From Heterotrichella gracilis (Eukaryota; Sar; Xanthophyceae; Tribonematales; Xanthonemataceae): a stretch of DNA of 64,000 bases. The position numbers were made by a program, and so were the translations under genes. How positions within the stretch are numbered: the stretch's first letter is position 1; each line of letters starts with the position of its first letter. Shown piece by piece: positions 1 through 64,000 of this stretch. The notes below the pieces were generated by a model that was given only the letters and a program-made list of their open reading frames with translations, was not told the origin of the DNA and searched no databases. The stretch covers positions 1-64,000 of the forward strand of contig JAULBX010025497.1 of assembly GCA_032358255.1 (NCBI GenBank), read 5' to 3'.

Positions 1-45
1 GCCAACTCACTCCCCCCCTCCCCCCCCCCCACCCCCCACCCACAG

Positions 46-3000
46 GCGCCTGGTTTGTGTGGCACCACTTTGGGTTCCTGGACGTGCAAGTGGGGGGCCT
101 GGAGCTGCACTACCTGTGCAAGCTGGTGGTGCTGGCAATGGTGCCTGCGGGGATGATACCCGGGCTGCTGCACGCGCATGCGCAGCCGGGGCTGGTGTCG
201 GTCATGGTGGTGGCGCAGGTGGGTAGTGGGGTGGCGGTGGCGGTGGCGGTGGTGGTGGTGGTAGTGGTGTTGCTGTGTGTGGTGGTGGTGGTGGTGATGG
301 CAATGGTGCCTGCGGGGATGATACCCGGGCTGCTGCACGCACGCGCGCAGCCGGGGCTGGTGTCGGTCATGGTGGTGGCGCAGGTGGGCGGTGGGGTGGT
401 GGTGGTGGTGATGGTGGTGATGGTGCTGGAACTGCTGCATGTATGTGCCCGCTGGGGGCTGGTGTCGGTGGTAGTGGTGGTGGTTGTTGGGCTGGGGTGT
501 GTGGTGTGTAGGCTGGGTGTGCGCTTTTGGGGCTGATACCGTACCCGCAATGCGGTACTGTACGTGCCATGCCTTGGGGCACATGTCAAACCTCCTCTGG
601 GAGATCTTCAAAATTCGTGAAAAATCAACTCACATCTCAACTTAATGCAGGCTGCGCTCTTGGCCACATTGGAAGAGCACCTGTATGCTGGCGAGCACGA
701 GGGCGAGCCCACCGAGATGTACCCCCCCTACCTGGTGGCGGCAACCTCGGTGGGGGGTCTGGCCATGGTGCACAAGCTGGTGGGGGTGGGAGCCATGGGG
801 CCGCTGGGGGCGTGGCTGGCGCGGTGCATGTTTGTGGCAAAGATGGCGATGGTGCTTATGCCTGTGGGGGCGCTGGAGGTGGGTGGGCGGTGGTGGCGGT
901 GGCGGTGATGGTGGTGGCAAGTGGGTGGTGGAGGTGGTGGTGGTGGTGGAGGATGTATAGGGGTTGGTCTAGGGTTGGCCAGGTGCCTGTTTGTGGCCAA
1001 GATGGAGATGGTGCTCATGCGGGTGGGGGCTCTGGAGGTGCGTGGTAGTGGGTGGGTGATGGCGGCGGTGGTGGTGGTGATTGAGTATGCTAGGGTTGGC
1101 CAGTTGCATGAGATTGTGTGTATTACAAAGGGTTGTTGCGCTGTTACTGAAGGAGGCTCTGGAAGTGCGTGGCGGGGTTTGGGTAAGATTGGTAAGGTGT
1201 GGGGTATGTTGCTTGTCGCTTCACCACAGATGAACACATGCATGCGTGGGATTGAGTGCTCACAGGCCATGCCTGTCTCCCTCCCACATACACAAATTCC
1301 TCTTACCCCCTTCCTCCAAACTCCCGCAGGCTGAGATGTTCCTGCCCACCCTAGCCCTGTGCCTGGCCATCTCCCCCCCCCTGCTGCTCACAGCCACTGA
1401 CCCAGCAAAACCCTCCCGGCGACGCCTCAAACCCTACCAGGTATGGGGGGGTGCTCACATGGCTTTTCTGCACATGCAAGCTTGTTTGTGCTGGGCCTGT
1501 TGCCCTTTTGGTAGCCACATGTCTAGTTACATGCATTGCACATGCGGTGGCAAGATGTGTTGGTCCTGGCATTGCCATACAAGATAGTCACATGGGTGCC
1601 CATGCCATTCCCTGTGACCTGTATCCTGGAGCAGGAAAATTCAGGGGTGGCGGTCAGCGTTCTCACCTTTTGTGACTGTACCTCCTTCTCCTTTCATTCC
1701 AGGGCATTGCGCTGGCTGCCGCGGTGGTGGTGGCAGCCCTGTACGCGCGCTTTGCCATCTTTGATGTCGCGCAGTACGTTGGCAGTGGCCGCCCCAACGA
1801 GGGTGTGCTGATCGGGTCGCTGCTGCTGGTGGTGGCGCTGGGGTGCCTGCCCCTGGTCACGCGCTGCTATCCTCAGGTGAGGAATATATCGAGAAATATG
1901 TAGTTGTAGGAATTGTGAAGATGTTGATGAGTTGCATGTGTTGTAGTGACGCAACTACCACACATGTGGTTTGCGTGCATCATCAGCGCTCTTCCAGGGA
2001 TGCTCCACTGCATCGCTAAGCCACAATCTAAAAACATCTCAGACGACGCATGGCCATTTACTTGACTCATGCCCTCTGCCACCTGACTGAACTCCTGCAA
2101 TTTTACTGTACTGAGTCCTGCCCTCTGCCTCCTACCCACAGGCCCAAGGGCCCCGGCGAGCTCTTGCCATGGTGGGTGCTGCTGCTGCGCTGCTGCTGCT
2201 GCTGCGGCCGCCGCTGCCCATACAGGTGAGCCCTAAACCCTACACGTTGGGCAGTAAACCCTACGCTGCAACGCTGGTGGGTGCTGCTGCTGCGCCCACC
2301 ACTGCCCTCAAAACTAGACACACGCAGACCCACCGATTGACATAAATTGTATATGCTGACCTCGGCAAGGGGGTACACAGGTGTTAGCATTTGTACTGCA
2401 TGTCCAGCATGTTAATGCGCCACCTCCCACCGCCCACCTGCCCCTCTGCCCTGTCCCTCATACCAATGCCCTCCTGCCTCCTGCCCCCACCCCAACCCTT
2501 GCATCCACCTTAATTCCCTCTCCACACCCCACCCCTTCATCCTCCCACTTATTCCCCGCAGGGCGCCTCGGACTGCCCCGACTTCCTGCCCTTTGGCCTG
2601 TGCCCCCGCCTGTGGGACGAGCGCCACGTGCCCGACCAAGGGGAGGACGACGTGGCCATATACGGGGAGGGGCTCACGCGCAAGGACCACTGGCCTGTGT
2701 GGCTGCTGGTGGCGGCAGGTGGGGATTGGTTGTTGTACATTATACGTTATTTTGTTGGCGCGGTCTGGGCGCCATGCTTTGCATCGGAGGCGCTTTTGCA
2801 TGCCTTGCTGGGGTTGAAATTGCAATGTCCTGAACGTGCATATCAATCCACCCAACTGCAGCAGGATTCCATCATGATCTACGGTGGTTCTGCCTATTTT
2901 TAATTCCTCCACATGAGTTGACTTGCTTCTCGACACTGTATTGAACAGGCCGTGTGGTGGAGGCAACCACCCAAATGACACTGCGTTGCATTGAACCCGC

Positions 3001-5525
3001 TGGTGTAGAGTGAATTTTGTATATATTTTACTTTACATAAATTCATGGTGAATTCATATTGCAGAGAATTGAATATTTCGAGTAAGGTTCGAGTTTATGT
3101 AAATAAACTCAAATGCCTAAAAATTATTTCCAATGCGTGGCTGCAGGTGTGGGGGGTCTGGCTGCGGCCACCTCCGGCGGTGAGGGTCACAAGGGGGGGC
3201 TGGCGCGCATAGGGTATGCGGCTGCCAGTGGAGCCTGCGTGGGCCTGTACCTGGCATTCGAGTTCTTCTCGGGCCAGGTGCCGCTGCAGGTGCGCTGATG
3301 TGGTGGGGAGGGTGTTGGGCGGTGCTGTGGCAGCGTTGCGAGGGGTGCCAGGACTTAGTCACACTAACTCCCCAGCGGCGCTTGCCGGGCTGAGCCAGGC
3401 ATGCGATCGTGTCCAGATAGCTAGTATATTCTCTGTGGAACCTGAACCCTTGGTTTTTAATGCCCAACTTATCAAACCTAGTCCCCCACCCACGCCGCCT
3501 TGCCCCCGACTGAAAGTCCTGCAGATTTGTTGACACACTCGCATTTCCATGCAGACCCTCGTGTTCTGGAGCAGCCTAGCAGTAGCAGCCTTCCTGGTCC
3601 TCCTACAGCTGCCCACTGCAACCTCCCCCCTGTGGCTACCCTGGCTGGCAGCGGCATGGGCCCTGTCCTGCCCCGCTGCCTTCCTCCTACTTTCCCTGGT
3701 GCCCCTACCCCCCTTGCCCCCAGAGGCTGAGCGCCTGTTCCCTGATGCGGGGAGCACGGTAGAGGAGGAGCGTATGCAGGCAAAACGGTGCGCACAAATT
3801 TTACATATCTGGAAACTAAACCCTTTGCTCTGCATTGTGCACTCTAAACCCTGCATTGGCGCTGTCTTGTCCAGCGCCCCAGGCAGCGGCCTTCATGCTG
3901 CTTCTCCTGCCTCCCCTACCCCCCTTGTCCTAGGCCCTACACTCGAAACTCAAGAATAGTTTTGCTCCGCTGCCCATCTTCGTTGCCTTCTCGCCCCACA
4001 GGACCCTAGCTGAAAACCCTATACTGCACATTTAAAAGATGTGCAGTGACCCTAAGGCAAACCGTACTTAAATCCCTGCTCTGAAACCCTACTAAAACCC
4101 TAACCCCGCATCCCGCAGCGCTGCGCTGCTGGTGGTGTATGCCGCGGAGTCCATCCTCATGGCATTCTCGCTCAAGCTCAAGATGACTGCGGCGCTGGCG
4201 GGGTCACGCGGCGCGGCGCCCTCGTCGGCGCAGCCCGGTGGGGGTGGCGGGCTGCGCTACGACCGGGCGGCCAGCTTTTTGGGCGCGTGCGTACCCACAC
4301 GGGCCTTTGTGCCTGCGGAGCACATGGCGCCTCTCAAGGTGTGTGCGGTGGTGGTGGTGGTGGTGGTGTGCGTGTTGGGTGTGAAGTAGTGTGGGTGGGT
4401 GGAGGAGGGGGTTAGCTGCTCTACGATGTGACCTGGACCCGTGTCTTGGATGTGCCACGTTTTTTGCAGTATCAAGTATATCACGCATGGCAGTGGCGTC
4501 GGGCGGTATGGCACCACCCCGCAGGGGTCCGCCGGTGCCTCCTGGCAGCACACCTCTCTGCCCTAATCACACCCACCCACCTCACCACCACTTTCTCCTC
4601 CCCGCAGGGCGCCGCCGGTGCCGCCATGCAGCGCCTGACCTTTGAGGGCAGCGCCTGGGTGCCCACGCTGGGTAACCTACTCACCCTCATGTGCTTTGGG
4701 CTGTGCCTGGCGCTCAACGTGCTGCTGGCAGAGGTGGGTGTGGGTTGGGGAGAGGGAAGGGGGAAGGGGTGGTATCAGCATTGGGCCGGCTGTGTGTAGG
4801 GTTTTGGGCTGTGCCTGGCTCTCAATGTGCTGCGGGCGGTGGTTGTAGACCTTAAGCTGAATGTGTTGCTGGGTGCGAGGCTGCTTGAAAGGGCACATAG
4901 GGCTTGAGCTATGCCTTCGCCCAAAGCGCTGCTGGGGGTGGGGGTATTTGGTGGTGGTGCTGCTGCCTGACCAGGGCCCACTACTCATATACAGCCAAAA
5001 CCCTGTACCGCCAATTTACCCTGAACCCTAAAAAGCTTTCAACGCGCTCTCTCCACCCCGCAGGCCTCTGAGCCCGCCATATTCATCCTGGCGCCCATCC
5101 TGCTCCTGCTCAACCAGGACCCACTCCTTATGCGCAGCCTGGGCGCCCGCCGCCGCTACTTCCCCCCGCTCCTCGCCACCACCGCCTACCTGGCAGTCGC
5201 CGCAGCCACCCTCCTCGCCCGCACCGCCCTCGAGCCCCTGGCCGAGCTCCACGTGGAAGCTTCCTCCCTGGTCCTGTACATGGCGAAAAACACAGCCCTG
5301 CTAGCGCTGCCCCTGCCCTCCCACGTGGCGATGCTGCGCTACCTGTGGTCCAGGTACCGCCCCGCCACGTCAGCGGTGCTGCTGGCGGCGCCGCTGAATT
5401 TGGCCTCGCTGGCGTTTGCAGACCTGGTGGCGGTGCGGTACCTGGGCGGGGTGGGCCTGGCGGCTGCGACGCTGCAGTATGTGGTGATGCGCAACAGCCG
5501 CATCGCCGGCATGAAGCTCATTTAG
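46..5525 (+). CDS. NEF1-like multi-pass membrane protein, 3' part (5'-truncated by window edge)
   Basis: Eleven exons join in phase: 46-218, 651-878, 1330-1440, 1703-1876, 2142-2225, 2562-2718, 3147-3289, 3555-3787, 4119-4338, 4608-4733, 5064-5525 (stop TAG). The 5' end lies before the window. The product is very hydrophobic, with many Leu/Ala/Val membrane spans. The last two exons resemble the C-terminus of plant NO EXINE FORMATION 1 as I remember it: VGN-type and MCF-type residues, then an 'ILLLLNQD' stretch, a 'RRYFP' stretch, and a terminus of the 'SRIAGMKLI' kind. In Arabidopsis NEF1 is a plastid-associated membrane protein needed for primexine and exine formation; the role in an alga is unknown. 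Several introns carry broken copies of exon ends. The gene model is seen directly; the family name rests on recalled similarity and is moderately sure. Confidence 0.62.
219..650 (+). repeat. GGT-rich intron with a second copy of the upstream exon end
   Basis: The intron is dominated by GTGGTGGTG runs. Within it, about 296-396 repeats the last ~90 bases of exon 46-218 and the following donor almost base for base (coding for the same MIPGLLHA... segment). It looks like a tandem partial exon duplication. The long open frame across it is a by-product of the GGT repeats. Confidence 0.75.
967..1175 (+). repeat. Two decaying copies of the end of exon 651-878
   Basis: About 967-1062 repeats the 3' end of the exon at 800-890, including its donor, with scattered substitutions. 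About 1085-1175 is a third, much more degraded copy. Both lie in the intron directly after the source exon. Confidence 0.65.
4798..4852 (+). repeat. Partial copy of the end of exon 4608-4733
   Basis: The sequence repeats the TTTGGGCTGTGCCTGGCGCT region and following bases of the upstream exon with a few changes. It lies in the next intron. Confidence 0.55.
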
Positions 5526-6862
5526 GGACCAGCGGGGGGTCAGCTGGGTATCAGCTGAGATTGCCTGGGGTCATGCGCAACAGCCGCTTAGCGGGGATGA
5601 AGCTCGTCTAGGGACCAGCTGGGGGTCAGCTGGGGATCATATGAGATCAGATGGGATTGCCTGGGTTTGTGCGCAGCACGCGCATCGCCGGCGTGCAGCT
5701 CATCTATAGGAAGTCTGGAGACCGGCTGATGGCAGCAAATGTGACGCTCAGAGGAAAACCAGCTGCGTGCAAGTCGGTCATCTGGATATCACCTGAGATC
5801 ACCTGGAGAGGGTCTAATGGCACGGGGGCGCAAGGGCATATGCGCATGTCAGGCACGGAGCTCATCTGGGATCTTTTGAGGTCAACAAGGGCGGGATTAG
5901 GGTTTGGAGAGGATTTTGGTTGCCCTTACAGTGCCCTGCGGGACGGGATTGAGTGCGCGTCTGGGAGAGGCGCGGGGGTGTGACTTGAGGTGTGCTTTGG
6001 TTGTATGTTCAGTGGTAGGAACACTGGTGCATCACAGCAAAAGTTGATGGATGAGCTAGGAGCGTAGGGTTGTCCATGACACCATTCCACTCGTGGATTC
6101 TAGCACCCGGTGGATTGGCGATCACACAGCTGGACCATGCATCCAATAAACCAGCGCCTGCGAGGTTGAACCTGACTCAGGCTTTGGATCGTACACACAC
6201 AGCCGTCCCACTGCCTGTTGGAGCTGTTGGATGTTGCGTTAACCCAATAGCATAGACGAGCGGCTTCACAGGTGTCACTCTTTTTTTCCAAAACAGCGCT
6301 GTAAGGACACACCATTGCTGATGCAACATCTCCGCGCTGGAGTGAACAGTCCCGTGTTCCTGGCTTCTACTGGACTCTGTTGTGTGTGTTGTGCCTGGCT
6401 GTCACCTGTGGGCGTTTTCTTTCTTTCTTTCTTTCTATCCAAGGTCACCCACCTTTGCCAAAAAAATCGTCTTGTTAAGAAAAATTAAAGTCTTTTTCAA
6501 AACCGAGACTAGCTACCGGCGCTAGTTGTGGTCGGCTACAGCCAAGCGTAGACAAAGCGCACACCACTCGTTACTGGCGCAAGAGTTGTCGTTCCTGGCA
6601 AGGAGTTTAGGCATTGGGTGCACACTTGGTGATGCATGATATTGCAGTGCAGTGCACTGCATGTGCACCCAGTGCGTGCATGCATGCATGTGCATTGCAC
6701 GCATCGCTAGACGTGCATAACGCCAGGCAAAGGTGCACTCAATTTACTTGTTTCTAGGGTCAGGAACGCTTTTGACTGTGACCATCAAGTGTAAATCACG
6801 CCCTGAGTTACCAGCCACCCAGAAACGGGGATCATGTGAACGCCACTTCAATTAAGGCAGGG
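5526..6862. other. Spacer after the NEF1-like gene; repeats of its terminal codons
   Basis: Just after the stop, 5567-5615, 5658-5712 and (weaker) 5840-5880 repeat the terminal CGCAACAGCCGC...ATGAAGCTC coding segment. A (TTTC)n tract is at 6416-6436. I see no gene here. The spacer should contain the 3' UTR of the NEF1-like gene and the promoter of the GT61 gene; no TATA box stands out. Confidence 0.6.
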
Positions 6863-9800
6863 ATGTCCCGTGCCGTGGTCTTTACCACCTGGGTTTGGCC
6901 TTTCCTGCTGCTGACACACAGCTTACTGGCACACGCGCAAGGTAAGTGGCGCATGCTGCTTTGCGGGCACTGTTTTAGAAAACCCAAAACACACCATCAC
7001 ACACACTGGGTACCTGTGCATTTAACCCTTGATGTTTGTCTTACTCGGATATTGAAAGCAACGTTGACCAGGCTATCCCATTATTTGCCAATGGTACACC
7101 CGTGCTGCAGCCACTGGCCTTGTTCCCAGTGGCTCTAGTGGAGGTGGTCCTCGATCCCCACCACATCAGCTCCCTGTATATCAGAGCGTCCGGTTGCATC
7201 CTGATGTATGATCCAACGTGGGACCTTGCATTTTGACTTGGCATCGACCCGCTGGCGTGCTGGGCTTGGACGCCTGTCGGTGTAACTGTCAGTGTATATC
7301 CGTTGACATCAGGGTTGACCGACTACCCTCCTAGCGCCCTGAACCTAAATCCCACACCCCAAACCCCGATGACCTCAGCCTAGACTGACTACCCTCCGAG
7401 TGCCCTGAACCCTAAACCCTAAACCCCGGTGACAGCTAAGCTAAATCGACTCCCCGTCTGCAGATGGTGGGCACCCCTTGTTGGCGCCCCACAATACCTC
7501 GCACCATGCTTCAGCAAGGCTGCAGCAGCTGGCAAGCTCCCTCACCGCCAAACACCCGCCCGCACACAACCGCACCCGCACCTTCCAAGGGGAGTGGCAG
7601 TACCTCCTACCTGGCGGCCACCTGGTGCTGCACCCCACCCCAGCAGACAAGGTGGCCTATGCCATCAACGTCACCAGCGACCTCAGCCTTGTGCGTTCCA
7701 GCCACAGGTGCATAGATGGGAAGGTGGAGCAGCACAGGTGCGGGCAAGTGCACGGAAACCCTAAACACTGATTAGTCCCAAAACCCTTAGCCCTAAAGCG
7801 GTGATCAGCGTAGGTGAGGGCACCGCTGCTAAGACAAGACCCTAACCCCTTGAAACCCTGAAACCCTAGAGAGTGAAGCAGCGCAGATGAGGGCACTGCT
7901 ACTACGATGAGTCAGCGATTGTTTCCGCGGGGTCACTTGCTTGGACATCAGGGGGAATGGTGTCAAAGCTCGTCTACCACTACAACAAACATTGTCTTTA
8001 GATACTATTAAGTAGCTATTCAATCTGCAGCTGATCTCCTTTGTACAAATTTTCAGTACCTACTGTGCACAGCGCGCAAACCTTTCAGACTTTCTACGCA
8101 AAAAATAGAAGATTCATTCTCAATTTTAGTAAAATTTCAACCTCTTGCAGGGTTTGCGCGTTGTTCAACACCGTGCTGCACCGGGGCAAGCTGTACTACA
8201 TCTCAGAGGCAGAGGTGCGGGTGCCGCCGGTGCACATCCAGCTGCGGGAAGAGATAGGTCTTCATGAGTGGCTCAACCTCACCAGCACCCACCCTGATGC
8301 TGCGCCCTTTCTGCAGTCCACTCCCGTGGGTGCACAGGTAGGGTGCTGCAGCATCAGAACTTGAATCTTCAGAAAAGAGCTTGGGCAGCATCTGGTTGAC
8401 ATAGGTGACAACTGTCAGTGACAATTAGGCTGGCAGAACATGAGTGGCTCACATTGAGCGGCATCCCTCCTGGCTAGCAAAGAGGCTTTAAAGGGTCTCA
8501 GGGTTTAGGGTACGCTGGTGCATGAGCAGGTGCTATCTGGAGTCCACTCACGGCGGCGCAAAGGGTGCTTACCGTTCCAGCACCACAGCACCGAGTAGAG
8601 CTGGGAGTGGGCTATGACCAGATCAGTACTCCGCCCTACATGCCCTGCCCTGCCCTGCGTCAACCATGTCCTGGCACTGCCTTTCCCTTATAGCCAGTGG
8701 CGCTCCAAAACTTTGCGAGCTCATACAACCAAGGGAATTGCACGCCATTTCAAGTTTGCACACGTGCAGGTTGTGGAGTACGCCGCGTGGTTTGTGGTCC
8801 CGCGCTTCAACAACTTTGCACACATGATGGGGGAGTACGCCGCCACCCTGTTAAACGTGGTGTGCAAGTACCTAGGGTATTGCAAGCACAGGCCCAGCTC
8901 CAGGCTGTGGGTCATCGTCCCTGAAAAGAGGGGGAACGGTGCGTGGACAACCTTTGACTGCTGTCTCTGACCATACCTCTACACGCAGACACATTGGTTG
9001 TTCCTGACGAACACTGCTATTGGCACAACGGGCATTCTAATGGCACAACATCATTATTGATTGCTTGCTTGGATGACTGGCTGATTTGGCATCATGTCCT
9101 TTGGTGTGCCGTGACTACTCACGGACATTCACCCCTAAACCCTAAGCCCTTAACCCTAAACCCCCGGTGTGCAGGCACTAGTTTGGACATCCCCCCAAGC
9201 ATGGAGGCCGCTTTCCGCTGCATCGCACCCAACCATCTGGTGCTGTTTGAAGACCCTGCCATCTACGACACCGCAATGGTGCTGCTGACCATGGTTGTTG
9301 GCATTGGGCCGGACTGCAGCGCCCATGGCTTCTGTGTGAACAAGGAGCAGCTATCCCTCCCGGGGAGTGTTGAGATCACCGATTGGCAGCGCGTGGTTAT
9401 GATGCAGCCGGTGAATGTGCTGTGGAAGGAGGCAGTCATGCAGGTAGGTACCAGGTCCTCTGGATGTAAAAGCAAGGGTCAGGCATCACAAACCCGACAA
9501 ATACCAGGAATATCAGCTGCGTAACAGATGGGTCTTGGAGAAATTTGCCTGCTCACTGTTGAGATCACCGATTGGCAGCGCTTGGTCGCGATGCAGCCAG
9601 TGAATGTGCTGTGGAAGGAGGCAATCATGCAAGTAGGTTTTTAATTGGGTTAGATATTAAGATGGCACATTGTTGGCTAAATGTTGCACCGGCCACCAGA
9701 GTTTAGGGTTTAGGGTTCCGGAGTTTCCTCACATCTGGGGTCTCCCTGCCGCAGTGAGTAGGACTGGACGTTAACAAGGTGGCGCATGTTTCACCAGCCA

Positions 9801-11241
9801 CCATCACCATCATCCAGCGGCCATACAGCGCAGGGCGCAGCTTTTTGAACCTGTGGGAGATGCAGCGAACCCTGCAGCGCCGATATGAGTGCTGTGCTGT
9901 GGTCAATTCAACCACCCTCGAGGACATGAGCCTGGAGGAGCAGGCCCGGGTGTTCAACACAGCGTCCGTAATAGTTGCGGTGAGATGAGCTACCCCTAAA
10001 GCCTGAGCTTTAAACCCTTTAGCGCATGTATAGTGACTGCGGTGAGATGAGTAAGCTTGTGTGGGCCATGGAGGCGTTTGGATGGTTTGCTTGTCAATGC
10101 AATGTATGCATCATGCTTTGGAAGGACTACAAGGTCACAAAAAACAGGTAAATTACAGGAAGCCAGGCCCACAAACCCATAAATTATAAAGATAATATAT
10201 ATTTCGGGACTTAATCCTCTAGGACCCATGTCCCTCTGAGGCTAGTGTGGAATCTCCACACAGACTACGGTAACATGCATGCGATGTACATTCCAGGCCA
10301 ATGGCGCTTCTTTGGCCAACATAGTATCTACTCATTTATGCCTTCATGAATATGTTCATGCATATTCAGGCACATGGGGCTTCTATGGGCAACCTTGTAT
10401 TCATGGCGCGTAACGCTGTGTGGATCCATGTCACGCCTCAGACCTTGCATCTGGCCATCCACTGGTGGGCTTTCCAAGCTATAGAAAGGTGCGCAACGGA
10501 ATCCTCACTTCCTGTGGTCGTGGTACTGAGCAACATGGTAACCCTGGGCAGCTTATAGGGCAACAGAACTATGTTCGTTCTCATGTATTACGTTCCATTA
10601 CCCTTAACCCTAAACCCTGTGTAGCTTACAGGGCAACTTACCTATGTTCATCCTCATGTTAAGCATGCTGCACAAAGCACCATGCTTGAACGGCCTGCAA
10701 CCTTGGTGCGACGTGAGTTGCTGGGCAATATGTTACACAAATAGGATAAATCAATGGCTGGTGGCGTAATCGATTTTTTAAATCCACTTTGTGCCATGTG
10801 ATATTGAGCATTATATGTTGCTATGCAACACTCACATTGAGTAGCTAGGTTTTTAATTGCATGCGGGTGTGTGAAGATGCACGCAATGTCGCAAATGTGG
10901 GGGTGAACAGCTGAAACAATTGCAGGTGGCGAGCTTTCAACATCTCCCTCATTAATGTTGACAACGTTGAGCCGCAGCGCATGGCATTGCGATGGGAAGA
11001 GATTGTGGAGCGTCCGGAATTTCAACAGATGGATCCTGCTGAGAAACTGGATTTGTTCCTCAATCGTAAATGCCCTGTCAGTGTATTATATATATATATA
11101 TCCCTCAACGAGACGGAATGCATAGGAAACTGGCTACATTTCCGCATCAACTTGGTTATGGATTTGTCACATTTAGAAGTGGCAACTGACAATGCCCTGA
11201 ACCGCTTGGGGGACACGCGCTGGAAGGACTGGGACCTATAA
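6863..11241 (+). CDS. Secreted/Golgi glycosyltransferase, family GT61 (DUF563-like)
   Basis: Eight exons give a 534-aa open frame: 6863-6941, 7464-7707, 8151-8337, 8770-8938, 9175-9447, 9762-9979, 10370-10488, 10926-11241. The ATG at 6863 opens a signal peptide or signal anchor (residues 1-26, core FLLLTHSLLAHA). The middle holds an 'RFNNFAHMMGEY' segment. Residues about 391-399 read AHGASMGNL, matching the HGAxxxN motif typical of GT61 and EOGT-type enzymes, preceded by 'QARVFNTASVIVA'. These are Golgi or ER transferases that move a nucleotide-sugar residue onto glycan or protein; the sugar cannot be told here. The exon 5/6 junction (9447/9762) was chosen by phase. The last exon contains an in-frame (TA)n tract. 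The family assignment rests on motif and order. Confidence 0.84.
7408..7427 (+). repeat. CCCTAAACCCTAAACCCC run in GT61 intron 1
   Basis: Plant-type telomere-like units, with a related CCCTGAACCTAAATCCC run at about 7337. Part of the window-wide interstitial set; others lie near 9134-9165, 10590-10618, 13949-13975, 17355-17380, 18717-18742, 52955-52980 and 63900-63917. Confidence 0.8.
9553..9636 (+). repeat. Copy of the end of GT61 exon 5
   Basis: It repeats 9365-9450 (the GAGATCACCGATTGGCAGCG segment through the donor region) with a few substitutions, inside the intron that follows that exon. Confidence 0.8.
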
Positions 11242-12452
11242 TAATGTAGGGGGGATTGGCCAAATGGGAGTCCCCCAATGACAGCTTGCAGTTACAACTA
11301 ATCGGATTGATGTGATTTTTTGCCCTATTGTTTTGTCTTTTGTTTTGAAGTACGACAAAATGCATAGCTAACTGCGGGCATATACTATACTGATGAGCGT
11401 GCACATGCAGCTAGCCATTTTACATACAGCATAAGACTCGTGAACCAAACAAGAATAGCTGTGGGCACTGTCACTATTCATTTACATAATTTTTTCCTTC
11501 TTATCCACTTTCTTAGTGTCGACATGGCCACTCAATAGCATCCAATTTGGCATCGCAGAGATTGCAGCCATGGCTTTAAGATTGAAGTAATCATTTGGTC
11601 TCTATATGGTAGTATAATATGTTGATCAAATCAGATGACGATGTCGTCATCATAGTATGGGATCCCAGGCACGGTTTTAAAACCCGTGCAATTGCAACAG
11701 TTGCTTTGAAATGACCGTGTTTTTTCCATTATACAAATTTCGATGCCACGCGGTGATTTTTTCCATTATACAAATTCTGATGCTGCAATATGCATAAATT
11801 ATGATGATTGCATTAAATGATTGCAAGCGTCAGACGGTCACAAGTTATGCTGAGTTAGACACTGGAAGGACCGCGGTGTCTGCCTGCGCGCACCTCTTAC
11901 ACTCGGTGGCTTGCCAGTTATATATGTCAACAAATGGTATGGCATCATGATTATTACTGATTATTACCAATTGCTTGTTACCAAGGTAATCCATTGTTGA
12001 ATCATTCATTGTGGTTGAATGAATTTGCATTTGTCAAAAGAATGTTGGAAAAATAAAACATCAATTCCAAAATGCACAACGCAAATTCAATGGGCGAAAT
12101 CCAAATATATGGTAAGAACCGACATACGACAACAAGGGCACTGAATAGTGAAACAGTGCACTGACTACACTAATGCACCATGGTTAGCCAAATTAGCCAG
12201 CCTGCGGCAGCCTGTAGGCGTACATGCGCCGGCATAGCAGTTCTAAATTGCAAGTGTGGTGCAGAATGGTCCAGGACAGCTCAACCACATTTGCGGATCA
12301 TCCTGTGGAAACACAATCTGTCAAATGTCAACACTCCAGTGCGCATGCGAAGCAAAATGTCCACAAATAAATATCAGCTGCATCCCTGTGGGGTGCAAGC
12401 AAGCTTCTTTGACCCAGTAGACTATTGTAGTCCACTCATAAGGCTACCCTAG
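11242..12452. other. AT-rich spacer between convergent GT61 and GT77 genes
   Basis: It is AT-rich with scattered stops in all frames. A short direct repeat, TTTTTTCCATTATACAAATT, occurs near 11719 and 11757. This must hold the two 3' UTRs. I see no gene. Confidence 0.6.
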
Positions 12453-15063
12453 TTAACGCTTCAAAGTATATTGCAGTGCTCGCCCATTGGTGCAGGGCAG
12501 ATATGGGTGCGCCCATTGCGGCAAATCCTCCGGGTATCGTGGAAAAAACGCCTTCATATCCCCACCCAAAGGGTCACCACCCTCCTGCATTTGGCCCCCA
12601 GGTGGACGCTCCAACTGCAGAAACCAGAGGTCATGCTGCACCATGGCCACCAGCTTGCGCCGCAGTGTGGTGGCACACACCGAATGGAAAAACAGCAGGT
12701 GCTCGTCGCAGGGCTTGTAGGACTTGGCATTGGGGCACTCCCAGTCCGGACGCCCTGTTGTGTGGCGGCAGACAGCCACCTTGCCTTGCGCCTTCACTTC
12801 CTGGCATGTCGCCCTGTCGGAGCAGTGCTCGTAGGTGCCTGAATCCGACCTGCGCGTCCACAAAATCAGTGGATACATTATCGATGATATTCATTTTAAT
12901 GGTTAGACAGGTACATATGCAACCTTTCCTTAAACAGTGCTGGTACGCGCCTGGATTTGACTCATGTTATCTATTTGTTCACATATATCAGTTCCAGGTG
13001 AGTATGGCCACCTGTTTCAATCATATTCCCACCGATGCAATTAAGAAATTTTAAAAGCGTACACCGTGAGTCCCAACGTAGCCCCGGGCAATGCGGCGTA
13101 ACGTGCATATGCGCAAAGCTCTGAAGGTTTCCCCTCCACTACCTGAGCGTCCACAGGAAGTGCTGCTCGTGCACAAAGCTGCCAGCCTGGTCCAGGCTGC
13201 CCGCCAGCCGGTCCCAAACCCTAGGGTCCGATTGTTGGGCAGCACCACGTACACCCCCGTGTTAACGCTCTCCCCTTCCTCCGCAAAGATGGCATCGCAG
13301 TGCGCCACCCGCACCATCGCCAGGTAAGCATCCCATACGGGGTGCACGTATACCACGTCGATGTCGCTCCAGTGCAGCGCGTAGCCAAGCCGCAGCGCGT
13401 CGTTGGCCAGGGCCAGTTTGCAGAAGGTGATCAGCCTGTACGGCTGGTGATCTGCATCTGTGTTGTTCCTTGCACCCTGGAAAGAACAAAAACAGGTACA
13501 AAAGACGGAAAGGGGAGGAAAAATCATTGGCCATCGCCAGCTTGCAGAATGTGATCAGCCTGTACGGCTGGTGATTGGCCTCTTTGTTGGGGCTGTTTGG
13601 GGCTGCGCTGCTGTTGCTCGTGGCGCCCTGCAGGAGCAGAGATGAAAAGGAAAGAAATACAAGTAAGGGAAGGAAGAGAGGAAATAGGCTCCTGGAGCCT
13701 GACAAGGATGGAAGGTACATACGGCCTCCACAGAAGGCGGCACACAACACACCAGCAAGGATGAGAAACACCCAGCGCTAGCAAGGCAGTGAGGGGAACA
13801 TGCCATGGGGTAGCAAAGGCAATGCACCCGTACCTGGCTGGCGTATGCAATGATAAGGGTTTAGTGTCTAGGATGACAGGTTTAGATCTGCTGCTGTGCC
13901 TGTGGCGTTGTAGCAAGGGAATCGCCAGTGCATGCTTTAGGGTCTAGGATTAGGGTTTAGGGTTTATGGCGTAAGGTTTAGCATACCTGGTTGGCGCGCG
14001 CGAGGGCCAGGGCGAGTCCTGCTGCAGCGCCTGTTGCATTGTAGCAAGGGAAGCGCCAGTGCATGCACATTGCACATTTCCAGGGAGCTGTCGTCGAGCG
14101 CCGCGATGACAAAGGTGTTCACGCGGCCGTACTTCACCAGGCTGTAGATACAATTTAGCGGCATTGGTGCCTGCAAGGATTGGGGTTTAGGGTGTGGAAT
14201 GTAGGGTTTGAAAGGGTTCCTTAGTTGTGCACGCGGCTGTACTTCACCATGGCCAGGTCGTTGTGCCAACCCTCGTAGGCCAGGGCCTGGTACCCTAGAA
14301 GCCCTAGAATGCACCAATGAGCTCCAGAATGCCCCTGACAGCCCACTAGACTTTGCCTGCTCTACCAGCCAGTCGCATCTATTTCCCCTCCTACCTGGTT
14401 TGTGGTGAACGTGAGCATGGTGATGTAGTGCCCGCCCAGCGCCTGCGTGCGCAGCAGCATGGCCAGGTTGTTGTGCCAGCCCTCGTAGGCCAATGCCTGA
14501 TACTCTGGTAGCCTCCAGGGGGCAGCATATGTGAGGTCAACAGAGGCGGAGGGCATACCACCTGGGAGCCAGCAGGGTTTAGGGATTAGGGTTTGGTCAA
14601 CAGGGTGTAGGGTTTAGGGTTCACCTTATAGGTGCCTGCAGGATTAGGGTTGTGTAGTTTGGGTTTACGGGTGAAGGTGTAGGCCAGTAGGGTTTTCAGG
14701 GTTTGGGGTTCCACCTTGGTGCCAGTAGCGGGAGTACAGGGCTTCCAGTTTGTGCGCGCCTGGCACCGCATCTGGGGGCTGCGCAGATTGCAGCTGGCGG
14801 GGGCTGGCTGGGTGGACGGCCAGCACCACAAATGCAGCAAAGAGACCTGAAGCGGTAGGGGTAGATTTAGCATTTTGAAGGCAGAGGGCGTGTGCTAATG
14901 TGGTGCACTTCTGGTTGGGTGCAGAGCATGCATTGGGATGGAGTGAATGCTCAGCCTTGCAGGACAGTGCAAGTATACAGGTGAAGACTGCTAGCATCCA
15001 GTGCAAGCGAATTTCCAAGCAAGGTGTTGGAAATAAGTTGCGTCCACGCACTACAGTGATCAC
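12453..15063 (-). CDS. GT77-type nucleotide-diphospho-sugar transferase, frame-damaged
   Basis: Minus-strand exons in reading order: about 15063-14715 (N-terminal hydrophobic segments), 14561-14395, 14170-13987, 13476-13143, 12849-12453 (stop). Conserved pieces are 'VNTFVIAALDDSSLEMC', 'YRLITFCKLALAND', the DxD-type 'WSDIDVVYVHP', and 'NTGVYVV'. This matches the Nucleotid_trans/GT77 family of Golgi wall glycosyltransferases. Two breaks are visible. Exon 14170-13987 is one base out of phase with the next exon. In exon 13476-13143 the frame must shift at an AAACCCTAGGG motif (13216-13226) to continue as '...FVHEQHFLWTLR' and join the last exon in phase. It is either a young pseudogene or affected by sequence errors. 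A partial copy of exon 4 lies at 13517-13629. Confidence 0.76.
13517..13630 (-). repeat. Second copy of the start of GT77 exon 4
   Basis: It repeats the acceptor and first ~80 bases of exon 13476-13143 ('HQPYRLITFCKLAMAND' versus '...LALAND'), but with a longer Ser/Ala/Asn-rich start. It could be an alternative or abandoned exon, since it leads to no complete downstream frame. Confidence 0.7.
13883..14300 (-). repeat. Further partial copies in GT77 introns
   Basis: About 13883-13940 copies part of exon 3 (14013-14068). About 14245-14300 copies the GGCCAGGTTGTTGTGCCAGC region of exon 2 (14457-14512). TTTAGGG-like runs lie close by at 13949-13975 and 14578-14622. Confidence 0.65.
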
Positions 15064-16186
15064 TGGCTACGGTTGAGCCTGGGTTGAGCTTCCTATCATG
15101 CCAGTCGTTCTAACCCCGCTTTGCGCGTGTTTTGGAGGGGGTGATTGCCGGGCACGATGCCCACTCGTTAGTGGTGATTGCCGAACACATGCCCACTCGT
15201 TACTGGAACCAATTGCAATAGGCACCAGGCGTACACAGGGTACTTGCCTACTACATGATGAACCACTGACATCACAGATGGCTACCCGGATGGCGGAAAG
15301 GACGAAGGACCCGCTACTCGTGGTAGCGCACTCATCTTGTCACGACAGGCATCTCCAGCATCAACCGAAACTAAGCCACGTCCAGATCTGCAGATGTTAC
15401 CCCAAGGATCCAAGTTAATGCAACTAGCAACGGTGGCACACCCCCATTTCTAACATGATGCAGTATGATCAGAAATTCCTAAACAAAAAAGCAAAGAACA
15501 CAGAGTAAGTGGACGCATTAAACTCGCACATAGGTAACCACACCATGACAGAGCCGGATGGTCGTAACTGTCAAGATGCCTTGCAAAAAGGCAGAGAACA
15601 GATGCATGCATGCATGTGCATGTGAGTCCGACAGGATACTCTAGACCAGATGCTAGTTTATCATATATATGCTTTAAAGGAATGTTCATGAATGCTCTTT
15701 CAAGTCGGAGGAAGATAACAGCATTGTTGGGCGCTGCATGGCCACCCATTCGAACCATGGTGTGAACTTAGGCAATATTGGGCAAATGATATGGAGGCCC
15801 ATCCAAGCGAACGTGACGAGCCCACTAAGCGCAGCTTCGCCACACCGTCAGGGTCCCTTCACCCCCTCAAACTTGTCGACACACCAACGACAAACCCTTC
15901 CGACAACCTCAACCCAAGGCACAGTAATGCCAGTCAAACCGGCACTTCACGAGAGCACGGGTGCCCAGAAGTGGGGAACTAGCCAGTTGTCCCGAGGAAA
16001 GTACCTTGGAAATGCCTTGCTCACCAGACTATAAAAGGCAAAGACACTCTCGCTTAGGCAGTTGACAACCTCTACTGCTATCTCGGATGTGTTGTGAACC
16101 CCGCTATTGTCAAAACTGCAGTGCCAGTCGAACCTTCATACTTGCAATTGGTGTGCCCACTAGGCCGTTCCAAGCCTGCTGTAACG
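15064..16186. other. Divergent promoter region between GT77 and FAD-oxidase genes
   Basis: No gene was recognised. It should contain both upstream regions; a TATA-like box for the plus-strand gene is annotated separately. Confidence 0.6.
16030..16037 (+). promoter_or_regulatory. TATA-like box upstream of the FAD oxidase
   Basis: TATAAAAG lies about 150 bases before the chosen ATG at 16187. The spacing suits a start site near 16060 and a 5' UTR of ~125 bases. This is sequence match only. Confidence 0.5.
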
Positions 16187-19100
16187 ATGTGCAAGGGTGG
16201 CGTGCGCACCCCGGGCGGTGTCCTGGTGACAGAGGAAGCTTTGCAAGGCCTGGAGGCGCAGCTTTACGGGGAGGTGCACGTAGAAGGAGACGAGGACTTC
16301 GCCAAAGTGAGCAGGGCAGTGTTGGTGCCCATCTTTCAGGATCGCTGCCCGTCCATCGTTGTCCGCCCACGAGGTAAGTTTAAGGGACACAGGGAGTTGG
16401 GTATTCGGTATTGGATTAAGAAAGAATACAACGCAGTCCTATACGCAAGTCTGGTGGGAACAGAACTGACGAGGATTTCTCGGTACAAGGTGGGAGCCCA
16501 TGCCTAATAACCCACTGTGCGTGATGGCACGAGTCTCGAAGGGCGTGTGAAGGTACTATACCATGGCACGAAATGCGTTTCTTATGGTCTTATTCTAGGT
16601 CTTTTACTGCAAAGCCACGCTGGGAAACCCCTGAACAGCCAAATGTGCAGAATCGAACGGCATGGTCTCCGCATGCGGTAGTGATAGCAGTACACGTGTT
16701 GCGGGGGCCTTCGACAGGGTTGCGACACTCACCGAGACCCTTGAAATGTAATCATAGTTGCTCTTTGTCCACGTTTCTTGCGTTTTAGGGCCTGGTTTGC
16801 AGACTTTAGGACTGGGCTGTTCACACTGCCACGTCAGCCATGCCAGGTGAAAATGCCACTGTCGAGATGGCCCACACCTGGGGGCCAAAAGTTTTTGCTT
16901 TGCCAGGACGTCTTTGCTCGTGTAGCCCGATACGTAAGCTGAAGTCCTACCCTGGCTGTGCCTGGGTCCGTATGCGCCTTTCAAGCCACCTGTTTGGGGC
17001 AGGGTAGGGTAGGGTCAAGGGTATATGGTTCAGACTGCCAGGAGCGCCGTTGGGCCAGGGTAACGCACGCGCCACAGGTGCAACGGGTAATCACAGGGTC
17101 CAAAGCGCTGGTTTATTCAGGGACACAACGATCACACCGATTGCTTGAGTGCCCGCCGTGCCCAAATTGTGGGTTACCATGCTAGGCACACATGCAAACT
17201 GATGTGACCACTGTATCCTGGATTTCATGCGAGTATCGTTGTACATGCGGCGTGCTGCGTTGTCCTGCAGATTTGTAATTAGGTTGGGATTTAGGAACCA
17301 TTGTTCGCCTATCAGCTTGACCCCTACTTTGCGGGACTCATAAACCCAAATCTAACCCCTAAATCCTAAACCCTAAATCCAAGCAATTGATGTCTGGAGA
17401 TATGAGCTGCATTTGGTACGATCAACAGCCCGGATGCAATTCTGCCTGCAGATTAGTTACAGGTGCTGATACAATATCATGCAATAGGTCACCCTGTGGC
17501 CTGCTGGCATTGCCCTACTGCTCAATACACTAGTGTGGTATTTTTTACCTAGTAACTGCTTCTTGTAGGTACCCCTGACGTGATTGCGGCTGTCAAGTTT
17601 GCTCGTGAGCATGGGCTGGACCTGTCTGTCAAGGGAGGAGGCCACAGCATTGTGAGTGCTTGCACACTGTGTCAAAACCCTAATTAGGGTATCTGGGCTT
17701 AAGCCGCACACGATACCATGCATGCACACTGCCTACTTCCATGCACATCACCTCAGCTGGGCAGCATCTGTGGCATGCTGCAGACTCAAATGCCTGGAAT
17801 CTTGCACGACTAACGAGACATTTTCCCCTGTAGTGGATGTAGTCCAATGTTGCTATCATTTTTAAATCCGACCATGATGCAGTCTCACTGGCGCACTCTC
17901 TAGACCCTAGACCCTAACCCTGAACCCTAGCCGTTGCCTGTCCCAGGCCTTGGGACAGCAGTTATTCATTGCATTCATTGCACATTACATTATGGATGTT
18001 GGCAACTGTTGAATCAGTCCAATGTAGTGACTGCTGTTGTCCCATGGGATGGGCCTGTGGACAAACTGCCAAAGCTCAAAATCTTGCAGGCGAGTGCAGC
18101 GCCAATGCGAGCTTTAGAGCTTTGGTGGTGTGCTTCACAGCCCCACCCCACGGGGAACCAGCAATTACTGAAGCATTATTAGTTAGTTAGTTAGTTACAT
18201 GCATACCGGCAGCAAAGCCAGAGCAGCAATCAGCCTTGCACACTGAAACATTCACTGCAAAATAGGGCACACTGCATGGATTGTTGTACTGCTGCATCAA
18301 TGTAAGGTTTTTGTAGTATACATTTATCTTGCTCTTGATCCATGTAAATAAATACCCATGTGAGGTATTTTGTGTTTCATTCACAGGCCAACTGGTGCTT
18401 CACCAAGGGCGGGCTGACCATCGACCTGTCCCTCATGCGCAGCGTGTATGTGGACCCAGGCAACAAGGTGGCGGTGTGTGACGGTAGGGTCTAGGGTATA
18501 GGTTTGAGGGTTTGGGTCAAACTTTGTAGGGTAACGAGTTGGCCTGTCACTGATGCGCAGCGTGTACGTGGACTCAGTCAACAAGGTGGCGGTGTGTGAC
18601 GGTAGGGTCTAGGGTTTGGAGTCTAGGGTCGTATTTTGAAGGATAATGGGTTGGCCTCGTGCGCAGCGTGTACGTGGACCCGCTCAACAAGGTGGCGGTG
18701 TGTGATGGTACGCTAGGGTCTAGGGTTTAGGGTTAGGGTTCAAGGTCCATAGGTAATGGGTTGACCTGATGCGCAATGTGTGAATAAGATGGCGACGTGT
18801 GACGGTGCGCCAGGGTGTAGGGTTTTGGGTAATGGGTGTACCTATCTCTGATGCGCAGTGTGGCAGTATCTGCAGTCAGTAAGGTGGAGGTATGTGATAA
18901 TACGCATGCACACCTCGGCTGGCCATGCAGGGCTGTTTAGGGTGTAGGGTTTAGGCCACGCAGGGTTACAGCCAACACCTTCCAAGGTACCCACAGCGAA
19001 CCTTGCTGCACCATCACTTGCTTGAGGGTTTAGTGTTTTAGGGTTTGATGATTCCAATTTTAGGCATTTCTACTCTGCTGCGGAAAGTGAACCAGTCACA

Positions 19101-22100
19101 ATATGACACTCATGGGCATAGGTTGATCTCGTTGAAGTCCGGACCTAAGGTTTTCTTCTGCAGTTTCTGTACAGGTAGAGAAGTACTGCCAGCCCAGTGC
19201 TACCTGTGCTTAGTGCACCGGGTCAGGTCTGGCAGTGGTTGTCTGCCTCTACATAAGCGGCAGATGAAAGCCTTAGGTCTGGAGTCCACCCCAAGACCAG
19301 CCAATGAAGTGTGATATAGCGACTGATGTGCACCCTACACAGCATGGAACATTACAAAGCTTGTCCCCATTTTGTGATCTATTCTATTCATCGATGTTGA
19401 ACACGTTAATAATATACTTCAAACGTTCTTAAAGTCTGACATGGTAAACCAACATAATTTCCCCTGGAAAACAATATGACTGCTTCCTTATTGCAGGTGG
19501 CGCCTGGCTGGGAGATGTCGACCACAGGGACTGCGCTGCATACCCTGGATTTGCCCCTGGGCCTTGTTTACTTGAAACACATGGGTCCCGGAGAGCTGTT
19601 ACTATCTCTATTTCTATTAGTTTGTACAGATTCTGACATGGTAAACCTGATTGATTCCCCCTGGAAAACAATATAAACTTCTTTTGCCGTTGCAGGTGGT
19701 GCGTGGCTGGGTGATGTTGACCGGGAGACCGCGCTACATGGCCTGGCTGTCCCCCTGGGACATGCTTTCAACACCGGGATGGGGCTGGCGATCAATGGAG
19801 GCATCGGCGTCGGTGGGCGCGTGTTTGGCCCCACCTGCGACCACATTGTGGCCGCGCAGCTGGTGACGGCAGACGGCAACCTGGTGCGTGCGCATGGGAC
19901 CACACACCGGTTGAACAACACGTCAGAATTGCATTCGAATTTCCATCGACTTTGAGGCATGTAAAACACTAAAAAATCTACCTGAGCTGATGAAAACCAG
20001 CAGTGGCATCGGTGCATGTTTGGTCTGCCAGTGACGTGCGACCACATTCTACGCGCGTGGGCGCAGCTGGTGACGGCTGAGGGCAACTTGAGGCATGCGG
20101 TCACATGTGACTGGCATGTGCTTTTTTGCGGCGCATGTGACAGATGATTGAATCCTGTTTTAAGTACAATGTTCGGGTTTTGAATATTCATTGAATTTAT
20201 AAATATATTTACACGTGAACAGAATCTACATCATGTTACCGGGCCGGGCTGCACACTGTGCATGATGCAAGAAAGCACTGGGAAATCAGCTTTTATTTAC
20301 TTGGCTGAGTACTGTCAACATAAAGTACCAATCTTTGGTTCAACAGTTGCAAAGTGGCTTGGTGATAGCTGCGAGATGACTGTTTCATCAGTAAATGATG
20401 TATCAGGCATGTCGCTGCCCATAGTGTGCCATTACCAAGCCACTTAGCAACTCTGGCTCAAAGCTGGAATGCAGATAAAAAAAATATAAATAAAAATATG
20501 AAATAGAAAGTTCACCCCACTTACTAGCAACTCGGTGCTGCATTAACCAAACGTTGGCCCGTGCGGCACGCAAACAGGCATCGGTTTCAGGTCACTAGGA
20601 ATGCGGATGACTAGCCCAAGGCCCTAACCAAGGGTTTGCCCCTCCGTCCCTGCAGGTTACCGTGGATGCTGACCACGAGCCTGACCTGCTGTGGGCCATC
20701 AAGGGTGCAGGCAGCGCGTTTGGTGTGGTCACTAAGCTCACCTCGTAGGGTCGTAAACTTGAAACACTGAACCACACAAGATTCAAACCCTGCGTGGAAC
20801 TCTGGGCCAGGCTTTTGCTCAAATACCCTAACCCAGGGTTTGCCCCCTCCCTCCTACAGGTCACCGTGGATGCTGACCACGAGCCTGACCTGCTGTGGGC
20901 CATCAAGGGGGCGGGCAGCGCGTTTGGTGTCATCACCAAGCTGACCCTGCGCCTGCATGACATGTCACACTGCTACGCGGGCACCCTAGTCTGGCCCGAT
21001 GACCCAGAAGGCAAGAACTACAAGTGAGTATGAGGGGCACAGCGGGGTGGGTATTGGGTCCACCATCTGCTGCATTGTCACCTTCCTGTGGTGTAGTGTA
21101 GTGCACTGGGTACCTGCAAAACCCTGAGATGTTCTTTGAAACCTTGTGATGTCAAACTGCTACGCAAGCACCCTGGTCTAGCCAGATGACCAAGGGGGCA
21201 AGATCTACGAGTGAGCGGGACAGCAAAAATTTAAGCGCTCCATCATATGCTGCACTGTCATTTTGGGTGGGTTCCCTGATTAACATGCTGCTCTTTTGGC
21301 AACGTTTGTATTGTGATTCCAAGTTTCAACGAATGGGACTCGGCGACCAAAACACTCACACTTCTCGCACTAACCTGCATTCCTTACCTGTAAGTTGTAC
21401 CGTATGGCATGCATCTCTATTCGTGCCTTTCGTTTAAATGTTTCTATTGTGTAGGGGCCTGGTCGCGCTGGTACACATTAGTATTTATAAGTTGAGGAGA
21501 TATTGATGCTATACCTAGTTTATGCTCACAATCGCATGTGTGTGCAGCACCCTGGCTGGAGTCATGAAGGCTGCGCATGAGGACCCCGACTTCTCCTTCA
21601 ACCTGCTGCGCGTCATTGCACCTGTGGGGCCAGCAATCATATCAATGGTGGGTACCAATAGCCTACATTGGTGGTTGGTACTGTGGCAGGTTGCACCGCT
21701 TTTAATGCATACCAGTAAAGTACATTAATGGATTGGTGTGGTCTGTGCCATGCTCTGCATGTGTAAGCCTAAGCTGTTCCTTTTACAGGTCTCATTGTTA
21801 CTCAGTGTGATGGGTCATATGTTATTGTTCACGAGTACCGTGCTTATGACCTCTACCAAGATGATCCAATGGGGGATGAGTTATTTTTACATATTAGGAT
21901 TAGGAATTGCTACACAGCCAATTTCTGGTCGCCTAGTGGTGCTGCAACTGTACTGCGACTGCAGTACAGAAGCGTGGCGTCCTGGACCATCAAGGGGTTT
22001 CAGGATGGCACCTACACCACGGAGTGACAAGTGGGCTAAACCCTAAACCTTAAACAATTACATGCCTTGTGGCTGCAGGTGCTGCACAATGGGCCCCAGA

Positions 22101-25053
22101 GCGTTGAGGAGAAGGAGAAGATCTTTGCACCCCTGCGCGATGTGGGGCCTGTGGTGGTACGTATGCATGTGATCCCCGCTGCCCATGCGGCTAAACCTAA
22201 AACGTAACATTGACAATCATTTAATTGTAGTTTTCAATAATTCAGCTTTAACAAACAATTCAACAAGAAAAAGTCAATAGCTATCTTAATTTTATATCAA
22301 CGCGGGAACCAGGAACCCTCACAGGGTTGTCCAGCGGCATGGACACAGCCAATGTCAGACCAGTACCCAACAAGCACTCACAGAACGACGGCACTACGCC
22401 TATCAACCTTCACACAAACCTAGCACACAGGGCACATAGCACCGTTGAGATACTCAAAGAAGATTGGATTGCTCTTTAGTCATTTTCTCAAGTGTGTTTT
22501 TAGCTCTATGTGCTACGCGTGTGTGAAGTCTGATGGGCATGATGCAGTTTGTTGGGCGCATTGCTCACCCGAGGAGTGGTTTTTAGGCGTAATGGTGTCA
22601 CTCAATGGGTGTGTGTTTGTCAGGGGTAATGCTGTCACAAGGTGAGTCTTTGTGAGGGACATACATGCCATGTCTAGTAGTCTTCAAGACAGCCTGCACG
22701 CGGCGTATGTTGCCTAAGTATGGTGAGCAAACATGGAACAGATCCAGATAAGCATGCTGTACAATTCTACCCTCACCTTAATTGTGGGAAGGGCTCCTAG
22801 CGCGGGTTTAGGGTTTAGGGTTTAGGGCAAAGCACTCCCCATTGGTGACGTGGAGACCAGAATGACAGCCTTGGAGGACCAGTTTGGTCAGGTGGTGAAC
22901 AGCATCAAGCTGTTGCACGCAGCCCTGGGGGAGGGCCTACCGGAATAAGCTTTCAATGAGACGGGTGTGTGTGGTGCTCACCCTATTTATGTACCTTTCA
23001 AGCCCAAACTGCTGCTTGGTACACCTGGCTATCAGAGATCATTGCTGCTCACACCAAACATCTTTGATTGCAGCAGTTGTGTGCACGATATGCACGGTAC
23101 CAACACAGATTTATCCTGACTTCCCCAGATCGAATTGAGTTTGTTTTCGTGTAGAAAATGGGGATTTAGTGCTCAAAACAGTGGCAAATAATGGCTTATG
23201 CTTAGGGCACCATGTACCCTAGGTGCCCTTCCCACAACCTGTGCAATTACATGTGGGCACAAGACAGTGGAGAAGTTGACTGGGGTTTGAACAGATGCCC
23301 AGTGGCGGAGATGTCATTAGCGCATTGCCAGCAGGCAGTTGTCAGCAATGCCAGTTGGCCAGCCAAGGATGTGGGGTTTGCCAAATAAGGATGGTGTTTT
23401 TGCAAACAGCCCACGCCGTGGCCAGCCCGATTGGCAAAACCCACGCTGATCGAATATTGATAACCCATTGGATATTGGTAAACCACGGTGGTTGACTGGC
23501 CTGCAGGACACTGTTGCCCTGGGGGGCTACCTTGGCATGCAGAACACCCTTACCGAGGGTCTCAAGGCGGACAGCACCAAGCCCAACAACTACACGTACT
23601 GGCTGAACGGATACATGACCAAGGACCAGGTGCGCACAGGCTGCGCCCTGAACCCTAAACCCTAACCAAAACCGTAAACAGGTACATGTATTGGCTTAAC
23701 GGCTACATGACCAAGGAGCAGGTGTGCGCAGACTGCACATTATACCCTAAATTTTAATGGCTACCTCGTACACGCACACGCAGTACAATCCCGAATTCCT
23801 CTCTGGCCTGGCATCCATGTCCCCCGCCACCACTTCTTGCTAAAAACAAAACCCTAAGCCTTAAATTCTATTATCCAACCCTAAATCGCAGGTCACCCCC
23901 CAAAAGTTCCTGTCCCGCCTGGCCTCCATGTCCCGCGCCACCATCACTCACTCCAAGGAACCCCTAAACCCTAAAAATAAACCCTAAACGCAGGTCACCC
24001 CCGAGTTCCTCTCCCGCCTGGCCTCTATGTCGCGCGCCACCATCACTCACTCATAATACACCCCAAATCCCAAATCCTAAAACCTTAAACGAAGGTCACC
24101 CCGAGTTCCTGTCCCTCCTGGCCTCCATGTCCTGCGCCACCCTCATTCACTTGAAATAAACCCCAAACTCCAAACCCCAAACCCTAAACTCTATTATCCA
24201 ACCCTAAAACGCAGGTCACCCCAAGGTTCCTCTCCCGCCTGGCCTCCATGTCCCGCGCCACCATCACTTCCCTTCAAAAGAACCCTAAACTGTAAACCCT
24301 GAACCCTAAACCCTAACCGCAGGTCACCCCCGAGTTCCTCTCTCGCCTGGCCTCCATGTCCCGCGCTACCATCGACCGCTTCCCCAAATCCATCGTCATG
24401 CTGGACATGTGGGGGGGCGCCTACAAGGGCACCCGCGCCCCGGTGGGGTCGCTGGGCGGCTGCGATTTCATGTACCTGATTGTGGTGTGGTGGGAGGAGG
24501 GGGAGCGCACCCCCGAGGCGCTGGAATGGGTGGAGGAGGTGCGCAAGGGGATGGCTGTGCCTGACCAGCAGGAGGAGCTGTACAACAACTTCAGCAACGG
24601 CCAGCCCGGTAGGTGCATGGGGGGGAGTAAATGGTGGGTGGGGGGTTGAATGTGTGGGCAGTTTCGTCAGAGGGTACAGTGGCATGAGTAGAAGAACCCT
24701 AAACCCTAAACCCTAGTGGGAAGTGCTCTGGTGGAGGAGGTGCGCAAAGGGATGGCTGTGCCTGACCAGCAGGAGGAGCTGTACAACAACTTCAGCAATG
24801 GCCAGCCAGGTGAGTCCATTTGCGGTGGTGGTGGGGTTGGGCGGTGGGGCAAAGCACAAATGCAATCACAAGTTATATCCCTTCAACATACATTAACATC
24901 CCCTCAACCCTTTCTCCCGCAGACTCCAAGCTGGCTGCGCGCGTGGGCGGCCCTGACAACCTGCGCAGGCTCCAGACCCTCAAGGGCAAGTGGGACCCAG
25001 ACAATGTGTTCAGGAGCAACGCCTTCAAGGACTTGGCGGAAACCGCGGCGTAG
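16187..25053 (+). CDS. FAD-linked oxidase, BBE/VAO (PCMH) type
   Basis: Ten exons give 478 aa: 16187-16373, 17569-17651, 18387-18483, 19696-19883, 20860-21023, 21548-21647, 22079-22156, 23507-23629, 24323-24608, 24923-25053. The N-terminal half is an FAD_binding_4/PCMH domain: 'VKGGGHS' with His88 as the probable covalent flavin site, then 'GGLTIDLSLM' and 'NTGMGLAINGGIGVGG'. The C-terminus ends with the BBE motif 'KGKWDPDNVFR'. The second covalent Cys of bicovalent enzymes seems absent ('GHAFNTG' at its place). Members oxidise alcohols, sugars or alkaloids using O2; the substrate is unknown. No signal peptide is evident from this start, and an upstream non-coding exon is possible. Introns are crowded with partial exon copies and two orphan coding-like segments. 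The family call is firm. Confidence 0.9.
18539..18905 (+). repeat. Four decaying copies of the end of FAD-oxidase exon 3
   Basis: The exon end (ATGCGCAGCGTGTATGTGGA ... GTGTGTGACGG plus donor GTAGGGT) is repeated at about 18539-18608, 18655-18715, 18766-18812 and 18848-18905. The copies are progressively more degraded. TAGGGTTTAGGGTT-like spacers lie between them. Confidence 0.85.
19497..20098 (+). repeat. Copies of the start and end of FAD-oxidase exon 4 on either side of it
   Basis: About 19497-19570 repeats the acceptor and start of exon 4 (19696). About 20005-20098 repeats its end (19800-19885), now with stops. The functional exon lies between the two broken copies. Confidence 0.75.
20640..21215 (+). 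repeat. Copies flanking FAD-oxidase exon 5
   Basis: 20656-20745 copies the acceptor and first ~85 bases of exon 5 (20860) with few changes, then runs into a stop. 21148-21215 copies the exon's end (20955-21030). This is the same start-copy before and end-copy after pattern as at exon 4. Confidence 0.8.
21790..22026 (+). other. Orphan coding-like segment inside an FAD-oxidase intron
   Basis: After an acceptor-like TTTTACAG, a frame runs 78 codons without a stop and then ends in TGA. It includes 'YVIVHEYRAYDLYQDDPM' and 'FLHIRIRNCYTANFWS'. Composition looks like real protein, but it does not belong to the oxidase: exons 6 and 7 join in phase without it. I do not recognise it. It may be the last exon of a captured gene fragment. 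Confidence 0.35.
22807..22827 (+). repeat. Three perfect TTTAGGG units
   Basis: Interstitial plant-type telomere repeat in an FAD-oxidase intron, immediately before a coding-like segment ending in TAA at about 22947. Confidence 0.9.
23678..23725 (+). repeat. Copy of the end of FAD-oxidase exon 8
   Basis: It repeats 'TGGCTGAACGGATACATGAC' and the donor region of exon 8, just after a CCCTAAACCCTAA run. Confidence 0.75.
23792..24272 (+). repeat. Five tandem copies of the start of FAD-oxidase exon 9
   Basis: Copies at about 23792-23845, 23891-23955, 23992-24053, 24093-24151 and 24213-24272 repeat the acceptor and first ~50-55 bases of exon 9 (real copy at 24323). Period is ~100-120 bases. Spacers are CCCTAAA-rich. 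Most retain a CAG or AAG acceptor but go out of frame or into stops. Confidence 0.92.
24293..24317 (+). repeat. CCCTAAA run just before exon 9
   Basis: About three slightly imperfect telomere-type units end six bases before the functional exon 9, so they form part of its acceptor region. Confidence 0.85.
24695..24815 (+). repeat. CCCTAAA run followed by a copy of the end of exon 9
   Basis: 24695-24714 is a near-perfect telomere-type run. 24722-24815 then repeats the last ~80 bases of exon 9 (GTGGAGGAGGTGCGCAAGGG...) with its own good GTGAGT donor in the same phase. Confidence 0.88.
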
Positions 25054-26474
25054 ATCTATCATGATGGTGATGGTGATGGTGATGGCGCTGGTGATGCCGT
25101 CGCTTTGTGGATGCTTCACCGGATGTTGCGATGTATCTGTGGTAACCAGTTTTGATGTTGCCAACCTGAGCAGGCCTGAGCCTAGACTAGTTGACATCAA
25201 ATCATGTGGATGCTATTTTGTGGAATAATAGTACCTACCTTGGGTGCTGCAGCAGCATCATTTTGGCTTTACCATGCAATGCGGATAAACTATTTTTGCT
25301 CATAAGATATGATATATATGCGGTACATGGCCTAAGCCTAGGCTAGCTCACATTTATGGATGCAAGTTGAGTCTTGGTAGCTACTTTTGTTGCTGCATCA
25401 GTTTTCCCCTCCCATGCAATGCATTGAATGCATGAAGATAAACTATTTTGCCTTGCATGGTATAAGATACAATCACATGCGGCGTAATTTATGCCACAAA
25501 TCTTAAGTCGTTGTTTGACTGGTCGGTGAAGACACTTGCCTGCATTGAGTCATGACTGCATTTTGGCATTTTGATAGCTTTGTATTGAATTAAGAAAACT
25601 TCATGCGTGGTTTTATACATGGTAGCATCAGGGTTGGCGCTGCATTTGCACTCAGTTTACTGTTGAACGCTCCCGCCTTCCTGCTGTAAAGTGGAACTTT
25701 AACGGGCAATATGATATGGTTGAGATAAGTTGCATCGGCTGTATCTACTACTAGCGTTTTCGTCCAGCTTGCTAACTCAACGATCGACATACGTTGCAAC
25801 CTTTGATAAGTTTGTGGATGCGCAGCGAGTGCAGCTGCTTGTTGTGATGGATGATCCTCTAAACCTTTGCCAAGAGAGGGTGAGATGATTATGTAACAGT
25901 CTCTTGAATAGTAGACCTGGATGGCTACATTACCCTTTTGGCAAAGGCAATGTCGAGTCCTTGGCAAGCAACGCTACTTTTTGCAGCTCAGCTTATAACC
26001 GGAAATCATGATGTTGGCCAGCCCTTTGCGGTGTATCTGTGCGGGCCCAACCTTACCCCGTTTGGGCAAAGCTAGCTGTAGGTGCTTGCCCCTTGCTATT
26101 GGCCATGTCCACTGCCTTTACCTGGGATGGACTAGGCACCAACCCTCAACAAGGGTTTAGCTTGCAATGCCACGTCAGCACTTGCCACAGTCTTTCAAAC
26201 CTGGTGCATGCCCTGTCGATAGTTTATGAATGGCTTTTTGTAGGTTATGAGTGCACAATCCACCAGTTGCCGTCCTGAAGGGTTTTGCCACGTTATCACC
26301 GCCTCGACGACCTTGACAAACGTGACCTTTGGGTCTTTGTGCGTTTGCATGTTACCGTGTGACACAACCTCAGACAAGAGGGTGGAGTAAAACTGGAACT
26401 CTCGGGCAATGCCCGCTGCACAGATGCCAGTAGCGTAACTCAAGGGGCCGTGGAGTGCTCGGGATCCCAGCACG
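25054..26474. other. 3' UTR and spacer between FAD oxidase and ATG13
   Basis: It starts with a (GATGGT)n tract (25062-25085). About 25160-25310 and 25330-25480 look like a diverged ~160-bp direct duplication (GCCTAGACTAG.../GCCTAGGCTAG..., CCATGCAATGC... shared). The remainder, including the ATG13 promoter, shows no gene I can support. Confidence 0.55.
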
Positions 26475-29400
26475 ATGTCCGACCGTGCGAAGGTTGAGCA
26501 GATTATTGGCGAGTGCTTTGTGAAGGCAGCTCACATAATACTGGGCGCACGGGTCCACCAGAGCTCGCGAATACTGCCCAGGGCCCCTGCCAGCGGCAGT
26601 AACTGGGTAAGAAAACAGCGTGTATTGGGTATGAGTGTCTTTTGGTGCCATTGGTTCGTCCGCTGCATGGGTCAGCACAACGAAGTGCGATCTGCAGCTC
26701 TCCAATTGTGCCCCAGTTGTTCAAGTCAAACGGGCCACTTCTACTCTGGTGCATTGAGCTTGCTGATACCGTTTGATACCTTTTCCTGAGGTGCATTAGA
26801 GTTACAGCCAGCCACTTGCTTCCTTCATGTATAGCCTTGCACACCCCTCCATGCTGTGATAATATGCAAGCATACGCACTTATATGCAAGCTTTATCCTG
26901 TTGATCGTTGGCAATATATCACCGGCCAGACTTGAGTGTCATTTTGGCTTCCTCCCTACCACACCTCCAACTTCTTGGCTGCGCTGACTGTGCACGCCTG
27001 GTATCTTTTGCGTCACTCAAGGGCACCTGTTGTTGTTGCAGTTCAACCTGGAGGTTGAGGAGGTGCAGTGTGCGTCCAAAGAGATAGAGCGATGGAGGAA
27101 GGACCTGTCTGTGCCTCTCATCCTAGAGGTAAGCCGTGCATTTTGGGTCACACACCCCCACAGCCCCAAGCTTGACAAGCACTACACCCTTGCTGGGAAC
27201 CGCCCTTGGTTACGGTGGTAGTGGTGCTGGCATGAACTGCATAGAAAGAGAAGCCGCATGCAGTGTATCGTACCTCCCCTGGTGCGGTGGTGGTGGTGGT
27301 GGTGGTGGTATCCCCAATGCATCCTACTCCCAGGACCACCACCGGTGGGAGTGGGGTCGAGCTGAGGGCGAGGTGTGGGTGTGGTTGGTGCAGGTGTATC
27401 TCCAGCCCTGGGGCAGCGGGTTTGGTGTGGCGGTGGGGGGCAGGGGCAATGACGCCGCAGGCCAAGCAGCAACCAACGGTACGCCCCTCCACACCTGTAT
27501 CATAGGAGTGTAACTCGATCTAGGTTAGCCAACTGCACTACACACCCCACAGGCCACTGCACAGACAGCCACTCAATGCCATTTATATTGTAACGTTGAC
27601 GCTTACTTGCACGCGCACCACACCCCCGACCAGCCCCCACCACCCCCCGCCACAGGCGAAACCCTCCTCGAGCGGTGGGTGCTGCAGTACCAGCGGGGAC
27701 CCACCGAGGGGAGGCTGGGTGTGAGCCGCCTGCACCTGGCGCGCCTTGACCCCCCAGCAGTGTACAAGCGCTGCCTCATACTGCTGCGATCACTGGTGAC
27801 CTACGTGCGGGTGCTGCCGGCATACAGGATGTTCCGGGCGTGCAAGGTAGGGTTTCAGACCCAACGCGTAAGGGTATTGCCAGTGTGTTGAATTGTGCAC
27901 GGTAGGGTTCATGTTTAGGGTTTTGCTTGAGCGGATTGCACTGGCGCGCCTTGACCCCCCAGCGGTGTCAAGCGCAGCCTCATACTGCTGCGATCGCTGG
28001 TGACCTACGTGCGGGTGCTGCCGGCATACAGGATGTTCCGGGCGTGCAAGGTAGGGTTTAAGGTTAATGGTGCTGCCTCGCATTTTCCTGGCAAGTTAGG
28101 AAGGGCTTGGGAGCTAACGTGTTGCCAATGCCAGGGGTATACTAATAATACTAGTTAGTATTATTAGTATACCCCTGCCAATGCAAAGAATGATCTGGGC
28201 GTGCATTGATAAGTTTAGGGTTTTAAGGTACTACCAGCGTTGCGCTTGTCCCCCAAAATTTATCTGGAATTATGTTATTCTTTAGATTTTGAAGTATACT
28301 TTCTTTCTCTGCAGCGCTCCCAGGGGAGCAGCTTCACGATCAACTACCGCCTGCTGCACCCATCCGCGGGGGGCACTCCCACCTCCATGCCCACCGGCCG
28401 CCTTGAGAAGTTCAGCTTCAGCCCCGTGGATACCCCCTACGGCGCCCTCCGATTCGCGGTCGACTACCAACCCCCCTCCACAGTCACCATTTTGGAGCAG
28501 ACCACCTCCCCCCCTCCCCTGCCCCAGATCATTGCGGACTATGTGGATGGGATGCAGCAGGGGGGGCTGGGGATGGGGAGGGTGCGGTCGGTGCCGGCCA
28601 GGTCGGGGCTGAGCGCCTCGCTGTATGAGGCGGGGGAGAGGCATGTGGCCATGCCTAGCTCCAGCCCGCCTGTGACAGGTGAGAGGGGCAGGATGCCAAT
28701 CAGTAGACATGTAATTAACGCAGTTTCTGTTGTGATCGTGGGGATGTAATTTGGGGGGTGGGGAGGGTGCGGTGGGTGCCGGCATGTTTGTGTGCATCGC
28801 TGATTGAGGCGGGTGAGAGGCATGTGGCCATGCCAAGTTCCAGCCCACCCGTGACAGGTGAGAGGGGCAGGGGGTCAATCAGTAGACATGAGAACATGTC
28901 GGTGTCTTGTGTGCCTGTGGGGATGCGGTTGTGGGGATGACGAGGGTGCGGTGGGTGCCGGCAAAGTGTGTGTGCACTGCTGAGTGAAGCTGGGAAGAGG
29001 TAGGTGCCCATGCCCGGCTCCAGCTCACCCGTGACAGGTGAGGGGGGCATGCCAATCTGAGACATTGTAGAATTGGCGGTGCCTAATTTGTCTGTGGAAA
29101 TGCCGCACCCTCCGCATCCCCAAATTTGCATTCCTCCCCTCCCATCCCTGCAGACGCCGGCATCCTGCGCGCAGCACACCCGCCACACCACCAGCCCCCC
29201 CACCAGCCCCTCCACCAGCCCATGCGCCGCCACAGCTGGAGCAACCAGGCAATGAAAGCACCACTGCCGCACATGTCACCCAGCCCGCCATCGGACCACC
29301 TCCCCTACCCGCCACCCACCACCACCACCCCTAGGGATTCGCACCACGCCCCCCCCGCGTTGTCACTGCCCCGCTCGCTATCCACCCCCCCAAAGTACCC

Positions 29401-32400
29401 TGGGACCCACAACTCGCCCAGGCAGCGGGGGGGTGAGGGTGCGTGGTCCCGGTGGGCCAAGCCACCCACACCCAAGGGGAGCAGTTTGGGATCAGGTGCG
29501 AGGGGGGTGCAGTTTAGAGGTACTTTATTGGGGAATTTGGTTGTTGGCAGTTTGCTCCCCTTGCATATATGTTTATGGCCAAGCAGCGCATGGCTACGGG
29601 GCAGGTATAGAATCAACTACTCGTTTTGTGGATACACAACCACCTAGTGACTTGCGCCCTGTGTGCAAAAGATAAGATAAAACACAAGCGCAGCATCTCA
29701 CTACCCCTCCCACCCCGTTCGGCAGGCCCCTTTGCATCCAGCCATTCGCGCCACTCCCCCCCCTCGGGCCTCCCCCCACCAGCCCCCCCACCACGCGACG
29801 TGGACCCCCCACCTCCACCCAGCGATGGCACTGACAGCGAGGCAGGCAGCGGCAGGCAGCGACAGTCCAGTGCACCGGTATGCTGCCGCACCTGTGGTTC
29901 ACCTATGCTGAGTGTTTGATGGATCAGTTTTTTGTGACCTCCCTTATAGGGTATGCCCCCCCACCCACTCACCACCGCTGTGCAGGTTTCCCTCCTAGAG
30001 TTTTTTATATGATGCCTCCCCTCGACGCCATGATGTCCCTCCCTGCTACTCATTCTGTACCGTTTTTTCACGCCGCTGCCCGCGCCACCCCATGCCACAT
30101 ACCAATTGACCACTAAAATGGGTACAGAAGTGGTACTAAATTACCCTTTTTAATTGCAACAGATGCGCATTCCCGGGAGGGGCTCGGGCCACAAAAACTT
30201 CTCCTCCAACGACCTGTGGTCCTTGGGGGTGGACCACATGGGGGGGTGTAATGATGGCAGCTCGGGGGACCCCTTGAATCACCGAATCAATCGGGTCCCC
30301 GCCTCTGCTCCCGCGGCTGCGACCACCCAAATGCGCCCTATTGGGGATCATCCCCGCACGGTGCAGGGTTCCACCCCCCCCTACCGGGACTCCCCGCAGT
30401 CAGGGTCAGGTATGTAGTGGTGGGGTGGTGGTGGGTGGAACAGGGGGGCATGTGCTGCAGCCGTGGCGTATGGTACACTGTTGCTAGGAACGAATGCGGT
30501 TGCACCAGGGTTGAGAGCCCCTGTCAACTTCTGCTGATGAATAGCAAAGCCTGCTTTGCTTGATTGCAATGATTGCCAGGCTGCACATCAGACCCCAGTA
30601 TTTCTGTTTGAAACGAGGAAACACTCTGGCAACACGGTTTTAAGTTGTTCGCTCCCCTTGTCCCCTGCAGGCGACGCCTTCCACCCGCGCCCCTCCCCTC
30701 CCCCCTTCCCCTCCTCCACCCCCCTGGCACAGCCGCTGCTGGGCTCAGAATCCTCCAGCTCAGCATCTTCCCTCCCCTTCTCCTGTTCCCCAAACCTCCC
30801 CTTTGCATTCACCCCCACGGGACACTCCCTGGCCTCGTTGGCGGGGGAGCACCACCCAATGGCGGCCGCCGCGCATCGTTCCTCCCCTCCCATTTCAGGC
30901 AAAAACCTCCCCTTGCTGGCTGTGGTACGGAGGGCGTCGTGGTCTGCCAGCAAATCCTCGTCATTTGACGTGGCCTCGGGTGGCGCGGTGGGGTATTCGG
31001 TGTCGCCCATGCAGGTGCGGCACATGCCTGCTTTATGGTTTGATGTTCTAGGGTTTGTTCCTGTGTTGTGGCCATCGTCATCGGGCGTGTTTAGGGTTTA
31101 GGGGATTGAGTGTTGCCCATGCAGGTGCAGCATGTGGCATGTGCACCAGATGCCGCCTGATGCATTCTCATGCAATGCCTGCGATCATCTCACTGGCGTG
31201 CCTGACTAGGCTTGGTTGTTGGTTGGTGGTTCATCACTCGTTTGGCAATAAGGGTTGCATCCCTGCCATGCTGCCATGCTGTTTTGTGCCTTTTTGGTGT
31301 GCCGTATTAGGCGAGCGGGCGGCGGGCGGCGGGCACCGGCGGCCGCTTGCCTGAAAGGCTACGGCACAGCAATAGCAAAGTTAGAACCGTGATTTCCTGA
31401 GTAGCGGTTTCTTGATTATTGCGTCCCCGTGTGGATCATCCCTGGGATCCAACGTGCCGATTTGTATCCCCAGTGCATGAAACCTAAAGAGACCTCGCAC
31501 GGCACGCCCCCCCTCGCTCCCGCGGAGCAGGTTATATCATTGACTGCCTGCTGTTGGTATTGAACATGCTCCATTTGGTCCACAGGATGCCATCGGCTCG
31601 TCTCTGTTTTCCTCCTCCACCCCCCGCCACTACTCTGGCCTGCTGCCCAACCCCAGCCCATCCTCATCGCCATACCCGCACCTGCTCCTGCAAGGTGAGT
31701 GCAACAGTATGGACCTGCAGGGAGAACCGCCTTGGGCCGGAGCCGCTAACTGCAGCAGATGATCATTGTTAGTCTTGACTGAGCAATGGCAATAACAGAC
31801 TTCCACCCATGATTTCCCTGAGTGAATACCGTACTGGCGATAGGGGTTGGCCCCCAATAATGTTATAATTGATTAAGGCAAAATTTTATAAGTAATCGTT
31901 TTGGCTCGGGGCGAAATTTTAAATTGACTTTTTGTGGGGCGAATTGGCTATAATTGCTCCTGTTCGTGTTCTCAAAACCTGGCTCTATAAACACCTTCAA
32001 CCTTGTTCTAGGTTTTTATCCAACTGTTTGTGCTGTTCGTGCAAAGGACGACTGTAGTTCGCTGCCCAGGTCGTGGTCCCGCGCAACGTTTTCCGCATGC
32101 ATGCGTTTGTCGTAAACTGTAACCCAGCACTATTGCGAAAAGAAGTGACAGGCTCGGGGCAAAATGAGCGTCACAAGAAGCTATACGACGCAGTGCAGCT
32201 CTGCCAAAGCTGCCTTGTAAAATCAAGTTTTAGGTTGGGCGAAATCTTTAAAATTAAAATTTGCCTGGGACCAAACTGAAAACCATGCTTTATAATTGTT
32301 TTCTGCAGAGGGGGGCCAACCCCTATCGCCAGTACGGTAAACAGAATTCCGTCATACCAAGTCCAGGGTGAAACGCCACCAAAACCCTAAACCCAACCCC

Positions 32401-33311
32401 GCGCAGGCAGCATTGCCAGCTTGTATGGCCTCCTATGCCTCACCGGCTCCGCCTCACCCATGGCCGCCAATACACACGATGGGTCGTAGTCTGAGATCCT
32501 GAAACCCCAACACCCCACTAAAACCCTAAACACCACCCCACCCCGCACAGGCAGCAGCACCGCCAGCCTGTACGGCCCCCTGCGCCTCACCGGCCCCGCC
32601 TCCCCCATGGGCGCCGATGCAGACCTGGCGCTGATGTCGCATGATGGGTCGGAGAGCGAGATCCTCCCCTTTGCGCTCGACGGCGACCACTCCCCTGGCA
32701 GCGACCCCCTTGCAAACACCTCGCGGCACGCGGGGCAGAGCAGCGGTAAGAAACCCTAAATCCCCGCTGCGGCAAATCCCTAAACCCTAGTTACATGCAT
32801 TTCAGCAGGATTTTGCACGCTTGTTGCATAGCAGCGTGCTACCCTGTGGTTACCTTTGCCAATGAGCCTTGAGGCCTAACCCCTTGATCATCACACCCAA
32901 GCAGCATCACTGACTGGCTCGCCCCCTTCACGCCCTAGCGTAGGGTCTGAGACTCTGAAACTTTTTTTTAAAACCTTGAATGCATTTCTGATCGGCTGTG
33001 GCCAGCGCCCCCGCAAACCCTAGGATAGGATTGAATGTTTCTCTACCCTGAAACTCCAAACCATGCTCAGCATCCCTAACTGGCTGTGGCTCGCCCCCGC
33101 AGACCCTAGCGAAGGGTCCAAGGCGCCAGTTGGCGATGGGGCGGTGGGTGCACTGGTTCGCCTGCTGCAGGAGGCCCCTCCCCTGCGTGCCCCCTCGGCT
33201 TCCTCCCCCTGCAGTGGCCAGCGGGGGGTGTCATTGGAGGAGGCGATGCGGGGGCTGGAGGGGTTGCAGGGGCAGCTGGATGCGCATGCCCAGCGGGGGG
33301 TGCTGGCGTGA
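26475..33311 (+). CDS. ATG13: Autophagy-related protein 13
   Basis: Twelve exons give 818 aa: 26475-26606, 27042-27128, 27394-27478, 27656-27846, 28315-28678, 29154-29495, 29726-29877, 30163-30409, 30671-31014, 31586-31694, 32551-32745, 33103-33311. The N-terminal HORMA domain (roughly residues 1-245) is clear: 'KVEQIIGECFVKAAHIIL', 'LLERWVLQYQ', 'LLRSLVTYVRVLPAYRMFR', 'FSFSPVDTPYGALRFAVDY', 'PQIIADYV'. The rest is a long Pro/Ser/His-rich disordered tail with short conserved pieces 'EILPFALDGDH' and 'GALVRLLQEAPPLR'. ATG13 is the regulatory partner of ATG1 kinase and starts phagophore formation; the tail is normally the TOR- and ATG1-phosphorylated region. Splice phases agree throughout. Introns hold several partial exon copies and a perfect hairpin. 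Confidence 0.93.
27930..28056 (+). repeat. Copy of the 3' half of ATG13 exon 4
   Basis: It repeats 27735-27850 including the GTAGGGTTT donor. One base is missing (GTGTCAAGCG for GTGTACAAGCG), so the copy is out of frame. Confidence 0.9.
28132..28177. repeat. Perfect 22-bp inverted repeat with a 2-base loop
   Basis: Arms 28132-28153 and 28156-28177 are exact reverse complements (CAGGGGTATACTAATAATAC...). They are flanked by a CCAATGC direct repeat (28125-28131 and 28178-28184), like a target-site duplication. It lies in ATG13 intron 4 and may be a tiny MITE-like insertion. Confidence 0.85.
28748..29075 (+). repeat. Two further copies of the end of ATG13 exon 5
   Basis: About 28748-28885 and 28920-29075 repeat 28562-28710: the GGGAGGGTGCGGTCGGTGCC region, the CCAGCTCACCCGTGACAG exon end and the GTGAGAGGGGC donor. 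All three retain a usable donor; the copies have in-frame stops. Confidence 0.85.
32400..32505 (+). repeat. Broken copy of the start of ATG13 exon 11
   Basis: It repeats 32545-32665 with an internal deletion and a TAG in frame. It is followed by a CCCTAAA-type spacer leading into the functional exon. Confidence 0.8.
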
Positions 33312-33640
33312 TTGAAGGGTCCTGGAGAGGGGGGCGCATCTGCAGCACCAGCACGCTTGGCCCCATCCTAGCCCCAGCACAGCCCGTATCGCCGCCGTAC
33401 ACTTGGGAGGGGCTGCGGGGGCAGCTGGATGCTGGCATGCGGCGCGGGGTGGTGGCGTGATGGGAGGGACAAGGGGGCGCACCAGCCATGCAGTGGCGCC
33501 AAAATCAGGATGCTGGCTCTCTCCCTGGCTGCAGCAAGACCCTAACCAAGGGTGTCCACACGGATGGGAGGGATGCGCGGGTACGGGGCGGTGACTCAGG
33601 CGGCCTCCCAAGAGGGAGGTGCTGGTGTGTTGGAGGGGTC
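32895..33640 (+). repeat. Copies around the last ATG13 exon
   Basis: Two copies of the acceptor region (near 32920 and 32998; GGCTGTGGC...CCCCCGCA, CCCTAGCG) precede exon 12. After its stop, about 33385-33465 and 33550-33640 repeat the GGGGCAGCTGGATGC terminal segment, the first with its own TGA. Confidence 0.65.
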
Positions 33641-34002
33641 GAATAAATGAGTGGGCATTGCGGGGATGAACCTCAGAAGACCTGCGCGAGGGCAATGTCG
33701 TATTTATACCCCTCTGTACTTTTTTGTCTAGCACCAGTTGGGGCCATGTTGGGGTGCATGCACAGTGAGCCGGGCATGGGGGATGTGTAAGCAAACATGG
33801 ATGTGCAGCGCACGGTGCAGACGTGTGTATTGTACTTCAAACCGAACCGGAATCGGCCAATTGTTGCTATTATCATTATCATAGTATGTACCCTCGCAAC
33901 AGCAACATGTTGTCAATGGCTCCATCATGCACCCCCACAGCATAATATGTGGCCACTGCAGTGCAGAGCACGGACCTGACAGATAGGCGGGCAGGCCACT
34001 AC
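33641..34002. other. Spacer between ATG13 and the MYND-family fragment
   Basis: No gene is supported. Minus-strand frames here are read-through past the donor of the neighbouring fragment's exon. Confidence 0.5.
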
Positions 34003-34632
34003 CGCCAAACAACTCCTCGACCGTTACCTGTGAAAGCACATACACCACAGCAGCTGCCACACAACTTTCCCCCAGGAGAATGCGTTGCTGTGGGCTGAGC
34101 AGGACAGCAGCATCTTTGAGGGGCAGTGCCCACATCCAGCTCCCTGTCCAGCCACCCGCCAGCACCTCTCGCGCCACTGCAGCCCGCATCTCCTGGCCTG
34201 CAGCACCCTGCAACCACAGAGAGATGACTTATCCTATCCTGGCGGCGATACTGCACTTTCTGGGTCAGAGCATCCCCGCCGCTACATGCCCATACGTAGC
34301 ATCCGATAGTCCTCTTTATATTTGGACAATGGCACCACCATCATAGTTACAGCGGTTCAGCCAGGTTGGAATGGACTGTGTTCAGCATTGTTCACTTTGT
34401 TTGGTTGCAAGACTGGAATGGATGTGAGTTGTCGCGCAGGTGTATTGAGAACCTGCCAGGTGGCACCCCTGAGCCTCACCTGCCCTCCCAGGGTCCGCGC
34501 AAAATGGGCAGACACGCGCTCAGAGTGGTCTACAAGCCCAATTGAATTGTTTGCATTTTCAAGCATTCGCGCCTTTACCTTGGCCAGTGTGCTGTACACG
34601 TTTGGGAACTGGGATGGCCTGGCTTCTGGGAT
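34003..34632 (-). pseudogene. Two-exon fragment of the MYND-protein family
   Basis: Minus-strand exons 34632-34480 (51 codons, 'QFPNVYSTLAKVKARMLENA') and 34207-34003 (205 bases, 'QEMRAAVAREVLAGGWTGSW') correspond closely to plus-strand exons 53004-53162 and 53587-53791 of MYND copy A. The second exon is exactly the same length and both splice sites are kept. None of the later exons (armadillo-like part, MYND finger) are found downstream. It is best read as a truncated duplicate. About 34650-34735 is another partial copy of the first exon's border. Confidence 0.68.
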
Positions 34633-34739
34633 CTGCGAGGTAGAACAGGGAGATTAGGGTTTAGGATTGTGCATTTAGGGTTGAGAACTGGGATGGCTTT
34701 TGGGAGCTGAGGTAGAGGTGTGGAAGGGGCACTCAATGC

Positions 34740-35127
34740 TGTGGGTATCATGTTTGCTGGAATGTATGACTCTCAGAGACCGTCCTACAAATGTAGTACA
34801 AATCCTTGGTGGTGTGATTCTACCTAGCAATGGGATGTGCAAGGCACACGCAGATTTTATAAAATGATTTTATAAATAAATTCATGTGACAGTGAAATGA
34901 AACACATGCATGTGCATATTGCAATCAGTAATTGCAATTGTTTACAGAGCTAATCCTCCAGGTTGCACTTGCCAACTCATGAGATCACGCCAGCTGGCCA
35001 ACTCGCCCACGCTAACTCACGCCAGCAATTTGCTTTAAAAGGCGTCCAGGGCAGCAAGTCTATCTGGGCCACTACATGTGAAAGTACAGTACAGTAACTG
35101 AACATGAGTACTTATTTAATGATGCAG
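34740..35127. other. Spacer without recognisable gene
   Basis: AT-rich; I see nothing supportable. Confidence 0.5.
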
Positions 35128-35440
35128 ACTGTGGCCTTAGAGTAGCTGAAGTGCTAGCCACCACCCCCCAGCTAGCATATCTGAGTCGACGTCTGTACAA
35201 CCTTGTGCAACCCACCTGTGGCCTGACAGGGCGCGGAGCCCCAGTCACTCGATGGGATGTGGTTAAATCTGTACTGCTCTCAGTGCTGGTGGATGCCTGC
35301 CCAGCGCACAAACATCCAGTCAGGGGGGCATGGGGGCAGCTGGCCCAGGGGTGTGACCAATCCAATACTGAAGATGAAGTGCTCATGCAGTATTTCCAAC
35401 ATGCCGTGGACTTGGCTGTAGGGAGGCGGAAGAAACATGT
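35128..35440 (+). CDS. Unassigned exon-like ORF
   Basis: After a GATGCAG acceptor, a frame runs with coding-like composition ('VAEVLATTPQLAYLSRRLY', 'DVVKSVLLSVLVDACPAH', 'VLMQYFQHAVDLAVGRRK') to a possible GTACGC donor near 35438. The open frame continues to 35591. There is no ATG in frame at its start, so it would be an internal exon. I do not recognise the family and found no partner exons. It may be a remnant. Confidence 0.3.
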
Positions 35441-35591
35441 ACGCATGGCAATGCATCTAAAAGAGCAGTGTAGTTACCTGCGCGTGACTCATGTTCGCCT
35501 CAGGCTGAGGCTCACTGAACAGGCTGCCGTGCTCATGGCTACCGACCATACTGCCAGACCCTGGGCCAATAGCTGTCAGATTGCTGTCTGA

Positions 35592-37049
35592 CAGATTGCT
35601 GCCTGACTTAGGCAAAGTACAAATGGCCTGGCATTATCACATGCTGTTGTTTCACAACGGTCAGCGTATATTACCATGCATATGTACACAAAACAGTCCC
35701 CAGGTGCTAACTTGCACTTGCCAATGTGAACTTGCCCTCGCGTCCCGGGACCGCCAAAACCCCTTCAAGGTCTTAAATACCTCCGCAAATTATCAATACA
35801 CCAACCCGGGGCCGTGGGGGGCATCTTGGCACTGCACTAAAAGTGGTACTGGCCTAAGACCTCTGGACAGGTCTACCACCCTGGTGCCTTGGCCGATGGA
35901 TGCAGTTGGCAATAGAAACGGCAGTCTGCAGGACCCCACCCTTTTCTAAACGGCGTGTTTCACTGACAGTTTTAGTTAACAGGACAAACTGTGTATTTCA
36001 AGTATGTACGGCGGCGTCGCGTTGCCAACACTTGAGGCAACGAGTTTCCGGAATTGACGCCCACATGGGTTTTCCCGCCAAATAATTCCCGCTGAAAATT
36101 CCCGCTGAATAATTCCCGCTTGGGTGGCCCATCAGCACATCACGGTGACCGCCCTCAACGAACTGCATCAGTGCCTTATTGATGCCCTGAATTGCTTGGC
36201 GCAATTCGCTGAAGGGAGCCATGTCAGCTGGCTGTAGGCACGGAATCTGACAAATGCATGCTAAACAATTGGCGCAGGCGATGCACTTTACTAAATAGAT
36301 TCCACAGCCTGCAGTGCTGCCCTGGCGCTGTCAAGCTGCTCCTACACAGGGTGAGTGCACAATGCAGTGACCATGGAAGCAATTTACTGTGGGCATAATA
36401 TGGGGGGATGGTGGGAATAATTATTATCACATTTATCACAATTATCATAATTATCATTGCGGCGGCTATCACACGCTGCAGCAGCACTGACAAGGCTTTT
36501 GCCAACAGGCACCACCAGTGCCCTGTTCACACCAAATTTTCCTTCCGCAATTACAGTAATATTGTACAGTTAAACTTGCAAAAATAAGCTGTCAGCTTAT
36601 CAGTGATCAGGCTCAGGCCGGCGTGCTGTATAAGGAACGTTCAATCATAGCACTTAAAAAGAAAGAAACAAAACGCCCCCACACACGGCGGCAAGTACTT
36701 ATAGTAGTTCCCATCATTATTCCAAACCATTCTCTCAAACCAATTGGCTACTAGACAGACTAGTGGTTTGAAACAAATTGGAATGAGGATAGGTCATGCA
36801 AACTACCACTATGCGTTTGAATGCGGTGCACATTCACGAAAAGCTAAGCCTATCTACGTTGTCAAGTCTAGTCATGTCGGCTGTACAACTATAAGAAAAT
36901 TGTCATCTGATTTGAAGCATACCTAAACTATACTATTCAACTAAATATAAAATGCAAATGGGCTGTGAGGGATATCTTTGGGTTCAACCTGATTCCAAAC
37001 CTGTCAACACTGGCCCTCATTATCCCACTGGCATCCCCGGACCCCCAGC
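35592..37049. other. Spacer between unassigned ORF and coiled-coil gene
   Basis: It contains short repeats of AATTCCCGCTGA (36085-36125) and ATTATCA-type repeats (36418-36458). I see no gene. Confidence 0.5.
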
Positions 37050-40000
37050 CTATTTCTTCCACGACCCCCAAATCGAGCCCTTGCCCTTGCTGGGCAGCGT
37101 GCGCTCCGACACAGAGTCCTCCCTCCCCACCGCCCCCGCCCCCGCCCCCTCTGCCGCCGCCAGCGCCTTACGCCCCTTGCGGGACGCCATGGCAAGCTCC
37201 CGCAGCGCCGCCATGTCGCGCGCCATCTCCTCCGCACGCCCCTGCGCCACCCGCAGCATGTGGTCCCGCTGCGCCACCTCATCGGCCTGGGCCTCCACCC
37301 GCACCCGCAGACCCTCCAGCTCCTCCAGCTCGCCCTTCCTGGCCTCCACCTCGCGCGTGACCTCGGCAACCTCCTCCAAACGCTGCTTCAGCGCCGCGAT
37401 CTGGTGGTCCTTGCTGCCTACAACAGACAGTGACAATGGCCATTGCTCACTCACCACCACCATGCTCATACCCACACCCATGCCCATGGCCATCACAATG
37501 GGGAATGCTCATTCTCAATGGCTAACGCCGAAGCCCATTCCCAACACCTGTGCTCATGCCCAATAAAGCCCCCAAGCTGTTCAGTAGCACATCACCGCAA
37601 ACAAGCAGCCCATATGCAAACTGTTGACAAGTCACCACCAACTCAAAGCGTACCTAGCGTCACCCCCTGCCCCGCCAGCCCCTGCCTGGCCTCCTCCAGC
37701 GCCTCCCTTGTGTCACACAGCTCGGTGCGCAGCAGCCTCCTCTCCTGCTGGCTGGCCCCAAACGCGTACCGCAGGAACTTCATCAGCTCAACAGCCTCGA
37801 TGGCCTCCTCCTCTCCTTCAACACCATCAATATCCCCCTCACTACCCTCCCCCTCTCCCAGCTGGAGCCCAGCCACTGTCACGGTGCTGGCGGCAACCTC
37901 CCGCTTAAGGTCAAGCATGCGGCGCTTGAGGGCGGTCGCCTGCTCCTTGTTTGCCTCTAGGTGGGCCACAGCGGTGTCCAGGGTGTCGGTGAGCTCGTCA
38001 TTGACCATCTTCTCGTCTGCAAGCTCGGTGGAGAGGCCCGCCAGGCAGTCCTGCACCCGGTTGTAGGCGGCGTGCAGCTGGCGGTTCTCGGACCGGAAGT
38101 GGAGCAGCTCGGCCTGCGCGGGTGGGGGTGGGGTTGGTGAGTGAGGTTCATGGTGTGTGTGTGGGGTGTGTGGAGAGCAGAGGGTGTTCCTGGCATGCGG
38201 TGGTTGCAGGGCTGCACGCATGGGGTCACGTGGGTGGGGACATGTGGGTGGGGCCCATGGCCTAGGGTAATGTACTTGAAGGGGCGGCAAAAACCCTAAA
38301 CCTTGGCCATGAAAACCCTTGCACCCATCCTCAAAAACCCTGCCCCACCTGCGCCACCTCCAGGTGCTCCCTCAGCGTTGCATTGTGGGTGGTGGCCGCA
38401 TCAAGCTGGGCCTCAAGCTGCGCCTGGCGGGCTGCGGCTGTTGCTGCGGCACTCTGCAGGGTGATGCCCTGGGGGTGCACTCCGCCTGGGGGGGTGGGAG
38501 GGAGGGGGGCAGGTTAGCAAGCCATGCACACGGGGGAGCAGCATAGCAGGCAAGGAGGTTGGTGCAATTGCGTTGGTGCACTCGGGCTGTGCTGTGAGAT
38601 GAATGCACCGGCTTTAAAGTTGCTGCTGCTGCCGCTTGTGCTTAAGCCAGCACCGCCTGGGTGGGATGACAGAATGAGAGGGAACGCCCACAATTGACAG
38701 CCCAGGCACAGCACACAGGGTATGATTTCATGCAGTAGGGTTAAAGAAGCTGGTTGGTAGAGTGAATGCTATGCGATGGGATTGCAGGAGGTGGGCGAGG
38801 AAGGGCATGCATGCTTGCCTGCAAAATCATCCCTAGAATGCCATTTCGTTTATGGCATTCTGCCCAGTAAGATAAAATGCGCATGTCAGCCCATAGCTTC
38901 TTTTAAACCACTTGTCCTGTTGTGGTGCGCATGTGGCCCCTCCCCTTCCACCCATACCCAATCCCCCCTGCACCCCATCGCCCCCCACCGCCGCCTGTGT
39001 TCGTGCTGCGCACCTTCCACACCCACCCAGACCATTCCCTCCCCCCCTCTCCCCTCCCCCCCTCTCCCCTCCCCTCCCCTCCCACCACCACCACCGCCCC
39101 ACCCACCTGCCAGCACATCCCTCACCGCCACCTGCGTGCGCGCGGCGACAGCGGCAGCCCCAGCCATCTCCTCCATCTGCTCCTGCATGACTTCCATCCC
39201 CTCCTGCAGCAGCACATTCTCCCCTTGCAACACCGCCACCTGGCGATGCAGCCGCTCCATCTCGGCCTGGAGCTGGTCCTGGTGGTCAAGGGAAGCGCGC
39301 GACTGGATCCGCGCCTGGGAGGGAAGGGGGGGCGAGCATGGTTAGAGGGGGCCCAGGGCGCATATTGGTGGTGGTGGAGGTGGCGTGGGGACACACAGCA
39401 GGTGTGGGGTGCCATGCCAGTAAAGCACCCATTCAAGGTGATCCTTCAGTGTCCCCCCCCCCAAAATCAAGGCTGCAAACTGAAGACCCAATCCCAGGCA
39501 TTATGCACCAATGGGCCAACCAGCACACAGGTTTCCTTGGCCTAAAGAGGGAAGCGCCGCAAAGCCTGGTGGTGCTTCCAGCCCTTCCCTCACACCTCCC
39601 CACCCGCCCACCGCCCACCACCACCCACCCACCTCCTGCAGCTGCATCCTCAGGTGGCGGTTGTCTGCCTCCAGCGCCTGCTGTGCCCCCAACATGTCCT
39701 CCACCTCCTCCCGCAACGAGGCTTTCTCAAGCTCAACAAACGCGCAGTGTTCCCTGCAAAAAGCAGCCAGTTAGTTACAAGCACTGCGCAGGACAACCAG
39801 GCTGGCAGTCAGCTTCACACATATAATTGCCAGGCAGCTATATCTTCTGGCATAGTTCATACCACACAAGTAGGTCCAATAGGTCCATGTCCTGCTAGCT
39901 GGCACCATTCATACTAATGCAGGCTCCAGCTGTGGTCCCTAGGGTCAACACACAGGGGGTAGGGTTTCCCAACGCACTGTAGGTCATCCACGGCTCCCTG

Positions 40001-41637
40001 CAGCTCCCCAAACTGGTCCTGCAGGGCCGCCATTTCCCCACCCAGGCGCCCAACCAGGTCCCGGTGCATGCTCGTGAACAGGTGCCTCAACTGATCCCTG
40101 CTCCCGCCCAGCTCCTGCCCACCTAGCCCCTCTAGCTGGTGGAGCTGCGGGTGTCGGCGCTGGTGTGCGTGGCCGTGCGTGGGTGAGTGCGGGTGTGCCT
40201 GGACTGCCAGTTGGCGCGTGGTGGTGATGACCTGGTCTTCGCGGAAGGTGCGCAGGGTGGATAGCAGCCGCTGTAGGGGGGGGAGGGGGTAGGCAGGCGA
40301 TCAGAGAAGGGGAGTAAGTGCTGAACAAAAGACGGATGAGTGGCTTAACTCTGCTTGGCTTGGTTTGTACACTTCCATATACTTATTATTCACATGCGTT
40401 CCAGCAGTACCCCAGGTTCGTAGTCTTTCCTACACGTGCACTCCATATGTGAACTACATTTCCGGGTGTAGGGTCTTCAGCTTCTCTCCACACAGGCTGT
40501 GTACTTCACGCATACAGTATGGAAAACGATTCCAGGGTTTAGGTTTCTTTTAAACACCTGGAGGTCCTCCAGTGCCTCCCCAAACAGACTGCGGCTGCCA
40601 TCCCCGATGCCGGCACAGTCCACTGGTCCGGACGTGCCATTCCCATGCAGCCCCGCCTGCGTGAGCAGAGCTGCCCTGCTGGCGCCCTCCCAAATCAACA
40701 GCTTGCCAGCGTGGGTGGTTCTCTGTGCCACCTGTGTTGGGGCGCCACCTGGAACAAGGTCTGCAAAGGAAGGGGAGGGGGAGAGGAGCCTTAGGCAGGT
40801 GCTGGAAAGGTAAACATAGCAGTGGACTCTGCAGAATCACCACCAGGCATTGCCTAGAAACACGGTGCAGCGTTAGCCAAACGTGGCTTGCTTGCGATTC
40901 GTAAGTGTTGCTCTGCAACAACAAGCGACGGGCCTTGCTAGGTAAGCCTCCCTCTTGGATTGGTTCCAGAGCAGGTTGGGAATTGGGTTTTTGCCACAAA
41001 CAGTTTGTGGTTTTGTTGGTACCTTGTGTGTCCAGCAGGCCCCTGTGTCCACTGAATGTGGACTCAAAGTGAAGCCTGCGGGGTGCACTCCCCTCTTCCA
41101 GGCTAACATCACTCCCTGGGCTATCCAAGGCAATCAGCTTGGGGGCGATGGGCAGGGTGAGTGGGGTAGCGGGGCCAATAGCGTGGCCTGCCTGCTCGTC
41201 CTGTGGCAGGGAAAAGCAAGTGAGGTGAGGGACTCTGATTGGCGCTCAAGGCGCTTGAAGGCAATTGCCTGGGTTGTTCTCTTGAGAAGGCTGCGCTGTG
41301 AGAGCTGGAAGGCAGGCCTGGGTTGGCATTATTGCCACTAAATAAGACATTGCACACCGACGGCTTGCTGTACAGCAGCACACAGCGTTCAGGACATGAC
41401 ACAGGACACCGTTGCTCCTTTGGGTCAGGCACAGATGAGTACAGAATGTGTGCTTCTCAGACATGGTAGGGGATAGGGGGCGGCAATTACCCGCCCATAG
41501 TCGTGCGCGGGCGACCCATTTGCAGTTTCTGTTTGCCCAATATCGCTCTCGCTTTCTTCAGCACGTTGCTTTGCTAGTGTTGCAGCCGGGGTTGCCATAG
41601 TTGGTGTTGTAGCCATTGCTGGCCTTGAGCTGCCCAC
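37050..41637 (-). CDS. Large coiled-coil protein, function unknown
   Basis: Nine exons in phase give 700 aa: 41637-41491, 41200-41023, 40748-40558, 40270-39978, 39753-39633, 39314-39107, 38485-38349, 38113-37654, 37417-37050. The N-terminus (about 1-170) is Ser/Thr/Gly/Ala-rich and probably disordered. From about residue 175 onward it is heptad-rich coiled coil ('LREEVEDMLGAQQALEADN', 'ELLHFRSENRQLHAAYN', 'LKQRLEEVAEVTREVEARK') with an acidic insert near residues 490-515. The C-terminus is basic (SIWGSWKK). It could be a golgin, tethering or cytoskeletal scaffold protein, but no family-defining domain is visible. The ATG at 41637 is the first in frame with good phase to exon 2. It is divergent from the CobW gene. 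Confidence 0.82.
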
Positions 41638-42408
41638 CGACCCTATTGGTGCTCACGCCGACAACAAGAATACGCTGTCCAGAAGAAACACCTGGCATAT
41701 GATCACGTTGTTCCAATCATCACACGCATAAGCAGCGGCTTCTTCACCACGGCACTTCTTTCAGGGTGTTCAGGGGTTGCTATTGGGCGCTGGCCCGTAA
41801 ACGGATAGGCAGTATGCCAGGAAAGGCCGTATCCATTTGCTTCCCCAACTTGAAGACGATTTTAAGCAAAGCTACCGACAGGAGGTGTTCCTTCGTGAAA
41901 GTTCTTGTATCGCTGTTCAAAACCGTGTTCAAAACGGGGGGCAACAAGAGCAGTATGCGCTAAACTTCCGACGTCAAGAGCAAGGTTCCCACACTAGCAC
42001 CGACCAAAACGGTTCGCGTAAGACAGAGCTAGAGTTGGATAGAAGGAAGTGCGTCTGTTCGAGCATATGTGTGTTACCTGCATTCTCGGCCTGTCACAAA
42101 AGTGTCGCTGTAAGGAAACGCGGGGTGTGATCGCCGCCGGCAGTGGGCGGCGAGGTGGGCGGCGGTGATGCATGCATCTGATGGCATTCGACGGCCAACA
42201 CTGTTTGTACAACTAACGTAAAGCCTCTATCGATGGTGAAGTATATTACATTTTACCACCAACGTCGTCTTGCTGGCGTATGGCACTGACTCACGATCAG
42301 GACACCGATGCATTAGTAGCCTGCAATGTGCTCCATGCCCACCTCATAGTGGCATAGTGCCCAGCAAATGTCCTTGCGCTCACAGCCGCATCTTAGAAAC
42401 CGGGCACG
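41638..42408. other. Divergent promoter region, coiled-coil (-) and CobW (+)
   Basis: Plus-strand open frames here show no recognisable protein and no splice link to either gene. No clear TATA box. Confidence 0.55.
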
Positions 42409-45400
42409 ATGATTGCGGTGGCGCACAGAGTTGGGTGCGCTTTTGTTCCACGGGCGGTGTGCCGCACCCCACTCATCCCGTGCGCCAGCCACTCATTCCA
42501 TGGATGGGCGTCAAAGCAGCAGCAGGCACAGTACACGGCAGACTGGTTCGCAGAAAGGCAGTGCCACCTATCTCAGTGCAGCAGGCCAGCTGCATCCCAC
42601 CATACGGTGCGCTGTGGGAGCTCCACACTGTCGGCAACTGAAGCTGCCCCACCAGCCGTCAAGCTGCCAGTGACAGTCCTGTCCGGGTTTCTGGGCGCGG
42701 GCAAGACCACGCTGCTTAAACACGTGCTTGAGAACAAGGAAAACCTGCGGGTGGCCGTGATCGTCAACGACATGGCCAGCCTGAACATCGATGCAGCGCT
42801 GGTCAAGGGCAGCATCACAGTACAACAGGAGGAGCTGGTAGCTCTGGAGAATGGGTGTATCTGCTGCACGATCAGGGAGGACCTGCTCAAGGAAATCAAA
42901 CGCCTGGCGCTGCAAAACAAGTTTGACTACCTGATCATCGAGAGCACAGGTACTGTTTGGGTGCCATGTCTCAAATGTGTGCATTGCAATGCTGGCGCTG
43001 CTAGTTTTGTGTTGCAGTGCGACCAGAGCCAATACCATTGGATGGCACCCACACCCACATCCACTTCCCTCCTTATCAGGCATCTCAGAGCCGCTTTCAG
43101 TGGCGACCACCTTCTCCTATGACGGCACAGACGACTCGCTGCAGAGCATATCCCGGCTGGACACCCTGGTCACGGTGGTGGATGCAGAGCGCTTCATGAA
43201 GGAGCTGATTAACTCTGAGAGTCTGGGTGAGCGAGGGCTGGAGGCTGGGGAAGATGACGAGCGCACCATTGCCGACCTGTTGGTGGAACAGGTAATGCGT
43301 TGACTTATGCGGGGGTAGTGACTGTCTAATGGGGAAGTGCATAGTCACTGCTGTGAGGAACTGTTCGTGGGGACACCCAGTGCCAAATGGCTGCCTAGGT
43401 ATACTAAGGATGTGGTAAATTTTGCATTTAAAAACACTATAAGACCTGATGGGCTGGGTGGCGCAAGCTCTGCAGCGGTGACTGCCAATCTGGCAGCGCC
43501 GCTGGAATGTACTTGCCGCGAGAAAAAATATCTTTGTCCATGGTGGCATGGAATGAAACACTGGGTGGTGGCATGTGATGTTTATATAACTATAACTTCT
43601 GACTCACTCATGAAGTCTGATCGATAGGACTGATGCCAGCCCATGCCACTTTGCTGTTAGAATGCACAACACATCTTTGCGCCACACGATGCTGTTGGCA
43701 ATTGATGAATAATTAACTATAACTGCTGATCATCTTTGATATGAAGTCTGATCGATAGGACTGATGCCAACTCATGCCTGGCTACTGCATACCCTCACCA
43801 CAGAGGAAAATCTGCATTGCAACAGACCCACTGCGAGCTGCACCATCATGTAAACATCAGCATGCATCTTATGCATCATCATCCTAACTATGCCGCTATG
43901 CTATGCTGAGGTGTTAATTTACCGCCATGTACATAGCGCGACGTGGATGGCAAGTGATGAAGATTTTTAACTATAACTCCTGATCTTCTGATATGATATC
44001 TGATCGATAGGACTGATGCCATCCACCGCTATAATCTGGTCCCTAGCATACATGGGACCACTCGCTGTCTTCCTGCTGCACCCCTGGGATTTGATGCGAG
44101 CCTACTCATTCCCATGCCTCACCCTGTCATGCAGGTGGAGTTTGCCAATGTGTTGGTGGTGAACAAGGTTGACTGTGTATCACCTGATGACCTGAAGCAG
44201 CTCATGGCACTGCTGCACAAGCTCAACCCATCTGCTAAGGTGGGTAACTTAGGAAACAATGAAAAGATGGAATAGTACACCGATTATCGAGAGTGTATGG
44301 GGTTGCCTTTATGCTTGCGCAAATACGTAAGCATGTGCACTAGGAAAGCCCTCCAAGCACGCCGTGCGCTTGCGCCAGCCACGCAACGTGCTCCCTACTC
44401 AGTGCATCCCCGCCTCGCAGGTCATCCCCAGCTCCTTTACCCGCATCCCCCTTGCTGAGGTGCTCAACACCGGCCTATTCAGCGAGGAAGCGGCGGCAGA
44501 GATGCCAGGGTGGGTGCAGGAGCTCAATGCATTTTCAGAGGAGCGGGCCGCTACTGCAGAGGGTAGCACCAGCCACAGCCACAGCCACAGCCATGAACAC
44601 AGCCATGAACACAGCCACAGTGGAGGTGATGATCATACGCATGAGCATGAGCATGACCATGGGCATGGGCACAGCCATGATGGCAGGATGGCAGAGGGTG
44701 AGAAGTACGGCATCACCAGCTTTGTGTACTACTCGGACAGGTAGGGGGGGGATGGGGCTGCCAGGCTGCTTGAGACTATGCAGTATGGTGCTCAGAGCAT
44801 GCATCGCATGGCAATCATTTCATATTGCATGTGCAGTTGCTCTGCAGGCATGCATTGACCTTGTGGAGTACCATTGTTGGCAATGGTAGAATGCCTGGCA
44901 TGATGTGGTGGAGCAAGCCCTGCAAGGGTGACTACTTATGTCTGCTAAGCAACTATGTGGGTCATGGATTTTTGGATGGTCATTGTCTTGCTTTGGGATC
45001 CAATTGTTAATCTCGTGCTGTCGCCTGCTTGTAGGCCTTTTCACCCGCAGCGCCTACTGGACAACGTATTATCCCACTCCTGGCCGGGTGTGCTGCGCAC
45101 CAAGGGCTTTTTCTGGCTAGCCACTCGCCACGACGTGGCGGGGCTGTGGCAATCGGCAGGGGGGGCATGGGTGGGCGAGCCAAGGTAGGCGGTTGATCTG
45201 ATATGGAGGGATGGATGGTGGTGTTCTCAAGGAGAGCAACAATGTTTTAGTCCCTTAGTCCTGCTGTTTTGTCTGGTATTCTTGCCAGGGGCAATGTTGG
45301 CTGTGTGTGGTGCATTTGCGTGGGTTTGGATTGATGGACTGGCAGCCAGATGACTAATTCGTTGCTCCTACGAGACCTGGCTGCTGTCATGGCTGTTCTT

Positions 45401-45779
45401 GAAACAACCCACCCCATCTCTACAGCTGGGTCAACCCGCCACCTGCCCACCTTATACCCTAAACCCTCAGCCTTGCACACCCGCCTCTCACGCTTGCTCT
45501 CCCTGTTGCAGCGCCAAGTGGCTGGCCGCTACCTCCCCCGAGGACCTCCCCTCTGACACTGACGCGCCCATTTGGCACCCCACCTGGGGCGACAGGGCGC
45601 AGGAGCTGGTTTGGATTGGGGCGGGCATGGATGAGGCGGCGCTGAGGGGGATGTTGGATTCGGCGCTCCTGACTGGGGAGGAGATGGAGATGGGGCCGGA
45701 GGGGTGGCAGGGGTTCGAGGACCCGCTGCCAGAGTGGGAGATGTTGGGAGGGGCAGACACGGAAGAGGAATGGGAGTAG
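42409..45779 (+). CDS. CobW/COG0523 GTPase, putative metal (zinc) chaperone, organelle-targeted
   Basis: Six exons give 531 aa: 42409-42949, 43080-43291, 44135-44239, 44421-44740, 45035-45184, 45512-45779. Residues 1-~82 are an Arg/Ala/Ser/His-rich leader with few acids, likely a plastid or mitochondrial transit peptide. The G domain follows: Walker A GFLGAGKT (93-100), the COG0523 metal motif CICC (150-153), NKVD in exon 3. Residues 338-372 are a His/Glu/Asp-rich loop, typical of members that bind zinc. The CobW C-terminal domain comes next ('[13 protein letters not shown]', '[12 protein letters not shown]') with an acidic tail. The family transfers metal to client enzymes driven by GTP; zinc is inferred from the CxCC and His loop. 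Intron 2 carries a triple direct repeat. Confidence 0.93.
43588..44020 (+). repeat. Three-copy direct repeat in CobW intron 2
   Basis: A ~50-base unit (TAACTATAACT...CTGATCGATAGGACTGATGC) occurs at 43588-43638, 43713-43768 and 43969-44020. It is not a copy of a neighbouring exon. Confidence 0.85.
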
Positions 45780-46413
45780 GGCGGGATGAGGGCAGCGGTA
45801 GCTGCATTTGGCATGGCACTTTCTGTTGGCTGCCAGTCGCTGCTGACCGGTCTTGCAGGCTCTTCCCAGCCTCAAAATGATTTTCTCCTGATGTGGTGTA
45901 TATCGCTTTCGTATTCTTTTCCTGTGCTCAAGCAGAACCCTGGTTTATCGGGTTGTTGGTGTAAAACCTTCGGTATTTATCTATTATTCAGCTGGAAAAT
46001 ATACTGCAAATAATTTGTGAAAATATACACTTTTTGCATGCATGCATGTGCAACTGTGCCAATTGAAGCAGTCACAGGCGTGCTGAAAGCAGTGGCGCCG
46101 TGATATCGGTTCTTTTTTCTCTGAAGGCTTGTATATAGGAAGTCGAGAGGCTCGGCATCCTAACGTGGTCTGCACGGACCGCATGCATGAAGCCCATAAT
46201 GTGTTGCCCTCTGAATTTGCGCCTTGCTGCTGGAGAACTCTGCCTTCCTTCTTCGACTAAGGTTGTCGGCGCGCCGCAAAGTTAACCATCTGCATTATCT
46301 TCAGTGGAAACTTGAGACAGGTTTCAAACGTCGAGCTGGGCATGCGGCGAGGTTAATGTCAACTGAACCACTGTTCAGCTGTAACCCTAGGCTACGGACT
46401 CTGTGAAACGTCA
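45780..46413. other. Spacer between CobW and TMEM144-like genes
   Basis: It must hold the CobW 3' UTR and the next promoter. A TGTAA motif, the usual chlorophyte poly(A) signal, lies at 45960-45964. No gene seen. Confidence 0.5.
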
Positions 46414-49112
46414 ATGGAATCACGGGCTGTTGGGGCCATTGCCGCAGTTGGGTCCATCCTTTGTTTCGGAAGCTTTGCTGTGCCAATCAAGTCAAAAGCT
46501 GTGCTCAATGCCAAGGTAGGGCATTCACATTGGCCTCACCCAGCATGCCCATATTTCAAACAGCCAGCAGAACCTGTGCTTGCTTTCTCACAAATCTACT
46601 GTAGAGCAGGCCTCAACTGCCGTGTTGCCTCCAGGTTGACCCCATCATCTACCAGAACTATAAGTCTCTAGCTTGCTTCCTGACCTCATGGCTTGTCCTG
46701 ACCTATGTGGACTTCCGGTTCACATGGTGGGGCGTGCTAGGAGCTGCAATATGGGTAAGAAACTGCCTTCCCACCGCTGGATAGAATGTGCACACCGTCC
46801 ACGACAGGCGTCCCAGCTACAAAAAATGTTGTGTAAGCTACCATGGCCTTGGCGCCTGCAACCCAACTCATCTGCAGCGCTTCTCTGTTCTTTTGAGATC
46901 AAAAGCAACACTCGCCTTTCTGTACAAAGGAAGGAAGGGAACACCCAGGGCGGAACTAGGGGGCCAAAACCCAAACTACACAAAAACCTTAAACCCTGTT
47001 CACCCGCAGGTGGTCAACGGCACCGTGGCCATCATGGCGGTGCAGCGCTCGGGGCTGAGCATCAGTCAGACGCTGTGGAGCAGCCTGGGCATCTTTGTGT
47101 CGTTTGTGTGGGGAGCATACGTGTTCAAGGAGCCCATCAGGAACATACCCATATCAATTCTAGGTAGGCTGCTGCTGTGAAGCAGCACTGGAAGCAGGAC
47201 ATACGGTACCTTTTAGTGGGCACATGCATAATGCCCGCATGTGTTGCAATTCAATGGCTTTGATTTCTTAAGGTTGAAACCTTTTTCATGCCATACCCAA
47301 AATCTTGCTTTGCAAACATCGTTCTGGGGTATCAATTTCAGCAGCTTGTCTCGCCCATCAGCTCTGACATCAAATTCCTTACACATAATTCAATGCCATC
47401 CTAGCCTTGCAGCAAGGGTTTTGAACAGAGTATATTTGATTCTCGTTTTATACCCCTTGCCTGCAGCGCTCGTGATCATGGCAGTAGGCATGGCGGGGCT
47501 CGGCTACGCAGCCACCATGACCCCCCGGCACAGCAACAAGGGGGATGACGACAGCGATGAGGAAGGGGAGGGGACCAGGCTGTATGCAGGCGACAGGCCA
47601 GACACTCAGGAGGGCGAGGTGGCAGGGGGGAAAAGGGGTGTGGAGGGGAAGGGCGGGAGGGGCGAGGATGCGCGCCCAGCAGCAAAGGGACGTGGGGAGG
47701 GCCAGGCTCGGACAAGGTGTGTGCGATATTGAGAGTATCAAGGGTTGCAAGGGTGTCATGCAGCCTGCACAAGGTGGCCAATGGTGCCGCTCATACACCC
47801 CACAACTGGTTTTTGGCTACAGTATGCTCTGGAACCAACAATGAGCTCGTACCTTACCATGCATCACCACCCACACACCTCTCCCCATGCATCAGGGTCT
47901 GGGAGGGCATCGCCTGGACCACCTATGCGTGGGTGGCTGCTGAAATGTTCTCTGGCTTTACTGCCCTGGTGCTAAACAGCCTAGCCCTAGCAACGCCCTG
48001 TCACTTTGAGTGCCCAATCATGCACCACCAACCCATAAAACAAACATATCCTCCCCGTGGCTCAGGTTCTGGGAGGGCATCGCCTGCGCCACCTACGTGG
48101 GGGTGGCCAACGGCAGCTTTATGGTACCACTCAAGTATGCCAACAGGACCGTGAAAGGAGCAGAATATTTGGTGTCGTTTGGCATTGGCTCGGCGCTTTC
48201 GTCACTGGTATTCACCTTGATCCACTTTGCTGTGGCGCGCCTGCGGAAACGGTGCGTGTGAGCACTTCCATGGAGCAGCTGCAGGGTTGGCATGGCATGT
48301 TGTGAGTGGCATCCTGTGCAGTGCCGCTGTGAAGCTGCCTGCATGATGCATGTCGTCACATCGGCCGCTCTGAACCTGTTGCACAGACTTTCCTCCTTGC
48401 CACATTTCCCATCACCTCTCCAATTGCATGCCCCAGCCCTCCTCTCACTAGATACGGATACCCCTTTTCAAGTCCATGCCCTTCTTTTACATACCCACCT
48501 TTTACCCCTTGCAGGCCCCTGCCCTCCTTCCACCTAGCCACAGTCTCCCGCCCAGCCCTCCTCACGGGCCTGCTGTGGAGCGCCGGCAACTTCTGCAGCA
48601 TATACACAACCGAGGGGCTGGGCATGGCGGTGGGGTGGCCGCTGGTGCAGTGCAACCTGATAGTGAGCACGCTGTGGGGGGTGGTGTATTATAGGTAGGT
48701 GAAGGGGTGTGCGTTCTATGCTGACATGCCCTGCTGGAAAAGAATGCAGATCATATAATATTTATGTAAAAGTCACTGTAAACGGTGTGGGCTTAATTTA
48801 TTTGGCCTGCATCGTATTGTGTGTCCGTTGGAATACAATTTGAATCATCCTTGGATCATCGAGCATAGTCTCATTATTATGGTACACAGGTTGGTTGCAA
48901 ATCAACAAGTGGTATAGACAGTGCTAGGACCAAACTGCATAGTGCGCATGCGCAAGGCTGACTGCCCATCCAACTGCATTGCTGGATTAAGTGGAATAAT
49001 TATGTAAATGAAATGCAGGGAGGTGGAGGGGGTGAGGCCACTGGTGCTGCTCCTGGCTTCAACCACGGTCATCCTGGCGGGGGTGGTGCTGCTGGGACTG
49101 TATGGGCTGTGA
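46414..49112 (+). CDS. TMEM144-like multi-pass membrane transporter
   Basis: Seven exons give 361 aa: 46414-46515, 46635-46754, 47010-47163, 47467-47716, 48066-48251, 48515-48694, 49019-49112. Hydrophobic spans fill both halves: 'GAIAAVGSILCFGSFAVPIK' at the N-terminus, 'GTVAIMAVQRSGLSISQ', 'GLLWSAGNFCSIYTTEGLGM', and a final span ending at the C-terminus. Between the halves, residues about 144-208 form a charged Gly/Glu/Lys loop, as in DUF1632/TMEM144 proteins of the drug/metabolite transporter superfamily. The family is thought to move carbohydrates; the substrate is unproven. All junctions agree in phase. A partial copy of exon 5's start lies at 47885-47950. Confidence 0.87.
47885..47950 (+). 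repeat. Copy of the start of TMEM144-like exon 5
   Basis: It repeats GTCTGGGAGGGCATCGCCTG and following bases of 48062-48125, with its own CAG acceptor but diverged coding. Confidence 0.8.
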
Positions 49113-49972
49113 GAGGTGCACCTGGCAATCGGCGCAGAGCAGCTGAGCGGCCAATGGGACCTTAGCGTTTTGAGTACAGCCAAGACCTGCATTTAATACA
49201 ATTGTACAATATATATCTGGCGGTATGTGATGGCCATGTTTGATACAAGTGTGCAATAGCGCTTGGACAGTTTTGGCCCTGGTTTGGTCAATGATGACGT
49301 ACACAAATCCTCAAGGCACCGCCAATTGGCAAATGGTTCAGAAAGGCTTTAATCAGCGAGAGTAAGTCATCCTGGTCGTCATCATGATCTTGATTCAAGG
49401 AGGGAACCCCAGTGGCCAGCCTATCGAGTCAGTTCCTGTTGCTTTTGGATTGAATTGTCAAAACTTTAATATTCAAACTTTAATTGCTACAGCCGCAGCG
49501 TGCCAGGAATCATTGTGTGATGCCCTTCAATGTGCAATTTCATTGTGTTTCACATTTTCAGCATTGATGTTCAATTCATTAACCGTGCGCACCAAGATTG
49601 CAAGCGTAAAAGCACAGCACTAGAGGCTGGCTCGTGGTGTGCCCTCTGTGTACGGGTTTATTTGTTGAGTTGAGTTTATTTCTTTCTTCCTTGAAGTTTA
49701 TCCTTGTGCACGTGGCACCTATTTGGCACCCACGTGTGGTACCCCAGTAATGTCTGTGAATATGTTACAATTACTACTACGGCTCCTCTGGATGCATACT
49801 ATGGATGGTAGTACTGTGGCAGAGGATGTAGGCTATGGCACATGTGCATTCGATGCTCACAAATTCACATTCAGCGACAGTCACTCACTAGCTCAAGCCT
49901 TTGAAGGCAACTTGCAGCAAGCGTAAAACAATGGCAGTCAAATGATACAACTCTCTGCTCTGGGCAATCCCT
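49113..49972. other. Spacer between convergent TMEM144-like and COQ3 genes
   Basis: AT-rich; holds the two 3' UTRs. No gene seen. Confidence 0.55.
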
Positions 49973-52046
49973 TCAAACATCTTTCCGGAAGTACGCAATG
50001 TAATTCACCGCCACATCATCAGTGAGACCCCATTGCTGCGACAAGGGGTGGTACACCATGCCTGCCAGCTGGCGGAAGGAGGTGGCCTCTCCCACATGCA
50101 GCAACATGGCCATCTCGTCTGAAGGCATGGGGAGAGGGAAGCATGTAAGGATGCCATCAATGCACAATCCCTCCAAAGCGCCATTCACCGAGTTGTGCTT
50201 TGAATACCGATGTGCAGTGTGTGTGGGGAGCCTTTTTGCCTTTCTACCACTCACGCATTGCAACATATCAGGTGCATACCATCAAACACTTGTGGTATCA
50301 AGCATCCGACAGACATTCAGGAATGTTGCTAAAGAGTGCATGCAATAATTTAGCCAGATGTTGAGTTGCTGTTGCAGGCCCCCCACCTGGAGTGACAAAG
50401 CGCGTCCAGTCATGCGTCCCGGGCGGCACCATCCGCAGCACGTACTCAGCAGCAGCAATGGCCAGGAGGTAGGAGCGCGCAGTGCGGTTGATTGTGGACA
50501 TCAGTATTGCGCCCTGGGGCCGCGTCAGTCCCCGCAGCGTGTCGCAGAAATCCGACGGCATGCGCACGTGCTCGATGATCTCCAGCGCACACACGGCATC
50601 AAACTGGGCGCCTGCCAGTGGAGCATGATAGTGTGAGCTTGCAAGGGTGTGTACTTGACAATTCACGCACCACAGATATTGTGTACATGCACGTGGTGGC
50701 CATAGTGGCGGGGTGGGCATGATACGGTTGCATGTGCAAGAGGGAAGGGAGGCCCAGGGTTGCACTAGGGCATTTTTTCTCACCTTCCTCCAGCAGCTGC
50801 TCTGCTGTGCCCTGGCTGTATGTGATGCGCTGCGCTGTGATGGGATCCCTGGTGGCGTGCACCCGCGCTGCAGCAATGCTGTCAGCAACCATGTCCACAC
50901 CAACCACCTCCGCACCCAGGCGCGCTAGGGCCTGCACACAGGTACTTCCAAATAACGAGTTATTTTTCTTCTTGTTAAGAATGTCCCATGTTAGTCGCCT
51001 GCCCACCCACACAGGCCAAGGCTTGCACACATAACCATACATTAGCATAAAACCGCAGGTCTATCTCACTCAGCAGGCCCTGTTACCATAAAACCGCAGG
51101 CGTACCTCACTCAGCAGGCCCCCACCACAGCCCACATCCAGCACGCGCAGCCCTGCCAGAGGCTCGCGCACACACGGGTCGAGCCTGCAGGCACATGAAT
51201 TTGCATGGCAAAACGTCACAGCTGAGGCAGCATGTGCAGCGCACAAGGGGTGGCATTATTGATGCCACTACAGAATCGGTGAGAATGAGTTAGGAGGGTC
51301 AAGGCGTGGTTCAGGGTACAGCAGTTAGCAGGAACTGCACAAGTCCAGACCAGCACCATAAACCATGCCGTAGATTGGTCAGATGCACCAACCAGGCCTG
51401 CGGCTCCCTGGCACAGCCCTTTCAAAGCTTACCCAAAGTTGTCGCACAGGGCGTGGCGGATGAAGGTGTTGCGGGGCGGCGCCATGGCGTGCAGGGCGCC
51501 AAAGGGCCCGCGCCTGTCCCACCACTGTGCAGACAGTGCCTGGAACTTGGTGTGCTCCTTGGGGTCGACAGAGGGACCTGCTGGTGGGCTGCGTGGGTGT
51601 GCACTGGCCCTGCAGAAGATGGTGCAGTCTTCAGAGGCAAATATGCCTCCGATAGGCGAGTTCAACGCTGTTTGGGTTTGAGATAGCAAAACTTTGCTAT
51701 GTAAGAAGGGAAGTGTATGTACAGCTGGCCGGCGGTTGCTGTGAGGTTGCTGTCTCTCCTCAACCAAAGCACAACGGCTAGGAGTGCTCTGAACCACTCA
51801 CCTGTCATCTTGGCCTGTGCTCCTTGTTGAGGAGGTCGAGGCAGCAGCTGTTGATAAGCACCTTGGGTGAGACTGTGGTGTGCACGACGCAGCGCTGAGG
51901 GAGCTGAGAGGAGCTGCGGTGCTGGTGGAAGCCTTCACAAGATGTGGCGTGAGACAAGCCTTGGCGAGGGAGGCCAACACCCGTGCCTCTTTCTCTTTGG
52001 CCATTGGAGGAGGATGGGTAGACAATGGATGAAGGTCAATGGGCAA
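49973..52046 (-). CDS. COQ3: Ubiquinone biosynthesis O-methyltransferase, mitochondrial (COQ3/UbiG)
   Basis: Six minus-strand exons give 339 aa: 52046-51802, 51609-51433, 51184-51106, 50931-50784, 50611-50387, 50118-49973. A second in-frame ATG at 52004 would give 325 aa. The N-terminus (~80 residues) is Ser/Ala/Thr/Arg-rich, as expected for a mitochondrial presequence. The UbiG signature follows: 'FQALSAQWWDRRGPFGALHAM', SAM motif I 'VLDVGCGGGLLSE' (about 155-167), 'GAEVVGVDMV', 'FDAVCALEIIEHV', 'INRTARSYLLAIAAAEYVL', 'THDWTRFVTP' and a C-terminal 'GMVYHPLSQQW'. It methylates the two phenolic hydroxyls during ubiquinone synthesis in the inner-membrane CoQ complex. An extra copy of an exon 3/intron border (CTCACTCAGCAGGCCC) sits at 51065-51081. 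Confidence 0.94.
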
Positions 52047-53003
52047 CGGCGCTCTCTAGAAAGGATGGCAGGAGTAAGCTGATGACCGTTTGCATGCATA
52101 TATATATATGCAGTCACCACCCACCGGCATGCACTCGACTGTCCACTTTCACCTTAGCACCAAGTTAGCAGACAGCCGATAGCTGGTAGACGACTCTGAA
52201 GCATAGTGGGTGGGAGGTGGGAGGTGGGAGCACTTTGCGTACTTCGTACTGGGCAGGAAGTTTTCAAACGTTACCGAGCCGTCGAACAGGGTGTCATATG
52301 CATGCATGCATTTTCTCTGCCATATGCGTGCATGCTGTATGCTGCTGATTCTAGTCATGTACAACAAACGATGCAACAGCGTACCCAATAGCTACACCTT
52401 ACTACAGCTAGAGTACTGAGCACGGCAGCGAACCCCAGTGGCTTGAGCCCCAAGCTGTGGCGACCATGGCTCTGCAGGTACCCATCCATGCTTCTACGTT
52501 GAACCAATCCTGTGACCCACTTGGCTAGCACCAGCAAGCACCACCTGCACTATGTACCTGGGTTGTATGATTTCAGGCAACCACCAGCAGCAGTGCAGCA
52601 GCAGCCCATCAAGTGCCAGGGGCTCCACAGCCTGTCATGCCCCAGGTGGGTCGCAGCATTTTGTACAGACGCAACTGTGCTAGCCTGCTTGCTTGTTGCA
52701 GCCAAAAGTCACACACCCTAGCTTACAGAGCTACACTGCTGGCTGGCACTCTTCGCCACTGTAGCTCAGCAAACCCCGCATCATACAGTCAGGCGTGAGG
52801 CGTGGCAACAACTGTCCCTCTTTGAATTTCTTCCCAGCTAGAGCCACGAGTCCTTTGTGATGGCTTGCTCACACCCATCTCAGTTGAGACAGCCCTAAAT
52901 ACCCTCCCCGCACCTCTCCCTCAGCTCCCAGAGGCCAGGCCATCCCAGTTCCCAACCCTAAACCCTAACCCCTAACCCCTATCCTCCCTGTTCTGCCTTG
53001 CAG
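52047..53003. other. Upstream region of COQ3 (-) and MYND copy A (+)
   Basis: A possible first mini-exon for the MYND gene is ATG GCT CTG CAG at 52466-52477, followed by GT, in phase with exon 53004; this is speculative. About 52910-52950 copies the start of exon 53004 and runs into a CCCTAACCCCTAACCCC stretch (52955-52980). Confidence 0.45.
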
Positions 53004-56000
53004 CTCCCAGAGGTCAGGCCAGCCCAGTTCCCCAACGTGTACAGCGCACTGGTCAAGACCAAAGCGCGGATGCTCGACTGTGCAGACCAGATCAGCCCGG
53101 AGGATTTCGGGCACCACTGTGAGCGCGTCTCAGCCCACTTTGCCCAGCACCTGGTGGGGAAGGTGAGGCACAGGGGTGCAGGTGCAGGGTGCATTCAGCA
53201 AACATGCGTCCTGCCGCGCGTTATTATCCTGTCTGGTATTATTTTACTGTACCATGTGGTTGGCAAGTTTGGGGAGTTGGCCACAGTAGCGTATGCATCA
53301 CCAGCAGTGCTTGTCATATGTAGTGTGGAAGTGTGGAAGCCAACCTGGCTGTAGATTTCAGTGATGAAGGTAGGGAGTGTGGAGGTCAACCTCCGCTTTG
53401 GCATGGCGGAACTTTTGCTGTGGAAAGGATTCCATTGCGGTGGTGTCATTTATTTCTGACCCAATCAAACATAAGAGTAGCTGATTGCTGTGTTATGGCA
53501 TGCACCCGAGGCATGCGCCCGAGGCATGCTACCCCAGCATGCTGCTTTATTGGCTTTCATTGCTTGCTTTGGGTGTGGCTGTGTAGGGTGCTGCAGGGCA
53601 GGAGATGCGCGCCGCAGTGGCTCGGGAGATACTGGCTGGTGGCTGTGAAGGGAGCTGGATGTGGGCGCAGCTCCTGAAGAAAACTTCCGACCTCCTCCCA
53701 CCACAGCCGCGCATTATGCTGGGCGAGAGCTGTGTCGCAGCTGCCGTGGTGTATGTGGTGTCCCAGGCAACCGTCCAGGAGTTGTTTAGCGGTAGGTGGG
53801 CTGCTGTAGACTTGGCAGGCCGGAGGTCTGCACCTCGTCCGGCACAAATTCAAGTTGCCGGGCTACATTGTGGGAATTGATGCAAGAAGTCATCCCGTGT
53901 TGCTGTTTTGAACCTACTCAATGGATTGTGTACATCAAGGTCCAAATGCACTGCTTTAATATTCCTGTAATATTCCTTCCTTCCTTCCAAATGCACTGCT
54001 GTTGAAAATGCGCCATGCAATCATTTGACATGAGGTGGAGATATATTATTGGTGTGGCCTTGTAACAATTCTATTAAATTGTACGTTCGTGTATGCAGAA
54101 ACTATCGGTAGATGCATCCCATGGTAATTAAATGTGGTAGATTGGGTCCAGCTATATATATAAGGTACTGGGGTCGTATCAAGAGTTATGCGGTACTCCT
54201 GCCTTGTGTGGGACACATCATATATATGGGGGTAAATTCATGCAAATTTAGTACTGGATCCAACATTTCAGCAAAATAACTGCTGGCGTATTACTATGGG
54301 ATACCCATACCCTGCAGACAACATTCTCTCACAGCACTTTGTGTCTGCAGACGGGAAGAGGCTACATGTATGCTCCTGGCCATTTCTGGGGTTCCTGGCA
54401 AACTTGGGGGACGCAGTGGGGCTGAGGCAGACCATGTGGAGCAATGGCCAGGTGCACATGGCAGGGGCCTTGGTGCACCGCCTCCACAGGCACTTTCAAG
54501 CACACCCTATCTCTGAGCTGCAACTGGAAGACACCAGGATTTCATCGCGGCTACTTGGGCTGGGTGATGTGATCCAGATGCTGCTCTCCACAGTCACTAC
54601 AGGTGAACAGTTTTAGGGGAAATATAACATATCACGGGTAGCGTGTAGGCGTGTGAATGTTGTGACGGGTTAAATGCCATTTGGTTCAATCATACCTGTT
54701 GGTGCACTTCAAGGCAATCTGCATCTGTGATAATCTGCAAATGAAGGCAGCCAAACATCCCAACCTGCAACGTACCAAATCATAAAGCAGCAGGCATTCA
54801 ACTGGCACCTCTTGCATGTTCAGGGGTGGACTCGGCAGTGCGCAACAAGGAATCAGGTTGGGGTACTATGCTGTCAGATTTGTCGTTAGAAGACGAGGAG
54901 CACAGGGAGCACGGAAACAAGGCTGGCAGGTACATTACCCCATGCCTAGTGAACAACTCGTGCCTAAATGCACTGCCAATGTTTTTACTTATTGTCCGTC
55001 ATCAAGCCCACCTGTTTGACTTGCAAAGAACATCTGGCGTTTTCTTAAGCCTTGCATATCTCTGCACGTTTGCAGGTGGCTCATTCAACAAGGGTTGCAG
55101 TACCAATTGGCATCTCTCCTTGCTGACCTGGCAAACCTTGGCGGCAACCCACCTGAAGAATCCAGAGGTTACAGAGCGATCGGCGCTCTTCAGGCGGTGG
55201 TATTCTCCCCTAGCCTGGGCATCATTCACCTCCTGAGGGGCATCTTCATGCGTTTTTCCGGACCAGAGGCGTGCAGTGCTGACACGCTGTCCTGGCTTGA
55301 TGGCCAGCCTGACTAAGCTGTACAATGCTCCTGCATGCAAGGGCTTTATGTACCTCCAGGCTGTGGGGATGTTTTATGACAAAGGCTGTGGAGATGTTCC
55401 ATGTACTAATCCAGCTTTGCATAGCGGAAGCTCGACACACACAGTGTGCTCGCGTATTTGACAAGAAGATTCCTTCATGACTGCAGTGAGCGGCTCAACG
55501 ATGGCTTTTGCTGTCAAAAGCTCTGTTCCTGCAAATACCATTAAATACCGTAGTTCCAATGGCGTGTGCTGTGTTTCAGCGGATCTTGACTCAAAGGTAA
55601 GCTTTTTTGCAGTACGTTTCTGTCTGCGTCGCAGGTGCCGGTTGCGCAGACACAGGATGATGGTGCACGGATCATGGCCTGCTGGCCCTTAACAACATTT
55701 TGTCACAATCCCTTGCAGCTCACCCTGTTCAACAAGATTCGGCTTCACCTTCAAGCCCAGTCAGACAATCACCAAGGGCAGGAGATGAAGAAAAGGAGTT
55801 TGTGAAGGCGTTGCATGGGTCTGGCTGGGTTGCCACTGTTCACTTTGTGGGGTTTGCCCGAGCCCCTTGCGCGCTTCAGGGAGTGGATGCATTCTTGGCA
55901 GTGCAAGAGGCGGGTGTTGGACCACAGGTAAGACAAATATTCCGATGCAATTGGTGACTGCTTGCATCATTTTGAGCGCCTGCTGAGATGGGCATGGGCA

Positions 56001-56781
56001 CCACATATTGCTTTGCTACATGGCTGGAAGCAGCAACCTTGCTTTTTTGTTTTGACAGCCACTAGCCCAGTGATTGGACACTGCTTTCAGTCGCATCCAT
56101 CAGATCTCACAAAATAGCCTGGTGGCAAATTGGTTGCCCCATCAAATTTTGGTTGCCAGCGTTCTTCCACCTTTTTTGCTTGGCAGGAGTTGAGGGAGCT
56201 GCGCACTATGTCCCATTCCCTGGATGATGGCCATCACCTCATGCTGCTGCCCTTGCCAGCGACAGACTCGGTTGTCTGTCTGTCTGTTCTCGGTAGACAG
56301 ACAACCGAGCGTGTAATCCCAAACCCGCCTCCTGCTTTCCAAGGCCCCCGCCCCGCCTGTGGTGGCGCATGCGCTGTCACTGGTGGGCCAAACCCTGGTG
56401 GGGTGGGGCAGGGCTAGTGGGGCCCAAGGCAGCCTGTTGTGCGCCCAGTTGCAGCCACCAGCACCTTCACAGCCAGGGGGCAGGCGTGCCAAGAAAGCGG
56501 CTGCGGCGCTGACTGTGCATGTGCTGGTGGAGGATGTCAGCGCTTTTATGGCAATGTCGATGGCATGGGGTGATGTCACATGGGAGAAGGTGACGGGGAG
56601 GTGGGAGAAGGTGTGCTGCCAATGCGGTTCCAGCCCCACTGCTGGTGAACCCCTGCGCAAGTGCAAGTGCGGCGGTGCCTGGTACTGTGGGCGCAGCTGC
56701 CAGGTGGAGCACTGGAAAGGGGGGCACAGGCAGCAGTGCAGTGAGCGCAAGGGGGGAGCATCCCGGACCAACGCAGCTTGA
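53004..56781 (+). CDS. MYND-finger protein, copy A (internally reduced, frame-damaged)
   Basis: Supported exons are 53004-53162, 53587-53791, 54351-54602, 54824-54929, 55079-~55179, then a stretch to ~55360 with a frame break, ~55718-55928, and 56187-56781. The true 5' end is uncertain. The C-terminus is a MYND zinc finger (C-x2-C, C-x-C, YC-x3-C, HWKGGH-x3-C; 56617-56750). The upstream part is Leu/Ala-rich helical, armadillo-like. Compared with copy B, a T5 run (55253-55257) has one extra base, the long helical exon after 'MYLQAV' is missing, and the frame is interrupted by an inverted repeat at 56267-56309 unless 56269-56343 is spliced. MYND domains bind proline-rich partners; the role here is unknown. 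It may be a decaying paralog. Confidence 0.62.
56267..56309. repeat. 15-bp inverted repeat in the last exon of MYND copy A
   Basis: Arms 56267-56281 and 56295-56309 are exact reverse complements (CTCGGTTGTCTGTCT), with a 13-base loop. Copy B has no equivalent at this place, so it looks like an insertion or local rearrangement. Confidence 0.8.
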
Positions 56782-57987
56782 TGGTCTGTATGTGGACACA
56801 CCAGTGTCATCAAACTGTTTTGTTGCACCAACTTTTGGGCTATTGAACATCCTATTATGCCTTTTGGGGTAGGGTAAGGGGCAACATGGCAATTCCCTGA
56901 TAATCATTAGGGTGGATAGATACCTCAAGGTTGGTGGTAGTGCCACAGGCCCTACAGGGGAATGCCATATTGTTGAATCAATATGTGCATTATGTAACAC
57001 CCATTCCCATTCCCCCCTTTTCCCTCCCCATCATGCAAGACTTCTGATCGACCATGATAGTATAGGTACATCGCAGAGGATATTACTTGCTTGCTTATAT
57101 GTCATGCATTCCAGCAATACAGCCAGATTAGCAGTCTGGACAGCTGTCCTGCATGCTGTCAACTTGTCCTACATGGCGTCAAGGTGTGCACAGTGCGCCA
57201 ATCAGCCCTGCAGGTCCTGGAACTGCTTATACCATCCCTCAAATGAATTTCAGTGCCCAGTCTCGCGGCATCGAGATAATTACATCATAATGATATTACC
57301 CGCTGGCAGCCAACACGGTCAATGACCAATGATGAAACCATGCCTGCCAGTGGGCAGGGTGGCACTGCATATGCCCAGTAATTACCTCGGGTAATGCCAG
57401 TACGATACGTGTACATCCGTACAAAATGCTATCACCCTAGTATGCCCAACCAGTAATGACATGATAATTCAGTTCCATGCGGGCCTATATGCCCTTGGGC
57501 ATGGCTTGGCACCTGGATCCATACCCTATTCCTGTTTATCAGAGAACAGCACAGCAGAAAAGCCAGCACTATACGCTCAAAATGCCTACGACTCCCACAG
57601 GCTGATCAGAGCCACCGGAAGTCCATCCCTGTATGCAGCTGGCGCCATATTACGTGGAAAAAACCTAACTGTGCAGGGTACCAGTACTGCTGCCCAGAAA
57701 AAATTTGCAAAATGTACAGCAACTGCTCAAAACTGAAACATGCTGCTTCCCTCTCCAAACAACCCATGAACGTCGTTCAGCATGCATTGAAAAATTACAC
57801 GTGCTCCCGTGGCATGCACGCTAAAGTATTCAAATTTGGTGCAGGATTTGGATCCAGTTCAACTGTGCCATTCAAGGTGGGTGGCAAACCTAGCTATCAA
57901 TGCTTCCCTGATCAACATCAGAATTCCCATTGCGCAACCGTGTGCCAATCTTCCTGAGCAACATGCTCTCCCACCACAGCGCACTGC
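56782..57987. other. Spacer between convergent MYND copy A and PP2C genes
   Basis: No gene seen; contains both 3' UTRs. Confidence 0.55.
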
Positions 57988-59515
57988 CTATAGGCTGGAC
58001 CGCTGTGTGACGTACGACACCACCACAGTGATGTCATCCATTTTCCCTCCCCGGTATGCAAACCCTGCTGTCATCGCCCCCACCGCAAAAGGTGACATGT
58101 GAGTGCTGTCCGCCGCCCGCATGCGCGCAAACTGGGCCACTGTGGTGGCCGCTGTCTTTGCGTCATCGCCTCGTTGCTGTGAGTAGCTGACCAGCGCACA
58201 GGCCTCGTCGGCAAAGACGTTGTCAAGCAGGCCGTCGGTGCCCACCACCAGGATGTCCCCCGGGGCCACTTGGATGGCAAAGCGCTGGGCTGCCTCTGGG
58301 CTGTCACTCATGTTTGGTAGGCTGCCCAGTTGGTAGGGGAAGTTGAAGCCGTGCTGCTGCTGCGGCGACTGGAACAGCACTGAGCCGTTGCGCACAATGA
58401 TGAAGCCAGAGTCTCCCAAGTTGGCGGCATGTAGCATGGTGCCTTCCAGCATGATGACCAGCGCTGTTGACGACCCCTGCAAGGTGAAACATTGGGGAGT
58501 GTCATCAAGTGCTAAGGGTGAGTAAACCCATGCATATAACAGGAGCCGCAAAAGTACTCAGTACAGCTGGAGGACCTTAGCAAACAGGTGGCAGAGGTAC
58601 AGGATTGCACGCGCAAGGCAACAGGTTGCTGTCGCATACGGTTGCCAACTGCTCCACCGGGTGTTGCCTATGTTTAGCAACGTCAGCATTGGGCATGCAT
58701 AATGGCTCTGTCATGTAGCGGATATGCATGCATATAATAAACTGTTTCAATTGGGTCCTTGGTGGAGCATAAAGAGCTGTCAGGTCGAGCAAGGCTTGCA
58801 AGCTCACCTTGACCTTGGTACCGGCGTGCGCATACTTCAAAACCTCAAGGGGAGTGGTATGTGTTCCCTTGGTGTCAGCAGCGGTCACAGCTTGGTTCGC
58901 CAAATACATCAATATCTTGGCGTACTGTCCAGCGTCAACGCCCACCTCCGCCCAGCTCCCCACACCGTCAGCTACGCCCACAGCCAGACCGTTGTCGCTG
59001 ATGAAGAGGGCGTCCTCGCCGCCTTTGTCCACCTTCTCTGGGTGTGGGATGATAGCTCCTGCGCTCACTAGGTGCGTGGCTGGCGACGTGCTGCTTTGCG
59101 TGGCGCCGTTGCTGGTCGACACCGTGGCTTCTGTGGCTGCATCAACTGCTGCAGAAGCCTGTGGGCCCTGCTCCAGCGCGCTCCCTCGGCTGTCCTCTGA
59201 AAACGCCCTGCATCCCAACGGGCTCCCCGTCACAAACAGGGATGCGGCTGTGATGCCTGCGCCTCCCGTCAAAAAGCTCGAGCTGGCGACGTTCCTAGCT
59301 GTTGCTGCAATGGTGCTTGCTACGTGGGCTTGGCTGAGCAGCTTTGACAGTGGGAAGTGGTGATGGCCGTGGCGGCAAGCTGACTGAACGAGCGCAACGG
59401 AAGTGCAGCCAGTGATGAAGTTCCTGACAGAGGCCATAGGATGAAAGTTCATAGCAGTACGGGGTTGGCCGATAATCACACGCATGGCTTGGCACAGGAC
59501 TTGGCAAGACCGCAT
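57988..59515 (-). CDS. PP2C-family protein phosphatase, PPTC7/PTC7 type, organelle-targeted
   Basis: Two exons give 398 aa: 59515-58808 and 58476-57988, joined in phase at 'HAGTKVK|GSSTAL'. Residues 1-~110 are a Ser/Ala/His/Arg-rich transit peptide; ATG 59515 is the first, with internal ATGs possible. The metal-binding acids of the PP2C fold are visible: GED (166-168), VADGVGSW (181-188), GDSG (257-260), TDGLLDN (316-322) and KMDDIT (381-386). The 'LHAANLGDSG' and 'QQQHGFNFPYQLG' segments are characteristic of the PTC7 branch. Relatives dephosphorylate mitochondrial proteins (Ptc7, acting on CoQ synthesis in yeast) or plastid proteins (PBCP on photosystem II). The compartment cannot be settled here. 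Confidence 0.92.
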
Positions 59516-60139
59516 CGAAGTTATGTCATTTGGGGGAGCTTGGGTGGGCCGGGCAAACAGTGCCGGTTGTCAAAACTGCGTGCAGAGCAGAAAGGGAGAA
59601 CCAAGCCACACTGTTGCTGCCTTGTGTTATCACTGCTGCTGCCCTTGTGATACAACTTGTGCTGCTTTCAAGGCAAAAGCCATGACAGCTCTGGCCTGCG
59701 AGGCGAGTCAGTGCAGGGTCAGCCTATTAAAATTCAGTTTTCATTTTCATTTTCACTTTTTAAAGTCTGCTTTCGTCATGGGTAAATTATACAGGGGAGA
59801 AAAACTTGGTGTTATTACAAAGAAAGACCAGCAGTTGCTAGTAGAGACTTCCCCATCAAAATGAACACTTGAACGCGTTATATCATGTATGCATGCCCAG
59901 AGGCAGCAGGTAGGAAAACAATACATACAAGGGTGGATCCCTCGGCAACAGACTGCTAAAAGCTTGGTGGTAGTGGTCGCAGTGATGGCTTTGCCACAAT
60001 ACATTATGCAGCATGTAATCACCAACGTCCACGCTGTTGTCCCTGGGGAGTTTTGCAACAATTGGTAGTAGTGGCAGCGGTGGCAGCGGTGGCATCGAGA
60101 GTGGCACGGGTGGCAAAAAACATGGCCCACTGCAGGCTG
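59516..60139. other. Spacer between PP2C promoter and MYND copy B 3' end
   Basis: It contains TTTTCATTTTCATTTTCA repeats (59737-59757) and a GGTGGCAGC tract (60068-60115). No gene seen. Confidence 0.55.
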
Positions 60140-63100
60140 TCACTGCGTTGCCTTGGTCCGGGATGCCCCCCCTTTGCGCTCGCTGCACGTCTGCCTGTGG
60201 ACCCCTTTCCAGTGCTCCACCTGGCAGGTGCGCCCACAGTACCAGGCACCCCCGCACTTGCACTTGCGCAGGGGCTCACCAGCAGTGGTGTTAGCACCGC
60301 ACTGGTAGCACACCTTCTTCCACCTCCCAGTCACCCTCTCCCACGTGACATCACCCCATGCCATTGCCATCGCCTTCCACGCACTGACATCATCCACCAG
60401 CACATGCACAGTCACCGCAGCAGCCTCTCGCTTGGCACGCCTGCCCCCTGGCTGTGAAGGTGCTGGTGGCTGCCACTGGGCGCACACCAGGCTGCCCTGG
60501 GACCCGCCAGGCTTGCCGCACCCCACCAGCGTTTGACCCACAAGTGACAGTGCCTGTGCCACCACCAACGGGGCAGGGGCCTTGGAGAGCAGCAGGCGGT
60601 TGCGCATGTCTGGCTCTGCCAAGGACAGTGCCAAGAGGTGGTGGCCATCCTCCAAGGACTTGGACATGCTGCGCAGCTCCTCCCACGCCTGTAAACAGCA
60701 CACAAGCGTGCAAGGTTTCACATCTGCTGCTGTCCGCCACTTGAAAAGCAACCTGTGCTCCAATGCAACCCAAACCAGAATTCACAATGTGAGCACCCAT
60801 CAAATTGGAAGTTTGGCTAACCTTTGGTCCAACCCCTGTCGCCTTTGAAGCCAGATATGCATCTACTCCCTGTAGCGCAGCAGGAGCTTGTGCAAACCTC
60901 ACGAAGTGGACGGTGGCAACCCAGCTAGACCCATGCAGCGTCCTCACATACTCCTTCCCATCACTCTTGCCCTTGCTGTCTGGCTGATAGCTTGGCAATG
61001 TAAGCCAGTATTGATGACAATACTCTGAGCTGTGAGGGTTGTCACCAGTGCTGTTAAGTGTTAACAGTAAGAGGGGCAGTTTGTATGCCATGCATGCACA
61101 AGGACAACATAAATGCACAACATTTTGCCATGAAGGAATCACTGACCAAAATCTACCTTTGGGAAGATGTCTTTTGAAACAAAGCACACACCCTGGCTAC
61201 CATTGTAAGAGATTGTGTCGTGAGGAAGAGCGGTATCCAGCCCCAGAGGCACCACATTAGTAATCTCTGCAACATCAAGTTGAAACAGTGCTCATTTAGA
61301 TTGGCTAGAAAAGGCAGCAAGGGCAATGGCCAACAGCAGCAGCAACCTAATGCCATGATAGAAAGAAAGAAAGGGACGCAAATGCCATGCATAGTAGATG
61401 ATGCTGCATCTAATCTGGTGCTTCACCTATCCTTGCAGATCTTTAAAAAAATGTCGTTCTTACTCTCATTGCATCCAAATGGTGGCATGTTCACGCAGAT
61501 TATTTTTAGTAGCCTTATTACATTCCTTAACTATCCCACATAGCCTCCCGTCCAGAAATGTGATGGCCTCCACCACATTTTGATATTTTTTCAATGCCCA
61601 TTCAATGGCAGTGCCGGAGATCACATACCTGTCGAATGGCAACACATACTAGCATACCATTTCAAGCATGGCAAAACTTGGCAGGTCAGGGCAGTTTAAC
61701 ACAGAATTGTCCAAAGAGACCATGTTCAAAAGGTAATGAAATAAAATGAGATCAATGAGATAAACGCATCAGTTTTCGCAAAGATGTTCGCCATCGCAGG
61801 AATACATTTTAGCACCCAGTCAAGTGCAGATGGGTAATATGACATGATTACACCTTTTGTTGACAATATGTGACACCATAGTATAGTGTGAAAACACAGG
61901 AGTGAGGTTCAACTGCACCTTGCAATTCCCTCGATCATCTGTTTAGTAGTGTAGTTGACATGAAGCGCAAGATGAGGCACCTCCCAGGAGCTAGCAGCTA
62001 CACTCAGCATCTCCGCATGCGTGGTTTGGTTGGGGCCACCTGCCACCAGTGCCTGCACCAGTGCTTTGAGGAACCCATGATGACACAGCATCAGTGACAG
62101 CTTTTTTGGCACCTGCAAAGGATACATACATTGCAATCCCATGCATAGGCTTTATGGGATTAGGTATCAGGAGGAATAGCTTGTGACAAACCATCATTTC
62201 AGCTACTTGCCAGGCATATGCTATTTGCACAGCACTGGCAATAGGACCAGCCATTTCACACAAACACCCCAGCACATGGCACCCCTTACAGAACCCTACC
62301 TTATCTCTCAACCTTGAGACCTGCCCTGCATGCTCTCGCTGCTCAACATCATGCATCGAAACATCTGCATCATGTACAGTTCTGCGTACTCCGTTTCTGT
62401 TGCAGAAGGTAGGCAGGTAGAGGGGCTGCTGAAGTGCTCAAGAAGGAAGTGGCACAAAGGTGCAACTAGCTTGTCCTGCAACAAGGTACACTGCATCATG
62501 AGATGATGTTTGTGCATGAGAATGCAGGATGCCGGGCAGGATCCAGTTGTATTTGTCTCTGAGAAGTGATCCAAACTGTGCTTGAAGACTTCAGAACATT
62601 CACACCGTCACTGCCTCCTACTGCTCTTACCTCCATAGTTTCATCATCCACCTGACCTGCTGAGGTATACATATGCATCAGAACAAAAAGCGCCTGTTCA
62701 CATAAAGCCCTCGCCCCAGCAATGCCACCTGGCGCATCCCTTGCCAGCGCCACCTGAGCCAGCCAGGTCACCAGCTCCCCAAGGGCATCACCATACTCTG
62801 CCAGCGGGTCAACACCGTCCCCACGGTGTAGCGCCTCGTTCTTCATTAGTTGCAAGACAGAATCCACCTGGCGAGCTAAGAGGCACACTATGAAATCATC
62901 TCGATCACAAGGCTCTAGTTTTTTGGGACCCTCTTGGAACATTTTCGCCATCAACAGCCTGTGGTGATGCTCTGATCCCGTGAGGAACTGCACTGTGCTG
63001 GGCAGCTTCAGCAGCGCTGCAGCCGTTGAAACACTCTCTTCAGAAGCCAACTCCTGGAACAGCTGCACAGCCTGTATGTACATGAGGCCCTCGCAGCCTA

Positions 63101-63560
63101 GAGCGCTGTAAGCTGGGTCAGGCTGGCCATCAAGTCAGGATGGCGTGTGAGCAGCAACGGCCTCTGCTCCGGCAGGCGAATGACAATGACCCTGCAAACA
63201 TCAGTAATGCTCTCGATTGTAAACATTCTCCTGGCCTCCCATTCATCGACTGCGCTTGAGGTACTGTTTTGATGGGGTGGGTTGCCTCCAAGGTGTGCCA
63301 AAGCAACAAGGAGGTCGACCAACTGGTCCTGCACTCCTTCCTGGATGAGCCACCTGCAAAGCAAACAGGCCTGAGCACAAGCAATGGAATCTGGTGCCTG
63401 ATGCTGTTCAAAGCAGGGGTCAGATGACCAGTGATAAGTAATAGCTTGGCTAGTCATTTCTGGCATGCATTGGAAGCAGCCACAGATTTGGAGGGGCCTG
63501 ATCTACCTGACAACCATGTTCCCATGCTGCTTATGAGCTTCCTCCTCTAAGGACAGATCC
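60140..63560 (-). CDS. MYND-finger protein with armadillo-like helical region, copy B
   Basis: Minus-strand exons read: ~63560-63507, 63353-~63260, ~63192-63105, ~63105-62631, 62475-62313, 62112-61919, (unclear 61850-61640), 61628-61495, 61266-61157, 60983-60822, 60688-60140 (stop). The long middle exon is Leu/Ala/Glu helical ('SVSTAAALLKLPSTVQFL', 'ALGELVTWLAQVALARD'). The last exon ends in a complete MYND finger: C-x2-C-x11-C-x-C, YCGRTC, HWKGVH-x3-C. Alignment to copy A shows one base missing near 63110, between 'DLMASLTQL' and 'LGCEGLMYIQAVQLF', shifting the frame. The start is beyond or near the window edge. Function unknown; MYND proteins often act in transcriptional repression or chaperoning. 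Confidence 0.72.
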
Positions 63561-63586
63561 GTCAGCATAGCAGCCCAACACACTCC

Positions 63587-64000
63587 GTGCCTTTCCTCTC
63601 CTGCACAGTTGAAGGTGTAGGGTTTAGGGTGTAGGTACGGTGCCTTTCCTCTTCTGCACAGTTGGGAGGTACAGGCAGGTGGATGGCCGCACACAGCACA
63701 TGCACATGCGGGCTGGTGGCGACGTACTGTCCAGGACTAGGATGAAGGGATGAAGTGCAGGTGCGCGTGAATCGGGTGCCATGGCTAGTACATGGGTTTG
63801 GGACATCAGTGCACGATGAATGAAAACAGGTATCAACACATCTCACGTGGTTTTAAACATGAATAGCTCACCTAACGTGATGGCGGACAACAGCAATCGG
63901 ATGTAGGGTTTAGGGTTTTGAACATGAATACCTCACCTAATGGGATGGCGGCCAGCAACAATCGAATTTAAGGGTTAGGGTTTTGAACATGAAGAGCTCA
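63587..64000 (-). repeat. Tandem border repeats at the window end
   Basis: GTGCCTTTCCTCTTCTGCACAGTTG occurs twice (~63588-63612 and 63640-63664), separated by GTAGGGTTTAGGG. A ~75-base unit (TTTTGAACATGAATAGCTCACCTAA...GGCGG...CAACAATCG) with GTAGGGTTTAGGG joints is repeated at about 63850-64000. These resemble the exon-border duplications elsewhere and suggest a further MYND-gene exon just beyond the edge. Confidence 0.7.

Follow-up and report, generated by a model that had tools for sequence, protein, structure and literature searches.

The stretch of DNA analysed here ("the window") is the opening 64 kb of a 259-kb contig (C299) in a genome assembly of 68.5 Mb and 903 contigs. Its genes are intron-rich, and all five of the predicted proteins tested (one of them trimmed from a fused model) match a Pfam family, the families represented in the window being FAD_binding_4 with BBE, methyltransferase, cobW, TMEM144, PP2C and Nucleotid_trans. 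The assembly encodes an LHCII-like protein and gives 43 exon-level matches to the chlorophyll a/b-binding family, features that assign the genome to the green lineage, as that of a green alga or a near relative, and a search of the assembly for the RuBisCO large subunit gave no match. Exons and splice sites were modelled with an HMM gene finder built on the window and 18 further loci, an earlier version that over-split the genes into tiny exons (median 22 bp) having been set aside; all splice sites referred to below are predicted from the DNA alone by an HMM trained on the very sequence analysed, and some of its units join neighbouring genes, e.g., cobW and TMEM144 in one. The resulting sample of 19 sequences amounts to 223.7 kb, all from this one genome. 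Seven of the 18 loci (L011, L015, L017, L021, L022, L024 and L027) had been chosen by telomere hits, the window and the other 11 loci constituting an unselected set of 12 sequences, of which L018 adjoins the window; L012, a bacterial contaminant, was excluded from the counts.

Within the introns of the window lie local copies of the edges of the neighbouring exons, as the earlier note had maintained. Among the copies of exon ends, that of 9368..9449 (+ strand; used donor 9444) recurs at 9557..9638 with 91% identity, the similarity reaching 6 bp into the intron and the intervening spacer (9450-9556) matching only itself in the genome. Donor-type pairs, both 93% identical and on the + strand, are likewise found at 24529..24819, where the spacer (24619-24729) includes AACCCTAAACCCTAAACCCTA, and at 27722..28062, where GTTTAGGGTTT lies in the spacer. 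An exon end and its donor form an array of approximately three copies with TTTAGGG-like tails at 18425..18830 (+) and a three-copy array at 28568..29103 (+; donor 28679), while the end of the FAD/BBE oxidase exon 23507..23629 (+) is copied at 23677-23751, past a telomere-like tract. The donor edge of a methyltransferase-gene exon (51106-51184, - strand) carries a 41-bp tandem copy at 51042..51121, detected by TRF and assigned by eye, that is additional to the 36 pairs counted below.

Acceptor-type pairs, in which the start of an exon is repeated, occur on the + strand at 19435..19767 (copy 19435-19569, exon start 19632-19767, acceptor 19696), at 32373..32624, where both copies have AAACCCTAAAC ahead of the acceptor, at 47881..48107 in the TMEM144-like gene (acceptor 48066) and at 52922..53032 (94% identical), where the spacer opens with AACCCTAAACCCTAACCCC. 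The two copies of the + strand pair at 20622..20946 (90% identical) are both read as exons by the HMM, and the best PDB match, EncM, gives an alignment (a single one) that stops at the start of the second peptide copy. On the - strand, the start of an exon of the Nucleotid_trans gene, identified by its Pfam match (13400..13465), has a copy with 86% identity in the upstream intron (13524-13589), the acceptor being located 11 bp past the aligned end. The start of exon 24323 (+) is preceded by five decaying copies (23790..24322) with CCCTAAA-like sequence between them, their cores being at 23810, 23921, 24020, 24120 and 24241 and that of the exon itself at 24349, so that the range of one to five copies given previously holds. 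A genome search with the segment 23700-24500, in which the best candidates are scored and very common words skipped, returned a full-length match at its own locus only, together with 16 other matches of 33-54 bp, all in the telomere-like parts; with regard to a possible mobile element or introner, the two spacers searched against the genome matched only themselves. Not every pair marks an exon edge: a TGG-rich repeat lies within one predicted exon (124-425), another pair is wholly intronic (43565-44024) and a third consists of telomere repeat only (23646/24297).

Self-comparison of the window by BLASTN (E<1e-3) yielded 31 direct pairs, all 31 of them local (i.e., within 1.5 kb, pairs 1.5 kb or more apart being defined as distant) and offset by 65 to 431 bp; at the final search settings these became 36 local pairs and no distant one. 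When every sequence of the sample was searched against itself, 108 local direct pairs were found, with a median offset of 141 bp, a median length of 67 and a median identity of 84% (identities ranging from 72 to 100% among the pairs listed); pairs belonging to the same array are mutually dependent, and the 108 pairs merge into 77 blocks. Chance similarity is rejected, since dinucleotide shuffles of the 19 sequences (one per sequence) gave no match. Copies equally common between unrelated loci would have spoken against a local origin; to the extent that the sampled sequences bear on this, a single pair out of 109 was distant. Inverted copies are rare: 22 local inverted matches, classed by script and by hand, comprise 16 palindromic foldbacks, four telomere repeats and just two ordinary cases. 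The unselected loci other than the window contain, by subtraction, 32 pairs in 89.7 kb which, extrapolated to the whole genome by simple scaling, would correspond to some twenty thousand pairs.

Edge copies are present in 64 of the 277 predicted introns of the sample, and duplicated blocks cover 13,960 of 142,279 intron bases. In the window, part of a pair is contained in 21 of 84 introns, and in nine of the 36 pairs both copies are more than 15 bp away from any predicted splice site. The pairs fall in six of nine predicted gene units, the tandem copy at 51042..51121 adding a seventh; the earlier figure of at least nine genes is thus not recovered at the threshold used here, bearing in mind that some units fuse genes. 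Among introns of at least 150 bp the median length is 400 bp with copies (n=60) and 310 bp without (n=187; p=3e-4), although longer introns also offer more room for a pair.

The association with splice sites is well beyond expectation. With locus-end introns excluded, a predicted splice site is touched by 73 of the 108 pairs (76 with these introns included) as against 40.3 ± 5.3 in the null, none of 500 shifts reaching 73. Exon copies, being constrained, might merely remain visible for longer, but this detection bias is insufficient alone, because the association persists in the youngest class (at least 88% identity), where 27 of 39 pairs touch a splice site and nine are all-intron, and because simulated breakpoints fail to produce the short intronic part described below. 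The arrangement of the copies is equally regular: the used donor is found only in the first copy in 32 pairs and the used acceptor only in the second in another 32, as against one pair with the donor only in copy 2 and none with the acceptor only in copy 1, the remainder being of mixed type (11) or without a site on the gene strand (32). The rule that copies following an exon repeat its end and those preceding it repeat its start is thus upheld in the sample.

The intronic copies decay neutrally. In 68 of the 76 site-touching pairs (the others being of other types or having fewer than 24 aligned exonic bases) the differences between copies at codon positions 1, 2 and 3 are 0.101, 0.083 and 0.167, as expected if one copy is constrained and the other free to change; the exonic part contains indels in 20 of these pairs, frameshifting in 12, and in-frame stops in two of 48 ungapped copies. 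The used site was compared with its inner counterpart (the decoy) in 55 pairs, 30 donor and 25 acceptor. The decoy GT is intact in 15 of 16 young donor pairs and in eight of 14 older ones, the decoy AG in five of six young and eight of 19 older acceptor pairs, indicating that the copies are born with an intact splice site which they subsequently lose. The loss is faster than neutral for decoy acceptors (13 of 25 intact vs. a neutral estimate of 83%, p=3e-4), whereas decoy donors show no excess loss over the neutral estimate (23 of 30 intact, p=0.24). The picture of repeated local duplication of splice-site-carrying segments at different ages is supported by these data.

The geometry of the pairs is informative as to where the duplicated segments end. 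The sequence on the intron side of the first copy detectably recurs after the second in six of the 51 pairs (out of the 68) in which this could be tested and does not in 45, so that most pairs are poorly explained as plain end-to-end tandem duplications and the sequence between the copies is new in most of them; of the earlier proposal of local tandem duplication, the local and repeated character stands and the plain tandem form finds no support as stated. In young donor pairs (n=17) the median reach of the similarity is 59 bp on the exon side and only 6 bp on the intron side, while random breakpoints simulated with the same search (identity medians 86-92%) give an intronic median of 26-30 bp, with 30-39% of copies ending at ≤20 bp. 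The end lies ≤20 bp into the intron in 15 of 16 non-overlapping young donor pairs (p=1.7e-7 vs. 0.30) and in five of six young acceptor pairs (p=0.011 vs. 0.30). When all 56 pairs are taken together regardless of age the difference narrows: the intronic end falls at ≤20 bp in 71% of the 31 donor pairs and in 56% of the 25 acceptor pairs, the simulated share being 30-51%.

The new sequence between the copies is frequently telomeric. Both TTTAGGG and TTTTAGGG occur as telomere repeats among green algae; CCCTAAA is the telomere repeat of this genome, at least six contigs beginning with (CCCTAAA)n, in that (CCCTAAA)6 occurs within the first 10 bases of C70, C140, C526, C609, C717 and C770. An exact telomeric 16-mer occurs 3052 times genome-wide (its reversed control once), and 680 bases of the window fall within telomeric 9-mers as against 0-61 for 39 controls with a permuted unit. 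In the sample these 9-mers account for 0.07% of exonic, 0.55% of intergenic and 1.56% of intronic bases; they reach 8.3% in the spacers, 35 of 89 of which hold at least one, compared to 2.7% in the intronic outer flanks. The selection of loci by telomere matches is rejected as the cause of this enrichment, since it persists in the 12 unselected sequences (spacers 7.3%, flanks 3.0%, introns 1.3%; 19 of 56 spacers), where a telomere tract is present in 24 of 51 duplicated blocks (null 9.1, reached in 0 of 2000 trials; intron-centred null 10.2, 0 of 1000). The effect is weaker in the window alone, with 7.5% of spacer and 4.5% of outer-flank bases and a tract in 10 of 25 blocks (null 4.3, reached in 22 of 2000; intron-centred null 4.9, 14 of 1000). 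Judged by alignment score in a set from which overlapping arrays, spacers of extreme length in either direction and pairs at locus ends had been removed, 23 of 54 spacers (15 of 36 unselected) are telomere-like as against 6.3% of 1000 control intron segments, and telomeric 9-mers are found in 37 of 60 introns with copies and in 47 of 187 others (p=6e-7). Since 31 of the 54 spacers contain no tract by this score and tract strength does not correlate with the age of the copies (Spearman 0.07, p=0.60), telomeric filler is common rather than universal. Introns in which no copy is detectable also have tracts close to their edges, which could represent old events or a preference of splicing.

The telomeric repeats are also biased in strand. 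On the sense strand, the last fifth of introns contains 588 bases of CCCTAAA and 33 of TTTAGGG (399 and 9 in the unselected sequences), the first fifth 318 and 293, respectively (202 and 93 unselected). Accordingly oriented are the telomere-like acceptor spacers, eight of which are of the C and none of the G type, while donor spacers (nine G, six C) occur in both orientations, implying that the outward-G rule expected from priming by telomerase is not strict. Sense CCCTAAA contains neither AG nor GT and TTTAGGG contains both, so that selection against false acceptors would explain the bias on the acceptor side. Furthermore, introns devoid of telomeric 9-mers display G-runs after donors and C-runs before acceptors; outward-pointing telomere DNA thus imitates the usual splice context of this genome. 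GGG is more abundant downstream of used donors than of decoys (3.30 vs. 1.87, p=0.011; 3.81 vs. 1.69 in young pairs, p=0.019), a comparison that, like the others of site strength, is tilted towards the used site in part by the choice that the HMM had made. For acceptors, support for a filter exerted by splicing is weak: used and decoy sites do not differ significantly in the pyrimidine content preceding them (0.66 vs. 0.63, p=0.10) nor, in young pairs, in CCC runs (4.00 vs. 3.67, p=0.75), whereas in older pairs they do differ in the latter (4.00 vs. 2.05, p=0.005). The telomeric filler between the copies and this strand bias go beyond what the earlier note had described.

What process could generate such structures? 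The explanation that we hold to be probable, with appreciable room for doubt, is that break repair duplicates an exon edge around a frequently telomeric filler and that the survivors are those in which the outer splice site keeps working. Error-prone repair of a break within a gene would leave the same 30-130 bp on both ends, which would then be joined through new DNA to yield a copy-filler-copy arrangement; the latter, nearly always direct, is consistent with a staggered or processed break that has sequence in common at its two ends and filler at the join. The filler would often be a short run of telomere repeats, the simplest source of which would be telomerase (a telomerase RNA-binding domain is encoded in the genome) or, alternatively, captured telomeric DNA. 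When an exon edge is included in the duplication, the outer splice site would still be usable and the extra copy and the filler would become part of the intron, the inner copy being then free to decay together with its decoy site; duplications of coding interiors would instead be lost. Filler lying next to the outer site would supply TTTAGGG or CCCTAAA, which may help because the genome marks its donors with G-runs and its acceptors with C-runs, and repeated rounds of the process would result in a stepwise growth of the intron. Two identical donors would presumably compete unless the filler favoured the outer one, so that the filter may favour short intronic parts; nevertheless, such a filter alone does not require that the copies end so near the splice site, and random breakage does not lead one to expect it either.

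This closeness would be explained if the end of the break or of the copying were set by the splicing machinery or by the splice site itself, exon edges being repeatedly broken or copied, e.g., from nascent RNA or an R-loop, within ~10 bp of the site and then healed by telomere addition. U1 or U2AF covers a stretch of about this size at the splice site. We regard this as a tentative and rather doubtful reading but, if true, intron growth would be a splice-site-anchored, telomerase-assisted process and not the outcome of random duplication.

That random segments were duplicated as plain tandem repeats and then decayed unequally, leaving only the constrained exonic part visible, is unlikely. It accounts for the local direct orientation and for the constraint on the exon copies, it is in keeping with some arrays, such as those at 18425-18830 and 23790-24373, which are continuous, end-to-end tandem repeats, and in the simulation the intronic part does shorten somewhat with age; on the other hand, the scarcity of pairs in which the intron side continues beyond the second copy and the short intronic reach of young donor copies are contrary to its predictions, and the telomeric spacers are left unexplained. 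In terms of the preferred reading of break repair around filler, these continuous arrays probably grew by a second step.

The order of events could also be the reverse, in that telomere-like tracts, present first within introns as splicing signals or fragile sites, triggered the duplication of the adjacent DNA. Such tracts do occur at the edges of introns without copies, and interstitial telomere tracts are described as break-prone in the pertinent part of PMC11626172; yet tract density is higher in the spacers than in the intronic outer flanks (the contrast being smaller in the window alone), and a tract pre-existing inside the duplicated unit should persist on the intron-side flank, which makes this sequence of events distinctly unlikely.

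Still less probable, in our opinion, is that DNA captured from nearby by strand annealing at a break within the intron pasted in an exon-edge copy together with filler. That copies lie near their source (108 of 109 pairs within 1.5 kb) is in favour of capture, as is the resemblance in closeness, copy length and filler to a class of vertebrate duplications, insofar as the latter is characterized in the relevant section of PMC2671141; capture, however, should produce both orientations alike, at variance with the two ordinary inverted cases found beside 108 direct ones, and in 64 of the 65 single-type pairs the repeated edge has its copy on the intron side. Least credible of all is the possibility that the inner copies are alternative exon ends kept functional by selection, which would account for a similarity ending at the splice consensus, for the paucity of in-frame stops and for the HMM calling the copies 20656-20727, 24717-24809 and 27973-28050 exons, but is disfavoured by differences at codon positions 1 and 2 roughly as expected for one neutral copy, by the frameshifting indels, by the decay of the decoy sites with age and by the alignment of the FAD oxidase with its best PDB match (one alignment), which spans the repeated peptide once.

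Both telomeric insertion at breaks and local duplication during repair are already known. In mammals, interstitial telomeric sequences were inserted during double-strand break repair, flanking duplications being recorded in Table 1 of PMC2246262 at six of 130 rodent and four of 25 primate loci. The present case is similar to what is stated there in that a short run of the species' own telomere repeat lies at an internal site, some of the mammalian insertions having flanking duplications and 23 of 54 direct-copy spacers being telomere-like here; it differs in that the flanking copies are exon edges of ~30-130 bp, are frequent in the sample, are tied to splice sites and are strand-biased according to the end of the intron. 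The vertebrate repair-mediated duplications, as presented in the corresponding part of PMC2671141, have copies with a median of 147 bp (at most 619) and a junction filler of 1-68 nt, a "partial exon/intron" donor in four of 824 cases and one duplicated exon in the opposite orientation; short distance, short copies and junction filler are common to the two systems, whereas in the present genome the majority of pairs touch an exon edge, the orientation is almost always direct and telomeric filler is found in the same 23 of 54 spacers. Direct repeats linked to break repair are likewise reported at intron edges, but those dealt with in the portion of PMC11782384 considered here are of 4-30 bp and emerge from comparing one border with the other, whereas the present ones are longer and pair one exon edge with its own intronic copy. 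No description of exon-edge copies with telomeric filler appears in the titles and abstract openings of the best-matching literature.

Tandem genomic duplication is a recognized route of intron gain (review, PMC3443670, whose references include Hellsten 2011 and Gao and Lynch 2009) and, to judge from the section of the review concerned, has in common with the present process that a splice-site-bearing segment is duplicated locally; here, by contrast, the duplications are mostly not end to end, no new intron in the AGGT register is seen and it is existing introns that are enlarged. As to the gain of introns, at register 0 no intron out of 268 attains 27 matching bases in 50 and the mean identity at this register is 14.84/50 compared to 14.46 in shuffled pairings, which leaves no trace of intron creation by staggered breaks or by AGGT duplication. 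Thus, of the intron gain and growth envisaged by the earlier note, gain finds no counterpart in the data, while the greater length of introns with copies agrees with growth and suggests that existing introns have been enlarged.

How introns lengthen is poorly understood; in the Chlamydomonas comparative genomics of PMC8226300, for instance, the introns of the group are conspicuously long and the driver of their length is left unnamed in the text concerned. The wide range of identities among the pairs listed implies that the process can be dated and observed while it is under way. Telomeric DNA resembles the sequence preference of this genome at both ends of the intron, and the process outlined here would link the synthesis of telomere repeats to gene structure.

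One intron of the window's cobW-like gene, whose predicted protein has a Pfam match to cobW, holds three copies of a repeat (43565–44024) that are entirely intronic; this three-copy repeat lacks any telomere tract and is a different kind of duplication. The coding part of the same gene carries a tandem repeat with a 12-bp unit (44586–44617; 100% matches), located within a histidine-rich stretch.

At an internal site of L014, a locus from the same assembly, telomere repeats are arranged head-to-head (471–507), TTTAGGG meeting CCCTAAA. Another such locus, L012 (contig C100, 20001–30000; GC 35%), contains seven ORFs of at least 150 aa, devoid of introns and bacterial-looking by eye, and the whole 109-kb contig, as judged from this 10-kb segment alone, is probably a bacterial contaminant.

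Two paralogous reading frames of the window, at 56344–56781 (+) and 60152–60688 (−), are mutually inverted, and each ends in a zinc finger identified by visual inspection as MYND-like. Four palindromic or fold-back inverted repeats, ranging from 58 to 233 bp, lie inside predicted introns (19093–19325, 20345–20452, 22398–22538 and 28126–28183) and may represent small foldback elements.
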